The notes beneath the pieces were generated by a model that made no database searches, was not told where the DNA came from, and saw only the letters and a list, made by a program, of their open reading frames with translations. From positions 1 through 64,000 of the forward strand of contig CAIXZF010000095.1 of the NCBI GenBank assembly GCA_903923925.1: a stretch of 64,000 nt of DNA, given 5' to 3'. Below are positions 1 through 64,000 of the stretch, piece after piece. The position numbers and the translations under genes were made by a program. How positions within the stretch are numbered: position 1 is the stretch's first letter; every line of letters begins with the position of its first letter. The stretch is from an uncultured Bacteroidales bacterium (GTDB taxonomy: Bacteria; Bacteroidota; Bacteroidia; Bacteroidales; CAIXZF01).

Positions 1-58
1 GCCGTATCCCGGGGGCGGGGGCCGTATCCCGGGGGCGGGGGCCGTATCCCGGGGGCGG
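1..58. repeat. 20-bp tandem repeat, about 2.9 copies
   Basis: A GC-rich 20-bp unit (gccgtatcccgggggcgggg) is repeated head to tail at 1–20, 21–40 and 41–58. The array probably starts before the window. The last copy runs directly into the palindrome at 58–85. It is much richer in G and C than the surrounding A/T-rich DNA. No coding role is visible. Confidence 0.9.
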
Positions 59-85
59 TAGAGACGTAGCATGCTACGTCTCTAC
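58..85. repeat. 28-bp perfect palindrome, copy 1
   Basis: The half-site gtagagacgtagca is followed at once by its exact reverse complement, giving a 28-bp perfect inverted repeat without a loop. The 16 bases after it (86–101, gatgtttcggggatgg) recur after the second copy. The same element thus caps two unrelated tandem arrays, which suggests a small dispersed repeat rather than a gene terminator. Confidence 0.9.
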
Positions 86-120
86 GATGTTTCGGGGATG
101 GCTTCGTATTCAGAAATTGT

Positions 121-194
121 CGTGTCACGCTGGCGGTGTCGTGTCACGCTGGCGGTGTCGTGTCACGCTGGCGGTGTCGTGTCACGCTGGCGGT
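121..194. repeat. 19-bp tandem repeat, about 3.9 copies
   Basis: A 19-bp unit (cgtgtcacgctggcggtgt) is repeated at 121–139, 140–158, 159–177 and partly 178–194. The array ends in ggcggta and merges with the second palindrome. An open frame crosses it (87–353), but its product is repetitive and resembles no protein, so I do not call it a gene. Confidence 0.9.
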
Positions 195-220
195 AGAGAC
201 GTAGCATGCTACGTCTCTAC
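193..220. repeat. 28-bp perfect palindrome, copy 2
   Basis: Identical to the palindrome at 58–85 and followed by the same 16 bases (221–236). The right flank is therefore conserved while the left flank is a different tandem array in each copy. Confidence 0.9.
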
Positions 221-236
221 GATGTTTCGGGGATGG

Positions 237-534
237 TACGGGGATGGCACGGTATTTATTTTAATTTGGTACAATAAATTGCCTCGGACGCAGAACGGTG
301 AAATTGCCATATTTTGGATATTTCATAGCTTTGATTCAAATTCTTACATATGAGGTACAGGGCTTTGTAGAGATTATCAAAAACGGTCCTTTACCAGCAA
401 AGGTGAAAGTTTATTTAAAATAGACTGCTTCTCTTTGCGCCTTCATAGCGTCCATTGCGTTAATGAAAGAGTTTATAAGTAATTTCAACCAAAAAAATTA
501 AGATAATTTAACAATGTATGGTCAAATAATCCGG
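237..534. other. Intergenic, no gene seen
   Basis: A/T-rich DNA between the repeat block and the tatA promoter. I see no conserved coding frame, RNA gene or clear terminator here. Confidence 0.5.
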
Positions 535-542
535 TATTTTTG
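535..542 (+). promoter_or_regulatory. Putative promoter -7 element for tatA
   Basis: TATTTTTG matches the Bacteroidota consensus TAnnTTTG. Transcription would start near 549, which excludes the ATG at 540 and favours the ATG at 561. A clear TTG -33 element is not visible. Confidence 0.45.
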
Positions 543-560
543 CACTTCAAATTATTAGTC

Positions 561-773
561 ATGAGCCATATTGTCCTCACTCTTTTTTCCGGTGGCCACA
601 TTATTGTGATTGCCCTTGTAGTTGTGCTTTTGTTTGGTGGTAAACGAATTCCTGAGGTAATGAAAGGTGTTGGGCAGGGAATTAAGGAATTTAAAGATAG
701 CATGAACGACAATAATACGACAAGCCAAAAGCAGTTGCCACGTAAAAATGATCGCAACGAAAACTTGTTTTAA
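561..773 (+). CDS. tatA: Sec-independent translocase subunit TatA/TatE
   Basis: A 70-residue protein with the TatA/E layout: a short N-terminal segment, one hydrophobic helix (roughly residues 9–22, [19 protein letters not shown]), the hinge motif [21 protein letters not shown] that starts the amphipathic helix, and a polar Asn/Lys-rich tail. TatA oligomerises with TatC in the inner membrane to export folded proteins carrying twin-arginine signal peptides. The start at 561 (MSHIVLTLF) is preferred over the upstream ATG at 540, which adds seven poorly conserved residues and overlaps the likely promoter. No tatC is adjacent, so this is an isolated gene, as is common in this phylum. Confidence 0.88.
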
Positions 774-790
774 TCCTTTCCGGACCTCAC

Positions 791-1007
791 TGCTACAATT
801 ACCTTCCAATTAAACAACAGTTGAAAGAAATTGATCCTTCTGCTGAAGTTATTCTCTATGGTTCAAGAGCAAGAGGTGATGATCGACCAGATTCGGACTG
901 TGATCTGTTTGGTATTAATTAACAACAAGGCAGATACGGAAACTAAAAAAGGATTCTGTAACTCCTTAATTTCACAGTTTGAGCAATTTATGAATGAAAT
1001 TGTTTAA
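791..1007 (+). pseudogene. Frameshifted MNT-type nucleotidyltransferase remnant
   Basis: One frame reads PIKQQLKEIDPSAEVILYGS then RARGDDRPDSDCDL, the active-site pattern GSRARG-x5-SDxDL of minimal nucleotidyltransferases (the MNT half of MNT–HEPN toxin–antitoxin pairs). It stops at 920–922. Removing one T from the run at 908–910 restores DLLVLINNKAD and a frame that continues to a stop at 1005–1007. The restored product still lacks a convincing start codon and the usual C-terminal part, and no HEPN partner follows. The single-base shift is seen directly; membership of a former toxin–antitoxin pair is inference from the family. Confidence 0.8.
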
Positions 1008-1106
1008 CTTATCGAGAAATAATTTATACTTCCTTCCTTCATTAATCATAATGAGATTCCTTCCAGCATGATATTTTTCTTAATTTAGCGCGTCATATCA
1101 AATTGC

Positions 1107-1982
1107 ATGTCCAGACCCGAAGAAAAATACAATAAACGCCGGCTTCAAACTTCATACCTTACTAGTATCGTGAGTATTACGCTGGTATTATTTATGCTTG
1201 GGTTATTGGGAATCCTTCTTTATCATGCCAACAGAGTGTCTGATTATGTGAAGGAAAATATCGGCTTTACTGTGATTATGAATGAAAATATTCAGGAAAC
1301 CCGTATTCATGAGCTGCAAAGGAGCCTGAGTTCTGCCTGCTATGTTAAGGAAAGCCGATATATTACCCGGGAAGAAGCTGCAAAAACCCTGATGAAAGAT
1401 CTCGGCGAAGATTTTGTCGGATTTCTCGGATTCAACCCCTTGCTACCCTCACTCGAAGTAAGACTCAAAGCCGGTTATGCCAACAGCGACAGTATTGCGT
1501 GGATAGAGAAAAAGATACTTGCTGATAAAGATGTGAAAGAAGTTTTTTACCAGAAATCGCTGGTGAATGTTATCAATGAAAACCTCCGCAGAATCAGTCT
1601 GATTATTCTAGGATTCAGTTCTATTTTACTGATTATTGCCATGGCGCTGATAAACAATACGATACGGCTGGCTGTTTACTCCAGGCGTTTCCTGATAAAA
1701 ACAATGCAACTTGTTGGCGCTACAGAGAATTTTATCAGAAAACCGTTTCTTCTAACCGCTATGGCACACGGAGTTTACAGTGCAATTATTGCCTTAGTAT
1801 TGCTAACCGGCACGCTTTTCCTGGCAGGAAGAGAATTGCCGGATTTTATTAATGTACAGGATTATAAATTATATCTTACACTCTTTCTGACTGTTACAGT
1901 TTTGGGTATGGTAATCTCACTAATTTCCACTTTCTTTGCAGTTCGAAAATTTTTACGCACACGTTCAGAGTATTTGTATTAA
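1107..1982 (+). CDS. ftsX: Cell division protein FtsX
   Basis: A 291-residue membrane protein of the FtsX/permease family. It has an N-terminal cytoplasmic stretch, a first membrane helix at about residues 19–40, an extracytoplasmic domain (about 45–165) and three C-terminal helices (about 165–190, 215–240, 255–280), the normal four-helix topology. FtsX works with the ATPase FtsE to control peptidoglycan hydrolases at the septum. FtsE is not adjacent, which is usual in Bacteroidota. It is first in the run ftsX–DUF3098–uppP–truB, a gene order well known in this phylum and useful for placing the window. Confidence 0.9.
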   Translation: MSRPEEKYNKRRLQTSYLTSIVSITLVLFMLGLLGILLYHANRVSDYVKENIGFTVIMNENIQETRIHELQRSLSSACYVKESRYITREEAAKTLMKDLGEDFVGFLGFNPLLPSLEVRLKAGYANSDSIAWIEKKILADKDVKEVFYQKSLVNVINENLRRISLIILGFSSILLIIAMALINNTIRLAVYSRRFLIKTMQLVGATENFIRKPFLLTAMAHGVYSAIIALVLLTGTLFLAGRELPDFINVQDYKLYLTLFLTVTVLGMVISLISTFFAVRKFLRTRSEYLY

Positions 1983-1993
1983 AATAAGCAAAA

Positions 1994-2293
1994 ATGGATA
2001 TCAAGAAGAAAAAAACAGTTGATGTTAGCCAGCCACAAGCTGCCAAATCAAAACAGGAAAAAGCAAACGGCAGTTTTGCGCTTGGCAGAGAAAATTACAT
2101 TATCATGTTGATCGGACTCGGAGTTATTATGCTCGGCTTCGCTTTGATGATAGGTGGCGGTTCCAAAGATCCCGGAGTTTTTAGCAGTGAAATTTTTAAT
2201 TTCCAAAGGCTTACATTAGCTCCAATCCTGGTGCTTGCCGGCTATGTTATTGAAATCTTCGCTATTATGAAAAAACCGAAAACAGTAGAATGA
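1994..2293 (+). CDS. DUF3098 small membrane protein
   Basis: A 99-residue protein with a lysine-rich N-terminus and two hydrophobic helices (about residues 36–55 and 74–92). The core NYIIMLIGLGVIMLGFALM and the glycine-rich turn GGGSKDP with FNFQRLTLAPI fit DUF3098, a Bacteroidota-specific family almost always found between ftsX and uppP. It starts 11 bases after ftsX and its stop overlaps the uppP start (ATGA). Its function is unknown; the context suggests the cell envelope or septum. Confidence 0.85.
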   Translation: MDIKKKKTVDVSQPQAAKSKQEKANGSFALGRENYIIMLIGLGVIMLGFALMIGGGSKDPGVFSSEIFNFQRLTLAPILVLAGYVIEIFAIMKKPKTVE

Positions 2294-3069
2294 ATTTTTT
2301 TCAGGCCATAATAATTGCGATTGTAGAAGGAATTACAGAATTCCTGCCGATTTCTTCTACAGGTCACATGGTGATAGCCCAGAATCTGCTCGGGGTGGAA
2401 AGTACCGATTTTGTGAAAGCCTTTACCGTTAACATTCAATTCGGAGCCATTCTCTCTGTAATTGTTTTGTATTGGAAACGCTTCTTCCAGAGTATCAATT
2501 TTTACCTTAAACTTGCTGTTGCATGTTTACCCCTGGGTATTGCTTTTCTCCTTGAAAAACAGGTAGATGCAATGCTTTCCTCTGTGATGATAGTTGCTGT
2601 TTCCATGTTTATTGGCGGTATCGTACTTCTTTTTGTAGATAAATGGTTTACAACTTCCGAAGAGGACGAAATCGAGCTTACGTATCTGAATGCCTTTCTG
2701 ATAGGTCTTTTCCAGATTCTTGCAATTATACCTGGCGTCTCGCGTTCAGCTGCCACAATTGTGGGCGGAATGAGCAGAAAACTCAGCCGGAAAACAGCTG
2801 CTGAATTTTCTTTCTTTCTTGCTGTTCCTACAATGTTTGCAGCATCAGCTCTCAAATTATTCGAAAATTACCACAGCATTCACACCGAAGATATCAAACT
2901 CTTAGTTATTGGGAATGTGATTTCTTTCCTTGTTGCAATGATAGCCATTAAAACATTCATTGATTTTCTGACAAAACACGGATTTAAAATGTTTGGCTGG
3001 TATCGCATTGTTGTTGGATTGATTATCATTGTGTTATTGCTGAGCGGACAAAAGTTAAGTGTACTTTGA
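2290..3069 (+). CDS. uppP: Undecaprenyl-diphosphate phosphatase (UppP/BacA)
   Basis: A 259-residue polytopic membrane protein that dephosphorylates undecaprenyl diphosphate to recycle the lipid carrier for peptidoglycan and other envelope polymers. Both family motifs are intact: EGITEFLPISSTGHM near residues 13–27, with the catalytic Glu, and PGVSRSAATI near 151–160. Length and about eight hydrophobic segments are normal. Start and stop overlap the neighbouring genes, which implies translational coupling. Confidence 0.93.
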   Translation: MNFFQAIIIAIVEGITEFLPISSTGHMVIAQNLLGVESTDFVKAFTVNIQFGAILSVIVLYWKRFFQSINFYLKLAVACLPLGIAFLLEKQVDAMLSSVMIVAVSMFIGGIVLLFVDKWFTTSEEDEIELTYLNAFLIGLFQILAIIPGVSRSAATIVGGMSRKLSRKTAAEFSFFLAVPTMFAASALKLFENYHSIHTEDIKLLVIGNVISFLVAMIAIKTFIDFLTKHGFKMFGWYRIVVGLIIIVLLLSGQKLSVL

Positions 3070-3794
3070 TGGGGTTTGAATTCGAAACCGGAGAAGTACT
3101 TCTGCTGAACAAACCTCTTACATGGAGTTCATTTGATGTGGTTAATAAGGTTCGGTACCTTGTAAAGGATTATCTGGATGGTAAAAAAATAAAGGTTGGC
3201 CATGCAGGTACCCTGGATCCACTTGCCGATGGGCTGCTGATTATCATGACAGGCCGGTTTACCAAAAGAATAGAAGAATTCCAGAATTTCGACAAAGAAT
3301 ATACCGGCACATTCTTTATTGGCAAAACAACACCTTCATACGACCTCGAGCACGAACCCGATGTTGAATACCCAACAGAGCATATAACAAATGAGCTGAT
3401 CCTTGCAGCAGCAGAGAAATTTACCGGCGATTTTGATCAGATACCTCCTGTTTTTTCGGCAGTGAAACATGAAGGAAGACGTGCCTACGATTATGCCAGA
3501 AATTCGCAGGAAGTTGTGCTTCTTTCGAAAAAAATTAAAATTGTCGAATTTGAAATCACCCGCATCGAATTACCAGAAGTTGATTTCAGGGTGGTTTGCA
3601 GCAAAGGCACCTATATTCGCTCTCTGGCAAGAGATTTTGGCGAAGAGCTGGGCTCAGGTGCCTATTTACAGAAATTGAGTCGCACACGCATCGGGGAGTA
3701 TAAACTTGCCGATGCTTATACCATCCCTGAAATTGAGAAAATACTTCATGCGCATCAGCAGCAGGCAGTGATTGTAAATACAACAGAATCCTGA
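3069..3794 (+). CDS. truB: tRNA pseudouridine-55 synthase TruB
   Basis: A 241-residue protein that converts U55 of the tRNA TΨC loop to pseudouridine. It shows the N-terminal LLLNKPLTWSSFDVVNKVR motif and the catalytic loop HAGTLDPLADGLLI with the conserved Asp, then CSKGTYIRSLARDFG further on. The ATG at 3069 overlaps the uppP stop by one base (TGATG); a TTG one codon upstream is unnecessary. In many relatives queA follows directly, but here the next 24 kb hold unrelated genes. Confidence 0.93.
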   Translation: MGFEFETGEVLLLNKPLTWSSFDVVNKVRYLVKDYLDGKKIKVGHAGTLDPLADGLLIIMTGRFTKRIEEFQNFDKEYTGTFFIGKTTPSYDLEHEPDVEYPTEHITNELILAAAEKFTGDFDQIPPVFSAVKHEGRRAYDYARNSQEVVLLSKKIKIVEFEITRIELPEVDFRVVCSKGTYIRSLARDFGEELGSGAYLQKLSRTRIGEYKLADAYTIPEIEKILHAHQQQAVIVNTTES

Positions 3795-3815
3795 AGAATT
3801 TGACGATAGGTAATA

Positions 3816-4973
3816 ATGACACAAACTCGTTTCATCGTATTTCTGCTGCTCTGTGCTTTAGGTGTTAATGCACAAAAAACCAAAATTAACGGATACTCAG
3901 GCATTGATGCCAAAGCCCTTCAATGCCCCGATTCATTAACGAAGTCTGCCGATGACATCGCCTCGTATATGAACGGGAATTTTCATACCGATAAAGTTAA
4001 AGTAAGAGGCATCTTTATTTGGATTGCAGGAAATATCAAATATGATGCTGAGAATATGTTTGCCCTGAATTTTTACGAGAAAAAAGAAGATAAAATTGCA
4101 AAGCCCCTAAAGACAAGAAAAGGGATCTGCGAAAACTATGCGGCATTATTTACAGAAATTTGCACAAAATCGGGAATTAAATCCTTTGTTATAGAAGGTT
4201 ACACCAAGCAAAACGGCTTTGCAGACTACCTGCCGCATGCCTGGTGCGGAGCACTTATCGACACATCATGGTTCCTCTTCGATCCAACCTGGGGATCTGG
4301 CTATCTGATTAAAGGAAAATTCTACCCTGAAATCAATAATGATTACTTCCTTGTAAATCCTTCAATGCTTATTAAATCGCATATGCCGTTTGATTGCCTG
4401 TGGCAGTTTTTAAATTACCCTGTAACAAATCAGGAATTTTATGAGGGCAAAACTCAGGAAAATAAATCAAAAGCATACTTCAGCTACCAGGATTCCATCC
4501 CTGCATTTGAAAAAATGAGCCATACTGATCAGCTTGCTGCTTCAGCCAGCAGAATAGAAAAAGCCGGTATAAAAAATTCATTGATTTTCGACAGGCTTCA
4601 ACATATAAAAATTGAACTCGAAAATGAAAAACAGACCCATATTGCAGATCTTTACAACGATGCAGTAATTGATTACAACGACGGAATTGCTGCATACAAC
4701 GACTTCATCAATTACAGAAATAAACAATTTACCCCAAAGAAAACCGATCCTGAAATTAAGGCAATGCTCGACACTGCCAGTGTAAATCTGCAGAGTGCAA
4801 AAACTAAATTAGCTGAAATTATCAAGCCTGATGCTACTACCAGCAAGTTAATTCAGCAGCTTTCGAAACCAATAACAGAAAGCATTGATTTAGTTAACGA
4901 ACAGCAAGACTGGCTTAAAATCTATTTTTCAAAACCAAAGGCATCACGAAAATTAATGTTTTACAAGAAATAA
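3816..4973 (+). CDS. Secreted transglutaminase-like protein
   Basis: A 385-residue protein with a signal peptide (about residues 1–19, ending in NAQ) and a transglutaminase-core (papain-like) domain at about 50–170. The catalytic triad is visible: Cys105 in KGICENYAALF, His141 in LPHAWCGAL, Asp156 in FDPTWGSG. Such secreted domains act as peptidases or cross-linking enzymes; the substrate cannot be read here. The C-terminal half (about 200–385) is charged, partly helical and of unknown function. It begins 21 bases after truB and ends five bases before the amidase, so co-transcription is likely. Confidence 0.8.
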   Translation: MTQTRFIVFLLLCALGVNAQKTKINGYSGIDAKALQCPDSLTKSADDIASYMNGNFHTDKVKVRGIFIWIAGNIKYDAENMFALNFYEKKEDKIAKPLKTRKGICENYAALFTEICTKSGIKSFVIEGYTKQNGFADYLPHAWCGALIDTSWFLFDPTWGSGYLIKGKFYPEINNDYFLVNPSMLIKSHMPFDCLWQFLNYPVTNQEFYEGKTQENKSKAYFSYQDSIPAFEKMSHTDQLAASASRIEKAGIKNSLIFDRLQHIKIELENEKQTHIADLYNDAVIDYNDGIAAYNDFINYRNKQFTPKKTDPEIKAMLDTASVNLQSAKTKLAEIIKPDATTSKLIQQLSKPITESIDLVNEQQDWLKIYFSKPKASRKLMFYKK

Positions 4974-4978
4974 TCCTT

Positions 4979-6589
4979 ATGAAACTATTCACCATCAAGC
5001 TCTTACAGAAATCTTTTGCCTTTGCTCCTTTTGCAATTCTTTTCATCCTTTTTTCGTTAAAGACTTATAATGGGAATGCACAAAACATTGTAAACGACAA
5101 GTTTAAATTCCAGGAGCAAAGCATAGCACAAATTCAGCTTGGCTACAAGAATGGCAGCTATAGCTGTAAGGAACTGATTCAGGCATACCTCGACAGGATA
5201 AATGAAATTGACGTTAATGGCCCTGGTTTGCATGCTATAATACAGATAAATCCTGATGCGCTTAGTATAGCTGAAGAGATGGATAAAGAGCGGAAAGCCG
5301 GAAAAATACGAGGTCCTTTGCATGGGATTCCGGTTTTATTGAAAGATAATATTGATACACACGACAAAATGCCCACAACGGCTGGTTCCAGGGCATTGAT
5401 GAAATCATTTCCGTTAAAAGACAGCTATATAGCCAGGAAGTTAAGGGATGCAGGTGCAATAATTATAGGAAAAGCGAATCTGAGTGAATGGGCAAATTTC
5501 AGAGGTACAATGTCAACCAGTGGTTGGAGCGGAGTAGGCGGGCAAACTAAAAATCCCTATGTTCTGAGCAGAAATCCCTGCGGATCGAGTTCTGGTTCAG
5601 CGGTAGCAGTGGCTGCAAATCTTACAATGCTGGCCATTGGCACCGAAACAGATGGGTCTATTGTTTGTCCCTCACACACAAACGGAGTAGTAGGTATTAA
5701 ACCAACTGTTGGGCTGCTAAGCCGTTCGGGTATAATTCCGATTTCATTTACACAGGATACTCCCGGCCCCATTGCACGCTCAGTAAGAGATGCAGCTATT
5801 TGTCTCGGAGCCCTCACTGGTGTTGATTCTGCAGATTCAAAAACATTTGCCAGCGAAGTAAAATATTATATGGATTATACGCAATTCCTTACGCTTAGCG
5901 GACTAAACGGAAGGCGAATCGGATTTTATAAAGGCTTTAGCGGGATAAATTACAAGGTAGATACCCTGATGGATAGAGCAGTGGCATTTATGAAAAAAAA
6001 CGGTGCCGAAATCATTGAAATCGACTCCATATCAAACAGCAGTACCGATAAATATTCTCTGGAGGTGATGCTCTATGAATACAAAGACGGGCTCAATACT
6101 TATTTCAGGTCTCTTGGTCCTGATGCGCCGATAAAAAGTATTGAAGAACTGATAGCATTTAATAAGGCTGATAAGATTGAATTGAAATATTTCAATCAGA
6201 ATTACCTCGAAATAGCAGCAAAAAAGGGGGATCTAACTTCAAAAGAATACCTGGAAGCACTTGCAAAAATGGCCAAAGGTTCTCAGGAGGACGGTATCGA
6301 TAAGGTAATGAATGCACTCAACCTGGATGCAATTATTGCTCCAACGGGCAGTCCTGCCTGGCAAACCGATCTGGTTAACGGCGACAGTTATCAATTCGGA
6401 AGTTCATCGTTTGCTGCTCAGGCAGGTTATCCAAGCATCACCGTTCCAATGGGATACATCGATTCTTTGCCGGTTGGAATTTCCTTTTTCGGGAGAGCAT
6501 GGAGTGAACCAAAACTTCTTTGCATGGCCTATGCCTATGAAATGGGCACAAAGCTTCGCCAAATTCCGAGGTTTTTAACAAGGGATTGA
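4979..6589 (+). CDS. Amidase-signature family hydrolase
   Basis: A 536-residue protein with an N-terminal hydrophobic segment (about residues 10–34) that is a signal peptide or membrane anchor, followed by a complete amidase-signature domain. The Ser–cisSer–Lys triad is present: Lys122 in LLKDNID, Ser203 in NPCGSSSGSA and Ser227 in GTETDGSI. It resembles secreted GatA-like amidases. Because it is exported and gatC and gatB are absent, hydrolysis of amides or peptides outside the cytoplasm is more likely than a role in tRNA amidation. The exact substrate is unknown. It lies five bases after the transglutaminase-like gene. Confidence 0.85.
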   Translation: MKLFTIKLLQKSFAFAPFAILFILFSLKTYNGNAQNIVNDKFKFQEQSIAQIQLGYKNGSYSCKELIQAYLDRINEIDVNGPGLHAIIQINPDALSIAEEMDKERKAGKIRGPLHGIPVLLKDNIDTHDKMPTTAGSRALMKSFPLKDSYIARKLRDAGAIIIGKANLSEWANFRGTMSTSGWSGVGGQTKNPYVLSRNPCGSSSGSAVAVAANLTMLAIGTETDGSIVCPSHTNGVVGIKPTVGLLSRSGIIPISFTQDTPGPIARSVRDAAICLGALTGVDSADSKTFASEVKYYMDYTQFLTLSGLNGRRIGFYKGFSGINYKVDTLMDRAVAFMKKNGAEIIEIDSISNSSTDKYSLEVMLYEYKDGLNTYFRSLGPDAPIKSIEELIAFNKADKIELKYFNQNYLEIAAKKGDLTSKEYLEALAKMAKGSQEDGIDKVMNALNLDAIIAPTGSPAWQTDLVNGDSYQFGSSSFAAQAGYPSITVPMGYIDSLPVGISFFGRAWSEPKLLCMAYAYEMGTKLRQIPRFLTRD

Positions 6590-6714
6590 ACGTTTGGCAA
6601 AAGGACATTCAGTTACTTGCAATAGCATGTCAATAAAATATAATAATATTTGAATACTAAAATGCAATAAGCCGATTTTTAGGTGTATCTTCCTCAAATC
6701 TAAAAATTTACAAT

Positions 6715-7374
6715 ATGTGTTTTTCAGCAGGGGCTAGTTTTGCAGGTGGAGTTATCATTTCAGCCATAGGAGTAGCAACAGTTCGCAAGGTGCATAAACC
6801 GTCGCAACTGATATTTGCCAGTATTCCGTTGTTTTTTGGCGTTCAGCAACTGATTGAGGGTACACTGTGGCTCACTTTACCTTTACCGGAATATGGCACA
6901 ATTCAAAAATTAAGCACCTTTTTGTTTCTCATTATGGCCGACGTGGTCTGGCCTTTTATGATTCCTTTATCTGTACTTTTCATGGAAGAAAACAGAAAAA
7001 AGAAAGGCTATTTATGGGCGTTATTGGTCCTTGGTTTAATTTTGTCCACTTATTATACAATTTGCCTGTTGATGTTTAACGTGAATCCCAGGATTGAGAG
7101 CTTTCATATTAAGTACTACAACGACTTCCCGAAGGTATTTGCTAATCCTGCCTTTGCAGTGTATTTGATCGCCACCATTACGCCTCTGTTTATTTCAAGT
7201 ATTAAAAGGACACACTTATTAGGTGGACTAATGTTTTTATCCTGTGTGATAACTGCTATTTTTTTCAGGCAGTATCTAACATCCGTATGGTGCTTTTTTG
7301 CAGCTTTAATAAGTGCTGTTATTTATTGGATCTTACGAGATTCCAAAAATAACTGTAAACTTGCCGAAGAATAA
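6715..7374 (+). CDS. DUF6629-like integral membrane protein
   Basis: A 219-residue protein that begins MCFSAGASF, a hallmark of the DUF6629 membrane family, and has about seven hydrophobic segments. A conserved-looking FFGVQQLIEGTLW occurs after the second segment. Function is not known. It is preceded by 125 bases of A/T-rich DNA and followed after 12 bases by the large sensor-regulator gene. The family assignment rests on the N-terminal pattern. Confidence 0.65.
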   Translation: MCFSAGASFAGGVIISAIGVATVRKVHKPSQLIFASIPLFFGVQQLIEGTLWLTLPLPEYGTIQKLSTFLFLIMADVVWPFMIPLSVLFMEENRKKKGYLWALLVLGLILSTYYTICLLMFNVNPRIESFHIKYYNDFPKVFANPAFAVYLIATITPLFISSIKRTHLLGGLMFLSCVITAIFFRQYLTSVWCFFAALISAVIYWILRDSKNNCKLAEE

Positions 7375-7386
7375 TGGAATAACCTC

Positions 7387-10278
7387 ATGAAGATAAGAAT
7401 TTTTGCATTTTCGGGAGTAATTCTCACTTTCTTTACCATGTTTCTTGCTGATGCGCAGCGAATCGGGCTTCCTGGAATTCAGAACTTCAGTCGCTCGGAA
7501 TACCGCGGAGGAACCCAGAACTGGGCTGTTGCCCAAGCCTCCAATGGGATGATGTACTTTGGCAATAACAACGGTCTTGTTGAATATGACGGGGCACATT
7601 GGGCCGTTTACAGGGATCTTGAATTGGTAATCCGTGCCATTTGCATTGACGACAAACGCATTTATGTTGGCGCTTTCAACAAGTTTGGCTATTATGAAGA
7701 GGATGCAAAAGGAATATTGAAATTTCATTCATTGCTTCCTTTGCTACAAAACCGCATTAGTGATTTTGATGAAATATGGAGAATTCATAAAACAAGCTTT
7801 GGAATTGTATTTCAATCGTTTAAGGCAATTTTTATATACAATCACGGCAAAATTGACATCGTTTATCCAAGGTCCGTTTTTCATTTTTCATATTATGTTA
7901 ATGGTATTTTATGGGTTTATGATGAAACTCAGGGCTTGATGCAGTGCCGCGATGGCAAAGTAAGACAGATTCCTGATGGCTCGAAACTGGCTGGCACACA
8001 GATATGGACCATGCTCCCAATAAACGATGACCAGGTAATTATTGGTACTGCTAAAAAGGGCTTGTTTAAATATGATGGAGAAAAACTTTCTGAATGGGAA
8101 AAGCCTGTTAATGAGTTGCTTATAAAATATCAGATCTTCTCTGGTGCGCTAATCGATAAAAAATATTTTGCCTTCGGAACCATTCAGAATGGGATCATTA
8201 TTACGGATACTGCCGGACAAGTTGTTTTCGAAATAAACAAAGAGCGAGGGCTTTCAAATAATACAGTGCTTTGTGTCGGAAACGATCAGGAAGGAAATAT
8301 CTGGCTGGGCCTTGACAATGGCATCTCTGTTGTTCACTTTAATTCTCCGCTTACTTATATTCAGAACTATTACAATATCGGTTCTGGATACGCTTCCGCT
8401 TTCTTCCATGATATTGTATACCTGGGCACAAATCAGGGTCTTTTTTATATTACCTGGGCAGATTTCATCAATCCATTAAAGAAAAAAGAAGACTTTCACC
8501 TTATTGAAGGCACAGAAGGCCAGGTCTGGAGCCTCACCATTATCGGCAATACCTTATTATGTGGCCACAACCTTGGCGTATTCCAGGTTAGAGATAAGTC
8601 GGCTGTTAAAATATCCTCCATTTCGGGAGGCTGGAACGTGCTTAGCGTTGATAAAAAGAAAACACTTCTTCTTGTTGGCACATATTCCGGTTTATCGGTT
8701 CTGGAAAGGAAAGGCGATTTGTGGTCGTACCGCAATGAGTTAGAGGGCTATAATCAGTCATCGCATTATCTCGTGCAGGATTCAAAAGGATCTATCTGGA
8801 TTAGTCATGGTTACAAAGGATTATTTCATATTAAACCGGATAGCGATTTACGGAAAGTAAGCGAAATAAAATTTTATGATGATAAAGCAGGTTTGCCCTC
8901 GGCTCTTTACAACACTGTTTTTATGCTTAAATCGGCTATCGCTGTTGGTACACAAAAGGGAATCTATAAATACAACGAAGCCGCTGATAAATTTGAACCT
9001 GAAATTCAATACAATCAACTCATTCCGGGAATAAAACAAATTAATTACCTCACCCAGGACAGCGCAGGAAATATCTGGTACTATAATAATCAGCAACCCG
9101 GAGTACTCAGGATCCAGGAAGACGGAAGCTATAAAAACATTACTGCTCCTTTTGTAGAACTATCCGGGATGGTTATTCCACCTTTCGGACATATCAATGC
9201 CAGAGATGGAAACAATGTTATTATTGGACTTGAAGGTGGATTTGCCCATTACAATTCAGGACAAAATAAAGATTACAGCAACTTACCCCAACTGTATATC
9301 AGTAAGTTGCAGTCAGGGGATACTAGCGAAGGCAGTTTCAGATTCAACAGTACATATCCCCGTCAGGAAATTATTCCAAGGTTCCGGTTTTCAAATAATA
9401 CGGTTTCAATCGCATTCTCTGCCAACCAGTTTACTGAACAAAAGGTCTCCTTTCAATTTAAACTCGAAGGCTTTGATGCAGACTGGTCGGCCTGGTCGCT
9501 CCAGAATTCCAAAGAATACACAAACTTAGCAGCGGGTGAATATACTTTTAAACTTAAAGCACTCACAGCACAAGACAAAACTACAAATGAGCTAAGCTAC
9601 ATATTTCGCATTTCGCCTCCCTGGTATCAAACTATTTATGCCTGGGGCATTTATACGTTGTTAATAATTTACCTGCTATTCCTGGCCTATCGGTTTTTTC
9701 TCAGAAGTATGGAAAAATCCCGGTTAAAGGAAGAAGAATCACAAAATAACAAATTCAGGCAAAGGGAACATGAACTCAAAGAAGATGCACTTATCACAGA
9801 GAAGGAAATGATAGGGCTCAGAAATGAGAAATTAAACCTTGAAATGATTCACAAAGAAAAAGAACTCGCCAATTCAACAATGCTAATCATTCAAAAAAAT
9901 GAAATCCTTCAGAAACTAAGAAACGAACTCAATAAAACAAAAACTAAGCTTACCGACGAACAGCTCAAAAATGACCTTAATAATACAATAAAGAGAATCG
10001 GTAAGGAAATAGATAACGAGAAACAGTGGCAGGTTTTCAATACACATGTGGAACAGGTTCATGAAGAACTTTTCAGGAAGCTGAAAGTCCAGTACCCCGA
10101 GCTTACCCCACGCGAACTCAGCCTCTGTGCTTACCTCAGAATGAATATTTCGAGCAAGGAAATTGCAACCTTAATGAATATAAGCACTCGTGGAGTTGAA
10201 ATCAGCAGGTATCGGATCCGCAAGAAACTGGGACTCGACAGAAATGCCAATCTTACCGACTTCATGATGAAGCTATAA
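7387..10278 (+). CDS. Membrane-spanning propeller regulator with LuxR-type HTH
   Basis: A 963-residue one-component regulator. Order: signal peptide (about 1–22); 'two-component regulator' propeller repeats (about 35–640) with typical motifs such as DQEGNIWLGLDNGIS and DSAGNIWYYN; a Y_Y_Y domain (about 678–741, ending YTNLAAGEYTFKLKA); one membrane helix (about 749–772); a long charged coiled coil (about 775–890); and a C-terminal LuxR/GerE-like HTH (LTPRELSLCAYLRMNISSKE, about 905–963). It lacks kinase and receiver domains, so the sensing part outside and the DNA-binding part inside are in one chain. It sits directly upstream of the glycan operon in the same direction and is its most likely regulator, by inference. 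Confidence 0.85.
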   Translation: MKIRIFAFSGVILTFFTMFLADAQRIGLPGIQNFSRSEYRGGTQNWAVAQASNGMMYFGNNNGLVEYDGAHWAVYRDLELVIRAICIDDKRIYVGAFNKFGYYEEDAKGILKFHSLLPLLQNRISDFDEIWRIHKTSFGIVFQSFKAIFIYNHGKIDIVYPRSVFHFSYYVNGILWVYDETQGLMQCRDGKVRQIPDGSKLAGTQIWTMLPINDDQVIIGTAKKGLFKYDGEKLSEWEKPVNELLIKYQIFSGALIDKKYFAFGTIQNGIIITDTAGQVVFEINKERGLSNNTVLCVGNDQEGNIWLGLDNGISVVHFNSPLTYIQNYYNIGSGYASAFFHDIVYLGTNQGLFYITWADFINPLKKKEDFHLIEGTEGQVWSLTIIGNTLLCGHNLGVFQVRDKSAVKISSISGGWNVLSVDKKKTLLLVGTYSGLSVLERKGDLWSYRNELEGYNQSSHYLVQDSKGSIWISHGYKGLFHIKPDSDLRKVSEIKFYDDKAGLPSALYNTVFMLKSAIAVGTQKGIYKYNEAADKFEPEIQYNQLIPGIKQINYLTQDSAGNIWYYNNQQPGVLRIQEDGSYKNITAPFVELSGMVIPPFGHINARDGNNVIIGLEGGFAHYNSGQNKDYSNLPQLYISKLQSGDTSEGSFRFNSTYPRQEIIPRFRFSNNTVSIAFSANQFTEQKVSFQFKLEGFDADWSAWSLQNSKEYTNLAAGEYTFKLKALTAQDKTTNELSYIFRISPPWYQTIYAWGIYTLLIIYLLFLAYRFFLRSMEKSRLKEEESQNNKFRQREHELKEDALITEKEMIGLRNEKLNLEMIHKEKELANSTMLIIQKNEILQKLRNELNKTKTKLTDEQLKNDLNNTIKRIGKEIDNEKQWQVFNTHVEQVHEELFRKLKVQYPELTPRELSLCAYLRMNISSKEIATLMNISTRGVEISRYRIRKKLGLDRNANLTDFMMKL

Positions 10279-10447
10279 TTTTCAGGCATCATGTACTCGA
10301 TAAAGATGAATTCCGGCAAAATATTTTTTGCACTATTTTGGAAATTGTTAGTGTGTAGGCTTTGATGTGTTATTTTTATGTTTACAAAACACTCATCTTA
10401 CTTATTTATAGATAATTGTACTATTTTTTGTTTATGAATGATGTAAT

Positions 10448-10473
10448 ATTGACGTAGTAAAAAATTAGTCAAT
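10448..10473. promoter_or_regulatory. Inverted repeat, possible operator
   Basis: The 6-bp arms attgac and gtcaat are separated by 14 bases and lie about 27 bases upstream of the candidate -33 element. HTH regulators often bind inverted repeats in this position, so a site for the adjacent LuxR-type protein is possible. The arms are short and could occur by chance. Confidence 0.25.
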
Positions 10474-10499
10474 GCTGCATTTTTGATGTACATTAATAT

Positions 10500-10531
10500 T
10501 TTGTTAAGTCTTGGTTACGCCGTTATTTTAA
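10500..10531 (+). promoter_or_regulatory. Candidate promoter of the glycan operon
   Basis: TTTG at 10500–10503 is separated by 20 bases from TATTTTAA at 10524–10531. It fits TTTG-N20-TAnnTTTG with two mismatches in the -7 box. Transcription would begin near 10538, leaving a leader of about 64 bases before the ATG at 10602. Confidence 0.35.
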
Positions 10532-10601
10532 CAGCTCAAATACACGCAATTTTAAGTATCAGGAATTAATCCAGGCATTATTGCACACTATTACTGAAGT
10601 T

Positions 10602-11969
10602 ATGAGTTTCCCGAGAACAATTTTCTTTTCTGTATTGCTTATTTTTTCATTCCTGTTTACTGAGGGGTTTGGTCAGACCAAAATAAGTAAAAGTAAAAAC
10701 GCTTATACTTTAGTGCGGAATGGCAAGCCTTATTATGTAAAAGGTCTTGGAGGTGAAGTTAACCTGGATAAGATTCTTGAAATAGGAGGAAACTCTATCC
10801 GTACCTGGGGTGTTGATAATGCCCAGCAGGTCCTGGATGAAGCCCAGAAAAAAGGCCTGACCGTAATGCTTGGAATGTGGCTTCAGCCCGAGCGACAAGG
10901 TTTTGATTACAACGACAAGGATAAAGTTCAGAAACAGCTTAATTACTTCAAAACCATCGTCCAGAAGTTCAAAGATCATCCGGCCTTGCTAATGTGGGGA
11001 ATTGGAAATGAATTAGATCTGCAGTACACAAACACTGTTGTATGGTCTGCAGTGCAGGATATCGCTAAATATATCCATGAAATCGATCCGAATCATCCAA
11101 CTTCAACAGTTACGGCAGGTTTGGATTCGATGGAGGTTCAACTGATAAAAAAAATGGCTCCTGATGTTGACATTTATTGTGTTAACACTTATGGTGACAT
11201 TGAGAATGTTCCTGCACGAATTGAACATTATGGCTGGAGTGGTCCATATATGATCACAGAATGGGGACCGAACGGTTACTGGGAATCGCCTAAAACAAGC
11301 TGGGGTGTGTCAATAGAACAGAGCAGCTCGGAGAAAAAAAAGGTCTATTTCGACCGGTATACCAATTATATTGCGCCTTACTCAGAGAAATGCCTGGGAT
11401 CTTATGCATTTCTTTGGGGAGCAAAACAGGAATACACAGAAACCTGGTTCGGATTGTTTTCAAAAGATAATACAGCCACTGAACCCATTGACGCTCTCGA
11501 AATTGCCTTCACCGGACATGCACCTTCAAAACCTGCTCCAACAGTTATTAGCTTGACTGTAGACAATAAATTTGCTAAGGATAATATCAAATTAAAGGCT
11601 GGTAATTTATACGATGCAGTTGTAGTTGCTAAAATCGGGGTGGACATGACAAAAACATCTGAAGATTCGCTCAGCCAGTTTACTTACAGCTGGAAGGTTC
11701 TTTCAGAAAGTACCGACAAAAAATCGGGTGGCGACGCTGAAGAGGAAGCACAACAAATATCTGGCCATATAAAACATAACGCACAGAAAATAATATCCTT
11801 CAGAGCCCCTTCCACCGAAGGTGCATATCGTTTATTCGTAAGTGTAAAATATAATAATAAAGTTGCCTATTCTAATATCCCGTTCAAAGTTGAAAAACGT
11901 GATGACAAAGATGGGCAGGCAAGGTTTATAGAATTCAGGAAAACAGATATGGAGTCATTCAACAAATAA
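10602..11969 (+). CDS. Secreted clan GH-A glycoside hydrolase (GH2-TIM / GH158-like)
   Basis: A 455-residue protein with a signal peptide (about 1–24, ending EGFGQ) and a TIM-barrel hydrolase domain. Two clan GH-A catalytic glutamates are visible: the acid/base in GIGNELDL (near residue 136) and the nucleophile in ITEWGPNGYW (near 220). NSIRTWGVDNAQ and GMWLQPERQGFDY match proteins usually annotated as GH2 TIM-barrel enzymes or resembling GH158 β-1,3-glucanases. The C-terminal part (about 310–440) looks like an Ig-fold accessory domain. The ATG at 10602 gives a better signal peptide than the TTG at 10581. GH3 and GH16-like partners support a β-glucan substrate; linkage is inferred. Confidence 0.75.
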   Translation: MSFPRTIFFSVLLIFSFLFTEGFGQTKISKSKNAYTLVRNGKPYYVKGLGGEVNLDKILEIGGNSIRTWGVDNAQQVLDEAQKKGLTVMLGMWLQPERQGFDYNDKDKVQKQLNYFKTIVQKFKDHPALLMWGIGNELDLQYTNTVVWSAVQDIAKYIHEIDPNHPTSTVTAGLDSMEVQLIKKMAPDVDIYCVNTYGDIENVPARIEHYGWSGPYMITEWGPNGYWESPKTSWGVSIEQSSSEKKKVYFDRYTNYIAPYSEKCLGSYAFLWGAKQEYTETWFGLFSKDNTATEPIDALEIAFTGHAPSKPAPTVISLTVDNKFAKDNIKLKAGNLYDAVVVAKIGVDMTKTSEDSLSQFTYSWKVLSESTDKKSGGDAEEEAQQISGHIKHNAQKIISFRAPSTEGAYRLFVSVKYNNKVAYSNIPFKVEKRDDKDGQARFIEFRKTDMESFNK

Positions 11970-13862
11970 ATGAAAAGACTAATACAATATTTTCTATTCC
12001 CCGCTTTGGTGATTTCCGCAAATCTCTGCCTGCGTGCACAGGAAACGGTTTCCCTGCCTGCAAAAGACAGCAGTTATAACCAGATTTGTGCATTGACAGG
12101 TGAATCGGGCAACTTCCCGAAAAAAGCGCAAGAAGCCCTTCAACAACTCACAATAAATGGTTATTACCGCTTTGTGACTAATTACAGGCACCTCCCACTG
12201 TCGTATGCTAATCTTGAAAATAACAAGAATAATATTTTTGTAGGAGACGACAGCCAGATTCCACAGTTAATGCTTAATATAAGCGGTAGTGTTGCTAAAA
12301 ACACCTCTTTCGGGACCGACCTCTATATGTGGGCACCAATGACGGGTCAGGGTCAGTCAGAAAATGTAAAAGGTCTGAACCTGGGAATCAGCCTTTATGG
12401 CACTTACTCAAGCCCGTACGGCGATTTTACAATCCGTACCGGGGGGATAAACTGGTATTCCTTATCTCCTTTTACCTTCCAGGCAAACAAAGGCTACGAC
12501 CGCTACAGTATTTTTGAAAGAAACCCATGGGATCCCAATACGAAATCACTGGATACCCGATATAACACCTTTTACAACCTTGGAGCTATTAATCAGGATG
12601 AACGATGGGGACAACAGGCTTTTCAAGGCTTAATAGTGGAAGGAAACAACCTGCCAAATGGCTTTTCAGGCGTTTTAATGTATGGAAAAACCCAATTGAA
12701 CGGTGGATTATCGCCTTTACCAAATAATTCGTACGGTGGAAAATTAAAGAAAGAATACAAATCAAATTCCATCAGTTTTAATTCCTTTAATAATACCACA
12801 TTTACCGATTCGCTTCAAAGCAGGAGAATCGGATTTAATGTATCGAGCATTGAATTTAAAAACAAGATAGGCAGGTTTCTGCTAAGGGGCGAAATTGGTG
12901 CAGGACGAACAATAGAGCAGGAACAAACAAACGATTGGGGTGAAGCCGCTTCCATCAAAATATCAAGTGATATCGCAAGAAAATTCCCAACAGAAGTTCA
13001 CCTATACCGTATAAGTCCGAAAGTTATCAATAACAGCGCTGCCTTTATCAATTCATCATTTCTGCAGGCTACTCCTGTAAACGGAACCGATAATACGCGA
13101 CCCGTTTTACCTTTGGTTGCAAGTGCAATGGTTCCTATCGGACAGCTTGTAAATAACCGGCAGGGAATCGATGTAAACAGTCAGCTGAACATTGGAAAAG
13201 TAAAAACTTCCTTTGGCTACAGTTCTGGTGTGGAATTGGAAAAGCTATCCTCAAAAATAACTTACAGTCATCCAATCAACAGCTTGGCGCTCTCCCACTT
13301 CTGGAGATGGGATTTCCCCGGAAATGTAGGACCCTACAACAACCTTTCAAAAATATACCGTACTGTTTATGAAACTGTTAACCTCACAGAAATCGATCCT
13401 GTGACAGCACTGCCAGTCCATAAAAAATACTTCAACAGTATAGAACTTAACATGAAACTCAAAGGTGAAGTCTTTAAGAAAGATTACTATATATATTATC
13501 TCGGCCAGTATAGTTCTGCTCAGAATCATCTTTCACCAATCACTGTATTTACCGAAAAGGCATTGCTCAGAACTTATTACCATCAGCTGGAGCTTTACTA
13601 TAAACTGAATAACAGGCTTATCTGGACGAATTATCTTGGATTTGAGCGAATTATAGCCAATTACAGTACCGAAACAGATTTAGTATCGCATAGACCTAAA
13701 AACCAGACTGGTTACAGTGTTGCAACAGGATTCGACATTCTGATGAGCAAAGGTGCCGGACTTTATATCCGTCAGCGATGGATGGATTACAAAGATTCGA
13801 GTTTTGAAAATGACAAGTATAAAGGCTTTGAAACAACTGTTGAAATTAAAATATTCTTTTAG
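11970..13862 (+). CDS. Putative outer-membrane β-barrel protein (630 aa)
   Basis: Not a family I recognise. It has a signal peptide (about 1–23, ending LRAQ), many alternating aromatic/polar stretches typical of β-strands, and a C-terminus ending EIKIFF with a terminal Phe, the usual signal for Bam-dependent barrel insertion. There is no TonB-dependent plug domain and no carboxypeptidase-regulatory N-terminal domain. It follows the hydrolase without an intergenic base and is followed directly by a second barrel. In a locus without SusC or SusD it may form a pore for oligosaccharides; this is inference. Confidence 0.65.
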   Translation: MKRLIQYFLFPALVISANLCLRAQETVSLPAKDSSYNQICALTGESGNFPKKAQEALQQLTINGYYRFVTNYRHLPLSYANLENNKNNIFVGDDSQIPQLMLNISGSVAKNTSFGTDLYMWAPMTGQGQSENVKGLNLGISLYGTYSSPYGDFTIRTGGINWYSLSPFTFQANKGYDRYSIFERNPWDPNTKSLDTRYNTFYNLGAINQDERWGQQAFQGLIVEGNNLPNGFSGVLMYGKTQLNGGLSPLPNNSYGGKLKKEYKSNSISFNSFNNTTFTDSLQSRRIGFNVSSIEFKNKIGRFLLRGEIGAGRTIEQEQTNDWGEAASIKISSDIARKFPTEVHLYRISPKVINNSAAFINSSFLQATPVNGTDNTRPVLPLVASAMVPIGQLVNNRQGIDVNSQLNIGKVKTSFGYSSGVELEKLSSKITYSHPINSLALSHFWRWDFPGNVGPYNNLSKIYRTVYETVNLTEIDPVTALPVHKKYFNSIELNMKLKGEVFKKDYYIYYLGQYSSAQNHLSPITVFTEKALLRTYYHQLELYYKLNNRLIWTNYLGFERIIANYSTETDLVSHRPKNQTGYSVATGFDILMSKGAGLYIRQRWMDYKDSSFENDKYKGFETTVEIKIFF

Positions 13863-15578
13863 ATGAATAAACATAAAATACCCATTGTATTCGTTGTGTT
13901 GCTTTTCTTGCAGCTGAATGTTTCAGCTCAGCAGAAACGCACAATAGATTTTATTGGTGGTGCCCGTTCATTTATTTCCAATAACAGAATACATGTTCAG
14001 GACAGCATCCCCGACACAACCACAATTAAACGGAACACCGGTGGATATGCCCTGATCGACCTTGGGCTTGATATTCGTCCGAACAAAAGCACCGAAATTC
14101 TTGGTATGTTCAGAATCCGTAACAACTACGGTGGTTTCTGGGGCTCCGGAGTTAGTTTCGATGTACGTCAGTTATGGCTAAAAGGAATTATTGGCAATGT
14201 GGTAAGGTATCAGGTTGGTGATCTGAATTTGCAACAATCGCCATACACCTTATTTAATCATCATGCCGATAAAATTGACTCACTTCCCGCGATTTTCAAC
14301 CTGCAGAACCAACTAATTTCTTACGAAAAATATTATCAGAAAAACACCTGGCACCAGCAAGGTGTAAATGCAGATTTCGGGCTTACATTCTCAAAAATTG
14401 TAAAAGAAATTGATTTCACAGGATATCTGACCCGTTTACTGGCCACCAATTTCTCAACAACTCCCGACAGGTTAATGGGTGGTTTTAGTACAAAAGTTAT
14501 TCAGAGTAAGCATTTTAGCTTCGGCTATAATTACTTTTCGGTGTTTGATGTAAAAGGAACTGTACTCGACAGCAATACATACAATAATAACGTAAATACT
14601 GTTTCCCTGGCCTATACAAGCAACATCGGCAGCAAACAGCTCGAACTTAAAGCTGAACTGGGAAGTAGCCGTGCTGAGTACTCACAATTTATTGAAGCAT
14701 CGCAACTTAAAGATAAGTTCATCAATGCCAGTGCAAAACTGCTGATCCCTAAACAGCATCTTGCTTTAACGTTGGGTTATATGAATGTGGGACCCGATTT
14801 CAGAAGCATTGGTGCACAAAGCAAGGACGTTAATTACAATTTTATTCCCGGATACTTCAATACGATCGGGAACAATCAATCCTTCAGGGCTGTTGACCTG
14901 TTTGATGTTATCAGGAATGAGAATATCTACAATGCAGGTGTTTCTGTAAATCTGATGGCAGTGAACCCCGTTTACAACAATGCTTTACCCTATGGTGAAG
15001 CAACGTTTAACAGAGAGGGCATTTTTGCAAAAGCAAGTTACAACTCTCCAAAAGGCATCTTTATTAATGCTGAACATCACTATTTATCCGAAATCAGAGG
15101 ACAGGGAACTTACCAGTTAAAGAAATTTTCAGTCACGAAAATTCTTGCCAGTGTTGATGTAAATACAATTGCTCATTTTACAAGATTAATGCGAATTCAA
15201 TTCGGTATGAATTCCCAGTCCACTAATCGGACAAGCAATGCTGAAGTTGACAATGTAAAACTCAACACAACACTTTATCAGGCAGGAATTGAATATGAGA
15301 TCATCCCGAAAGTTGATTTGCTCTTTGGAATAACAGGCGTAAACTGCAAAGGAAATGAGTTCACAACAGAACGAAACGCTTATTCAAAAGCCGAATATTT
15401 CACCCGCAATTCCTATGATTTAACACAGCAAATCTCGGCCCTGGGATTCCGTTTCAGGTTCGATGCTAAAACAAACCTTTCAGCTGTTTACCAGTCAAGC
15501 AATAATCAGGATAAGCTGAACATGAGTCCTGACTATCAAACAGATCAATTTGCACTCATTTTTAATATGACCTTTTAG
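13863..15578 (+). CDS. Putative outer-membrane β-barrel protein (571 aa)
   Basis: Not a recognised family. It carries a signal peptide (about 1–22, ending NVSAQ), β-rich amphipathic repeats across the whole chain and a C-terminus LIFNMTF ending in Phe. As with its neighbour, no plug domain is visible. It starts with no gap after the previous barrel and is followed after two bases by a lipoprotein gene, so the two barrels and two lipoproteins are likely made together. It could be a second porin or a partner of the first barrel. Confidence 0.65.
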   Translation: MNKHKIPIVFVVLLFLQLNVSAQQKRTIDFIGGARSFISNNRIHVQDSIPDTTTIKRNTGGYALIDLGLDIRPNKSTEILGMFRIRNNYGGFWGSGVSFDVRQLWLKGIIGNVVRYQVGDLNLQQSPYTLFNHHADKIDSLPAIFNLQNQLISYEKYYQKNTWHQQGVNADFGLTFSKIVKEIDFTGYLTRLLATNFSTTPDRLMGGFSTKVIQSKHFSFGYNYFSVFDVKGTVLDSNTYNNNVNTVSLAYTSNIGSKQLELKAELGSSRAEYSQFIEASQLKDKFINASAKLLIPKQHLALTLGYMNVGPDFRSIGAQSKDVNYNFIPGYFNTIGNNQSFRAVDLFDVIRNENIYNAGVSVNLMAVNPVYNNALPYGEATFNREGIFAKASYNSPKGIFINAEHHYLSEIRGQGTYQLKKFSVTKILASVDVNTIAHFTRLMRIQFGMNSQSTNRTSNAEVDNVKLNTTLYQAGIEYEIIPKVDLLFGITGVNCKGNEFTTERNAYSKAEYFTRNSYDLTQQISALGFRFRFDAKTNLSAVYQSSNNQDKLNMSPDYQTDQFALIFNMTF

Positions 15579-15580
15579 TT

Positions 15581-16579
15581 ATGAAAAAGATTTTTCTTTT
15601 CGCTATATGCCTGCTGAGTATTTATGCGTGCAAAAAAGAGAGCAGTACCTTCGATGGGCCAAGCATCGAAGAAATGTACAGCAATTTTAGTGTACTTGCT
15701 GATTTCAAATGTGATAAAGATAGCGTCGACTTTGCTGCTGGAGAAAAAGCCTTGTTTACGGCTAAATTTAACAAACCGGTAAACTGGAAGATAACTATTA
15801 CAGGTCAAACCTCTCATGCACAAAAAGAAATTACCGGCATCAGCAAAAGCATTGATGCCACAAATGGTATATGGAATGGCTCAACAAGCGTTTTCCCGAT
15901 GTTTAAAGCCGAACATTGCATTGCAAAATTAACAATAACTGATGTTGCCGACACTTTCCAGGTAGCTGTTAAAATCAGAACTGTTAAGGTAAATGAAGGT
16001 TTCGTTATTGCTGATTTTGAGAACGGATTCAATCCTTTATGGGTCAAGTTCGTGCAGTCGGGTGCAAATATGGATTTTACCATAAAGACCGACTCCCTTG
16101 CCCCACAGGGCGCAAAATATTTAAAAATGGCAGGCACCGTTAACTGGGACTGGCTTATCGGCATGATAGATTATCCTGCAAAAGCCTACGGAACGGCAAA
16201 CACCTTGTCGCTTCCTACAAATGCCGATCAGGTATATTTCAACTGCTTAATTTACGGTGTACCCGGCACAAATGACTCAAAGGTGCTTTTTCAGTTTAGA
16301 GAAGACGAAAACGCTGATGGTATAATTAATGCTGCTACCGACGATGAGTATGATGTGGAAATTCCCGTGACCTGGACAGGATGGAAACTGTTTAGTGTCA
16401 AATATTCAGATTTGGTTAGCTTAACCAACGGACAACCTACCACTCCTCACGGAAACAGTATACACAATCCTGATAAAATCGGCAAAATATCAATGCTGCA
16501 CCTTGCTGATCCTGCAAATGGGTTTGCCAGCTGCAAAATAGATTATATCATTTTTACAAACAGCCCTTTAGAACCATAA
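15581..16579 (+). CDS. Surface lipoprotein with carbohydrate-binding-like domain
   Basis: A 332-residue lipoprotein: N-terminus MKKIFLFAICLLSIYAC with the lipobox Cys at 17. Residues about 25–130 look like an Ig/FnIII-type domain. Residues about 135–330 resemble jelly-roll carbohydrate-binding modules: FVIADFENGFNPLW at the start, a strand pattern including YFNCLIYGV, and the closing strand KIDYIIFTNSP. It may fill the role that surface glycan-binding proteins have in Sus-type loci, placing glucan near the barrels. The family is not certain; the lipoprotein call is firm. The last base of its stop is the first base of the next gene. Confidence 0.7.
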   Translation: MKKIFLFAICLLSIYACKKESSTFDGPSIEEMYSNFSVLADFKCDKDSVDFAAGEKALFTAKFNKPVNWKITITGQTSHAQKEITGISKSIDATNGIWNGSTSVFPMFKAEHCIAKLTITDVADTFQVAVKIRTVKVNEGFVIADFENGFNPLWVKFVQSGANMDFTIKTDSLAPQGAKYLKMAGTVNWDWLIGMIDYPAKAYGTANTLSLPTNADQVYFNCLIYGVPGTNDSKVLFQFREDENADGIINAATDDEYDVEIPVTWTGWKLFSVKYSDLVSLTNGQPTTPHGNSIHNPDKIGKISMLHLADPANGFASCKIDYIIFTNSPLEP

Positions 16580-17238
16580 TGAAGCTTCAAGCCTTATATA
16601 TTTTACTCGTATTGGGTTTAACTAGCTGTTTAACCAACAAATCTTCTTTTGTGCAGGTACAGAAGAAAGATCTCTACGATATTTCTGTGGCAGAGGATAC
16701 TACGTCTGTTTATGGATTTAAAGAACTGATCATCTTTTCAGATATCCTCGATAATACAGTATGGGTATCACCCGAGAAAAACTGTGTTACACTAACCAAA
16801 GAAACTACTCAGACATATGCCGGAAAAACTTCGATACACCTTAGCTGGGATAAAATAACAGGCGGATGTAAATGGATTGGGCTCGGGTTTGGATGGAATA
16901 GCTGGCAACCTAAGAATATGCTCGATATTGTTGATTATGCTGCAATTGAATTTCATGTGAAAGCCGTCAAAGGCAGTTTTTCAAACCTGCCCGTTGCCTT
17001 TGCCATCGAAGATTATACAGGTGTTCAAACATTTTATGGTTTTAATTCGAGCCTGGCTTCAGGAAAATTCAATGATAAAACCTGGACAACAGTTACCATA
17101 CCTCTGAAAAATTTTCCTTTCCAGAGCAAAGATGCCGATTTAGGAAAAGTTAAACAGTTTATGATTCAGCTTGAAGCTGATGGTGATATTTATTTAGATG
17201 AGATAAGAATAGTAAAATACAACGATGCGAAAAATTAG
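16579..17238 (+). CDS. Lipoprotein with CBM11/CIA30-like jelly roll
   Basis: A 219-residue lipoprotein with lipobox LGLTSC (Cys17). The mature part is one β-sandwich domain: KELIIFSDILDNTVW, WDKITGGCKWIGLGFGW, a central AIEFHVKA and the final strand GDIYLDEIRIVKY. This pattern is shared by CBM11, CIA30 and related jelly-roll modules that bind β-glucans. It overlaps the GH3 gene by 14 bases. A role in holding the substrate at the cell surface is inferred from fold and context. Confidence 0.65.
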   Translation: MKLQALYILLVLGLTSCLTNKSSFVQVQKKDLYDISVAEDTTSVYGFKELIIFSDILDNTVWVSPEKNCVTLTKETTQTYAGKTSIHLSWDKITGGCKWIGLGFGWNSWQPKNMLDIVDYAAIEFHVKAVKGSFSNLPVAFAIEDYTGVQTFYGFNSSLASGKFNDKTWTTVTIPLKNFPFQSKDADLGKVKQFMIQLEADGDIYLDEIRIVKYNDAKN

Positions 17239-19468
17239 TCTCTTCTTTATTTGTATGATTTTTACTCTGCCGGGTTTTGCTCAACGCGGCGGCATTTCCA
17301 TTGACTCTATCGTTTCTTTAATGAGTATTGAGGAAAAGGTTGGTCAAATGACCCAGGTTGATTTGGGTGTTATTGCAAAAGGAGAAAACTGCAAATTACA
17401 AACACCCCAGGAATTGGATCTCAGCAAGTTAAACCTGGCGATTACAAAATACAAAATTGGTTCTGTACTCAATGTTGGCTGCGGAAGTGGTACAATTTCC
17501 CTGGAGAACTGGCGCAAAATTATCGGTAGTATTCAGAATGAAAATGCAAAATATTCGCGCTTAAAAATTCCGGTTATTTATGGGGTTGATGCTATTCATG
17601 GGGTTAATTATACTGTAGGCGGAACCTTATTCCCTCAGCAGATTGGCCAGGCTGCCACCTGGAACCCGGCACTTGTTGAACAGGCCAACGCAATTACTGC
17701 TTATGAAACCAGAGCCAGTGCAATTCCATGGAATTTCTCCCCGGTTCTCGATATCGGACGACAGCCGCTTTGGTCGAGGTTTTTTGAAACCTATGGAGAA
17801 GACGTCTACCTGGCAAAAACAATGGCAAAAGCTGCCATTAACGGCCTGCAGGGCAAAGATGTGAGCAGTCCTTACAAAGTTGCAGCTTGCATGAAACACT
17901 TTCTCGGTTATAGTTACCCCTTAAGCGGGAAAGACAGAACTCCTGCCTGGATCTCCGACAGGGAACTGAGAGAATATTTTGTGCCTACTTTCCAACAGGC
18001 AATTGAGAGCGGTGCTAAAACTATTATGATAAATTCTGGTGACATTAACGGCACCCCGGTTCATGCAAATTATGACATTCTCACTGTATTGCTCCGTAAC
18101 GAACTGGGATTTAAAGGAGTAGCTGTTACCGACTGGGAAGATATCTATAAATTAGAGAAAGTACACAGGGTTGCTTCCAGTAAAAAAGAAGCTGTAAAAA
18201 TGGCAATAATGGCGGGTATTGATATGAGTATGACTCCTTTGGATTTTGAATTCACCGAATTGCTTGTTGAACTTGTTAAAGAAGGCAGTATTCCTGAAAG
18301 CCGGATCAATTTGTCTGTTAAACGAATTTTAACCCTGAAAAAAGAATTAGGTTTGTTTGCTTATCCCTTCTATCCTTCTGATCAATATCCCAAATTTGGT
18401 TCAAAAGAATATGCCGAAGTGAGCTATCAAACTGCATGCGAATCGGTTACTCTGCTGAAAAACCAGAATACTATTTTACCGCTTACGAACACTAAAGAAA
18501 AAATCTTTGTCTGCGGCCCTTCAGCAAATTCCCTGAACTTGCTGAACGGTGGCTGGACTCACACCTGGCAAGGGGTTGATACACTTTACAATACAAAAAA
18601 TAAATTAAGCATCCTTCAGGCTTTGCGAAATAATTTTGGCAACAATCAGATTCTTTATGCAAAAGGCAGTAGCACCGATAGCCTTATTGATTTACAGAAT
18701 TGTATTAATCAGGCCGCTAAAGCTGATAAAATAATCGTCTGTCTGGGCGAAATACCCTGTACAGAATTACCAGGGAATATTGATGACCTATCCTTACCCA
18801 AAGCCCAGAATACCTTAGTAACAAAACTCTTAGCATTAAACAAACCTCTGATTCTTGTTTGCTGCTTTAACAGACCAAGAATTATTCACGATATTGTACC
18901 AGCTTCGGCTGCTGTTATTTATGCCTATCTTCCTGGAGATGAAGGTGGAAGGGCAATTGCAGACTGTATTTCCGGAAAGATTAATCCAAGTGGGAAGTTG
19001 CCTTTCACCTATCCAAAATCGGTTAATGATTTTGTTCACTACGACCACAAAACCACAGAAGAACTGTCCACAGATTTTTCAATGAATGGATACCAACCCG
19101 AATTCGATTTCGGATTTGGACTTTCGTACACCAATTTTACGTATTCTGCAATGGAGTTTTCAAAAACCACACTTTCAGGTAATGATTCTGTTGAAGTATC
19201 GATAACAATTACCAATGCTGGGAAAAGAGCAGGAAAAGAGGTAGTACAGTTATACTATAAAGATCTGTTTGCTTCAATCACACCTCCGGTTAAGAAGCTC
19301 TGCAATTTTCAGAAAGTGGAGTTGAATTCCGGGGAATCGAAGAAAATACGGTTTATTCTCAAAAAAGAAGACTTCTCCTTTATTAATAAAGCCTTACAAA
19401 GAGTCACAGAAGCAGGCGAAATTGAAATCCAAATCTCTAATCAGCACAAGCGTATTTATGTCAACTAA
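17225..19468 (+). CDS. Glycoside hydrolase family 3 β-glucosidase
   Basis: A 747-residue GH3 enzyme with a signal peptide (about 1–20, ending GFAQ), so probably periplasmic. Order: (β/α)8 domain (about 25–370), α/β sandwich (about 395–610) and a C-terminal FnIII-like domain (about 650–745). Key residues: Lys224-His225 in CMKHFLGYS for substrate binding, and the nucleophile Asp303 in GVAVTDWEDI. GH3 enzymes of this architecture release glucose from the non-reducing end of β-gluco-oligosaccharides. It overlaps both neighbours (14 bases before, 11 after), so translation is coupled within the operon. Confidence 0.9.
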   Translation: MRKISLFFICMIFTLPGFAQRGGISIDSIVSLMSIEEKVGQMTQVDLGVIAKGENCKLQTPQELDLSKLNLAITKYKIGSVLNVGCGSGTISLENWRKIIGSIQNENAKYSRLKIPVIYGVDAIHGVNYTVGGTLFPQQIGQAATWNPALVEQANAITAYETRASAIPWNFSPVLDIGRQPLWSRFFETYGEDVYLAKTMAKAAINGLQGKDVSSPYKVAACMKHFLGYSYPLSGKDRTPAWISDRELREYFVPTFQQAIESGAKTIMINSGDINGTPVHANYDILTVLLRNELGFKGVAVTDWEDIYKLEKVHRVASSKKEAVKMAIMAGIDMSMTPLDFEFTELLVELVKEGSIPESRINLSVKRILTLKKELGLFAYPFYPSDQYPKFGSKEYAEVSYQTACESVTLLKNQNTILPLTNTKEKIFVCGPSANSLNLLNGGWTHTWQGVDTLYNTKNKLSILQALRNNFGNNQILYAKGSSTDSLIDLQNCINQAAKADKIIVCLGEIPCTELPGNIDDLSLPKAQNTLVTKLLALNKPLILVCCFNRPRIIHDIVPASAAVIYAYLPGDEGGRAIADCISGKINPSGKLPFTYPKSVNDFVHYDHKTTEELSTDFSMNGYQPEFDFGFGLSYTNFTYSAMEFSKTTLSGNDSVEVSITITNAGKRAGKEVVQLYYKDLFASITPPVKKLCNFQKVELNSGESKKIRFILKKEDFSFINKALQRVTEAGEIEIQISNQHKRIYVN

Positions 19469-20300
19469 AGTCATATTTTTGAGTTTATCAGTACTGATTG
19501 GGCTGAGTTTCATCTCCTGTAAACAATCAGACCCTCCTGTTCCGGACGATCCTTCAGGAAAAGGTGATTTGTATTTTTCAGGCTATTATTGGAATATTAA
19601 GAATAGCAATGGGACCCAGGCAGGTCCGGGTCCTAATATTTTCACAAATGCTCCGGCAAATATCTGGCTCGACGCCAGCAATATGCTCCATCTGAAGATT
19701 ACAAAAACAAACAACACCTGGCTCTGCAGCGAAATCATTTCATCAAAAGCCTTTGGGTATGGAACCTATATTTTCACCACCGCAAGCGATCTGACTATTC
19801 TAAATGAAAAGACTATTTTCGGATTATTTACCTGGAACAGCTATTCATTCCAGACTCAGGCAAACAGTGAAGTGGATATTGAATTTTCAAGATGGAATGC
19901 CGCCAGTGACTCTCTTTTAATTACCTACAGTGTACAGCCCGTATGGTTCGACAATCCTTCACCCTATGTAGAAAGAACAAGGAAACCCCCAATGCAGGTA
20001 AGCAAGCTACATGGAGCATGTACACATATGTTTAAATGGACCCCTGCTATGATTACCTGGGAAACCTATGAGGGAGATTCCTACCCGGGCACAAATTTAC
20101 TGTCAAGCTGGTCGTTCAATAATACGAACCCTCCGCGAAATAAGCTGGAAAATGGTCTCATATCAAACCCAATAGTGATCCCGGCTCCTGAAGACAGCAC
20201 AAATGTTAGGTTTAACCTTTGGCTATTGAATGGTCAGGCACCTTCGAACAACCAGGAGCAGGAAGTTGTGCTGAAATCATTCAGATTTATACCACTGTAA
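19458..20300 (+). CDS. GH16-like lipoprotein
   Basis: A 280-residue lipoprotein when started at the ATG at 19458 (MSTKVIFLSLSVLIGLSFIS then lipobox Cys); the longer frame from 19422 adds 12 residues without a signal-peptide character. A concanavalin-like fold is suggested by the strand pattern. EVDIEF (Glu138, Asp140, Glu142) fits the E-x-D-x-E active-site strand of GH16. ELWA-type tryptophans around the cleft are less clear, so it may be a divergent endoglucanase or a former enzyme used for binding. It is the last gene of the tight operon; a 93-base gap follows. Confidence 0.65.
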   Translation: MSTKVIFLSLSVLIGLSFISCKQSDPPVPDDPSGKGDLYFSGYYWNIKNSNGTQAGPGPNIFTNAPANIWLDASNMLHLKITKTNNTWLCSEIISSKAFGYGTYIFTTASDLTILNEKTIFGLFTWNSYSFQTQANSEVDIEFSRWNAASDSLLITYSVQPVWFDNPSPYVERTRKPPMQVSKLHGACTHMFKWTPAMITWETYEGDSYPGTNLLSSWSFNNTNPPRNKLENGLISNPIVIPAPEDSTNVRFNLWLLNGQAPSNNQEQEVVLKSFRFIPL

Positions 20301-20393
20301 TTAATGATATTTTACATATTCACGAAATTATTGAAATCAAATTATCATACATATAACTAAAAATGTAATTATTAACTTTAAAAATTATCCCAT

Positions 20394-23300
20394 ATGAAAA
20401 AAGGAATACTTATTCTGATTTCAAGCTTGATGATTTCATTATTCAGCTTTGCTCAGACACATTCTGTAACCTTTCAGGTGCATAATCCGAGTACAACTCC
20501 GGTTTATGTATTTGGAAACTGGAGCGGCTGGTCGAACTGGCCCGGCGACGTGATGACTTCAATTGGTAACAACACCTACGCTGTTACCCTGCAACTTAAC
20601 GGTAACGCAACTTACGAATTTTTATATGTTAACGGCGTTGCACCTGCCAAAGAAACTCTCAATCCCGCATGGACATGTACAAATGGCAATGCGCAGTATA
20701 CGAACAGAGTGCTTTCTCTCGGAAGCCAGAACACAACGGTTTGTTACGAATGGGAAAGCTGCACTTCATGTGGTGGCGCAGTTTTAACCCAGGTTGACCT
20801 TCCGGTTACCTTCGATAACTCAAATGTTAACTATTTGTTTGCTGATTTTGGCGGAAATGCAAGTGTTATTCATGCTGACCCTGTTGTACCAACAAATATG
20901 GTTTGTAAAACCATCAAAACAGGCTCCGCAGAATTATGGGCTGGTACCACTATCAGTGGAGGTGGAACGGCTGGTTTCGCTACAGCTATTCCTTTTACTG
21001 CTAATTCAACTAAAATTTCGATGAGAGTATTCTCTCCTGATGCCGGAATTCCTGTACGAATGAAGGTTGAAGACCCTAATGATTATACAAAATGTGTTGA
21101 AACAGAAGCAATGACAACTGTTGCTAATACCTGGGAAACCCTTGAATTCAATTTTGCGAATCAGGCTCCCGGTACTGCAGCTATTAACTTAGGCTACATT
21201 TATAAAAAATTATCGGTATTCTTCAATTTCGGAACTACTGGCGCTGTTGCCGGTGAGAAGACTTACTATTTTGATGATATAAGCTTTGGTGGTGCTCCGG
21301 TTGTTTTAAACCAGGTAAACCTTCCGGTTACCTTTGATGCCACTAACATTGATTATGCGCTGGTTGATTTTGGCGGAAATGCAAGTGTTATTCAGGCTGA
21401 CCCTGTTGTACCAACAAATATGGTTTGTAAAACCATAAAAACAGGCTCCGCAGAATTATGGGCTGGTACCACTATCGGTGGAACGGCTGGTTTCGCTACA
21501 GTTATCCCTTTTACTGCTAATGCAACCAAAATTACAATGAGAGTGTACTCTCCTAATGCAGGAATTCCTGTAAGAATGAAGGTTGAAGACCCTAATGATC
21601 CTACAAAAAGTGTTGAAACAGAAGCAATGACAACAGTTGCGAACGCCTGGGAAACCCTTGAATTCAATTTTGCGAATCAGGCTACAGGTACTGCAGCTAT
21701 TAACTTTAGCTACATTTATAAAAAATTATCAGTATTCTTTAATTTCGGAACAACTGGTGCTATTGCCGGTGAGAAGACGTATTATTTTGATGATGTAACT
21801 TTTGGTGGCGGTTCTGTGGTACTAAACCAGGTAAACCTTCCGGTTACTTTCGATAATACTAATATTAATTATGCTCTGGTTGATTTTGGTGGAAATGCAA
21901 GTGTTATCCAGGCTGACCCTGTTGTACCAACAAATTTAGTTTGTAAAACGATAAAAGGGAACACAGCAGAATTATGGGCTGGTACAACTATCGGTGGAAC
22001 AACAGGTTTCGCTACAGCTATTCCTTTTGCAGCTAATGCAACAAAAATTACAATGAGAGTGTACTCTGCAAATGCCGGAATTCCTGTAAGATTGAAGGCT
22101 GAAGACGCAACTGATCCTACAAAAAGTGTTGAAACAGAAGCAATGACAACTGTTGCAAATGCCTGGGAAACCCTTGATTTCAATTTTGCAAATCAGGCTA
22201 CAGGAACTGCAGCTATAAACTTTGGCTACACATATAAAAAATTATCGGTATTCTTTAATTTCGGAACCACTGGCGCAGTTGCCGGTGAGAAGACATATTA
22301 TTTTGATGATGTTCAGTTTGGTGCTGTAACACCTTCTACTACCTCTGTTACTTTCAAAGTACACAACCCTCAGTCAACACCGGTTTTCGTTTATGGTAGC
22401 TGGAGCAACTGGGCAAACTGGCCAGGTGAACTAATGGCAGATATTGGCAACAATACCTATCAGGCTACAGTTCAGCTAACAACCGGAACAGTTTATGAAT
22501 ATCTTTATGTTAACGGTGATCCTTTCACAAAAGAAGTGCTTGATCCTTCATGGGCCTGTACAAACGCAAATACCCAGTATACAAACAGGGTTATGACTGC
22601 TGCCGGAGCCACTATGGAACTCTGCAATAATTGGGCAAGCTGCGATGCCTGCGGTTCTTCTGGCTTAACGCAGGTTAACCTGCCTGTAACCTTCGACAAC
22701 ACCAATGTAGCATACGAACTTGTTGATTTTGGCGGAAATGCAAGTGTAATTATGGCCGATCCTGCAAACCCATCGAACATGGTAACACAGACCATAAAAG
22801 GAAATACAGCAGAATTATGGGCTGGTACAACGATCGGTGGAACAGCTGGTTTCTCTACAGCTATTCCTTTTGCCGCTGGTGCAACAACAATGAGCATGCG
22901 TGTTTACTCTCCTGATGCAGGAATTAAGGTTCGTATGAAAGTAGAAGACCCCAACGACCCAACAAAAAGCGTTGAAACTGAAGCTACTACTGCAACATCA
23001 AATGCATGGGAAACCCTTACATTCAACTTTGCAAACCAGGCTCCCGGAACTGCAGTTATTAACTACGGTTATACATTTAAAAAATTATCTGTATTCTTCA
23101 ACTTTGGAGTTACTGGTGCTGCAGCTGGTACAAAAACTTACTATTTTGATGATATTCAATTTGGTAATGCAGCCCCTACTACTACCAATGTTACCTTCAG
23201 GGTTCACAATCCTCAGACTACTCCTGTATATGCTTTTGGCAGCTGGGGTGGTTGGGTTAACTTTCCAGGTAATCTGATGACTTCTGTAGGAAATAACACC

Positions 23301-24665
23301 TATGAAGTTACTATTCAGCTAAATACTTCAACAATTTACGAATATCTGTATGTAAATGGTAATGAACCTGTTAAGGAAGTTCTAGACCCAACCTGGTTAT
23401 GTACAAACGGAAACTCTCAATACACAAACAGGATTTTCACTACAGGAACAAGTAGTTCAACAATGTGCTCCGACTGGGGCTCATGTGCAACATGCGATGG
23501 CGTAAATATTTCTGGTACTGTTAGCTACTTCAATTCTTTAGCATCTGCAATGTCGAACACTTCAGTTTACCTCTGTCATGGAACCGACACTTTAGGAACA
23601 ACTACAACAAATGCTGATGGTCAGTACGCTTTTGCAAATAAGCCGGCAGGCCTTTACACTCTGAAAACAAAAACCACCAAAGCATGGGGTGGCGGAAATG
23701 CTACAGACGCATTACTCATCCTGAAACATTTCGTCGGATCAGCTATTCAAACCGGACTTGCTCTTACAGCTTGCGATGTTGATGCTTCAACATTTACAAA
23801 CGCTGCGGATGCACTTTCAGTAATGAAACGCTTTGTAGGTCTTCAGAATGCTTTCCCTTCAGGCGACTGGGCATACACTCATCCTACAGTTTCAACACTT
23901 TCAGGTGTTAATGCTACACAGAATATCAACGCTTTATGTTTTGGTGATATTAATGGTTCATTTATTCCTGAAGCTAAAACTGAAGCTGGAATTTCAATTA
24001 AAAACCAGGGCCTTGCTGTTTGCAGTGCGAATGGAATCTTCGAAATCCCAGTAAAATTAAACGTTTCATCACCTGCATCAGCCTTATCGCTGAACCTTGA
24101 ATATTCTACTTCCGATTTCGAAATTCTTGAAATTATTCCTTCAGCAAAAATGCAATCGAACGAGAATAGTATGTTCATGGCAAATAATACTGCCGGCAAC
24201 CTTCAACTCGCATGGCTAAGTCTGTCTCAGACCATTGGCACCGACGATGCAGTTCTGTTTACACTGAAAGTAAAAATGCTGAATAAGAAAACTCCTGAAT
24301 TTACAATCGGAAGCTCAAGCAATTGTTCTGATATTTCCGGAAACGATCTTCAGAATTCAAACCTAATTATTCCATCATTCTCTCAGAATACTACTGAATC
24401 ATCATTGAGCTTCTGCAGCCCGAATCCATTTACAAATGCACTGTCTGTTAATGTAAATGTACCTGAAAAAGGTATGCTTAAGGTGAAAATTTCCTCTGTT
24501 CAGGGTCAGGATATTCTGGTAGTAAATGAAAGTGTTCTCGAATCAGGAGTGCATCAGTTTGTTCAGGATCTTTCGCAGCTAAAATCAGGCATGTATCTGC
24601 TTATCACGGAGTTCGAAGGCAGCACATCCAAATTAACGAAGATTGAAAAGATTCTTAAGAACTAA
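20394..24665 (+). CDS. T9SS-exported multimodular glycan-binding protein with dockerin- and cohesin-like regions
   Basis: A 1423-residue secreted protein. Order: signal peptide (1–20); starch/glycogen-binding-like E-set module A1 (about 24–128); jelly-roll modules B1 (131–302), B2 (304–475), B3 (477–645); A2 (651–756); B4 (758–925); A3 (932–1036); a carboxypeptidase-regulatory-like fold (1037–1100); two dockerin-like segments (NATDALLILKHFVG near 1103 and TNAADALSVMKRFVG near 1135, then FGDINGSF near 1183); a cohesin-like β-domain (about 1198–1325); and a type A T9SS sorting domain (about 1338–1423, from CSPNPFTNALSV). No catalytic domain is visible. It probably binds glucan at the cell surface and could join with other proteins; scaffold function is inference. 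Confidence 0.8.
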   Translation: MKKGILILISSLMISLFSFAQTHSVTFQVHNPSTTPVYVFGNWSGWSNWPGDVMTSIGNNTYAVTLQLNGNATYEFLYVNGVAPAKETLNPAWTCTNGNAQYTNRVLSLGSQNTTVCYEWESCTSCGGAVLTQVDLPVTFDNSNVNYLFADFGGNASVIHADPVVPTNMVCKTIKTGSAELWAGTTISGGGTAGFATAIPFTANSTKISMRVFSPDAGIPVRMKVEDPNDYTKCVETEAMTTVANTWETLEFNFANQAPGTAAINLGYIYKKLSVFFNFGTTGAVAGEKTYYFDDISFGGAPVVLNQVNLPVTFDATNIDYALVDFGGNASVIQADPVVPTNMVCKTIKTGSAELWAGTTIGGTAGFATVIPFTANATKITMRVYSPNAGIPVRMKVEDPNDPTKSVETEAMTTVANAWETLEFNFANQATGTAAINFSYIYKKLSVFFNFGTTGAIAGEKTYYFDDVTFGGGSVVLNQVNLPVTFDNTNINYALVDFGGNASVIQADPVVPTNLVCKTIKGNTAELWAGTTIGGTTGFATAIPFAANATKITMRVYSANAGIPVRLKAEDATDPTKSVETEAMTTVANAWETLDFNFANQATGTAAINFGYTYKKLSVFFNFGTTGAVAGEKTYYFDDVQFGAVTPSTTSVTFKVHNPQSTPVFVYGSWSNWANWPGELMADIGNNTYQATVQLTTGTVYEYLYVNGDPFTKEVLDPSWACTNANTQYTNRVMTAAGATMELCNNWASCDACGSSGLTQVNLPVTFDNTNVAYELVDFGGNASVIMADPANPSNMVTQTIKGNTAELWAGTTIGGTAGFSTAIPFAAGATTMSMRVYSPDAGIKVRMKVEDPNDPTKSVETEATTATSNAWETLTFNFANQAPGTAVINYGYTFKKLSVFFNFGVTGAAAGTKTYYFDDIQFGNAAPTTTNVTFRVHNPQTTPVYAFGSWGGWVNFPGNLMTSVGNNTYEVTIQLNTSTIYEYLYVNGNEPVKEVLDPTWLCTNGNSQYTNRIFTTGTSSSTMCSDWGSCATCDGVNISGTVSYFNSLASAMSNTSVYLCHGTDTLGTTTTNADGQYAFANKPAGLYTLKTKTTKAWGGGNATDALLILKHFVGSAIQTGLALTACDVDASTFTNAADALSVMKRFVGLQNAFPSGDWAYTHPTVSTLSGVNATQNINALCFGDINGSFIPEAKTEAGISIKNQGLAVCSANGIFEIPVKLNVSSPASALSLNLEYSTSDFEILEIIPSAKMQSNENSMFMANNTAGNLQLAWLSLSQTIGTDDAVLFTLKVKMLNKKTPEFTIGSSSNCSDISGNDLQNSNLIIPSFSQNTTESSLSFCSPNPFTNALSVNVNVPEKGMLKVKISSVQGQDILVVNESVLESGVHQFVQDLSQLKSGMYLLITEFEGSTSKLTKIEKILKN
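20784..23168 (+). repeat. Intragenic B-module repeats (four copies of about 500 bp)
   Basis: Four copies of a segment of about 170 codons start near 20784, 21303, 21822 and 22665. The first three are in tandem and the fourth is separated by an A module. Copies 1 and 2 share long stretches that are identical or nearly so at the DNA level, including silent positions (for example around 20840–20950 and 21365–21475), which points to recent duplication or gene conversion. Copy 4 is more diverged. Confidence 0.85.
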
Positions 24666-24722
24666 GTCTTAAACCTCTGTAAATCTGACTAACTTTAGAG
24701 AATAAATTAAATATCAAAACCT

Positions 24723-26012
24723 ATGAAAAAAGTATTGCTTGCATTTTTTATCAGCATAATACTAACCTCATTCTGTAATGCTCAATCTGTTAATGTAGTT
24801 TTTCAGGTCCATAACCCATCTACAACTCCCGTTTATGTTTTCGGAAGCTGGAATTGGACTTACTGGCCAGGAACACTTATGACATCTGTTGGGAACGGGT
24901 ATTATGCAGCTACAGTCTCTTTAACGGCAAACACCGGATATGAATTCCTTTTTGTGAATGGAAGCACTCCGGCCAAAGAGGTTTTAGATCCTTCATGGCC
25001 ATGTACAAACGGGAATGCTACCTATACAAACAGGATGTTCGCACTTGGCGGTGCCGACACTACTGTTTGTTACGACTGGGCATCCTGTACCTCCTGCAAT
25101 GTACCAACATCCAACGTAGCGGTAACTTTCCAGGTACACAACCCTGATTCTGTTCCTGTTCATGTTTTCGGAAGCTGGAGCAATTGGGCAAATTGGCCGG
25201 GCGAGGTTATGAACGCTATCGGAAATGGCTATTATACAGCTACTATTATTCTGCCTTCAAACCAAAACTATGAATACCTCTTCGTAAATGGCACAGGCCC
25301 TACTAAAGAAGTACTTGACCCAACATGGTCATGTACCAACGGGAATTTGCAGTATACAAACAGGATTTTAGGACTGGGCGGCAGCGACACAACAGTTTGC
25401 TTTAACTGGCAAAGCTGTACTTCCTGTAACGTACCTTCTAATACCATTAATGTAAAATTCCAGGTCGAAAGCCCTGATTCTGTCCCCGTTTACGTATTCG
25501 GGAGCTGGAACAACTGGGGAAACTGGCCTGGAACGCAAATGGCTAATTTTATGGGTACTACCTGGGAAACTTCGCTACAGTTGAATTCTAACCAGGCCAT
25601 CGAATATTTGTTTGTAAATGGTATCACCAAGGAAGTACTTGATCCGTCATGGGCATGTACCAATGGGAATGCTACCTATACAAACAGGTTAACAACACTT
25701 GGGAATTCGGACACCACAATTTGCGGAGTCTGGAGCACCTGCCTTAACTGCACTGTATCAATCAATTCAATACAGAAGGATGATACAAAAATAAGCCTCA
25801 GCAAAGAAGGAATCCAGATTTTCTCTACCTCCGGTAAAGCAATTGAACAGCTTGAAGTTTATGATCTCATGGGCAGAAGACTGTTTGCTTCCGATAAAAC
25901 CTATACTGGTAACACTCTTATTCCAATTGGTTTTAATGCAGGTTCTTTATACCTGGTTAAAGTCAAAATAGATAAGCAATTTTTAACTTTTAAAGGATTG
26001 GTATTAAAATAA
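24723..26012 (+). CDS. T9SS-exported protein with three E-set glycan-binding-like modules
   Basis: A 429-residue protein: signal peptide (about 1–20, ending CNAQ), three copies of the A module also found in the previous gene (about 23–127, 130–238, 239–345), each opening like VTFQVHNP and ending in the Cys-rich CYDWASCTSCN, and a type A T9SS sorting domain (about 349–429). The fold resembles CBM20/CBM48 glycogen-binding domains. No enzyme domain is present. It looks like a small companion of the 1423-residue protein, bound at the surface or released. It ends 15 bases before a strong terminator. Confidence 0.8.
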   Translation: MKKVLLAFFISIILTSFCNAQSVNVVFQVHNPSTTPVYVFGSWNWTYWPGTLMTSVGNGYYAATVSLTANTGYEFLFVNGSTPAKEVLDPSWPCTNGNATYTNRMFALGGADTTVCYDWASCTSCNVPTSNVAVTFQVHNPDSVPVHVFGSWSNWANWPGEVMNAIGNGYYTATIILPSNQNYEYLFVNGTGPTKEVLDPTWSCTNGNLQYTNRILGLGGSDTTVCFNWQSCTSCNVPSNTINVKFQVESPDSVPVYVFGSWNNWGNWPGTQMANFMGTTWETSLQLNSNQAIEYLFVNGITKEVLDPSWACTNGNATYTNRLTTLGNSDTTICGVWSTCLNCTVSINSIQKDDTKISLSKEGIQIFSTSGKAIEQLEVYDLMGRRLFASDKTYTGNTLIPIGFNAGSLYLVKVKIDKQFLTFKGLVLK

Positions 26013-26027
26013 ACCGATCTTAGCAAA

Positions 26028-26066
26028 AAAAATGAAGCCCTTCGTTTTTTGAAGGGCTTCATTTTT
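26028..26066. terminator. Strong intrinsic terminator
   Basis: A perfect 16-bp stem (26028–26043 with 26051–26066) closes a 7-base loop and has A and T runs at its ends, so it can stop transcription in both directions. It ends the glycan-binding genes and separates them from the permease. Confidence 0.9.
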
Positions 26067-26105
26067 ATAATTAAAAGTATTACAGTAAATTAAATAACAA
26101 GCATT

Positions 26106-27524
26106 ATGTCCAAATCTGGTAAAAGTGGTTTTTCAGCATTGTCAATCATTATTTCAGTGTTCTTTCTCTGGGGTTTTGTTGCTGCATCTAATGGCATTTT
26201 TATACCTTTTTGCAAAGGCCATTTCAGTCTGACACAATTTCAGTCGCAGCTCATCGATTTCACATTTTATGGCGGGTACTTTATAGGATCCATTCTTTTA
26301 CTTGTGCTATCGCAAATTGTCAAAGTTGATATCCTCAACAGAATTGGCTATAAAAAAGGTATCATATACGGATTGTTGATTTCCGTAGTTGGCGCTTTAG
26401 CGATCATACCTTCAGTACATGCCGGATCATTCGGTTTGATTTTAGGTTCACTTTTTATCGTTGCTCTAGGCTTCTCGCTGCAACAAACAAGTGCACAGCC
26501 TTTTGTTGTTGCTCTGGGAAGTCCTGAAACAGGTGCTCACCGGCTTACCCTTGCTGGTGGCGTTAATTCTTTAGGTACAACACTCGGCCCTATTGCTATT
26601 GCCTTTGTTTTGTTTGGTTCGGTTGGTAGTCAGACTGAGGTTTCTCTCAGCTCAATAAACGCATTGTATTTAATTCTTGCCGGCGTTTTTACACTCGGCG
26701 CTATTTTCCTCTCAGTTGTTAAACTCCCGGTTGTAACAAACGAAGAACCCTTCGAACCCGGTGTTGGTTCACTGAAATACCCACAGCTTGTTTTAGGAAT
26801 GATTGCCATTTTTACCTACGTTGGCGTGGAAGTTTCCATTCAGAGTAATATGGGTGCTTTGCTGAAAGACCAGGCTTTTGGAGGATTTCTTGAAAACGAT
26901 ATTGCTCCCTTTATTTCTTTATACTGGGGAAGTCTCATGATCGGCCGATGGGCTGGTGCCATTGCTGCTTTCGATATTTCTAAAAAGCTTAAACAGATTC
27001 TTACCGTCATCGTGCCTTTTGTTGCATTTGCTATAATACTTTTCGTTAATAGTTTAGGTGGAAAAGATATCAGCCATCTGTATAATTATATTTTCTGTGT
27101 TGTAATTCTGGTTGCTGCATTTTTTATCGGAAACGAAAAACCAGCCAGAACGCTGATGATATTCTCATTTATTGGAATAACTGCAATGATTATCGGCCTG
27201 TTAACTACAGGGCAAATTGCACTTTATGCCTTTATCAGTGGTGGACTAGCCTGTAGTATCATGTGGCCATGCATTTTTGCAATGTCGATTTCCGGACTTG
27301 GCAAATATACAAGCCAGGGTGCGGCTTTTCTTATAATGATGATTCTGGGAGGTGCAATTATTCCGCCTTTACAAGGAAAATTAGCTGATGTTATTGGTAT
27401 TCACATGAGTTATATTATCCCGGTATTCTGCTTTGCTTACCTCGCTTTCTTTGCTTTCAGGGCTAAGGCAGTTTTAAAACTACAGGGCATCGATGAAGAC
27501 CAGATTGGTAAGGCAGCACATTAA
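26106..27524 (+). CDS. FucP/GluP-like sugar MFS permease
   Basis: A 472-residue inner-membrane protein with about 12 hydrophobic helices. The first helix region ([19 protein letters not shown]) and the loop [19 protein letters not shown] match the fucose/glucose/galactose:H+ symporter branch of the major facilitator superfamily. A conserved [16 protein letters not shown] lies before helix 5. It probably brings glucose or small oligosaccharides made by the GH3 enzyme into the cytoplasm. The terminator upstream means it needs its own promoter or read-through. Confidence 0.85.
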
Positions 27525-27693
27525 TTTTTCCAGCTGAAACGGCTTATTAATCACAAATACGCTATATTTTAACGAATATATTATTTTTAATAAAAATATT
27601 TCACTTTCTCAGGCTACCTTTTGCAAAATTTGCTGTCTAAAGGTAAGACGCCCCGTTGTTGTGCAGGGTTCAAAATTCCAGACATGTCATCTA

Positions 27694-27724
27694 TTGACTT
27701 GTGCTTGTTTATTTTGTACCTTTG
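27694..27724 (+). promoter_or_regulatory. Promoter of queA
   Basis: TTG at 27694–27696 and TACCTTTG at 27717–27724 are separated by 20 bases, a full match to the Bacteroidota TTG-N20-TAnnTTTG promoter. Transcription would start near 27731, about 45 bases before the ATG. The remaining intergenic bases (27525–27693) show no gene. Confidence 0.7.
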
Positions 27725-27775
27725 CAGACTTTTTTCAACGGCTTAACGTTGACTTAATAAATCTTACATATCGAC

Positions 27776-28825
27776 ATGAAGCTATCTCAGTTTCGTTTTT
27801 ACCTGCCGCAGGAACTTATCGCCGACCATCCTCCTGTTAACAGAGATGAGTCCAAATTAATGGTTATCAATCGCAAAGATCAAACTATTGAGCACAAAGT
27901 GTTCAAAGATGTTCTCGATTATTTTGGTGATGGTGATGTATTTATCATCAATAATACCAAAGTTTTCCCTGCCCGATTGTATGGCGAAAAAGAGAAAACC
28001 GGCGCAAAAATTGAAGTATTCCTTTTACGGGAACTTAACCGCGAAAGCCGCTTGTGGGATGTCCTCGTTGACCCCGCCAGAAAAATACGAATTGGAAACA
28101 AACTTTATTTCGGCGACGACGATTCGCTTGTAGCCGAAGTTATAGATAATACAACATCAAGAGGCAGAACAATCAGATTCCTGTTTGACGGCCCCTACGA
28201 TGAGTTTAAAAAAACGATCGAACGACTTGGCAAGACTCCTCTTCCCAAGATCCATAAACGTGCTGTAGAGCCCGAAGACAAAGAACGCTACCAGACTATC
28301 TATGCAAAGCACGAAGGCGCTGTTGTAGCTCCGACTGCAGGTCTGCATTTCAGCCGCGAACTTATGAAACGCCTCGAACTTAAAGGCGTTAACTTTTCAG
28401 AGGTTACGCTTCATGCCGGTTTAGGTAATTTCCGCAATATCGATGTGGAAGATCTTACCAAACACAAAATGGATTCTGAAGAAGTGCTGATAGAAGAAAA
28501 AAACTGCGCTATCATCAATAAAGCCAAACTGGCTAAAAAAAATGTGGTAGCTGTTGGTACAACTACGATGAAAGCTGTTGAATCATCGGTTACTATTAAC
28601 AACCAGATAAAACCCTTCAAAGGATGGTCGAATAAATTCATCTTCCCTCCCTACGAATTCAATATCGCTACAGCAATGGTTACAAATCTTCACCTGCCTA
28701 TGACTCCCATGCTCATGCAGGTTGCAGCTTTTGCTGATTACGACTTTCTGATGAAAGCCTATCAGGAGGCCGTTGACTTGAAATATAAGTTCTTCACCTA
28801 TGGTGATGCAATGCTGATTATCTGA
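27776..28825 (+). CDS. queA: S-adenosylmethionine:tRNA ribosyltransferase-isomerase QueA
   Basis: A 349-residue protein of normal length that moves the ribose part of S-adenosylmethionine to 7-aminomethyl-7-deazaguanine in tRNA, giving epoxyqueuosine. Family motifs are clear: [12 protein letters not shown] near residue 9, [15 protein letters not shown] near 59, APTAGLHFS near 184, [13 protein letters not shown] near 205 and [10 protein letters not shown] near 262. It is cytoplasmic. In many Bacteroidota it follows truB directly; here it is separated from it but keeps ispD downstream. Confidence 0.95.
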
Positions 28826-28831
28826 GATCCT

Positions 28832-29509
28832 GTGCTTAAATCAGTCCTTATTGTTGCCGGAGGTAATGGCAAACGAATGTCTGCCAATATGCCTAAACAA
28901 TTTCTTCCGCTGAACGAAGAACCTGTTTTGATGCACACAATAAGGGCTTTCTATAATTACGAAAGGGGAATTAAAATATTTGTTGCTCTGAATTCCGAAT
29001 GGCATTTTTATTGGCAGCAACTTTGCGCAGAACTTCAGTTCACTATACCACATATACTTACTGAAGGTGGTTCAAATCGTTTTGAATCTGTTAAAAACGG
29101 ATTAACCCATATTTCGAATGAAGGTCTAATTGCAATTCATGATGGCGCAAGGCCCTTGGTTAGCAAAGAATTGATTTCAAAATGTTTCTCCGAAGCCAGA
29201 ATATATGGCAACGCCACTCCTGCTGTACCCGTTGGAGATTCAATGCGTGAAATTAATGGACTTGATAACCATGCTGTTGACAGGGCAAAATTTGCGTTTA
29301 TTCAAACGCCTCAGGTGTTTTGGGCGGAAATAATAAAACTTGCCTACGAAATCAACTACAATCCTGCCTTTACTGACGATGCTTCAGTTGTAGAATCTCA
29401 GGGGCTGGCTATAAAACTTATTCCCGGTGATCCCAGAAACATAAAAATTACCTGGCCCGATGATTTACGAATAGCACAATTATTATTAGCCGAAGTTCAG
29501 AATTCCTGA
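28832..29509 (+). CDS. ispD: 2-C-methyl-D-erythritol 4-phosphate cytidylyltransferase IspD
   Basis: A 225-residue cytidylyltransferase of the MEP pathway of isoprenoid synthesis, producing CDP-methylerythritol. Motifs: VAGGNGKRMSANMPKQFLPL at the nucleotide-binding N-terminus, IAIHDGARPLV near residue 105 and TPQVFWAE near 165. Translation seems to start at the GTG at 28832, six bases after the queA stop, since no closer ATG keeps the N-terminal motif. Length is normal. Confidence 0.92.
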   Translation: MLKSVLIVAGGNGKRMSANMPKQFLPLNEEPVLMHTIRAFYNYERGIKIFVALNSEWHFYWQQLCAELQFTIPHILTEGGSNRFESVKNGLTHISNEGLIAIHDGARPLVSKELISKCFSEARIYGNATPAVPVGDSMREINGLDNHAVDRAKFAFIQTPQVFWAEIIKLAYEINYNPAFTDDASVVESQGLAIKLIPGDPRNIKITWPDDLRIAQLLLAEVQNS

Positions 29510-30101
29510 CCTACTTTTCCATTGCCGTTAAGCACAAAATATGTGTAAAACGTTGCAGCACAAGCAACTATAGTCCTGCTATGGACAAAATAAAGACCAC
29601 GAAATTCGCAGCCCGGAACGGGTTGAAGACAAGCTTATGTTTGGAACACTGTTTAAGCAAAGTTGATGTCGCAAACCTTATTCTGGAACAGAACCATAAT
29701 CATTGGAGGCTTTTCATAGATGCCCTACGGGCAAATGCTTTTGTTGCTTGCCGCGTTTCTATAGGCATTCAAACCCTACGGGCTATGCAAGGAATTCCGA
29801 TTCTTTCAGCCTATGCCAGATATGGGCTTTCCTCCGGGTCAAACCAGGAATACCGTTTCATTCTCCGTCAGGAGATTCATGACAATAGAAACATTGAAAC
29901 CGATATGTATTTTTTCTCCGTAGGAGATTGATGAAGTTTGGCGTCATTGAAATTACTATTGTTGATGCTGCTTTTGAATTTTTAAATACTACAAAACCAT
30001 CTGAGGTCGGTTCGCCTTGGCCGTCAGCTCCCTGCTAAATTGGCACCATCAATCCCGTGAGGGATTAAATATGGGTAGAATTTATATCTAAACATCCAAT
30101 G
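29510..30101. repeat. Intergenic block of short related hairpins
   Basis: About 590 bases without a convincing gene. Several small perfect hairpins share a CCGT/CTACGG-type core: gccctacgggc at 29722–29732, ccctacggg at 29774–29782, tctccgtcaggaga at 29862–29875, tctccgtaggaga at 29915–29927 and aatcccgtgagggatt at 30051–30066. A 116-codon open frame (29581–29931) runs through them but its product has no protein character. The block looks like a repeat-derived, non-coding region; the source element is unknown to me. Confidence 0.6.
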
Positions 30102-31295
30102 CTACAAACAGGAGGCTGTTCTGCGGCCAGCATTATTCAAGGAACGCCTGATGCTACTTCTCCCTTTCCAGCTGGTATTCAGGAAAACACCCAGGATAGC
30201 AGCAAGACTTACATAAAAAATTCCAAGAAATTGAAGAGGCAGATAATACAACATCAACCTGCTTTTTCCAAAATATTGGATTGAAGAATGAACAAGCCGG
30301 AAATCGGTCACATTCTTTACTCCAAAAAATACAACAAAAACTAAAATCCAGGAATTAAAAAATATTGATCCAAGGAAAGAAATAAGTAAAAAAAAGTTCA
30401 TCATAAATACAAGGCCAGCCACAAATAGTATCCATTTATCGGTATAAGCCGGTGCTTTTGAAACCCAGCGTAAACGCTGTATACTAACTGATTTCCAAGT
30501 TTTTAAACCGCTTGTCCTTACCAAACTTTGCTCCCCGGATAAACAAAAATAAATACTATCTGATCCATAGTGCCGCTTAACTTTCTCCAAAAGGAACATA
30601 TCGTCGCCAGATGCATACTTTTCGCCACCCTGCAAAGCATCTGCTGCTTCCCAAACAGCCTTTTCAATGAGCAAATTGGCTCCATTGCACATCAATGGCC
30701 TGCCTGACCGTATAGCGCCAGCCGTAACTCCCATCAAAACGCAACATTCAAGTAACTGAATATCTGACAGTAAACTTCTTTCATCAAAGGGAACAACAGC
30801 AGCAGCTATCATTCTTGCTTTCCCTTTCCGATTTAAGTAACAACGTACCATCGATTCAATCCAATGCACCGAAGGCACACAATCACCATCCGTAAAAACC
30901 AAAAGCTCACCTTTTGCCTTTCCTACCCCGATTCTAAGTGATTTCTTTTTACTACAGCCATTATTCTCAATTTTTTTTGCATCCAGGAGAGTTACGATCC
31001 CCTTTCCGCAGTATTCAGAAACAATTTCAGCAGTTCTGTCATCCGAATAATCATTAACAACAATAACCTCATACTCACGAATTAAATCCGGCAGATGTTG
31101 ATTCGTTAATGAATCCAGCAATGCAGCAATACCCGATTCTTCATTTCTGCAAGCTACAATCACACTTACAGATACACTACGTTCGGAAACTCCAGAAGAT
31201 AGGTTTTCTTTTCTAAAACCATCCTCTATCGATAGAATTACAATAATATATGCAATGGTAATAATACTTCCTGTAATAATTAATCCTGTTAACAT
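30102..31295 (-). CDS. Membrane glycosyltransferase family 2
   Basis: A 397-residue processive-type GT2. An N-terminal membrane helix (about 2–22) is followed by the GT-A domain: VSVIVACRNEESGI near residue 43, VIVVNDYSDDRT near 78, the metal-binding TDGDC near 134, GDDMFLLEK near 230 and the QRLRW motif near 272. Three or four C-terminal helices (about 285–370) follow. It probably transfers sugars from nucleotide donors to a lipid or surface polymer. No other glycan-synthesis genes are adjacent, so the acceptor is unknown. It is transcribed away from ruvC. Confidence 0.85.
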   Translation of the reverse strand: MLTGLIITGSIITIAYIIVILSIEDGFRKENLSSGVSERSVSVSVIVACRNEESGIAALLDSLTNQHLPDLIREYEVIVVNDYSDDRTAEIVSEYCGKGIVTLLDAKKIENNGCSKKKSLRIGVGKAKGELLVFTDGDCVPSVHWIESMVRCYLNRKGKARMIAAAVVPFDERSLLSDIQLLECCVLMGVTAGAIRSGRPLMCNGANLLIEKAVWEAADALQGGEKYASGDDMFLLEKVKRHYGSDSIYFCLSGEQSLVRTSGLKTWKSVSIQRLRWVSKAPAYTDKWILFVAGLVFMMNFFLLISFLGSIFFNSWILVFVVFFGVKNVTDFRLVHSSIQYFGKSRLMLYYLPLQFLGIFYVSLAAILGVFLNTSWKGRSSIRRSLNNAGRRTASCL

Positions 31296-31330
31296 CCTAT
31301 ATTATTACGGTAGAGGTGATAAGTTTTACC

Positions 31331-31338
31331 TATTTTTG
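31331..31338 (+). promoter_or_regulatory. Putative -7 element for ruvC
   Basis: TATTTTTG is a perfect TAnnTTTG match and lies 26 bases before the ruvC ATG. No clear TTG is found 19–20 bases upstream, so the -33 part is weak. Confidence 0.5.
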
Positions 31339-31364
31339 TCTGATCAGGCATTATTAAACTAAAG

Positions 31365-31922
31365 ATGAGTGTAACAGAACGAATAATTTTGGGTATTGAC
31401 CCGGGGACAACTATTATGGGTTTTGGTGTAATTAAACAGGAGAATAAAGATATTAGTCTTGTTGCCCTTGGGGTTTTAAAATTAGCTAAAATTGACGATG
31501 GCGCTTTAAAACTCAAAAAAATATTTGAAACCATGCTTGAGTACATCGAACTGTACAAACCCGACGAACTAGCAATTGAGGCACCATTCTTTGGGAAAAA
31601 TGTACAATCCATGCTAAAATTAGGCAGAGCACAAGGAGTTGCAATTGCAGCAGCATTGTACCGCGACATCCCCATATTCGAATATTCACCCCGTAAAATA
31701 AAACAGTCGATAACAGGTAAAGGTGCAGCCTCAAAAGAACAGGTATCCGAAATGATTCTGCGTTTGCTGAAAATTAAAGAAAAGCCAGCTCAGTTAGATG
31801 CCACAGATGCCGTAGCTGTAGCAATGTGTCATTATTTCCAGCGTAACACAGCCGCTGCCGACTCAAAATACACCGGATGGGAAAGTTTTCTATCTAAAAA
31901 TAAGGATAGAATTCTGCCGTAA
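31365..31922 (+). CDS. ruvC: Holliday junction resolvase RuvC
   Basis: A 185-residue endonuclease that cuts Holliday junctions as a dimer together with RuvAB. The four acidic active-site positions can be placed: Asp in ILGIDPGTTIMGFG, Glu in ELAIEAPFFGKNVQS, and the pair in QLDATDAVAVAMCH near the end. The basic region KGAASKEQV is also present. Length is normal. It is divergent from the glycosyltransferase and converges with the HIT gene. Confidence 0.93.
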   Translation: MSVTERIILGIDPGTTIMGFGVIKQENKDISLVALGVLKLAKIDDGALKLKKIFETMLEYIELYKPDELAIEAPFFGKNVQSMLKLGRAQGVAIAAALYRDIPIFEYSPRKIKQSITGKGAASKEQVSEMILRLLKIKEKPAQLDATDAVAVAMCHYFQRNTAAADSKYTGWESFLSKNKDRILP

Positions 31923-31943
31923 TACTTCTTCAGAAAAGAAAAT

Positions 31944-32339
31944 TTATTTGAATTCAGAAGCTATAGAAGCACATAATTCGCTTAGCTCATCCGCACTGAA
32001 TTTAAGCTTGGGCTTACTGAAGTCCATATCATAAACACTTGTAATAGGAATCAGGTGGATATGGGCATGAGCAACTTCGAGTCCGATAACAGTTACTCCG
32101 ATTTTAGCGCAGGGCACACGCTTTTTTATAGCTCTGGCCACCCGTTTAGCAAAAAGAAATAAATCGCTATAGTTCTCATCATCAATATCGAAGATGTAAT
32201 CTATCTCAGCTTTGGGAATAACCAGAACATGTCCTTTAGCCAAAGGGTTAATATCCAGAAAGGCAAAAAATCTTTCATCCTCAGCAACTTTATAGCTAGG
32301 TATTTCGCCCTGAACAATTTTTGTAAAGATACCGGCCAT
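31944..32339 (-). CDS. HIT family nucleotide-binding protein
   Basis: A 131-residue histidine-triad protein. The C-terminal motif HAHIHLIPI carries the catalytic histidine, and GHVLVIPKAEIDY with LDINPLAKGHV matches the Hint/HIT family. Members hydrolyse AMP-linked compounds; the natural substrate is uncertain. It begins 11 bases after greA on the same strand, an arrangement often seen in this phylum, so the two are likely co-transcribed. Confidence 0.88.
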   Translation of the reverse strand: MAGIFTKIVQGEIPSYKVAEDERFFAFLDINPLAKGHVLVIPKAEIDYIFDIDDENYSDLFLFAKRVARAIKKRVPCAKIGVTVIGLEVAHAHIHLIPITSVYDMDFSKPKLKFSADELSELCASIASEFK

Positions 32340-32350
32340 AGGAAAATTAT

Positions 32351-32824
32351 TTAGCGGGTAATTTCTATAATTTCAAAAGGAATAACGCCGGCAGGAACCT
32401 GAATTTCAACAATGGCTCCCACTTCCTTGCCCAGCAGGCCTTTGGCAATAGGAGAATTTACAGAGATTTTACCATGTTTAATATCTGCCTCATTTTCAGG
32501 AACAAGTGTATACTGAACAATTTGATTTGATTTCAGGTTTTTTACTTTAACAGTAGAAAGTATTAAGGCTTTATGATCATCAAGTTTGGATTCATCGATT
32601 AAACGTGCATTACTTATAACATCCTGAAGTTTAGCTATTTTCATCTCCAGCATGCCCTGGGCATTTTTAGCCGCATCGTATTCAGCATTCTCTGAAAGGT
32701 CGCCTTTATCGCGGGCTTCAGCAATTTGTTGGGAAATAGATGGTCTTTCCACTGATAAAAGGTGGTCCAGCTCATCTTTAAGTTTAATCAGGCCTTCCTG
32801 TGTATAATATCGTAGGTTTGACAT
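32351..32824 (-). CDS. greA: Transcription elongation factor GreA
   Basis: A 157-residue protein that rescues backtracked RNA polymerase by stimulating transcript cleavage. The N-terminal coiled coil has the acidic tip DKGDLSENAEYDAAKNAQGM typical of GreA, and the C-terminal FKBP-like domain ends SPIAKGLLGKEVGAIVEIQV. Full length. It leads the greA–HIT pair. Confidence 0.93.
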   Translation of the reverse strand: MSNLRYYTQEGLIKLKDELDHLLSVERPSISQQIAEARDKGDLSENAEYDAAKNAQGMLEMKIAKLQDVISNARLIDESKLDDHKALILSTVKVKNLKSNQIVQYTLVPENEADIKHGKISVNSPIAKGLLGKEVGAIVEIQVPAGVIPFEIIEITR

Positions 32825-32856
32825 GGAATTGGTATCTTTTCAGTAAAAAATAAAGT

Positions 32857-32886
32857 AGAGAAGACCCTAATACAAGGGCCTTCTCT
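32857..32886 (-). terminator. Intrinsic terminator after the PorV-like gene
   Basis: A 12-bp stem with one mismatch (32857–32868 with 32875–32886) closes a 6-base loop. Read on the minus strand it is followed by a T-rich run (tactttatttttt). It lies about 40 bases past the PorV-like stop and before greA, so it separates the two units. Confidence 0.75.
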
Positions 32887-32925
32887 GTCACAAATATAAA
32901 TTAAATATCCTAAAAAAGCAAATCT

Positions 32926-33993
32926 CTATAAATTAATTCTGGCTCCGATACTGTGAGTACCAGAAAAAGGATCCGTAGACCTATACGAATAATCTATTGA
33001 GAAGGTTGAGCCTTTTTCTTTGTTTAGTGGCATTTCCACCGACAATCCAGCGCTAGGGCCTGTATAGGCCGAAGTTCTGTCCTTAGTACTGAAAATACCA
33101 TCTTCATATGAGTAACCAGCACGCAGGTAAAGGTAACCGGCATAACCATACTCAGCACCAAAATTAATCTGGTCTTTGGTAAAAGAGTTAGAAATGAAAG
33201 CACCAGCCATCGTAAGTTTATGAGTTTCACCGAGAATAAAATCATAAGCAGCACCAATATTCAGCTGAGCAGGTAATTCGTATTGCTGCGAACGCTGTTC
33301 AACAGTAAACTGTGTTTCCTGACCCGGAATGAAACCACGAAAGGACATACCGTCACCCTTGAATTTCATTGTAGGACCCACATTTTTAAGTGCTATTCCG
33401 AATTTTACATTTTCCAGTTCTCCGGTAATATATTCAATACCGGCATCGATTGCAATTCCCTGGGCTGAAACATCAGAAATAGCTTCATTGATAATCTTTA
33501 CGTTAATACCTCCAAAAATGGAATTTGAGAAGGCTTTTGAGTACGAAAGACCAATGTTCATGAGCGAAGGTGAGAAAGTACCGATACTTCCTTGAGAAGG
33601 ATCAGGGCTTTCAACCGTTGTTTTCTGGATATCGCCAAACCGCATCGACATGATCTGCATACCAATAACACTGGATTCTCCGGCTTTCTGAGTAAATCCG
33701 AAGGTGCTGATTGAAACACCTGAACCTTCGAACCAGCGGGTATGTGCGAACATGAACTCTGAACGTTTGGTTAGAGCAGTACCGGCCACATTGGTAAACA
33801 TACTTTCCAGACCTTTCGCACAGGCCACATTTGCACTGCCCCAGCCTGTAGCACGTGCCCAGGGATTAATGAGCAATTCAGAGGCACCGGCAGAACCTGA
33901 TCTGTCTTTGTTTCCTGCATAGGAACTTATAACCGGCATGAGCAGGCTTAAGGTTATTATAGTGGCAGCAAGATATTTTAAAGTTTTTTTCAT
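32926..33993 (-). CDS. PorV/PorQ-family outer-membrane protein
   Basis: A 355-residue FadL-like barrel of the PorV/PorQ family. Signal peptide at about 1–23 (MKKTLKYLAATIITLSLLMP...). The mature N-terminus has the family's SAGASELLINPWARATGWG pattern, and the chain ends in GARINL after regular β-strands. PorV is the T9SS shuttle that carries cargo from the translocon to the attachment complex; paralogues may serve single cargos. The start at 33993 is chosen because it gives a standard signal peptide and is preceded by aggaag; the frame is open to 34038. It follows the large secreted protein and the TonB receptor in the same direction. Confidence 0.8.
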   Translation of the reverse strand: MKKTLKYLAATIITLSLLMPVISSYAGNKDRSGSAGASELLINPWARATGWGSANVACAKGLESMFTNVAGTALTKRSEFMFAHTRWFEGSGVSISTFGFTQKAGESSVIGMQIMSMRFGDIQKTTVESPDPSQGSIGTFSPSLMNIGLSYSKAFSNSIFGGINVKIINEAISDVSAQGIAIDAGIEYITGELENVKFGIALKNVGPTMKFKGDGMSFRGFIPGQETQFTVEQRSQQYELPAQLNIGAAYDFILGETHKLTMAGAFISNSFTKDQINFGAEYGYAGYLYLRAGYSYEDGIFSTKDRTSAYTGPSAGLSVEMPLNKEKGSTFSIDYSYRSTDPFSGTHSIGARINL

Positions 33994-34042
33994 CGTCTTC
34001 CTTTTTGAATTTTTTAACATGATGAATTCCAAATGCAATCGT

Positions 34043-37000
34043 TTAGAATGCGTTCAAGTCAACAGGACGTAAAACACCGAACCATTTGACAACCTTTTCT
34101 CCTATACCGGGAGCATTAATGTGAAGGAGATAAACACCGCCGGCAATTGGAATTCCGGCTGTATTTTTCAAATCCCAATCCACAGAAGTCTTGATTTCGT
34201 CTTTTGTAATCTTACGAACAAGAACTCCGTTAACGGTATAAATTGAAATGGTACATTTCTCAGGTAGATTTGTGATTCTCACCCTATTATCAAGCTGATC
34301 TGTTTCATAACCAGAATAACCATAATAAGGATTCGGAACTACATTAATAAGATCGAGAGCAGATTTTGCCTGATCATTATTATTGTAAACAGTAGCAATA
34401 TCTTCAGTATTGAAGGTATACATCGGCCAGTTATTATTCTGAGGACTGCCGGCACCAACATTAGATGTCGAATAATTCTCAGCATATGGTTTCCCGACCC
34501 TGATACGGATAGTACACTCATTTGAGAGCCATGGCTGGTTTGTTACAGCCATTGGGATACCAACCCACATAGCATTTGCATACCCATAAAGACGATAATT
34601 AATATCGGCAATAGTCGTTCTTCCCCAGTACCCAAAATCATAAGCAGGGCAATCGAGTTGTGGATTTCCAGGCTCAATATTCTCAGTGTGAGCAAAAGTG
34701 TATACAAAGTGTTTTCCACCGAAGACAACTTTACCCAGGTTACTGATATAATGTGTGCTTAGGAAAGGATTATTCGGATCTATATCGGTTGGATTCCAGA
34801 TCATATCGCGGCCATTTTCGGAAACGAGCCATGAATCTTCTGAGAATGCCATATTCAAACGTTCGCCTGTTTCGAGGTTAATTGCATATCCAGGGAACCA
34901 GCCCATGCCAGTTTCAGCAATAAAGTTTGCATCTTCAGGATTCATACTAACACCTGATCCAACAGCAGCAGGATTGCCGAATTTATCAACAGACTGAGCT
35001 TTTCGTACATCAAAACGATCAGCATTACCCTGCGACAGGTTTTTGTCAGGACTCATTTCGATAACAGGAACACGCGACCATTTAGATTTGTCAGGTGTGA
35101 TTACAATATCAACACTGGCAAGCTGAGTCATTTTGAACTTCGATTTCGAAGGTCTTGAGAAACCAGGACCAGCTTCGCTCTGATCTTTAAGAGCAGTGAG
35201 GTTGTAAGGCGCCCAGGTACGTCCAACGGTTTTCTCATAATCCTCATTCGGATCATAGGCAAAACTTGGCATATCCCAGTCATTATTTCCTGAATTTGCT
35301 TCATCCTGAAGAACTCCTGAACGGATCCAGTTCCAGGGACCTGGGTTATCAATATCCGTAATACCAGTCAGCCAGATTTTCGAACTGTCGGCAAATGAGA
35401 TTGATGATTCAATATATCCATTAAGCAGAGCCATTGCAGTATCGTTCGGGTTTCTTCCAGGTCTGAGAACCTGCTTAATCTGAACCGAAAGTCCGATGTC
35501 GAGAAGTAATTGCTCATTATCAACAGCTATGGTAGTATCAGAAGAATAAACCTCGCCGCTAAGGTTATTGGTAAGCGTCCATTTTGAAGAACTTACTCCA
35601 GTTGTTGAAGAAGGAACAAATTTAATTGTGTAGTTACCTTTTTTAACATTCAGCGGATCAATAACTTTAATTTTTACAGGTCCTTTACCATTCTCATAAA
35701 CCGGGTTTTCCAGAATAAAAGGAGGACTTGTCTTTGCCATCAAAGCGTCTTTACTTGCCTGTGTCCACTCAAGAGCCAGACCACCATTTCCCTGTCCTTC
35801 GATACGGGTAATTTTAGGACCATCGCCATAGGTGCTGTGCGTAACAGTTCCATTAGCTTCCGGACTAGGAATGTGAGGGATAGCCGTCATAATTTTCGGT
35901 GACTTACGCCCAATCAGGTAAGGTTTTTTCTGTCCGAGTAAACCATTCTGGAAGTTCGGATCCTGGCTATAGGTAAGATAATTATTGTAAGCGTAGGCAA
36001 CACAGGCAAAATAATATTGCTTGTGATTCACCAGTCTCTTATCACCTGTAGCAAACTGGTCTTCGCTAACCATAAATGAATGTGTAATTCCCTTATCACC
36101 ACCCTCAACCATTTTCACAGGAACATTTGCCTGTAATTCCTGGTTGTATTCATAGTTAATAAGTGTAGTAACGCCATTTTTGAGGTCACACTGAGCAACC
36201 TGGCGGGCTTTATCAAGGTCATTAAAATCGGTAACAGTAGCGTCAGCTAACTGGAAAATCTGGTAGCCTTCGAAACGATAAACAGAATCGTAGCGAACCT
36301 TGCAAGGAACAGTTGTGCTGTCAGGTAGCAAGCTATCAGGAGTAATAATGTTTGGATCAATTTCGTGATAGGTTTCAAACTCGTTGTTTGAGCCTTTGTA
36401 ATTCTTAGTGTAAAGAAGGATTTCCCTGTCGAGTTCCTGTACAATCAAATCTGGATGATCAGGACCCTCAAGAACCTTGAAACAATTTTCGAATAACTTC
36501 TGGCATTTATCGTCAACAACTTTCAGCAGCTGAACAGAAGCCCATGGACCTCCGGAACTAGCTCTTGCCCATGGAATACCAACAGTAATATAGTTAACAG
36601 AACCAGGTTCCAGGGTAAATGGACCAGCAGACTGCATGAAACGTCTGTCGTCAGGAGGGTTCCCAACATTTGCTTCAGTCCATGGTTCTCCACTACCACC
36701 AACGCCAGTCTGGTATCCAGGAGGTTGAATTCCTAAGGTACCCCAGTTACATGGGTCAGAAAGTTCAGGGAACATAAAATCGCAGGCAGGACCAGTAGCA
36801 CCAGAGTTCGGGTGGCCGTTACCGCCATATTGCATGCGAATACCGTCTTTCCAGATACCTCTGAGGAAATTGTAATAGTCAGGAGCAGTGTTAGGGTCGC
36901 AGGTAGGACCTGAACTACAGTTTGTATGATAAACGAAACGCCTCATTCCAAAACGCTCATTATCTACAATACCATCGGCGAAGTTTACACCATTGATAGA

Positions 37001-38158
37001 AACGTCGCACATAATATTTCCGTCAGGACCAATTTTGGGATTGTCCAATCCATCCGCATCCATATAAGGACCCTGGAAAAAGTCAACACCAACTGAAGGT
37101 GGCTGAGCACCATATTCATCCTCTTTACCAGAACCGTCGATAGCACGTCCGTTATAGCAATAACCAAGGCCTCTCTGAACATCACAACCAACATAATCGT
37201 CCCAGGCATAACCAAGGTCAGTATCAACCCACTGGCTGAAATAGGTCTCAGTTAAACGGTAAGTAGAACGGTTGATGATTTCATAAGAATAGAAAGTCAT
37301 ACTGTTGATTTCATCATTTGTGGAGAAACCAAAAGCCTGGGCACGGATTTCGAAACCAACAGGAGAACCTGAAGTTTCACTGTGAATATTTCCTTTATCA
37401 TTGAAAACCCACCAGATTGTTTCATCACCTTTCAGCACCTGGTCGGCCTGAATACCACCATTTACAATACCAGCCTGAGTTTCAGGGGTTGGAGTATTGG
37501 CCTTGCAGAGTTTATTCTGGAAATCATAGTAAGGATAATCACCCTCTTCCCAGTTGTATACTCCGTCGCCGTTTATATCAACGAAAGGAGCAAGAAAAGG
37601 GCTCTGTTTCTTTGATTCGTCGCCATTGCCCGGCCAGTCCTTAATAGAGGCAGGAACAGTATACTCAGGAAATGCGCCCGGATCAGCTTTCCAGCGAAGG
37701 AACGCATTTACTTCTGCCTTAGAAATCCTGAAATGTTTATCGTACTGAGAACAAACTTCAGCATCAATAGAAGCATTACCATCTGTAGACAGCGGACCTG
37801 GCCAGAAATCGTTACCATTGCCTCTGTAGCGTTGGGCTGCAAGTTTCAACTGACCGTTAACATCAAGACCTCCAATCCAAAGTGAAGCGGAGAACATTGA
37901 GGTTTTCTGTGTATTTCCAGGTACAAAATATTTTGCAACACCCTGAAGGTCCCACCACATATCACCGCCGGTATTAATACGGCAGCGTACGTTATTGACC
38001 CACAAATCGGTGAATGCAGCGCCTGCTGCACAAGCTGCAGCGGAAGATTTTGGAATGTTCGCGGACGATTTTATCCATGTGTTTTTATAGGCAAAAGAAT
38101 TCTCAGCCCACAACAGTCCGACGAAAGCTATTAACAAAATGCGCAATAAGCTTTTCAT
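34043..38158 (-). CDS. Large secreted protein with C-terminal sorting-like domain
   Basis: A 1371-residue exported protein (signal peptide about 1–24, ending NSFA). The body has no enzyme motif that I recognise. A calcium-loop-like VDINGDGVYNWEEGDY occurs near residue 192, and PNPYYGYSGYETDQL near 1280 opens a C-terminal domain of the FlgD/T9SS-sorting type that ends VYLLHINAPGIGEKVVKWFG. Proteins of this type with the same neighbours (TonB receptor before, PorV-like barrel after) are common in Bacteroidota but uncharacterised. The start at 38158 (MKSLLRILLIAF) is preferred to 38185 because it gives a proper signal peptide. It begins 27 bases after the receptor. Confidence 0.75.
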   Translation of the reverse strand: MKSLLRILLIAFVGLLWAENSFAYKNTWIKSSANIPKSSAAACAAGAAFTDLWVNNVRCRINTGGDMWWDLQGVAKYFVPGNTQKTSMFSASLWIGGLDVNGQLKLAAQRYRGNGNDFWPGPLSTDGNASIDAEVCSQYDKHFRISKAEVNAFLRWKADPGAFPEYTVPASIKDWPGNGDESKKQSPFLAPFVDINGDGVYNWEEGDYPYYDFQNKLCKANTPTPETQAGIVNGGIQADQVLKGDETIWWVFNDKGNIHSETSGSPVGFEIRAQAFGFSTNDEINSMTFYSYEIINRSTYRLTETYFSQWVDTDLGYAWDDYVGCDVQRGLGYCYNGRAIDGSGKEDEYGAQPPSVGVDFFQGPYMDADGLDNPKIGPDGNIMCDVSINGVNFADGIVDNERFGMRRFVYHTNCSSGPTCDPNTAPDYYNFLRGIWKDGIRMQYGGNGHPNSGATGPACDFMFPELSDPCNWGTLGIQPPGYQTGVGGSGEPWTEANVGNPPDDRRFMQSAGPFTLEPGSVNYITVGIPWARASSGGPWASVQLLKVVDDKCQKLFENCFKVLEGPDHPDLIVQELDREILLYTKNYKGSNNEFETYHEIDPNIITPDSLLPDSTTVPCKVRYDSVYRFEGYQIFQLADATVTDFNDLDKARQVAQCDLKNGVTTLINYEYNQELQANVPVKMVEGGDKGITHSFMVSEDQFATGDKRLVNHKQYYFACVAYAYNNYLTYSQDPNFQNGLLGQKKPYLIGRKSPKIMTAIPHIPSPEANGTVTHSTYGDGPKITRIEGQGNGGLALEWTQASKDALMAKTSPPFILENPVYENGKGPVKIKVIDPLNVKKGNYTIKFVPSSTTGVSSSKWTLTNNLSGEVYSSDTTIAVDNEQLLLDIGLSVQIKQVLRPGRNPNDTAMALLNGYIESSISFADSSKIWLTGITDIDNPGPWNWIRSGVLQDEANSGNNDWDMPSFAYDPNEDYEKTVGRTWAPYNLTALKDQSEAGPGFSRPSKSKFKMTQLASVDIVITPDKSKWSRVPVIEMSPDKNLSQGNADRFDVRKAQSVDKFGNPAAVGSGVSMNPEDANFIAETGMGWFPGYAINLETGERLNMAFSEDSWLVSENGRDMIWNPTDIDPNNPFLSTHYISNLGKVVFGGKHFVYTFAHTENIEPGNPQLDCPAYDFGYWGRTTIADINYRLYGYANAMWVGIPMAVTNQPWLSNECTIRIRVGKPYAENYSTSNVGAGSPQNNNWPMYTFNTEDIATVYNNNDQAKSALDLINVVPNPYYGYSGYETDQLDNRVRITNLPEKCTISIYTVNGVLVRKITKDEIKTSVDWDLKNTAGIPIAGGVYLLHINAPGIGEKVVKWFGVLRPVDLNAF

Positions 38159-38185
38159 GGTATATATATTTTTTAAATTATTCAA

Positions 38186-41100
38186 TTAAAAATTCAAAGA
38201 AACGCCTAACCTGATACGCCTTGGTAAGCTGTAGTTGTAAGGGCTGTTTACACGCACCTGATACATATCGATAAACGATTGTGGGTCAGTTTTAATAGCG
38301 ATATCAGGCTGTGCCTGAGGAGAGGAAAGGTATCCGTCGTCGTCAGGGTTACCTGTTGCACGATAAACAGACATAATATTCTTTGAATCAAGTACATTCA
38401 GAATTTCGAAGTAAACATTCATAAACATATCTTTACCTTTTTTACCCTTTTTGCCGGTAGTAAATTCAATATCCTTGTCAACACGGGCATCCATTCTGAA
38501 CTGCCATGGTAACCTGGAACCGTTTACAGAACCAATCATGATGTTGCTTCCGCCAAGGAAACCAGCACGGCTCGAACGGCTGTATGGTGTACCAGAACCA
38601 CCGTTGAAGGTAATACTTGCACCGGCGTTTGCCAGTGGAGCATAGGTTTTAGTTTTGCCATTTTTGGTTTTCGTCCATTTTGGTCCATTGTACTTTACTC
38701 CACCTTCATAGCGGTAGTCAAATACAATACTCAGGGCATGACGTCTGTCGTAGTCAACTGGATAAGTACTTCTTAAGTTCCTGAGTTTAGGTTCGTTTGA
38801 AAGTACAAGCGACTGAGCAGAAGCATTATCTGAACCGGTTCCATCAGCAAACTGAAGGGTATAACTGGCACGGATACGGGCATTGTTTGTTCTGCGAAGG
38901 TCGTATGAAATGATAAGTCCTTTTACAGTACCAAAGTCGATATTGTTGAATGAATAATATGGTTTCGGATAAGCACCGGCGTAGAAGTAAGCCTGAATCT
39001 GATCGCGCATTTCTCTGTAGAATGCACTTAAATTAAGGGATGATGAATTTGAAAGCTTCTGCTGAAAACCAACTTCATAGTCGATCGTTTTAGAAGATTT
39101 CAGCGCCGGGTTGTTAATAAAGGTTGAACCGATAGTTTCCAGGAACAGGTAATCTGTAGGATCGAAGCGAACATTTGAAGTAGGACGCTGGGTTAGCACA
39201 TCATAATGTGCAAAGAATAAAGCTTCGTCAGAAATAGGGAATGAGAAAGAAATACGAGGCAGAAGATTAGTCTGTGGCTCATAATCTTTGAACGAAGTTG
39301 CTTTAATAGTTTTATCGCCAGCATTTACAAGATATGGAGGATTGTTGGTTCCAAGTCCGTAAGCATCAGGGTCAGGAATTTCTGTACCAGTTGCGGTATA
39401 CCATTTTGATTCGCTGCGGTAACCTGCAATTTTACTTGGGTTAGCAGGATTATCAACATAAACAATATAATCATCACCCATATTGGTAGGATGTGCACCA
39501 AGATTGGTAACTTCTTTAACAGTTTTTGCTTCATAAAGCAAATACGGATCTTTCAGTACCATCTGGTTTGCATCAAAACGGTCGACACGTAATCCAATGT
39601 TGAAAATCAGGTCGCTGAAAGCGAATTTATCCTGAATATAACCGGCAATGTAAATAGGTTCGTAAGCACCAATTTCGCGTTTGTAATTACCAAAAGCATC
39701 TTTTGCAGTGAAGAAATCGGAGAAACTTGGTTTTTTATTTGTTCTTCTACCAGTGTAGTCATAGCCATAATAGGTTACCAGTGATCTTCCTGAATTCAGG
39801 AGTTCATCGGCACTAAACATATCCACTGAAAATATACTTGGGTCATAATTGTCAACATCTATCCAGGCTGAATCCGGCAAAACCAATTTTTGTCTGAGAT
39901 TATAATCAAAAAAACTTTGTTTGCTATAATCGATAAGGTCGCCATAATTAATAGTATCCTGGAATACTCCGAATTCATCATAACGAGCATAAAATTTTGA
40001 TTTATCCCCTGCAAGGCTGATGTGTTTGTTCACCAAACCAGTACGTGGATCGATCAGTCTCCAGAATCCTACAGGTGCAAAGCTGTAAGCACGGTCGTTG
40101 CGCTGTTCATACTGGATACCGAATTGCAGAGCGTGGTTTCCAACGTCGGCATTGGCATTCATGTTAATCCCGATCTGCGCATTGTCGGTTACACTATAAC
40201 CATTATACTGAGTACCAGCACTTGACCAGAGGCCATAGATACTTTCTGGCTGTTCACCATTTAAAAGAGCACCGCCTGATTGATATTGATCCGGGCGTTG
40301 AAGATGGCCAATAGGCTGATTAGCAAATAGATTTGCGTAATAAGATGTATAATTCGACAACTCCGGATTAAGTGCTGAAGGTGTGAAAGAATACAATGTA
40401 TCCCTGTAACCTGTCTGTAACCAAACATTGCTGAAACCGGCAAGAGTATCACTGCCAAAATCATAATTCTTAACACGGTGGGAAGTAAACTTACCTACAT
40501 AACCATAGTTGAAAAGTTTGTCTTTATGTGTTGGATCCTGAACAGTCTGGAAGAATCTTGTATAGTCGGCCTGAATTGTATAATATACGTTTTTGATTTT
40601 GGTTTTGCTATCCTTGCTTGTGAGGAAACGCTGTGTAAATCTGCCGAATACCCTCCAGGTTGAATTAATAACCTGAGCATTATTGTTGTAATTGAATAGT
40701 GAACCTGCAAAATCATAGGCTCTGTAGTTTGAATAGTTCACCGAACCACCAATAGAAAGGTTGATTGTAGGTGTTGTTCTGACATCAATTTTAGCGCTGA
40801 GGTTAAAATTAAAATTATCGGAATTCAGCGTATGATTGATTTTCTCGAGATCACCGCTGCGGATAAAGTCGGCATTTTTATAGGTACCACCTGAGGAAAG
40901 TCCGGCAGGACGCAGCGGATTGGCAATCAGCTGATCAAGTTTTGAATCGCTCACCTTGTAGAGGTTAGTGGAAGAAGGCCTTCCATCAACATCATAAGAG
41001 ACCTCACCAGCGATAAAATAACCCAGTAAAGAAATTTTCTGCGTTGAATCTGTTTTCGATTTCATACGGATAAGCGGACCCTGCATATTGAAGCCCAACC

Positions 41101-41845
41101 TGTTATGACCAAACTTGTCGAAAAATTGTGAAGTCTCAACTTCCAAACCAGCTCCAAATTGCCTTGATGGGCCTTTTGTCGTAACATTGATAACACCACC
41201 AGTGGCATCACCATACTGAGCAGGAAGACCGCCGGTAATAACCGTTACTTCTTCGATAGCAGACTGTGGCAGGCTGTTCGAGCCGCGCACCCTGATACCA
41301 TCGATGTACATAACAGTACCATCCGTACGCTGACCTCTAACGCTACCGCGCTCACCGTCGGCAGAGAAAACTCCTCCTACAGTGGTAGCAACAGCATCAG
41401 CCGAACGATTCGGCATTTTTGCAATTTCGTCGGAGGTCATTGTACCTCCAGTTGAAGTTTTGTCCTTGGAAATCAGAGGAACTCTATAGTCCGAAACAAC
41501 AACCTCACCAAGAGCAACAGAAGTGCTTTCCATGGATAAATCCTGGAAGGTAATTTTGTCTGAATTAATTACAATCCCCTTGATTACAACAGTTTTGTAG
41601 CCAACATATGTAGCTTTCAGGTCGTACTTACCTGGTGTAATGGGTTTGATAGTATAATTCCCGTCGAAGTCCGACTGGGCTCCGCCTATTTGTGATCCTC
41701 CTGACTCAACGATAACGTTAGCAAAAGGAATCGCTTCCTTGGTGGTTTTATCGAAGATCTTCCCCTTAAGGGCGCCCGACTGTGCATAAACCAGTGCATG
41801 TGTTGTTAATAAAAAAGCAACAAAAAAGAGTAATTTTCGCAACAT
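38186..41845 (-). CDS. TonB-dependent receptor with carboxypeptidase-regulatory domain
   Basis: A 1219-residue outer-membrane receptor. Signal peptide (about 1–21), carboxypeptidase-regulatory-like domain (about 24–100: LKGKIFDKTTKEAIPFANVI), plug (about 110–215, with VMYIDGIRVRG and TGGLPAQYGDATGGVINVTT) and a 22-strand barrel ending RRIRLGVSLNF. It is of the SusC-like size but has no SusD gene next to it; its partner is the large secreted protein. Its substrate is unknown. It may import a ligand or take part in surface assembly of its neighbour. Confidence 0.88.
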   Translation of the reverse strand: MLRKLLFFVAFLLTTHALVYAQSGALKGKIFDKTTKEAIPFANVIVESGGSQIGGAQSDFDGNYTIKPITPGKYDLKATYVGYKTVVIKGIVINSDKITFQDLSMESTSVALGEVVVSDYRVPLISKDKTSTGGTMTSDEIAKMPNRSADAVATTVGGVFSADGERGSVRGQRTDGTVMYIDGIRVRGSNSLPQSAIEEVTVITGGLPAQYGDATGGVINVTTKGPSRQFGAGLEVETSQFFDKFGHNRLGFNMQGPLIRMKSKTDSTQKISLLGYFIAGEVSYDVDGRPSSTNLYKVSDSKLDQLIANPLRPAGLSSGGTYKNADFIRSGDLEKINHTLNSDNFNFNLSAKIDVRTTPTINLSIGGSVNYSNYRAYDFAGSLFNYNNNAQVINSTWRVFGRFTQRFLTSKDSKTKIKNVYYTIQADYTRFFQTVQDPTHKDKLFNYGYVGKFTSHRVKNYDFGSDTLAGFSNVWLQTGYRDTLYSFTPSALNPELSNYTSYYANLFANQPIGHLQRPDQYQSGGALLNGEQPESIYGLWSSAGTQYNGYSVTDNAQIGINMNANADVGNHALQFGIQYEQRNDRAYSFAPVGFWRLIDPRTGLVNKHISLAGDKSKFYARYDEFGVFQDTINYGDLIDYSKQSFFDYNLRQKLVLPDSAWIDVDNYDPSIFSVDMFSADELLNSGRSLVTYYGYDYTGRRTNKKPSFSDFFTAKDAFGNYKREIGAYEPIYIAGYIQDKFAFSDLIFNIGLRVDRFDANQMVLKDPYLLYEAKTVKEVTNLGAHPTNMGDDYIVYVDNPANPSKIAGYRSESKWYTATGTEIPDPDAYGLGTNNPPYLVNAGDKTIKATSFKDYEPQTNLLPRISFSFPISDEALFFAHYDVLTQRPTSNVRFDPTDYLFLETIGSTFINNPALKSSKTIDYEVGFQQKLSNSSSLNLSAFYREMRDQIQAYFYAGAYPKPYYSFNNIDFGTVKGLIISYDLRRTNNARIRASYTLQFADGTGSDNASAQSLVLSNEPKLRNLRSTYPVDYDRRHALSIVFDYRYEGGVKYNGPKWTKTKNGKTKTYAPLANAGASITFNGGSGTPYSRSSRAGFLGGSNIMIGSVNGSRLPWQFRMDARVDKDIEFTTGKKGKKGKDMFMNVYFEILNVLDSKNIMSVYRATGNPDDDGYLSSPQAQPDIAIKTDPQSFIDMYQVRVNSPYNYSLPRRIRLGVSLNF

Positions 41846-41891
41846 AGACAGCAGTTTTTTGTTTATTAACCTTAATGCCTAAAAATCCGGG

Positions 41892-41899
41892 TAAAGGTA
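41892..41899 (-). promoter_or_regulatory. Weak promoter-like -7 element for the TonB receptor
   Basis: On the minus strand TACCTTTA lies 47 bases before the receptor start and matches TAnnTTTG at all but the last base. No clear TTG is found at 19–20 bases. The receptor may instead be read from the promoter at 42484–42514. Confidence 0.3.
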
Positions 41900-41958
41900 G
41901 AAATAAATCTGAAACCTGAAACCAAAAAGTCACCCGGTCTCAAATTTTCCTGTGTTCC

Positions 41959-42423
41959 TTACGGATATGGGCGTTTCAGTACTTCTGAATACAGAATTGC
42001 CCGTCTTAGGTCGAAGTCGGCAAGGAATGAATTTGCCGCCTCCTCACAATAAATTTCAGGTGTGTTCGTTGGTGCTGAAACCTTATCATCACCCCTTTCA
42101 CCACCTTTATACATAGTTAGTTCGTTCGTCAGGAAGGGTGCCGGTTCTGAAGCGGACGTCAGAATCGCCGGATTACTTTCTTGTTGCGTTGTGGTTTGGG
42201 CTGCATTTGGTGCCGGAGTCCGGTTTACGAACTCTTCACCTAGAAGTATCTCCTCCAGCCAGGTCCTGATCGACCCTTTGGAATCTGTATCCGCAGGTAT
42301 ATTGTTGTCTGAATCCTCCTCCGTGCGCGCAGAAGAGAATTTTTTGACGACTGAATAAATCATCCAGCCAACAATAATTACGGGTACGAGATAATCTCCA
42401 AAACCGGCAGCAAAATTGTTCAT
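41959..42423 (-). CDS. Small single-pass membrane protein, function unknown
   Basis: A 154-residue protein with one N-terminal membrane helix (about 11–27, YLVPVIIVGWMIYSVVKKF), a long low-complexity Ser/Thr/Pro/Glu-rich linker and a short conserved-looking end FDLRRAILYSEVLKRPY. Small proteins with this helix–linker–DLRRAxxYSEIL plan recur in Bacteroidota without known function. It lies between the LytTR regulator and the TonB receptor, immediately downstream of the putative regulated promoter. Confidence 0.65.
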   Translation of the reverse strand: MNNFAAGFGDYLVPVIIVGWMIYSVVKKFSSARTEEDSDNNIPADTDSKGSIRTWLEEILLGEEFVNRTPAPNAAQTTTQQESNPAILTSASEPAPFLTNELTMYKGGERGDDKVSAPTNTPEIYCEEAANSFLADFDLRRAILYSEVLKRPYP

Positions 42424-42478
42424 TGTTACGATTTTTTGATCAATTTACGCCTTACCTTCCTGATTGTTACGGGTATGG

Positions 42479-42496
42479 CACAGTAAAAATACTGTG
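42479..42496. promoter_or_regulatory. Inverted repeat over the -7 element
   Basis: cacagta and tactgtg form 7-bp perfect arms around aaaa and cover the -7 element at 42484–42491. A second outer pair, gggtat at 42471–42476 and ataccc at 42507–42512, extends the symmetry. It could be an operator or a transcript hairpin. Confidence 0.4.
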
Positions 42497-42514
42497 GTAA
42501 TTTCCAATACCCAA
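42484..42514 (-). promoter_or_regulatory. Promoter of the small membrane protein / TonB-receptor unit
   Basis: On the minus strand TTG (42512–42514) is separated by 20 bases from TATTTTTA (42484–42491), one mismatch from the consensus. The direct repeats at 42520–42554 lie directly upstream of the -33 element, the usual place for an activator. Confidence 0.55.
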
Positions 42515-42519
42515 GCACG

Positions 42520-42554
42520 AATCAGTTAACGGTAAACGCAAATCAGTTAACGGT
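42520..42554. promoter_or_regulatory. Paired direct repeats, likely LytTR-family binding site
   Basis: The 14-bp sequence aatcagttaacggt occurs at 42520–42533 and again, identical, at 42541–42554: a 21-base period, so the repeats lie on the same helix face. LytTR regulators such as AgrA bind two 9-bp direct repeats with a 12-base spacer and a GTTAA-like core; TCAGTTAAC-N12-TCAGTTAAC fits this geometry. The adjacent gene encodes a LytTR response regulator. Confidence 0.65.
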
Positions 42555-42573
42555 GCAATTTACGAATTCTCGC

Positions 42574-43335
42574 TTATATCTGGATGTCAAATCCATCGAG
42601 CAATTCGTGGATGCTTTCACGCTTCCGCCTGGAAACCGGAATCCGGCTTCCATCGGAAAGGATAAGCACTCCCCCATCCTGTCGGTTGTAACCTCTTATA
42701 TACTGAGTATTAACAAGATGCGATTTATGAACCCGAACAAAACTATGAGGATTTAAAAGCTCTTCTACTTCTTTAAGCGTTTTGGAAACCATCAGTGTTG
42801 TTTGATCGCTGAAGAAAAAACGGGTATAATAGTCATCAGATTCGCAGCGAATTATATTGTTGGCATCAACAACATGAATGGTATCAGAAGTATGCAGCAC
42901 TATACGGTTCGGGAACTTCTCCGGAAATTTCAGACTTTGCAGGAGGACTTCCACTTTCTTATTGATTGATGGCATCTGCCTCACTTTCAGTATCTTGTCT
43001 ACAGTAGTGCGAAGTTCTTCGATGTCGATAGGTTTCAATAAATAGTCAAGTGCACTGAACTTGATTGCCTGAATGGCATATTGATCAAAAGCTGTGGTGA
43101 AAACGATTTCAAAATCAATGTTATTCAAAGATTCCAGAAGCTGAAAACCACTTCCATCCGGCATCTGAACATCGAGAAAAATCACATCCGGTCTTTGCTG
43201 TTCAAGTATATTTCTGGCCGAAACATATCCATCGGCTTCAGCAATTATCTGTATCTGGGGGCAATACCTCGTAATTAATTGCCTTAAGGCATCCCTCGAA
43301 TTTTTCTCATCATCAACCAGTATTGCCTTAACCAT
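42574..43335 (-). CDS. LytTR-type response regulator
   Basis: A 253-residue response regulator. Receiver domain (about 1–120) with the acidic pocket VDDE at the start, the phosphorylation site Asp55 in IFLDVQMPDG and Lys in LLKPIDIEEL. LytTR DNA-binding domain (about 145–250) with VRVHKSHLVNTQYIRGYNRQ and DGSRIPVSRRKRES. It is encoded 9 bases after its kinase, so it forms a LytS/LytT-like pair. The paired repeats downstream of its gene suggest direct control of the small membrane protein and TonB-receptor unit. Confidence 0.92.
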   Translation of the reverse strand: MVKAILVDDEKNSRDALRQLITRYCPQIQIIAEADGYVSARNILEQQRPDVIFLDVQMPDGSGFQLLESLNNIDFEIVFTTAFDQYAIQAIKFSALDYLLKPIDIEELRTTVDKILKVRQMPSINKKVEVLLQSLKFPEKFPNRIVLHTSDTIHVVDANNIIRCESDDYYTRFFFSDQTTLMVSKTLKEVEELLNPHSFVRVHKSHLVNTQYIRGYNRQDGGVLILSDGSRIPVSRRKRESIHELLDGFDIQI

Positions 43336-43344
43336 ACACCAATT

Positions 43345-46300
43345 TTAAGTATGTTTAACCATTGGAACGATATCAATTTCTACCTTTGTCCCTGAGGCAT
43401 TTCCTTCATTATCAAGCATATCTATAACATTAATTCCAAACTTCTCTGAGCTGCTTGCTTTCAGCAAATCAACTCTTCTGCCTGTAATAAACATACCCAT
43501 CGAAGGTCGTTTTAAACCAGAGTTTTCCTTTATCTGTCTCGATTTTTCACGGCCAACTCCGTTATCTTCCACCTCACAATGGATTACACCCTTTGTGTAG
43601 AGTATCCGGATAATAATTCTGCCCTTTTCCTTTTTATGAAGCAAGCCATGAATGATGGCATTTTCAACAAACGGCTGTATGAGCATAGGAGGAATCTCGA
43701 GTTTCTCAATATTCATTCCGGGATCCAGCTGTAGTTGAAAATCAAAGCGTTCATCAAATCTGAGCCTTTCAATTTCAACATAATACTCCAGTGCCTTTAA
43801 TTCATTTTCCAGCGAAACCCACGACTCTCTTGAATTTGTAAGAATGAGACGCATGAGGTGGCTGAAGCGGGTGAGATAATGAATGGCCTTTTCTGTTTCA
43901 TTGCTGAGGATAAAACTCTGAATGGAATTCATTGCATTGAAAATGAAATGTGGGTTCATTTGAAGCCGAAGTGCCTTTTTCTCCACATCCATAATCTGGT
44001 TCTCCAGTGTAAGAAGCTTTTTCTCCACGGCATGCTTGCGCTTCAGTTTCACTATTCTGCGCCATATCAGAAACCAGGTGAGCGCAATAATAAACAGCAG
44101 AAGACTCCCTCTGAACTTGTTGGTAACATACCAGGGAGGTTGTATTATAATGGTAAGCAGAAATTCCTTCTCACACCATACTCCATCATTATTCGATCCA
44201 ATCAATCGAAAGGTATATGTGCCCGGTTTTACATCGGTATAATTCGCAAGGTGACGGTTAACTTCGGCCTGCTCCCAGCGCTTATCCACATTTTCAAGAA
44301 TATATTTATGCCTGTTCTTCTGTGGATTCGTATAATCGAGTGCAGCAAACCCAATTGAAAAGAAATTCTGAGTATAATTTAATTGAATCGTATCTCCGCT
44401 TTTGAATTCTTTTTCAATAAGTTTATCGAAAATCTTAAATGAAGTAACAACAACGGGAGGAGCATAATTATTCTTTCGTATTTCCGAGGGTTTAAAAATA
44501 TTATAACCATTCATTCCTCCAAACATCATTTCGCCAGTTGATAATTTCAATGCAGCTCCGTAATTAAACTCATTGCTCTGGATACCATCGCGCACATCGT
44601 AGTTGTAAAAAGCTTCATTATAGGGATCAAAACGGCTAATGCCATAGTTTGTGCTCATCCACAACCAGCCTGCCTCATCAATTAATATATTGTAAATCAC
44701 ATTATTAGCAAGACCATCTTTTTCGGTATAAATTCTGAATGTTTCTGTAGCCGGGTCGAAACGGTTTAATCCGCCACCAATAGTTCCAATCCAGATTATC
44801 CCTTTTGGATCTTCTGCAACAGTAAACACATCATTGTTGCTGAGGCTTGCCAGATTTTCCGGTTTATGCCTGAACACCCTGAACTGCCCCGTTGAAGGGA
44901 TGTAAAGGCTCAATCCGTTTGAGGTTCCTGCCCAGAGGCGGCCATGACTGTCGAAAAAGACCGACCATACCGTATTGGAACTCAAACTATTGTTAACGCC
45001 AGGCCTATTGCTTATCACCGTGAACTTCCCTGTATTCGGATCCAGGCTGCATATTCCGCTTCCACGGGTAGCCATCCAAATTTTTCCTGCAGAATCTTCT
45101 GTAATATTTGTAATTGCATCATTTGGAATACTCTGAGGATCAGTAGGATTGTGGGTGTAATTTTTTATTTGCGAAGGATTTCCATTCTTTAACCTGCTAA
45201 CACCTTCCGATTCAGTAGCTACCCATATATCGTTGTGGCTATCTCTGAAAATGGTTCTGATCTTACTCCCGGCAAGGCTATTCTTTGCGCCGGGAGAACT
45301 ATGCATATACGTGAAGGTATTTGTTTTCCTGTTCAGAATATTGATTCCCTTTTCGGTTCCTATCCAGATTTTATCGTTGCCATCCTGCATGAAAGCCCAT
45401 ACAAGATTACTGTTCAAGCTTTTATTGTCGTTAGAAACAGGGTAAACATGTTTAAAATAGTATTTGTTCTTTACGATTTCGTTAACACCGTTCCAGGAAG
45501 TGCCAACCCAGATAATTCCTGACCTGTCTTCATAAAGCACTGATATAAAATCGTTACTAAGGCTCTGATTATCATCAGCTTCGTTACTGTATCTTTCGTA
45601 TTTACGGGTGGATCTGTCGAAAGTGCATAGTCCTCCTCCTCTTGTACCTACCCATAGTATACTGCTTTTGTCCTCAAAAACGCAGGTTACATCATTTGAA
45701 TTAAGGTGAGAAGCAGAGATATTTTTCAGATCAAAATGTTCAATAGTGTGAGTTCCTGAGGAAATAAGAAAAATTCCATGATTTGAACCAACAAGGATAC
45801 TGCCGTTACTGCATTTGAAAATACTGTTAATGGACGGTCTTAATTCGAAAGGAGATTCTTTGTCAAGAATAATATGATTTATAAGCCTGCTTTTCAGATC
45901 CATCAGATCAATACCTGTATTACTTGCAATCCAGAGTTTATTTCCATCCTTTATTAAACCCCGGATATCATTATCGGAAAGTGAGTTAACTGATTCAGAA
46001 GCATAGGGAAGTCTTTCAAACTTGTCGGAAGAGGGATTATAGGCATTTAACCCATGAATTGTTCCTATCCATAGAATCCCGCTATCATCTTCGGCAATGC
46101 ATTGGATAGTATCGCACCCAATACTTGCCTCGTTTCCATCCTCTCTGAAATATTGTTTAAAAGTGCCTGATCTCCTGTCGAAACGATTCAGTCCTCTTTC
46201 AGTTCCAACCCATATGTAAGCATTATGGTCTTCACACAAGGCCTGTATCGATTTATTTGACAGAGAGGTAAGAGGATTTAGAATATCAGGACGGTAAATT

Positions 46301-46557
46301 ACATACGAATAACCATCATATTTATTCAGTCCATCCCAGGTTCCAAACCACATAAAACCCCTGCTGTCCTGGATAATTGAAATTATTGAATTCTGCGAAA
46401 GGCCTTTTTCAATTTTAAACTGCTCAGAACTTAAACGGACAAAGCGCAAATCAGAATTATTCTGGCCAAAGAGCAAGTTCATCGGTATACTGCAGGCCAG
46501 TAAAACGAATAAAAGTACAAACCGTAGCAATTGCCTTTTAAAAAATCCCATCATCAA
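43345..46557 (-). CDS. Propeller sensor histidine kinase of the LytS class
   Basis: A 1070-residue inner-membrane kinase. Signal peptide (about 1–31), two periplasmic seven-blade propellers built from two-component-regulator repeats (about 36–690; motifs such as EDDSGILWIGTIHGLN and EDRSGIIWVGTSWNG), a Y_Y_Y domain (about 700–790), one membrane helix, and a cytoplasmic LytS-type kinase with the His in LQMNPHFIFNAMNSIQ and an ATP-binding EDNGVGREKSR. In this phylum such receptors sense carbohydrate or other small molecules in the periplasm. Partner of the LytTR regulator that follows. Confidence 0.9.
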   Translation of the reverse strand: MMMGFFKRQLLRFVLLFVLLACSIPMNLLFGQNNSDLRFVRLSSEQFKIEKGLSQNSIISIIQDSRGFMWFGTWDGLNKYDGYSYVIYRPDILNPLTSLSNKSIQALCEDHNAYIWVGTERGLNRFDRRSGTFKQYFREDGNEASIGCDTIQCIAEDDSGILWIGTIHGLNAYNPSSDKFERLPYASESVNSLSDNDIRGLIKDGNKLWIASNTGIDLMDLKSRLINHIILDKESPFELRPSINSIFKCSNGSILVGSNHGIFLISSGTHTIEHFDLKNISASHLNSNDVTCVFEDKSSILWVGTRGGGLCTFDRSTRKYERYSNEADDNQSLSNDFISVLYEDRSGIIWVGTSWNGVNEIVKNKYYFKHVYPVSNDNKSLNSNLVWAFMQDGNDKIWIGTEKGINILNRKTNTFTYMHSSPGAKNSLAGSKIRTIFRDSHNDIWVATESEGVSRLKNGNPSQIKNYTHNPTDPQSIPNDAITNITEDSAGKIWMATRGSGICSLDPNTGKFTVISNRPGVNNSLSSNTVWSVFFDSHGRLWAGTSNGLSLYIPSTGQFRVFRHKPENLASLSNNDVFTVAEDPKGIIWIGTIGGGLNRFDPATETFRIYTEKDGLANNVIYNILIDEAGWLWMSTNYGISRFDPYNEAFYNYDVRDGIQSNEFNYGAALKLSTGEMMFGGMNGYNIFKPSEIRKNNYAPPVVVTSFKIFDKLIEKEFKSGDTIQLNYTQNFFSIGFAALDYTNPQKNRHKYILENVDKRWEQAEVNRHLANYTDVKPGTYTFRLIGSNNDGVWCEKEFLLTIIIQPPWYVTNKFRGSLLLFIIALTWFLIWRRIVKLKRKHAVEKKLLTLENQIMDVEKKALRLQMNPHFIFNAMNSIQSFILSNETEKAIHYLTRFSHLMRLILTNSRESWVSLENELKALEYYVEIERLRFDERFDFQLQLDPGMNIEKLEIPPMLIQPFVENAIIHGLLHKKEKGRIIIRILYTKGVIHCEVEDNGVGREKSRQIKENSGLKRPSMGMFITGRRVDLLKASSSEKFGINVIDMLDNEGNASGTKVEIDIVPMVKHT

Positions 46558-46576
46558 TCATGAATAATAACAAGCA

Positions 46577-46606
46577 TAAAGTTATCGATATTTATATGCA
46601 ATTCAA
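46577..46606 (-). promoter_or_regulatory. Promoter of the kinase–regulator pair
   Basis: On the minus strand TTG (46604–46606) and TAACTTTA (46577–46584) are 19 bases apart, one mismatch from the consensus -7. It lies 20 bases before the kinase start. Confidence 0.5.
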
Positions 46607-46668
46607 TTCTTTATAAAGAGAAATTTTAAGAATAATTTCCATAATGTTTCTTAACCGGTCGAAATCAT

Positions 46669-46676
46669 TATTTTTG
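46669..46676 (+). promoter_or_regulatory. Putative -7 element for the propeller lipoprotein and dnaG
   Basis: TATTTTTG is a perfect TAnnTTTG match 22 bases before the ATG at 46699. A TTTC 18 bases upstream may serve as the -33 part. It is divergent from the kinase promoter. Confidence 0.5.
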
Positions 46677-46698
46677 GCTGAACAATTCCCCATATTCC

Positions 46699-47691
46699 AT
46701 GAAGCTCATTTTCAACATACTATACCTTACTATGCTGAGTATTGCCTTTGTATTCTTATTAAATTCATGTAATAAGGACAAAGAACAGGAGCCTATACCA
46801 CCTGCTGACCCCTTGCCTGCCTGGAAAAATATTACTGCGATCGACACTTCAGTTTCCATAAATGCCTTACAATTTACCGGCAGCAGTACAGTTTGGATGA
46901 CCGGAGATTCAGGCAGGATCTTCAACTCAAACGACGGCGGAACCAATTGGACTTCCATGATTCGCCCCGGAAATGACCTAAAGAACATTTTTTTTCTGAA
47001 CGCTGCAGCTGGATGGATCTGCGGAAGTAAGGGTCTGATTTTGCATACCCAGAACGGCAGTAGCTGGGACTCAATTTCTACCGGAATTGCTGCCGATCTT
47101 TATGATATTCAATTCATTACTAATGAAGAAGGCTGGGCAGTCGGCGCTCCCGGACAGAGTTCTGAGACGGTGATTCTCCACACAATCAACGGTGGGATTT
47201 CCTGGAATCAGCAACTTTCATCGACCACCAATTTACTTTCCGGAATTTTCTGCATCGACTCTATGGGCTGGGCCTGTGGTATGAACGGAACTATTCTGAG
47301 AACCACAGACAAAGGAAGTAGCTGGAAAACGATTTCGGTTTCATTTACCAACAACCTGAAGAAAATAATTTTCATTGATAAAAATACAGGCTACATTGCA
47401 GGCAGTAACGGTTTTCTGGCAAAAACTTCAGATGGGGGTCTCACCTGGACAATCCTTGCAACTAACACACTTAGCGACCTTTACGATATCTTTTTCCTCG
47501 ATTCAGCACATGCCTGGGTTTCAGGGGAAAAAGGAAAAGTCCTTCAAAGTACCGACGGCGGACAAACATGGGCTGTAATGAATACAAACACAGATGCATA
47601 CCTTTACGGAATTGCTTTCAGTGAACCAACAAAAGGATTGGCAATAGGAGCCACAAAATCGAATAAAGGGATAGCAATTCAATATAAATAG
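46699..47691 (+). CDS. Ycf48/BNR-like β-propeller lipoprotein
   Basis: A 330-residue lipoprotein (lipobox FLLNSC near residue 24) with six or seven repeats of the Ycf48-like/sortilin-type propeller: MTGDSGRIFNSNDGGTNW, ICGSKGLILHTQNGSSW, ACGMNGTILRTTDKGSSWK and others. Relatives assist assembly of photosystem II in phototrophs; in Bacteroidota their role is unknown, possibly protein binding at the cell envelope. The stop codon is followed at once by the dnaG start, so both are likely read together from the promoter near 46670. Confidence 0.75.
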   Translation: MKLIFNILYLTMLSIAFVFLLNSCNKDKEQEPIPPADPLPAWKNITAIDTSVSINALQFTGSSTVWMTGDSGRIFNSNDGGTNWTSMIRPGNDLKNIFFLNAAAGWICGSKGLILHTQNGSSWDSISTGIAADLYDIQFITNEEGWAVGAPGQSSETVILHTINGGISWNQQLSSTTNLLSGIFCIDSMGWACGMNGTILRTTDKGSSWKTISVSFTNNLKKIIFIDKNTGYIAGSNGFLAKTSDGGLTWTILATNTLSDLYDIFFLDSAHAWVSGEKGKVLQSTDGGQTWAVMNTNTDAYLYGIAFSEPTKGLAIGATKSNKGIAIQYK

Positions 47692-49683
47692 ATGATTTCA
47701 CCTTTAACCATTCAGAATATACTCGACACATCCCGGATTGAGGAGGTTGTGGGAGATTTTGTGTCGTTAAAGAAGCGCGGATCGAGCATGATCGGGCTTT
47801 GTCCGTTTCATAACGAGAAAACTCCGAGTTTTCACGTATCTCCTGCCAAAGGGATTTTTAAATGTTTTGGCTGCGGAAAAGCGGGCAATTCGCTCAAGTT
47901 CATAATGGAACATGAGCACTTCACATATCCTGAGGCAATCAGGTTCCTTGCCAATAAGTATAAGATTGAAATTGAGGAGAAAGAAGTAAGTCCTGAAGAA
48001 AAAATTGTAATTGATGAACGTGAAAGTCTTTATGTTTTAAACCAGTTTGCTGCCAATTATTTCATGAAGATATTGCATGAAACTGAAGAAGGTAAAGCTG
48101 TGGGTATCAGTTACTTTAAGGAAAGGGAATTCACTACAGAAACTATAAAAAAGTTTCAGCTTGGCTTTTCACTGGAGAAATGGGACGATCTTACGCTTGA
48201 AGCCCAGAAACAGGGTTATAAAGTCGAATACCTTGAAAAGACGGGGCTTTCTATTTCGAAGGACAGCAGGCATTACGACCGTTTCCGAAGCAGGGTGATG
48301 TTCCCGATTCACAGCCTTTCCGGCAGAGTCTTAGGTTTTGGCGGACGAATTCTTGGGAGCGAAAAGACTGCAGCAAAATATGTTAACTCTCCTGAATCTG
48401 AGATCTATCACAAAGGCTCAACACTTTACGGAATTCATTTCTCGCGGAATTCGATTGTTTCGAAAGACGAATGCTTTCTGGTTGAAGGGTATACAGATGT
48501 GATTTCGCTGCATCAGGCAGGATTTGAGAATGTTGTAGCTTCTTCCGGAACAGCACTTACCGCAGAGCAGATTAAGCAGATTAAACGCTTCACCAGCAAC
48601 ATCACAATTCTGTACGATGGTGATGAAGCCGGAATTAAAGCATCATTCCGTGGAATAGACATGTTTCTGGAGCAGGGGATGAATGTGAAAATCGTACTCT
48701 TCCCTGATGGTGAAGACCCCGATTCCTATGTTCGGAAACACCGTCAGATAGAAGTGAAAGAGTTTCTGGCTGTAAATGCAGTAAACTTTATTCTGTTCAA
48801 AACCAGAATCTTACTGAATGAGGCAAAGAACGATCCTATAAAACGCACACTGCTCATTAAGGAAATAGTGAACTCCATTGCGCTGATGCCGGATGCAATA
48901 AGCCGGAATGTATATGTGAAGGAGTGCAGCAGCCTGATGAATATCGCTGAGCAAAGCCTGATGAACGAGCTGAATAAGCTGCTTCGCAGAAATTTCGATA
49001 AAAAAACGACAGAGAAATCTTCGGAAGCGGCAGGCGAAATGCCAGAACTTTCGATAGAGCAGGAAAGCCAGATAAGTCTGGATGTTTTTGATAGCGAAAG
49101 CCAGGAAAGGAACCTGATACGTTTACTTCTGATATACGGTAATATTGAAATAGAAGACGACAAAGAGAGAAAGAAAGCTATCGAAGTAGCAGATCCAGAA
49201 CAGGAAGGCGAAAGTGGAAATGCAAAGGAGAAGGAGAAACTGGAAGTAGGAAAGTTTATTATCGGGGAAATTGTTCACGACGAAATAAGCTTCAGCAATC
49301 CTGTTTACCAGAAAATGTTCAACCTTTTCAATACCGGACTAAGCGAAGGCATTATTCCAGATGATCAGCATTTTATCAATTATCCGGCAGAAGATGTAGC
49401 AATTGTTGCTATTGATCTGATTCACAGCCCCTATACCCTTTCCAACTGGGAAAATAAGAAGATTTATGTTAAGCTTGAACGCGATGTGCTGGCAACAGAA
49501 GTTACAGAATCTGTTCTTGCATTCAAACTAAAGAAAATTGAGCGAACCATTTCCGATGCCACCAATGAGTTAAAGTCCAATCCTCCCGAAAGCGAGCTTG
49601 ATAAAATTCTCCAGAAGATAAGGATATTAAACGGTGCGAGAAATCAAATTGCCGAACGGCTGGGAAGAACTGTTCTGAGGTGA
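47692..49683 (+). CDS. dnaG: DNA primase DnaG
   Basis: A 663-residue primase that makes RNA primers for DNA replication. The N-terminal CHC2 zinc ribbon is intact (CPFHNEKTPSFHVSPAKG then FKCFGCG), the RNA-polymerase/TOPRIM core shows VLGFGGRIL, FLVEGYTDVISLHQAG and TILYDGDEAGI, and a helicase-binding-like C-terminal domain follows. A charged Glu/Lys-rich insertion lies at about 485–520, between the core and C-terminal domain. Expected length for the phylum. It directly abuts the propeller lipoprotein gene and converges with the gene at 49731. Confidence 0.94.
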   Translation: MISPLTIQNILDTSRIEEVVGDFVSLKKRGSSMIGLCPFHNEKTPSFHVSPAKGIFKCFGCGKAGNSLKFIMEHEHFTYPEAIRFLANKYKIEIEEKEVSPEEKIVIDERESLYVLNQFAANYFMKILHETEEGKAVGISYFKEREFTTETIKKFQLGFSLEKWDDLTLEAQKQGYKVEYLEKTGLSISKDSRHYDRFRSRVMFPIHSLSGRVLGFGGRILGSEKTAAKYVNSPESEIYHKGSTLYGIHFSRNSIVSKDECFLVEGYTDVISLHQAGFENVVASSGTALTAEQIKQIKRFTSNITILYDGDEAGIKASFRGIDMFLEQGMNVKIVLFPDGEDPDSYVRKHRQIEVKEFLAVNAVNFILFKTRILLNEAKNDPIKRTLLIKEIVNSIALMPDAISRNVYVKECSSLMNIAEQSLMNELNKLLRRNFDKKTTEKSSEAAGEMPELSIEQESQISLDVFDSESQERNLIRLLLIYGNIEIEDDKERKKAIEVADPEQEGESGNAKEKEKLEVGKFIIGEIVHDEISFSNPVYQKMFNLFNTGLSEGIIPDDQHFINYPAEDVAIVAIDLIHSPYTLSNWENKKIYVKLERDVLATEVTESVLAFKLKKIERTISDATNELKSNPPESELDKILQKIRILNGARNQIAERLGRTVLR

Positions 49684-49730
49684 AATCTGTTTATTTTTTC
49701 CCTGCAGAAAGCAGGAGGCAGAAGGTGACC

Positions 49731-50942
49731 TTAATACTTATGGGCTGACAAATAATATTTTACAAGTCTTTTGTTCAGTAAAGCAACTGTTTCATCGAAA
49801 GACCATTTATGAATAACTCTGGTAGAAGCAGGGAAAGGTTTATTAAGCTGAATAAAATTTTTATCCCTGATATATAGATCATAAAAAGTCATATCAGATG
49901 AAGATTTATAATAATTTTCAGTTTTTGTAATTCCACCATTATCAGCCTGATCGTAACTATAATAGGAGAAATATTTTGCTGTGTCCTGCGATAAAGTGCT
50001 GAATTCCGCAATAAAAAATGGCTTATTGGTATCCATTATTATGGAATTATCTATCCTTAAGCTGTCATCCAGAAAAATGCCTTTGAATTTTTTATTCATT
50101 ATTTCAGCAGATGCATTGCTGTAGAAAAACAGCATGCTGCTAAAATTATAATACTTTTTAAATGCTGAAATTATTTTAATATTTTCTATCCTTTGCTGAT
50201 TTTCAATTCTATCAGCTATCTCAAGCTTGCCCGTTTCTTTTAATGCATTAATCTTGTTTTCTGATGTTTTCAAACTAACTAATAATGTTCCGCTTTTTAG
50301 CTGCAATATTTGAGCTTTGGATGCCATTTGTCTCAATTTCCTAAAGCTGTCTTTTCTATGCCTGTGATTGAGCGCTATATTAATGGAAAATTGAAAATTT
50401 TTACTACCATTTTTTGATGAAGGAATAAAGTAATTCAATTCAAAATTCACATTATCCTGCAATTTAAATTCAATTCCCACAGGGTAATTCACGACAGAAG
50501 AGTAGCCATCTATTGCTTTTTTCCCGATTCCAGTTCCGGTATTTCCATTATTCACTATTTTTCTGGACGACACTAAATATGAATATGCCAATCCAGCTTG
50601 GAAAAACAGTGTTTTAGAAAATCCATATTGAAATAATAAAATCATATCAATATATTGATTTCTGATTTTAAAATTCGGTGTAGTGGAAGTTGATCCTTTT
50701 GGTGAATACAAGAGTGAACTATTAAGATTGAAATTATTAAAAACCTCATAGTTGCCAACTAAACCCACTAAAGGTTTTGCACCAAACTCAAGATCAGTAG
50801 TATCGCCTGGTAGTTTGGTGTAATTCAAACCCGTTTTTATTCCATAATTAAATTTCTGTGAATTCTGATCAGAGTTCCCATTTTGTGAAATCCCACAGAA
50901 AGAAATAAAGCTGAATAAACATATTATTGCAGTTTTTTTCAT
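49731..50942 (-). CDS. Outer-membrane barrel fused to an unknown C-terminal domain
   Basis: A 403-residue protein with a signal peptide (about 1–19, CGISQ). Residues about 30–195 look like a small Opa/PorT-type eight-strand barrel (FNYGIKTGLNYTKL, QYIDMILLFQYGFSKTLFFQAG, VNYPVGIEFKL, FQFSINIALNH). Residues about 205–403 are a separate mixed domain: LQLKSGTLLVSLKTSENKIN, a helical EIADRIENQQRIENIKIISA and MLFFYSNASAEI. The domain resembles stand-alone Bacteroidota proteins of unknown function, as far as I recall. The gene starts six bases after the hybrid kinase and is probably made with it, so it may be its target, sensor or output. Confidence 0.6.
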   Translation of the reverse strand: MKKTAIICLFSFISFCGISQNGNSDQNSQKFNYGIKTGLNYTKLPGDTTDLEFGAKPLVGLVGNYEVFNNFNLNSSLLYSPKGSTSTTPNFKIRNQYIDMILLFQYGFSKTLFFQAGLAYSYLVSSRKIVNNGNTGTGIGKKAIDGYSSVVNYPVGIEFKLQDNVNFELNYFIPSSKNGSKNFQFSINIALNHRHRKDSFRKLRQMASKAQILQLKSGTLLVSLKTSENKINALKETGKLEIADRIENQQRIENIKIISAFKKYYNFSSMLFFYSNASAEIMNKKFKGIFLDDSLRIDNSIIMDTNKPFFIAEFSTLSQDTAKYFSYYSYDQADNGGITKTENYYKSSSDMTFYDLYIRDKNFIQLNKPFPASTRVIHKWSFDETVALLNKRLVKYYLSAHKY

Positions 50943-50948
50943 ACATTC

Positions 50949-53900
50949 TCATATGTTTCCTGTGTATTTATCAATGATTTTCAGAAATCGAACAACGTCC
51001 AATGGTTTTGTGAGATACTCAGAGGCACCAGCCTCCATCAACTTCTCAAGCTGATTTGGCATGGCATCGGCGCTGATTATAACCACAGGAATTGATTTTG
51101 TAAGTGGATCGGCCAGCAAAATTCCCAATACTTCAAAGCCATCCATATCAGGCAAATCGAGATCGAGTAATATTAATCCTGGTTTGATCTCCATTAACAG
51201 TTCAATTGCTTGCTTTCCGTAGTTTGCAGTAAGCATTTTTATTGAGGGACGATGATCCGCTATAATTTCTTCAACCAGTTCGATATTCGCATAGTTATCT
51301 TCGACATATAAAATTGTGACAACCTGGCTGGGCACAGACAATTGCGGAGTTGGTACGGCGGCATTTTGAGCAAGCTTTGTTTTATGTTTTTCAATAAGTG
51401 GCAGTTCTATCCAGAAGGTGCTTCCGGTTCCATGCACGCTTTCAACTCCAATAACTCCGTCCATCGCTTCAGTAAGTGTTTTCGCAACCAAAAGGCCAAG
51501 GCCTGCGCCTTCAGTTTCAGTTTTATCAGCACCAATGCGTTCAAAAGCATGAAAGAGTTTCCCTATGTCTTCTGGATTAATTCCAATACCTGTATCGATG
51601 ATAGAAATTTTAACATGCTTAATTCCTTTTGAATCTGCTGCTAGCTGTTCAGTTTTAATACTTATTTTACCCCCTTCTTTATTGTATTTTATGGCATTAT
51701 TGAGAAGGTTTATCAACACTTGTTTTAGTCGGATTCTGTCGGCCTGTGCAAAAAGCTTATTGGCAGGCGAGTCGGGAACTTCAATTGTAACATTTCTTTT
51801 ATTTGCTGCAATTTGAATGCTGTCTGTTACTTCAACAACTATTCCGGCCAATTGTACTGGTTCCGGTGTCAGAATTTGTCTGCCGGCTTCAATCCCCGAA
51901 ATATCGAGTACTTCGTTTATTAAATCAAGCAGGTGCCTGCCGCTGTTCAGGATATGGTTTACCCCTTTCTTTTGCTTCGGAAACAGCTCTCCCATTTCCA
52001 ATAATTGAGCAAAGCCAAGTATTGAATTCAAAGGCGTCCGGAGTTCATGGCTCATTCGTGAAAGAAATTCGCTTTTAGCCTTATTTGCTTTTTCTGCTTC
52101 GTTTTTTGCTTTCAACATAGCTTCTTCAGCCCTTTTCTGGTCGGTAATGTCCTGGTGTGTTCCCGACATCAGGAGAGGCTTACCTTCATTGTCCCACTCA
52201 TGCACCCTTCCTCTGTCCAATACCCAGACCCAACGGCCATTCTTATGCCTCATTCTCGATTCGAACGAATAATACTTTAATTCATAATTAAAGTGCTTCT
52301 CTAATAATTCACCCGACACTTTTAAGTCGTCGGGATGCGCAAAATTCATCCATGTTTGAATGCTTACAGGCGAAATTTCATCCAATGAATAGCCAAGTAT
52401 TTCAGCCCATTGTTCATTAAATATGGTTTCACCGGTTTGAATATTCCATTCCCAGGTTCCTGCGTTTGTACCTTTGATAATATCTGCCAACCTGCGTTTT
52501 TCATTTGCAAGCTCCTGGTATAGCTGTTTACGTTCGGTGATATCAATTTTGATCGAGATAAAGCTGGAAATATTACCCTGAGAATCAAGTACAGGAGTAA
52601 TAGTTTCCTCCTCAACATAAAGGCTGCCATCTTTCCTGCGGTTTATCAATTCACCTGTCCAGACTTTTTTGCTCAGTATCGTATCCCAGAACTCTTTGTA
52701 AAAGGCCTTATTCTGCTTTCCAGAATTTACAAGCTCTCCCGGGGTTTTCCCGATAGTCTCCTCCACAGAATATCCTGTAAGCCTGGTGAAAGCCGAATTT
52801 GCCCATTGAATCCGGCCTTTGATATCTGTAATGATTATCGAAAGTGCAAACAACTCGAAGGCAGAACTTTGCATTTTAAGTGCAGTTTCTACCTCTATCC
52901 TATCGGTTATATCATGAATAATAGAGAACAGAACTTTCGTACCCTTAACATCAATAGGCGTGGAGTGAACCTCAACAGTTCTGATTTCACCTGAAGCAAG
53001 TTTGTGTGGAAAAATAAAATAGTTACGATGATGTGCTATGGCCTTCTCCATTTCATCTTTCACCTGCTCAGAAGATAATGTATTAAGATCCGTAATAAAA
53101 AGCTTTGGACCGTTTTTAAAAGCATACCCATAGAACTCTTCAGCAGCATTGTTTGCCTCAATAATTTCACCGCTTGCAGGATCAACCAGCAGCATTACCG
53201 CTGAATGATCATAGAACATACTATGAAAACGCTCTTCACTTTCGCGCAATGCCAGATTCGAAAGCTTTTCCTGTGTAATGTCGTTGGCTATTCCTATGTC
53301 TCCAAGCAAACGACCTTCATCATCTTTAATTGAGGAAATAGTAAGATTTACAGAAAGTTTTTCTCCCCCTTTACGAACATAGCGCCATTCGCGGGTTTGA
53401 TTGAAAGATCTTTTTAAAATATTTTGAAATACACTAAAATCAGATGTAACAAACTCACCAGATTCCTCTGTAAGTTCTCTGGAAATAATTTCAAGTTCGT
53501 CAGGATCATGAAAAATAACAGGGGTGCATATGCCAACAACCTCTTCAGCCTTGTAGCCCAGCATTTCTTCGGCAGCATCATTAAATACCTCAATCACTCC
53601 ATCGGCAGAGGTTGATATAATGGCAAGTCCTGCATGGCGCAAAATGGCCTGCTGAAGGTTGGATAGCTGCAGGATTTCCTGAGTACGCTCCTTCACCTGT
53701 TCTTCCATATGAAAGTTAGCTTTATTCAGCTGTTCCAGTGTTTTCTTCAGCTCATTTTCAGCGTCGCGGATCTCAAGTTCTCCGGCAGTGCGCGATGCAA
53801 CCAACCTTAGCAATCCTTCCGCCTTTGCTTCTGTTTGCATTGGCTTATACCCGATAAGTTTAATTATCCCAATAGTCTTTCCCTTTGAGTCGGGAAGAGC

Positions 53901-55898
53901 AATGCTTAAAAAACTCTCGGCATTCATGTTCCGAAGCATTTTGTCATTTGGAAACAGATGCCTTACTCCTTGCCTGTAGCTGCAAAAACTCCGTTCAACT
54001 GCCTGGCTGCTTGGTGAATCTTTAAGAAAATACTTTACATTGTATTCAAACCTGCCTTCATTGTAAATAGCAATGGATTGGGCTGTCAGCCCATCGCTTT
54101 CAAGCCGCTCAATGGAAACATATTCCATGTTCAGTAATTCGGATAAATAGCGGGCGAGCGAATTAAAAAAGTCTTCTCCTGTGCCTGGCATTCCACAACT
54201 TAGCAAAAATGCCTGTGCATCCTCTAAAAGTTTCCGATCAGTAATGTTCCTCACACTTCCAAAAATTGTTTTTGGCATTTGTGTTTGTGTATCTAAGTCC
54301 AGGGAGGCATTTACCTCAATCCAGCGTAAACTGCCATCGGCTGAATACGAACGACATATGAAATTCACTGGCCTCTTAAGCTCAAGTACCTGCTTGAAGT
54401 TATAATTAATAATCGGCAGGTCAGCAGGGTAAATAACTTTATACCAATCGTCAGGATTACTTGCATCTTCCAGCTCACGACCAGTTGCCTGAGCATAATT
54501 CCCAGCAATTACCGACATTTTAAAATTGCCGTCGGGCTGTACTGAAAGCTTGAAAATGTAATCGCTCATCAATTCATTTAGAAAACGGAAAGTTTTCTGG
54601 TCTTCTAGCTGGACCTCCTCAGCTTTTTTGCGCTCAGAAATATCAGTATGGGTGCCCAGCATTCGTGCTGGCTTACCCTCTGCAGTCCAGTCAAATACTT
54701 TACCGCGATCGAGTATCCATTTCCAGGAACCATCCTTACATAATACACGGTGCTCGCTTACATAATCCTCAGTTTTGTGGTCAAAATGATTCTGTAACTG
54801 ATGATTCACCCTTTCAATATCTTCCGGATGTACTCTTTCTTCCCATGCACTTATATGCCCTTCAACTTCGTCAATCCCATAACCCAGCATCTCTTTCCAA
54901 CGAAAGGAGTAAAAAACTTCTCCGGTGGTCACATTCCAGTCCCAAATTCCTTCATTACTCCCTTCAATAGCAAACTGCCAGCGCTCCTCACTTTTTTGCA
55001 GACTTTTCTCTACTTTTCGTTTTTCCAGTATTTTGTACAATTCATTGGCAATGGCTTGTAGTTGAATTACATCCACATCGTTGTAATCAGTTGATTTATT
55101 GCCTACTCCGAAAATCAGCCTGACTTTTCCTTCATTCACCACCGGAATGCTCATGGTTCTTCCAATAGTTGGATGACCCTCAGGCAGCCCTTTTTTATTG
55201 GACATAATTGAATAATCATTATAAATTACCGGCCTTTTTTGCCTTACACTATCGGCCCAGACCCCAGCTTTTTCAAGTGGATAATGATTATCGTAAACAG
55301 AAGTACATTCTTTCATTGATTCCTCATTCCAGGTAGTGAGATTTATTTCTAATTGGTTGTCGCTAACCAGATGAAGAAAACCTATTTTGCTATTGGTAAT
55401 ATTAACAGCTATATCCAGAGCTCTGTCGTAGAGTTCTTTATCGCTTAAAACCGGGGCCTGTGCAAACAAATCGAGCAATAAGGAAGTTCGTTCAACTTCC
55501 ATATAAAGCCCTAATTCAGACTGCTTGCGTTCAGTAATATCCACAAGTGTAATCTTGCAATGTTTTCCGTCATCAGCAAGAATGCCGCTCAGTTGAGCAT
55601 ACAGGAGAATTCCGCCATCTGTTTCAAGAGCAACTTCGCAGCTTTCCCGGCTATTCCCATTTATTGTTTTTGAAAGAAAATCAGTAAAAATATCCCTGGT
55701 ATCATTCGTAATATAATGTGCAAAACTACTGTCGATTAAACTCAGACGCTCCTTGCCTAACATCTCAGCTCCCGCCAGGTTTATCTCGGCTATGTCACCA
55801 ATGGCTGTTAGCGTGAAGTAGCCAAAAGGCACAAAATTGAAAAGGTTTATACCTTTTTCTGCGGGAAGCTCCTCTTTTGTTTTTTCGTGATCAATCAT
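50949..55898 (-). CDS. Hybrid PAS/GAF histidine kinase
   Basis: A 1649-residue kinase with no membrane helix, so it is probably cytoplasmic. Order: PAS (about 20–130), GAF (about 150–300), PAS (about 310–430), PAS (about 440–560), GAF (about 565–720), coiled coil, four further PAS domains (about 755–1250, each closed by a DITERKQ-like motif), HisKA with FLSRMSHELRTPLNSILGF (about 1270–1335), HATPase with DTGIGINPEDIGKL and EGAGLGLLVAKT (about 1370–1490) and a C-terminal receiver (about 1515–1645) with the phosphorylation Asp in ILLDLDLPDMDGFE and Lys in EYLTKPLD. No separate output regulator is adjacent, so the phosphorelay may pass to another protein. Confidence 0.9.
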   Translation of the reverse strand: MIDHEKTKEELPAEKGINLFNFVPFGYFTLTAIGDIAEINLAGAEMLGKERLSLIDSSFAHYITNDTRDIFTDFLSKTINGNSRESCEVALETDGGILLYAQLSGILADDGKHCKITLVDITERKQSELGLYMEVERTSLLLDLFAQAPVLSDKELYDRALDIAVNITNSKIGFLHLVSDNQLEINLTTWNEESMKECTSVYDNHYPLEKAGVWADSVRQKRPVIYNDYSIMSNKKGLPEGHPTIGRTMSIPVVNEGKVRLIFGVGNKSTDYNDVDVIQLQAIANELYKILEKRKVEKSLQKSEERWQFAIEGSNEGIWDWNVTTGEVFYSFRWKEMLGYGIDEVEGHISAWEERVHPEDIERVNHQLQNHFDHKTEDYVSEHRVLCKDGSWKWILDRGKVFDWTAEGKPARMLGTHTDISERKKAEEVQLEDQKTFRFLNELMSDYIFKLSVQPDGNFKMSVIAGNYAQATGRELEDASNPDDWYKVIYPADLPIINYNFKQVLELKRPVNFICRSYSADGSLRWIEVNASLDLDTQTQMPKTIFGSVRNITDRKLLEDAQAFLLSCGMPGTGEDFFNSLARYLSELLNMEYVSIERLESDGLTAQSIAIYNEGRFEYNVKYFLKDSPSSQAVERSFCSYRQGVRHLFPNDKMLRNMNAESFLSIALPDSKGKTIGIIKLIGYKPMQTEAKAEGLLRLVASRTAGELEIRDAENELKKTLEQLNKANFHMEEQVKERTQEILQLSNLQQAILRHAGLAIISTSADGVIEVFNDAAEEMLGYKAEEVVGICTPVIFHDPDELEIISRELTEESGEFVTSDFSVFQNILKRSFNQTREWRYVRKGGEKLSVNLTISSIKDDEGRLLGDIGIANDITQEKLSNLALRESEERFHSMFYDHSAVMLLVDPASGEIIEANNAAEEFYGYAFKNGPKLFITDLNTLSSEQVKDEMEKAIAHHRNYFIFPHKLASGEIRTVEVHSTPIDVKGTKVLFSIIHDITDRIEVETALKMQSSAFELFALSIIITDIKGRIQWANSAFTRLTGYSVEETIGKTPGELVNSGKQNKAFYKEFWDTILSKKVWTGELINRRKDGSLYVEEETITPVLDSQGNISSFISIKIDITERKQLYQELANEKRRLADIIKGTNAGTWEWNIQTGETIFNEQWAEILGYSLDEISPVSIQTWMNFAHPDDLKVSGELLEKHFNYELKYYSFESRMRHKNGRWVWVLDRGRVHEWDNEGKPLLMSGTHQDITDQKRAEEAMLKAKNEAEKANKAKSEFLSRMSHELRTPLNSILGFAQLLEMGELFPKQKKGVNHILNSGRHLLDLINEVLDISGIEAGRQILTPEPVQLAGIVVEVTDSIQIAANKRNVTIEVPDSPANKLFAQADRIRLKQVLINLLNNAIKYNKEGGKISIKTEQLAADSKGIKHVKISIIDTGIGINPEDIGKLFHAFERIGADKTETEGAGLGLLVAKTLTEAMDGVIGVESVHGTGSTFWIELPLIEKHKTKLAQNAAVPTPQLSVPSQVVTILYVEDNYANIELVEEIIADHRPSIKMLTANYGKQAIELLMEIKPGLILLDLDLPDMDGFEVLGILLADPLTKSIPVVIISADAMPNQLEKLMEAGASEYLTKPLDVVRFLKIIDKYTGNI

Positions 55899-55937
55899 TC
55901 AATTCTTTATTTAAAACAGTCAATATAACTTTGACAT

Positions 55938-57755
55938 TTATATTTTAAACACAACTTTCCTGTATCCTTCTGATTGCCATTTGTTCAGAATAAACCGCAA
56001 ATCTTCATAATTTCCTTTTTCAGGTTTTGAAGATGATAAGCTAACTGATTTTGTGACCTTTACAACTCTCCCTTGCTGTTTAACGGAATATTCAAATTTC
56101 CCGGCAGTATTCTCAGTTTTCTCATTTACTTCTGATGTAACAAGCTTCATTCCATCAGCTAAAGTAAACTCCATTGAATATTCCTCATTTACCGGAAACT
56201 GTATTTCAAATGGATTCTTTCTAAACTCCGTTAATTCTGATAAATGCCACGATAGAATTCCTTTATCACAATACGGAAAATCCAGGAAAAAATAATTGCC
56301 CTGTCTTCTTGCTGGCATTTCCTTGGCTATTTCGAAGCTGAAATGCGACTCCGAAGCTCCAAGTTTGGTTATTTTCGTCTCCTTTGCTTCTCCAAACGGA
56401 CCTTTTAACAATGAAGCGGCCTTTTTCTCACTTTTCAACAAATCGAAATACGGATTACAAGCTCCCGAAATTTCAAGGTCGATAAACCCTTTTGCATTCA
56501 TAGCTGTGTCAAAGGTTAGCCTGGCATTAAGCTCAATTCCATTTTCCTGCCAGCTTTCTTTTATCATTGTACCCGCTTCACCTGGCTCGAGTACAATAAT
56601 CTGCCGCTCTCCTAATTTCATTACACGACTCTGATCATCAACACTTTGCAACGACAGAAAAATATCTTTCGACTTTGGTACAAAAACTTTAACCATAAAC
56701 AAATCAATACCTGGAAGAACGCCCATCCCCTCCTCATAATATCCTGAAATTAAAGCTAACGGAACTGCATTTATATTCGCAGCCTTCAATAAAGCAGTTA
56801 GTAAAACTGCCTTCTCAAGTTCTGTGCCTCCGCCACTGGCCCATACATCAACCGGAGTGCGACACCTGAATCCGCTGTAAACAGGATATAGCAGGTAAAG
56901 GCTGACCTCATTAATTACCATTTCCTGCATCTTTAATACTGCCATCAGGTCGTTTTTATTGACTTCCCTTATTTTCATGGCTGCTGCTCTCATCTGTTCA
57001 TTGCATTCAAACTTAAACGCTGGCAACGAAGTTAGGTAAGAGGCAGCTGTCCTTGCATCAGCAGCATTCGAAAATGCAAGCGTTGGAAGAAAAGAGGCAA
57101 GTCGTGGCTGTGAACCCTCCGCAACATAGGCAGGAACATTCCTGAATTTCCAGCTTACTACTTTTAATGGACCCTCAACCCCTGTAACTTCCTTTGCTTC
57201 ACTGTTGTAGAGTCTGTATTTTAAAATGCTGTTCTGAGGTACTTTAAGCATTATTGAATACTCATCAACCGGACTATTCTCGTAAAGTGCCTCCTGTCCC
57301 ATAAAGGCAGGAAAATATCCTTTAGCTGTAACAATCTCATAATCAAGAAAAATAGTAGCTCCAATCTCTAATCCAGTATGGGTTACAACCATTTCTCTAA
57401 GTTTATTAAAAACCGGGGCATTGGCAGCAAATCCTGGTAAAACCTCGTTGAAAGCATTGGCCGGAGTAACAACCTTCTTGCCGTCTTTCATAACAGTATA
57501 ACAGGAATTTATTTTAAGCTTCTGATATTCAGGATTATATACTATGAAAGTTTCTCCATACAATCTATGAAATGAATTATACGTAAGTAATTTAACTTCT
57601 TTTGTAATCCTTGATGACATTGAGCCATCTTCAGCAAGGCTAAACTCTTTCGAAACTTTTTTAAATACCGCATCACCATCTTCCGGAGATTGCGATCTGG
57701 CAGTGGCAAATACAAAAACTAAGGCAAGACTTAGGAGGATATGTAGTTTTTTCAT
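55938..57755 (-). CDS. DUF3857 protein with degenerate transglutaminase domain
   Basis: A 605-residue exported protein (signal peptide about 1–21, ARSQ). An N-terminal DUF3857 β-sandwich (about 45–210) is followed by a transglutaminase-like fold (about 260–350) and a C-terminal β-domain. The catalytic Cys is missing: the position in the usual GDCKDKA motif reads GGGTELEKA, with Glu near residue 312 in its place. The His region reads DLFMVKVFVP and the Asp region is not conserved either. It therefore probably acts by binding, not catalysis. It follows, at five bases, a paralogue with an intact triad. Confidence 0.8.
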   Translation of the reverse strand: MKKLHILLSLALVFVFATARSQSPEDGDAVFKKVSKEFSLAEDGSMSSRITKEVKLLTYNSFHRLYGETFIVYNPEYQKLKINSCYTVMKDGKKVVTPANAFNEVLPGFAANAPVFNKLREMVVTHTGLEIGATIFLDYEIVTAKGYFPAFMGQEALYENSPVDEYSIMLKVPQNSILKYRLYNSEAKEVTGVEGPLKVVSWKFRNVPAYVAEGSQPRLASFLPTLAFSNAADARTAASYLTSLPAFKFECNEQMRAAAMKIREVNKNDLMAVLKMQEMVINEVSLYLLYPVYSGFRCRTPVDVWASGGGTELEKAVLLTALLKAANINAVPLALISGYYEEGMGVLPGIDLFMVKVFVPKSKDIFLSLQSVDDQSRVMKLGERQIIVLEPGEAGTMIKESWQENGIELNARLTFDTAMNAKGFIDLEISGACNPYFDLLKSEKKAASLLKGPFGEAKETKITKLGASESHFSFEIAKEMPARRQGNYFFLDFPYCDKGILSWHLSELTEFRKNPFEIQFPVNEEYSMEFTLADGMKLVTSEVNEKTENTAGKFEYSVKQQGRVVKVTKSVSLSSSKPEKGNYEDLRFILNKWQSEGYRKVVFKI

Positions 57756-57760
57756 GATCG

Positions 57761-59716
57761 TTACTTTTTGATTGTCAGTATAATAGGTTCTTCAGCAAGC
57801 TTTGTTTGGGCAAGTGCGGCCTTGCGGAAATCGGGCCAGTCTGAAGCTTCATAAATCCTTTGGTAATAGGATGCCACCTCAGTAACAATTAATGAAGAAC
57901 CATTCACAACAACATTTACATTATATTCAACAGCATTACCATTCACAAATTCCATATTCGGTTTAACAGCAAGGGCGCAGTTGTAGGGTAGTTTCACAGT
58001 TTCCGTTAAAAGCACACTTCTGGAGCATCGGTCGCGAAAAGGAAATTTCCGTTCCTTCAGGCTGGTATTCAAACTTAATTGGCCCTGGCTTCCTTTAAAA
58101 AGATTATTAATAACCAAAGGACTGAAAATAATTTCATTCTCAGTTACAATAGCATAATCTGGTATTACATAATGAAATTCAATCCGGATGGGGCCTTTCT
58201 GATAATCATAAGGGTCGCCATAATCAACAGAAACCAGCTGTGCCCTGGGCGCAACTTTCAGAAGTTCGCGCTCCATGTACATTTTCCACTGCACCTTATA
58301 TGTTCCTGTAAAGAACCGCCTCACGGAAGCATCGCTTTGCCCTTCGGCCGTAAGTATAAAACTTCCGCTCAGTGCACCTGTTTTAGAAATTTCCGAATTG
58401 CCGCTTATATGGAAATAGTGATTTTCAGGCGAAGAAACATCGGTAAGGCCGAGGTCGGCACCTTCAGGAACTCCCATCAGGTAGTTTTGCTGTTGCTCTG
58501 CACTCGACCATAACTCCCGCAGAAAGGGTACCCAGGTAGGATCGAGCAGCTGATATTTCCCGTTTCGCCGCATTACAACTGTAACGCAATGGTTGAACTG
58601 GTCGGCAGGGATATAATCGATACGGGAGCCGGCCATCGTCATTGCAGGGTAAGACTTGAAACCGGCTGCACGAAGCATGGTAATTAACATTCCCGCTTTG
58701 TCCTTGCATACACCACAACGGTCAGTAAAAGTCATATCACCTTTATGCAGGGTAAAGCCTTCGCCCTTGCCCATCGAAATACCCGAATACCGAATTTCAT
58801 CAGCACACCAATGCGTTAAGAGGGAAATAGAATCCTCCTCAGACTTGGCACTTTTAAGTATTTCGTTCACTTTTGCTTTAATTGACGGATCCGATTCAAA
58901 GCTTCCGAAATTCTCATTTACACCGAAAAACCATACTGATTTTGTTTTCCAATCGGGATTGGTCGACATCAGCAGTTTTGGTGCAACATCCGATTTATCA
59001 ACCATATTCGATTCCGCTTTTATCGGAAAAATATTTTTCTTAGAGAATGTATATTGTGTTTTACCTTGTTTAATAGTCTGAGAAGCAGTTACTTCTCCAT
59101 TATAAAACTCAAATTGCAATTGTTTGCTCGCAGGCAATGAAAGCAGGTAAACCTTCGACAATACCGGAAAATCTGAATAAAAAGGAACAATATCATAGAA
59201 ATGACCCCGCATTGGCGGTATAAATTTATCATCATCATCTGCCTGAAGCAGTGCGTAGGTGAAGCCTTTCTTGTACAGCCACACTTCAACTGCATCTTCG
59301 GGTTCCAGCCTGCCCAAACCAAGTATAATTTCGCGAGCTCCCCAATAAATTGCTCTTGCAGGGGCCGGATAATCCTGTACTTTTTTCACATCAATTTCTT
59401 CCTGTGTGCCGTTCGCTCTGTAAATAATAACCCGTTTTATTTCTGCTGCTGCGGAAAGAGGGTCATAATCATATTTCACATAACTTAAATCTAAGGCCCC
59501 TTTTGCTGTTAAAACTTTCTGAAGACGATGAGTAAAAATATTACTCAATCCTGTCTCCATTACATCAACATAAGTACTGTCGAAAATTGTAAGCTGCTGA
59601 TCATTCGGAAAATCTTTGGAATTCCCTGCCTTGTTAATGAGTTCCCTGTTTGGATTTGCGGATACAAATGCCTGTAACAGGATAAAAGTCAGGATTAAAA
59701 GTATTAATTTTTGCAT
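57761..59716 (-). CDS. DUF3857/transglutaminase-like protein, active triad
   Basis: A 651-residue exported protein (signal peptide about 1–20). DUF3857 (about 55–215) precedes a transglutaminase-core domain with Cys337 in DRCGVCKDKAGML, His376 in FNHCVTVV and Asp392 in LLDPTWVPF. Such proteins may process or cross-link peptides in the periplasm or at the surface. The paralogue downstream lacks the triad, which suggests an enzyme with an inactive partner. A perfect -7 element (59750–59757) precedes it, so it is probably the first gene of the run that ends at 49731. Confidence 0.85.
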   Translation of the reverse strand: MQKLILLILTFILLQAFVSANPNRELINKAGNSKDFPNDQQLTIFDSTYVDVMETGLSNIFTHRLQKVLTAKGALDLSYVKYDYDPLSAAAEIKRVIIYRANGTQEEIDVKKVQDYPAPARAIYWGAREIILGLGRLEPEDAVEVWLYKKGFTYALLQADDDDKFIPPMRGHFYDIVPFYSDFPVLSKVYLLSLPASKQLQFEFYNGEVTASQTIKQGKTQYTFSKKNIFPIKAESNMVDKSDVAPKLLMSTNPDWKTKSVWFFGVNENFGSFESDPSIKAKVNEILKSAKSEEDSISLLTHWCADEIRYSGISMGKGEGFTLHKGDMTFTDRCGVCKDKAGMLITMLRAAGFKSYPAMTMAGSRIDYIPADQFNHCVTVVMRRNGKYQLLDPTWVPFLRELWSSAEQQQNYLMGVPEGADLGLTDVSSPENHYFHISGNSEISKTGALSGSFILTAEGQSDASVRRFFTGTYKVQWKMYMERELLKVAPRAQLVSVDYGDPYDYQKGPIRIEFHYVIPDYAIVTENEIIFSPLVINNLFKGSQGQLSLNTSLKERKFPFRDRCSRSVLLTETVKLPYNCALAVKPNMEFVNGNAVEYNVNVVVNGSSLIVTEVASYYQRIYEASDWPDFRKAALAQTKLAEEPIILTIKK

Positions 59717-59749
59717 ATAGCAGAGAGAATTAATGATTGATTGGCGATC

Positions 59750-59757
59750 AAAAATAG
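59750..59757 (-). promoter_or_regulatory. Putative -7 element of the DUF3857 pair
   Basis: On the minus strand TATTTTTG lies 34 bases before the start at 59716 and matches TAnnTTTG fully. The -33 element is weak. Confidence 0.5.
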
Positions 59758-59774
59758 GGGAAATTTACGAAAGT

Positions 59775-60236
59775 TTAAGGAGTTAACGGAATTAGAAAAT
59801 ATTCCATCTGAAAATGCCTGATTCCTGCTTCCCAAAAGGCTTCAGAAGTAGACGTAAACCCATTCCGCATATAAAATTTTACTGCATCCTCCTGCGCATG
59901 CAAATAAATCTTCTTTCCGAGCGGAATAACATCTTCAAGCACCTTTTTTAGAATGATTTCTCCGTAACCGGCATTTCTGAATTCTGCAAGAATGGCAAAA
60001 CGTTCAAGCTTAATCCCATTTCCCGAATATCTCCACCTTGCTGTTCCGATAGGCAGATTATCCGAATAGAGCAGATAATGTGTGCAAATCTCCTCCATAC
60101 CATCGTGTTCAAGTTCATGCGGAACCTCCTGCCCTATTATAAATACTGTTGTCCGGATGGCAAGTGCAGCCTCAAGCATGTCCTTTTCTGCTGCCAGGAA
60201 CTTTATTACTTTTATTTCGGGAGCTCTGTTCGTCAT
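59775..60236 (-). CDS. GNAT-family N-acetyltransferase
   Basis: A 153-residue acyl-CoA acyltransferase. The GNAT core includes LPIGTARWRYSGNGIKLERF, the acetyl-CoA-binding loop region ERFAILAEFRNAGYGEIIL (an R/Q-x-x-G-x-G/A-type loop) and YMRNGFTSTSEAF near the end. ARFAVL-like motif and the EVPHELEHDG segment match ElaA/YjcF-like acetyltransferases. Substrate unknown. The start codon lies only four bases past a perfect -7 element (60241–60248), so the transcript may be leaderless. Confidence 0.85.
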   Translation of the reverse strand: MTNRAPEIKVIKFLAAEKDMLEAALAIRTTVFIIGQEVPHELEHDGMEEICTHYLLYSDNLPIGTARWRYSGNGIKLERFAILAEFRNAGYGEIILKKVLEDVIPLGKKIYLHAQEDAVKFYMRNGFTSTSEAFWEAGIRHFQMEYFLIPLTP

Positions 60237-60240
60237 TCTG

Positions 60241-60248
60241 CAAAGGTA
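60241..60248 (-). promoter_or_regulatory. Perfect -7 element next to the GNAT start
   Basis: TACCTTTG on the minus strand, followed by CAGA and then the ATG; the 12 bases TACCTTTGCAGA are the same as at the queA promoter. TTC lies 19 bases upstream in place of TTG. Confidence 0.55.
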
Positions 60249-60492
60249 AAAGATTCAGAATAATGTAGAATGAAACTATTAGCCTGGTCGCTGGCGCACA
60301 TAGACAATTGCTACCCTGGTAAATCGGTAAACTGGTAAATTGCTACATTAAGCTTTAGTTCGTTCAAATGCCTGAACAGATTTCTTTTCATCTTCAAAAT
60401 TTCGACTCAACCCTTACATACATGCCGCTGGCTGCAGCGCATCCCACTGTTTGTAGGAATGATTGAAAGATCTCTGGGTGAGGAGTCCGAAA
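60249..60492. other. Intergenic, no gene seen
   Basis: About 245 bases between the GNAT promoter and the terminator at 60493. It includes a short run of ggtaaa words (60318–60345), and no conserved coding frame or RNA gene is recognised. Confidence 0.45.
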
Positions 60493-60533
60493 AAACCAAA
60501 GGCTGAATCAATAGTTGATTCAGCCTTTGGTTT
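60493..60533 (-). terminator. Strong intrinsic terminator of the PKD protein gene
   Basis: A perfect 19-bp stem (60493–60511 with 60515–60533) closes a 3-base loop about 30 bases past the stop of the gene at 60565. On the minus strand it ends in a T run. It is nearly symmetrical, so it could also act in the other direction. Confidence 0.9.
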
Positions 60534-60564
60534 CATTATTTCAGGCAAAGCCTGATCAATAGGT

Positions 60565-62814
60565 TTATCTTACAATAGCGATCTTGCGAACGATACGGCT
60601 TCCATCTGAAAGTACACACTGTAGTGAATAACTTCCTGGAGTTAGTTCTGAAGTATTGATATTCAACTTATTACTGCCTGTTGTAAGAGCAGATGTATTT
60701 GCCAAAACTTCATTTCCAAGGATATCAGAAATAATCATGGTTACAGAACCCGACTTAAGGGTATTCAATTCCAGTGATAAATTATCGGAAGCAGGGTTTG
60801 GATAGAGTTTGTTTACACTGATAGTTTCGTGGTTTTCGATTCCAATTGTAATTCCGGAAGAAGTCATTAACAGACTTACATTATTCGAATTCGGAGCTGC
60901 AGCATTTAATGTAATCACAGCAGGATTTGTATTGATACCGCCAACTTCTGCATAAACTTTATAAGTGCCATATGGCAGATTGCTGAAGCTGAAATTACCT
61001 GATGCATCAGAATAATCAAGGATCAAAGGATTGTTGCTCATATCCAGAAGCATAATTTCGATATTCGGCAGTGGAGCACCTGAGCCAAAAAGTTTACTTC
61101 CGGTTGTAATTGTTCCGCTAATATTTCCCGGACCGGCAAAAGGAGGTATACTAACCTGTAAGTCAATATTATATGGATTAATAGGCTGTCCGAGAGTGAT
61201 TAAAGATGCACTGCTCCAGAAAATTGTATTGCCATAATATGTTGGCATATACTGTCCGAACATGCTTGAATTTGGACTAAGCTCTGCAATAATAGCATAT
61301 GTACCCTGATAAACATTGCTGAACCAGTAATAACCCACAGAATCAATAGATGTTGTATCTACAATATACCAGGAGTTTCCAGCAGGATTAACACCGAATA
61401 GGTATATTCTTCCATAATCAACAGGAGCTGTACCGGCAGTAACCTGTCCCCAGAGTGTTAATGGGTTTGAAGTTGAAATCACAACAGGTTGGCTAGAAGT
61501 AAATGAGCAGCCGTTAGCATCAGTAGTTGTGAGGGTTACAGTATAAGTACCGGAAGATGCGTAGGTATGTGATGGATTCTGAACACTTGAACCGGTTCCG
61601 TCACCAAATGACCATAAAAATGAATAAGGAGCTGTACCACCATATGCATATCCGTAGAAGCTGGCATAGGTTAACTGAGTTCCATAATAGAAATAACTTG
61701 AACAAGGCATTCCAGCACCAACGATTAGCGTATCACAGAATGAGCTCTGGCAGCCTGCATTATTCCAGATGGTTAAACAAACATAGTATGTACCAGCCTG
61801 AGCATAAGTATGATATGGAAACTGTGAGGTAGAAACAGTGTTATCCCCAAAATTCCATTGGAAATTGGTTGCAGATCCTGTGGAAAGGTTGACGAAATAG
61901 TAGGTTAAAATACCTGAAGAATCAGGATATGCCTGGAAATTTGCCTGGCAGTTGCCGCCATTATTGCTAACATTAACGTATTGTGTTGATGCACTTGTAC
62001 ATCCAAGGGCATCAGTTGTAACGAGCATTACATTGTAATAACCCGACTGAGCATAGGTATGAGTTGGGTTCTGTAAATAAGAGGTTGCACCATCACCAAA
62101 ATCCCAGCTGTAGCTGTATGGAGCAGTGCCGCCATAGGCAGATCCAAGGAAAGTTACATTCAGAAGCTGGGCAGTAGAAGTAAAATAGTTATAACAGTTA
62201 GGCAGGACGTTGCCAACATAAAGTGTATCACAGAAGGTACTCGTGCAGCCCAGTCCATTGCTGATTGTAAGACAAACATTGTAATATCCTGATTGAGCAT
62301 AGGTATGCATCGGGTATTGTAAAGCTGATGTTCCTCCATCACCAAAACTCCATAACCAGTTAACAGGGTTTCCGGTCGACAGGTCAGAAAAATAATAGGC
62401 CAATGCGCTTGAACCTGAATCCGGAAAAGCATAGAAACCAGCCTGGCACTGTGCTGGCGTTGTGGTGCAGATACTGAAATTCAAGAGAAAGTTTGTGCTA
62501 CTCGGAGTACCGATGAAAGTTGCGGCATTCCAACCCTGATTGCAATCCATAGTTAAAACCTGGAAAACAACAGTTAAATTTGCAGGAATAGTAATAATGT
62601 CATAATACTCTCCATTTGCATTGGTAGTTACAACATTGTAATAATTAAATGAAGTACCGTTGCTGTCGGACATAATGTAAACCTGATGGTTTGCAACAGG
62701 AAGATTTGTAGTATTACTTGTAACAGTTCCGGTAACCTGAAACGTAGTTGCTTGTACAATTATGCTGACTAACAGCAAAAAAGCAACAATTGATGATTTA
62801 ATTAGCTTTTTCAT
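60565..62814 (-). CDS. T9SS-exported protein with four PKD domains
   Basis: A 749-residue secreted protein: signal peptide (about 1–22), a carboxypeptidase-regulatory-like domain (about 25–110), four PKD domains (about 120–200, 203–282, 288–365, 369–448) with typical WSFGDGGTSALQYPMHTY and WDFGDGATSYLQNPTHTYAQ motifs, further carboxypeptidase-like modules (about 450–660) and a type A T9SS sorting domain (about 670–749, from LYPNPASDNLSLEL). PKD domains 1/3 and 2/4 resemble each other, so the array arose by doubling of a pair. Probably a surface or matrix adhesin. The last modules are related to those of the next gene. Confidence 0.85.
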   Translation of the reverse strand: MKKLIKSSIVAFLLLVSIIVQATTFQVTGTVTSNTTNLPVANHQVYIMSDSNGTSFNYYNVVTTNANGEYYDIITIPANLTVVFQVLTMDCNQGWNAATFIGTPSSTNFLLNFSICTTTPAQCQAGFYAFPDSGSSALAYYFSDLSTGNPVNWLWSFGDGGTSALQYPMHTYAQSGYYNVCLTISNGLGCTSTFCDTLYVGNVLPNCYNYFTSTAQLLNVTFLGSAYGGTAPYSYSWDFGDGATSYLQNPTHTYAQSGYYNVMLVTTDALGCTSASTQYVNVSNNGGNCQANFQAYPDSSGILTYYFVNLSTGSATNFQWNFGDNTVSTSQFPYHTYAQAGTYYVCLTIWNNAGCQSSFCDTLIVGAGMPCSSYFYYGTQLTYASFYGYAYGGTAPYSFLWSFGDGTGSSVQNPSHTYASSGTYTVTLTTTDANGCSFTSSQPVVISTSNPLTLWGQVTAGTAPVDYGRIYLFGVNPAGNSWYIVDTTSIDSVGYYWFSNVYQGTYAIIAELSPNSSMFGQYMPTYYGNTIFWSSASLITLGQPINPYNIDLQVSIPPFAGPGNISGTITTGSKLFGSGAPLPNIEIMLLDMSNNPLILDYSDASGNFSFSNLPYGTYKVYAEVGGINTNPAVITLNAAAPNSNNVSLLMTSSGITIGIENHETISVNKLYPNPASDNLSLELNTLKSGSVTMIISDILGNEVLANTSALTTGSNKLNINTSELTPGSYSLQCVLSDGSRIVRKIAIVR

Positions 62815-62968
62815 TTGTTTTGTAGATTTGATTTATAATTAAAGAATTTAGAATGATTTTAAGCCTCGGCTGATATCGTTTTGGGAACTAATTAAAAGAC
62901 GATAAAGCTTGATGAAGTTGCCCTGCAATAATTAATAATTATCACAAACATTCATAAATTCAACAAAA

Positions 62969-64000
62969 TCAATCGTTTAGTTTGGTGAACTTTCTAACAG
63001 AAAGTTTGCTGTCAATAGTGACACTAACAAAATAGGTTCCTTGTTTAAGATCGTTAAGCCTCAAATTCCAGGAATTTGTACCAGGATTTAAGTTAATCTG
63101 ATTTCGAATCAGGCAGCGCCCGGAAAGATCTGTTACGGATATCACACTATTTTGTTTTCTTGAAGAAAGTACCGATAATTGTGCCACATCTCTGCAAGGA
63201 TTGGGATAAAACGTCATTTGAAGCTGTTCACCGGAGGCCGGTGGAAGTTCTCCTACTGCAGCTACACTGCTCATCTCAACCAAAAAGTAAAGATTCTCCA
63301 ACATTGGATGCAGTGAGTCTAAAACAACAGTATACGGACTCGACCATTTACCCGTGATTTCAGGATATACAATATAAGTTCCATAGGCGAGGTTAGGAAA
63401 TGAGAAATTCCCGCTTTCATCACTATAATGAACAGTATATGGCTGATTTGACTGGTCGAGCAGAAAGATTGTTACATCTGCTGCCGGCAGTAATATACCG
63501 CCCTGACAGTTTCTCTTCAGATAACCTTTAATCTGTCCTTGTCCTGCTGCAATTGGAATTGATTGCCGCAAAGTAATATCTCCTGAAAAAGTATTCGTAG
63601 CAATCATTTCAGCCTCAGCTTCCTGCCAGAATAGCCGGTTTCCAAGATAGGTTGGCATAAATTCCGGATCAGCGCCGGTAATCACATCATGGGCTCTTAC
63701 AAGATAGTTTCCGAAATATTTTTTATAAAAGTAATATACTCCCGTTTCATTTACCTCTGTTGATTCCTCAAAAACCAGTTCCTGTCCCTCTTGCCTGAAT
63801 ATCTCAGCATATCCGTAGTTAACAGGGAAGAGCCCGTCAAATACCTGTCCACCAAGGTTATAAAACAAATTCGAGTCCTGAGAAATAATTTTTACTGCAG
63901 AATCTTTACTATGATAAACAGGCAGCTCGTCAAATACAGTTAATTTAACATCATAATTACCGGGAAGATTGTATTTCTTGAATGGGTTTTTTTCGGTTGA
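62969..64000 (-). CDS. T9SS-exported PKD/carboxypeptidase-like protein, 5' end outside window
   Basis: The frame is open from 64000 down to the stop at 62969, so at least 343 residues are present and the start is missing. The visible N-terminal part ends a PKD-like domain (NLPGNYDVKLTVFDELP) and is followed by the module FYNLGGQVFDGLFPVNYGYA, then MPTYLGNRLFW, PAADVTIFLLDQS and SDESGNFSFPNLAYGTYIVY, which parallel the last modules of the gene at 60565. It ends in a type A T9SS sorting domain (from MTFYPNPCRDVAQLSV). An internal TTG at 63868 is not a likely start. Probably a surface protein and a tandem relative of its neighbour. Confidence 0.8.
   Translation of the reverse strand, partial: STEKNPFKKYNLPGNYDVKLTVFDELPVYHSKDSAVKIISQDSNLFYNLGGQVFDGLFPVNYGYAEIFRQEGQELVFEESTEVNETGVYYFYKKYFGNYLVRAHDVITGADPEFMPTYLGNRLFWQEAEAEMIATNTFSGDITLRQSIPIAAGQGQIKGYLKRNCQGGILLPAADVTIFLLDQSNQPYTVHYSDESGNFSFPNLAYGTYIVYPEITGKWSSPYTVVLDSLHPMLENLYFLVEMSSVAAVGELPPASGEQLQMTFYPNPCRDVAQLSVLSSRKQNSVISVTDLSGRCLIRNQINLNPGTNSWNLRLNDLKQGTYFVSVTIDSKLSVRKFTKLND

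Follow-up and report, generated by a model that had tools for sequence, protein, structure and literature searches.

A Putative β-Glucan Operon of an Uncultured Bacteroidales Bacterium in Which a Conserved Pair of Plug-Less Barrels May Replace SusC/SusD

Organization of the Locus

The window analyzed in this work, i.e., the whole stretch of 64,000 nucleotides from an uncultured Bacteroidales bacterium, harbors the genes listed in Table 1, of which those from 10602 onward were all found where an earlier note on this DNA had placed them. The core of the locus is a compact operon (10602-20300) with intergenic gaps of 0, 0, 2, -1, and -14 bases, to which a gap of -11 bases is added before the GH16-like gene if its start is the ATG at 19458. 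Relatives of the putative regulator adjoin some other cassettes embedding OMP1 and OMP2.

Table 1. Genes of the locus, their position in the window, and the evidence on which each assignment is based.
Feature	Position	Strand	Basis
Putative regulator, Reg_prop - Y_Y_Y - LuxR-type HTH (GerE)	7387..10278	+	Pfam
GH158 endo-β-1,3-glucanase	10602..11969	+	profile matches, catalytic residues
OMP1, plug-less outer-membrane barrel, first of the pair, 630 aa	11970..13862	+	AlphaFold model, fold matches
OMP2, plug-less barrel, directly 3' of OMP1, 571 aa	13863..15578	+	AlphaFold model, adjacency, co-occurrence
Lipoprotein, lipA family, putative first surface glycan-binding protein	15581..16579	+	lipobox read from sequence
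Lipoprotein, CBM30 / SGBP-B type, 219 aa	16579..17238	+	Pfam PF21582, PF18329
GH3 β-glucosidase-type enzyme, signal peptide	17225..19468	+	Pfam
GH16-like lipoprotein, lichenase-type ExDxE, probably cell surface	19458..20300	+	lichenase profile, motif
Large secreted binding protein, CBM20/26/48-like modules and T9SS sorting tail	20394..24665	+	Pfam
Secreted protein with CBM20/26/48-like modules	24723..26012	+	Pfam
MFS permease, probable sugar uptake across inner membrane	26106..27524	+	PF07690

The three enzymes (GH158, GH3, and GH16-like) support the idea of a β-glucan locus advanced in the earlier note. The hydrolase there assigned to clan GH-A is a GH158 enzyme, with profile E-values of 4.3e-117 to 9oro (“GH158(Pro)”) and 9.5e-101 to 6pal, a match spanning nearly the whole chain, and the catalytic N-E / E residues in place. 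These residues (N136/E137 and E220 when numbered from the ATG) are invariant in 30 aligned sequences and, according to the available portion of PMC7157763, bear the same numbers as in BuGH158. By eye, the protein has a signal peptide and neither a lipobox nor a T9SS tail, any cellular location assigned to it being presumptive; the B. uniformis GH158 is predicted, in the same portion of that paper, to lie at the cell surface rather than in the periplasm. The GH3 assignment is certain by Pfam, and the sugar permease was recovered as an MFS_1 match. For the GH16-like lipoprotein, a profile finds 1,3-1,4-β-glucanases at E 2.5e-4 and the ExDxE motif is kept in 11/11 aligned sequences, but no Pfam match was obtained. 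T9SS export, which had been proposed for both secreted proteins, held in part: a Por_Secre_tail match exists on the first only, and none was found on the second at E ≤ 0.001. The modules of the secreted proteins, which in the larger one are weak Pfam matches, are of the starch-binding type, and this counts against the β-glucan reading.

As for the two lipoproteins following the barrels, both read as jelly-roll proteins in the earlier note, the first gave no Pfam match and may act as a surface glycan-binding protein (SGBP). The second matches PF21582 (5.2e-8) and PF18329 (1.9e-6), the two families, CBM30 and SGBP_B_XBD, both lying above their cut-offs; shorter in the window, it reaches about 380-440 aa in many relatives, and 12 of 14 long relatives carry a CBM9-like second module.

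The Two Outer-Membrane Barrels

The idea that the two barrels belong to no recognized family and have no plug was supported: OMP1 and OMP2 of the window have no Pfam match at E ≤ 1, and neither Plug nor TonB_dep_Rec was matched at E ≤ 0.01 by any of 31 OMP1 and 30 OMP2 sequences, so that a plug-carrying TonB-dependent transporter (TBDT) in disguise was rejected on this set. The search for named barrel families (Pfam on OMP1 and OMP2, NCBIfam on OMP1) returned matches for one or two members each to BBP2, DUF3575, DUF2490, OMP_b-brl, OmpA_membrane, and PRK11367.1, all of them weak (E 0.0005-0.006). Annotation likely misses these barrels because no Pfam family covers them.

Structure prediction, which the earlier note had called for, returned a barrel for both proteins, with moderate confidence for OMP1 (pLDDT 72.5, pTM 0.71) and values of 82.3 and 0.79, respectively, for OMP2. 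Among the fold matches of OMP1 there is 5t3r_D of BT1762-1763 (Z 15.2, rmsd 4.2, 392 residues aligned, chain residues 211-1016), which we take to be the SusC chain of that system, while those of OMP2 include FimD (Z 17.0, rmsd 4.9, 328 residues aligned) and OprD-type porins (Z about 15). Since many unrelated wide barrels had tied Z values in this VIA-align search, no barrel family is claimed from the fold. The mature start of the window OMP1 has what we regard as a slight resemblance to a TonB box; since this is not kept among the aligned sequences listed, the idea that OMP1 proteins share such a box at their N-terminus was rejected. No OMP1 match was found in plasmid records.

Conservation of the Cassette

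The genome-wide search for the same gene set revealed that the cassette recurs in many relatives. The 102 stretches examined yielded 100 cassettes, L132 and L208 being without an OMP1 frame of at least 300 aa. Skipping opposite-strand ORFs and ORFs shorter than 100 aa, OMP2 is the next same-strand ORF 3' of OMP1 in 97/97 assessable cassettes, and in 86/86 after merging at 95% identity (3 further cassettes are cut by contig ends). The ORF that comes after OMP2 encodes a lipA lipoprotein in 92 of the 93 cassettes that could be assessed, one having no lipA call; another lipoprotein of binding type comes next in 82 of 87 and is missing from five. The OMP2 and lipoprotein profiles were partly built from the same cassettes, and these labels are not fully independent. 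By BLAST, the window OMP2 is matched at 33-66% identity in the 39 loci reaching that far.

The pairing is also apparent from a search that does not use position. Indeed, among 395 genomes of the class to which the window belongs, 48 carry OMP1 and all of these carry OMP2 as well; OMP2 is also present in a 49th genome (G332), where the match starts at base 23 of a contig. Moreover, OMP1 and OMP2 distances correlate with each other at 0.82, versus 0.55 and 0.63 with GH158 at the same 51 loci. The barrels are not stray porins: they are a strictly linked pair within a conserved cassette. The possibility, left open in the earlier note, that they were ordinary porins occurring away from glycan genes was rejected within the stretches fetched around OMP1, where OMP2 lies beside OMP1 wherever the contig continued.

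Distribution of the Enzymes among the Cassettes

The enzymes associated with the module are swapped between cassettes. Among 83 cassettes, GH158 was assigned to 57, GH16 without GH158 to 11, GH18/NagB to 5, GH9 to 4, and GH97 to 1, and 5 had none of these; a label was given when any part of the stretch, which extends at most some 10 kb to each side, matched by BLAST or profile an enzyme of the window or an example enzyme. Contig ends truncate several of the stretches, and in L090 the gene behind the GH18 label lies beyond the cassette group. The most loaded genomes carry at least three cassettes, copy numbers being lower bounds since at most three candidates per genome were scored.

On the OMP1 tree, the enzyme labels require 16 changes versus 25.1 when shuffled, and 0 of 200 shuffles gave a value as low. 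The GH9 cassettes of four genomes form one group (100*), and GH9 is the only label forming a single group; five cassettes, one of them unlabelled, form another, of chitin type. GH158, GH16-only, and GH18/NagB are scattered, with 11, 8, and 3 changes, respectively.

SusC/SusD and TonB Receptors

The absence of SusC and SusD from the operon was confirmed, neither a plug-bearing SusC nor a SusD homolog being encoded there. A SusD profile that recovered every held-out SusD of its own set at 8.6e-40 or better found none in the 102 stretches at E ≤ 0.001. The SusC profile found a single ORF in the same stretches, in L131, and blastp on 85 of the 102 returned this ORF and that at 38186-41845 of the window, a plug-carrying TBDT-like gene 10.7 kb downstream of the operon. 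L131-L133 are high-GC stretches from another class of the same phylum. The genome as a whole has four SusC/SusD pairs, all on contigs other than that of the window, and 27 plug-domain matches, one of them in the window; import of the glucan might therefore depend on a TonB receptor, which speaks against the explanation that we favor below.

Discussion

On the whole, we suggest, with a probability of roughly three in four (0.74), that this operon is a β-(1,3)-/mixed-linkage-glucan locus in which SusC/SusD have been replaced by a conserved module of OMP1, OMP2, and two lipoproteins, whose surface location, assembly of the barrels into one complex, and transport activity we infer. According to this model, the two lipoproteins, together with the secreted binding proteins, would hold the glucan, and the GH16-like lipoprotein would cleave it at the surface; the oligosaccharides would then enter via OMP1 and OMP2 working jointly, GH158 and GH3 (probably periplasmic) would complete the digestion, and the MFS permease would import the resulting sugar, other versions of the module possibly serving other glycans. 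It is likely that OMP1/OMP2 represent a substrate-specific outer-membrane uptake module. The locus type, the missing SusC/SusD, and the plug-less barrels of the earlier interpretation stood, while the second T9SS tail was not confirmed, and its suggestion of a different path across the outer membrane is still the best reading, transport by the pair, whether passive as through porins, as the earlier note had it, or energized, being the presumed part of it.

It is unlikely, though worth considering, that the barrels are not a channel, acting instead as a scaffold or an assembly/export device that places the lipoproteins and the GH16 enzyme at the surface, in which case the sugar would enter through some general porin or through a different TonB receptor. 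The top fold matches of OMP2 are pilus ushers, and CHU_1279 of Cytophaga hutchinsonii matters more through its presence than through binding, since variants with poor binding still support growth and its role may be structural (PMC12016534); however, ushers are wide barrels, porins score only slightly lower, and several cassettes with differing enzymes per genome, together with tree groups sharing an enzyme, fit substrate recognition better than general export. Still less probable is that the locus is an auxiliary one, with the oligosaccharides mainly imported by one of the four SusC/SusD pairs or by another TBDT, such as the plug-carrying protein encoded in the window, and the barrels serving as accessory porins. 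Indeed, one pair belongs to a starch Sus set (SusE/F, SusG-type GH13, and GH65), the tested neighbors of the others are rhamnosidase- and GDSL-like, GH35/42-like, and an M28 peptidase, the genome has a single strong GH158 match, and the only GH16 that Pfam recovers from it is a T9SS protein whose contig has no SusD match, although Pfam misses the GH16-like gene of the window and could miss similar ones elsewhere.

The module that we propose resembles the Sus and SusC/SusD systems in its paired outer-membrane components, its binding lipoproteins, and its several copies per genome with different enzymes; it differs from them in having neither a SusC plug nor a SusD family member, and two barrels rather than a barrel and a lid. 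SusC/SusD have been stated to be the hallmark of polysaccharide utilization loci (PULs) in Bacteroidota (PMC12016534). The 1,3GUL of B. uniformis (PMC7157763) shares with the window GH16, GH158, GH3, surface glycan-binding proteins, and a regulator encoded close by, but it relies on a SusC-type TBDT, SusD (SGBP-A), and an HTCS, the window encoding OMP1, OMP2, and a YYY-LuxR regulator instead. Clusters of CAZyme genes that lack susCD have been recognized as a class, β-1,3-glucan ones included, and in the accessible text of the two sources they are defined by the absence of susCD, with no replacement outer-membrane importer named (PMC5827456, PMC10108472).

The idea of a SusC/SusD-free locus is not wholly new. 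The cluster chu_1276-1280 of C. hutchinsonii (OMP-OMP-SGBP-SGBP-GH9) was termed in 2025 an atypical PUL without SusC/SusD, reported in Cytophaga and Sporocytophaga; it is required for cellulose use, whereas the SusC/SusD of this bacterium are not (PMC12016534). What is likely new here is a module for β-1,3-glucan and a range wider than that published. We lean, with some reserve, toward regarding OMP1, OMP2, and the two lipoproteins as a second class of glycan importer, independent of SusC/SusD and perhaps of TonB, spread over the phylum Bacteroidota, fitted for β-1,3-glucan, cellulose, chitin, and α-glucan, and including the C. hutchinsonii cellulose cluster. If this were true, then a second co-inherited pair would exist, some loci filed as mere CAZyme clusters would carry their own importer, and oligosaccharide import would need another model. 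Such a pair would also be relevant to the passage of cellooligosaccharides across the membranes of Cytophaga, the proteins for which were said to be unknown (PMC6247017).

The window has the gene content of the atypical PUL, sharing with chu_1276-1280 two outer-membrane proteins, two β-sandwich/SGBP-like proteins, the first of them putative, one endoglucanase, and the absence of SusC/SusD, and the GH9 cassettes found here have the same gene order. The two differ in that chu_1276-1280 concerns cellulose and GH9, while the window carries GH158; the requirement for the use of the glycan, reported for chu_1276-1280 with an insoluble β-glucan, may extend to the window. That the module of the window and chu_1276-1279 are alike in kind is suggested indirectly, by layout and residue spacing rather than by barrel sequence. 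A spacing like that of CHU_1279, with Y accepted in place of W89 and shifts of 6 to 8 residues tolerated, occurs in 4/4 GH9-linked lipoproteins, closely related to one another and amounting to roughly a single event, versus 0/361 other ORFs of 330-480 aa. The aromatic residues of the 380-aa GH9-linked lipoprotein of L091 lie at 89, 92, 180, 255, 258, and 349, and those reported for CHU_1279 at 89, 92, 180, 253, 256, and 343 (PMC12016534).

A beta-glucan locus without SusC and SusD

The operon at 10602-20300 is best explained, with a probability of roughly three in four, as a beta-glucan locus in which the SusC/SusD pair has been replaced by a module of two plug-less predicted outer-membrane barrels, OMP1 and OMP2, and lipoproteins; our confidence is slightly reduced because the window also encodes a TonB-dependent transporter (TBDT) and because the enzyme labels are scattered. 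The core genes abut or overlap, with gaps of 0, 0, 2, -1 and -14, and of -11 before the GH16-like gene (counted to its ATG at 19458).

Genes of the locus and its surroundings
Feature	Coordinates	Length	Position	Evidence
Reg_prop-YYY-LuxR regulator			upstream of operon	Pfam
GH158, clan GH-A			gene 1 of operon	family profile match
OMP1	11970-13862	630 aa	after GH158	
OMP2	13863-15578	571 aa	after OMP1	
First lipoprotein	15581-16579	332 aa	after OMP2	Pfam: no match
Second lipoprotein	16579-17238	219 aa	after first lipoprotein	CBM30/SGBP-B-type
GH3			after second lipoprotein	Pfam
GH16-like lipoprotein			after GH3	lichenase-type profile match, ExDxE
Two secreted proteins with CBM20/26/48-like modules	20394-26012		downstream of operon	Pfam
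MFS permease			downstream of secreted proteins	Pfam
TBDT-like gene	38186-41845 (-)	1218 aa	10.7 kb beyond operon	CarboxypepD_reg + Plug
TBDT-like gene with large partner	34043-41845 (-)	partner 1379 aa	adjoining, same strand	partner: no Pfam match at E<=0.001

In a PDB profile search, the GH158 family profile matched the solved GH158(Pro) with an E value of 4.3e-117 and 6pal with 9.5e-101; the catalytic residues N136/E137 and E220 (numbered from the ATG) do not vary among 30 aligned sequences and bear the same numbers as those of BuGH158 from Bacteroides uniformis in the covered part of PMC7157763. The profile of the GH16-like lipoprotein, a protein giving no match in a Pfam search, reached 1,3-1,4-beta-glucanases (E 2.5e-4), and its ExDxE motif is kept in 11/11 sequences. 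The CBM20/26/48-like modules of the secreted proteins have folds known from starch binding, though the enzymes of the locus indicate beta-glucan. The same GH16, GH158 and GH3 set is described for B. uniformis, but with a SusC/SusD pair as importer (PMC7157763, covered part).

Conservation and distribution of the cassette

The contig scan with OMP1 matched 40 loci, and wider genome searches added others, giving 102 stretches (window included) with 100 called OMP1 genes. The pairing of the barrels is strict: the next same-strand ORF after OMP1 is OMP2 in 97/97 assessable cassettes, three others ending at contig edges. The first lipoprotein follows in 92/93 (the exception is L111; four others end at contig edges), and a second binding-type lipoprotein in 82/87, namely 77 of the SGBP type and five resembling the first, with five others ending at contig edges. 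The cassettes L086, L087, L089, L090 and L092, all from one small genome group, have no second lipoprotein and carry GH3 directly next. After merging at 95% identity, 89 cassettes remained, with OMP2 in 86/86, the first lipoprotein in 81/82 and the second in 71/76.

A separate search found OMP2 in 49 of 395 genomes of the window's class, including all 48 with OMP1; in the extra genome (G332) the match starts at base 23 of its contig. The window's own genome harbors a single copy of each barrel, neither of which was found in the 14 other genomes of the same order in this class sample. When 395 genomes from across the phylum were sampled, four from outside the class had the cassette. High-GC genomes of a different class of the same phylum carry it (L131-L133), two of them with GH158. 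One record, L035, is titled 'Euryarchaeota archaeon', yet it is placed among Flavobacteriales sequences on the tree, and this contig is probably misassigned.

The two barrels

The window's OMP1 and OMP2 gave no Pfam match at E<=1. A Pfam search with 31 diverse OMP1 and 30 OMP2 sequences returned nothing beyond weak matches, each in one or two members, and none to Plug or TonB_dep_Rec. PDB sequence profiles for OMP1, OMP2 and the lipoprotein families A3 and A4 likewise returned nothing at E<=1. AlphaFold predicts a barrel for OMP1 (pLDDT 72.5) and for OMP2 (pLDDT 82.3). The alignment of the OMP1 model with chain D of BT1762-1763, which we take to be the SusC chain, starts only at residue 211 of that chain, and porins and ushers align to the model equally well; the fold matches of the OMP2 model are FimD and OprD-type porins. 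These likenesses between predicted models and known folds are those of wide barrels in general, and are insufficient for a family assignment.

SusC and SusD in the cassettes and in the same genome

Profiles were built from the four SusC and four SusD of the window's own genome, and a held-out test recovered every member (SusC at 3e-182 or better, SusD at 8.6e-40 or better). Over the 102 stretches, the SusD profile had no match and the SusC profile found one SusC-like ORF, in L131. A blastp search of 85 stretches (the window and 84 loci) with the same proteins also weakly matched, at 27% over 221 aa, the window's TBDT-like gene, whose same-strand neighbor encodes a large and unusual partner.

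One of the four SusC/SusD pairs of this genome lies in a starch Sus set with SusE/F, a SusG-type GH13 and GH65, and the others adjoin genes that are rhamnosidase/GDSL-like or GH35/42-like or that encode an M28 peptidase. A search of the genome for GH158 gave one strong match, a second being short and weak (E 1e-3), and the sole Pfam-level GH16 is a T9SS protein whose contig has no SusD match. Therefore, one cell appears to run a canonical Sus for starch and the OMP1/OMP2 module for beta-glucan.

Enzyme swapping and the role of the barrels

Labeling each of 83 cassettes with full barrels by the enzyme found in its fetched stretch (with Pfam checks on examples) gave GH158 in 57, GH16 without GH158 in 11, GH18/NagB in five, GH9 in four, GH97 in one and none of these in five. 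On the OMP1 tree, a quick one with SH-aLRT support, without bootstrap and with two long branches flagged, the labels require 16 changes, against 25.1 when shuffled (0/200 shuffles that low). Both the GH9 cassettes of four genomes and the chitin-type cassettes (L082, L100, L109, L110 and L112, with no enzyme called in L110) form single groups with full support; the labels GH158 (11 changes), GH16-only (eight) and GH18/NagB (three, one stray) show a more scattered placement. The correlation between OMP1 and OMP2 distances is 0.77 over 83 loci; over the 51 loci with one GH158 the value is 0.82, and those of the barrels with GH158 (family A5) are 0.55 and 0.63, all being inflated by species kinship, so that the difference alone is informative.

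The main alternative is that the barrels act as a scaffold, with which the mutant phenotypes of the Cytophaga hutchinsonii cluster discussed below are compatible (PMC5553014, covered part). Genomes of the group f19 carry as many as three cassettes apiece, those of G157 having GH16/GH3, GH97 and GH9, respectively; a substrate-specific module fits such multiple cassettes with different enzymes better than a general assembly factor does.

If the barrels do replace SusC/SusD, glucan would be captured by the secreted proteins and the lipoproteins and cut at the surface by the GH16-like lipoprotein, and the products might enter via OMP1/OMP2, passively or in an energised manner; GH158 and GH3 would then digest them, and the MFS permease would take up the product. 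The periplasmic location predicted for GH158 has as its one ground that neither a lipobox nor a T9SS tail is seen, whereas a surface location is predicted for the B. uniformis enzyme in the covered part of PMC7157763.

Relation to known systems

According to the covered text of PMC12016534, the C. hutchinsonii cluster chu_1276-1280 combines a pair of outer-membrane proteins with CHU_1278 and CHU_1279, both of binding type, and an endoglucanase, is required for cellulose use, for which the SusC/SusD homologs are dispensable, is termed an atypical PUL, and is found also in C. aurantiaca and Sporocytophaga; CHU_1280 is a GH9 (PMC6247017, covered part). Compared with this published description, our GH9 cassettes have the identical gene order. 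Their second lipoprotein measures 380-381 aa, with aromatics in L091 at 89 (Y), 92, 180, 255, 258 and 349; those given for CHU_1279 (375 aa) are W89, F92, F180, Y253, F256 and F343 (PMC12016534, covered text). Within set tolerances, this spacing occurs in 4/4 GH9-cassette lipoproteins, which are close relatives, in 0/361 other ORFs of 330-480 aa and in 3/2000 shuffles. OMP1 and OMP2 are likely, though putative, members of the CHU_1276/1277 family, the CHU proteins being compared by published description.

CAZyme clusters without susCD are treated as a class in the covered parts of PMC5827456 and PMC10108472, one of which concerns beta-1,3-glucan. In the literature on SusC/SusD-less loci covered here, including few subscription papers, the Cytophaga work was the only like system recognised, and we found no account of a beta-1,3-glucan version with these barrels, of the breadth and strict pairing of the cassette, or of its chitin-type and GH97 versions.

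The cassettes L082, L100, L109 and L112 have GH18 or glucosamine-6-phosphate isomerase matches, and the GH18 of the L082 example is fused to an OmpA domain; from their gene content, they likely represent a SusCD-free chitin system. In L103 (6000-15811), sulfatase and sulfatase-modifying-factor genes lie upstream of the cassette and GH158 downstream, and this cassette is perhaps for a sulfated glucan.
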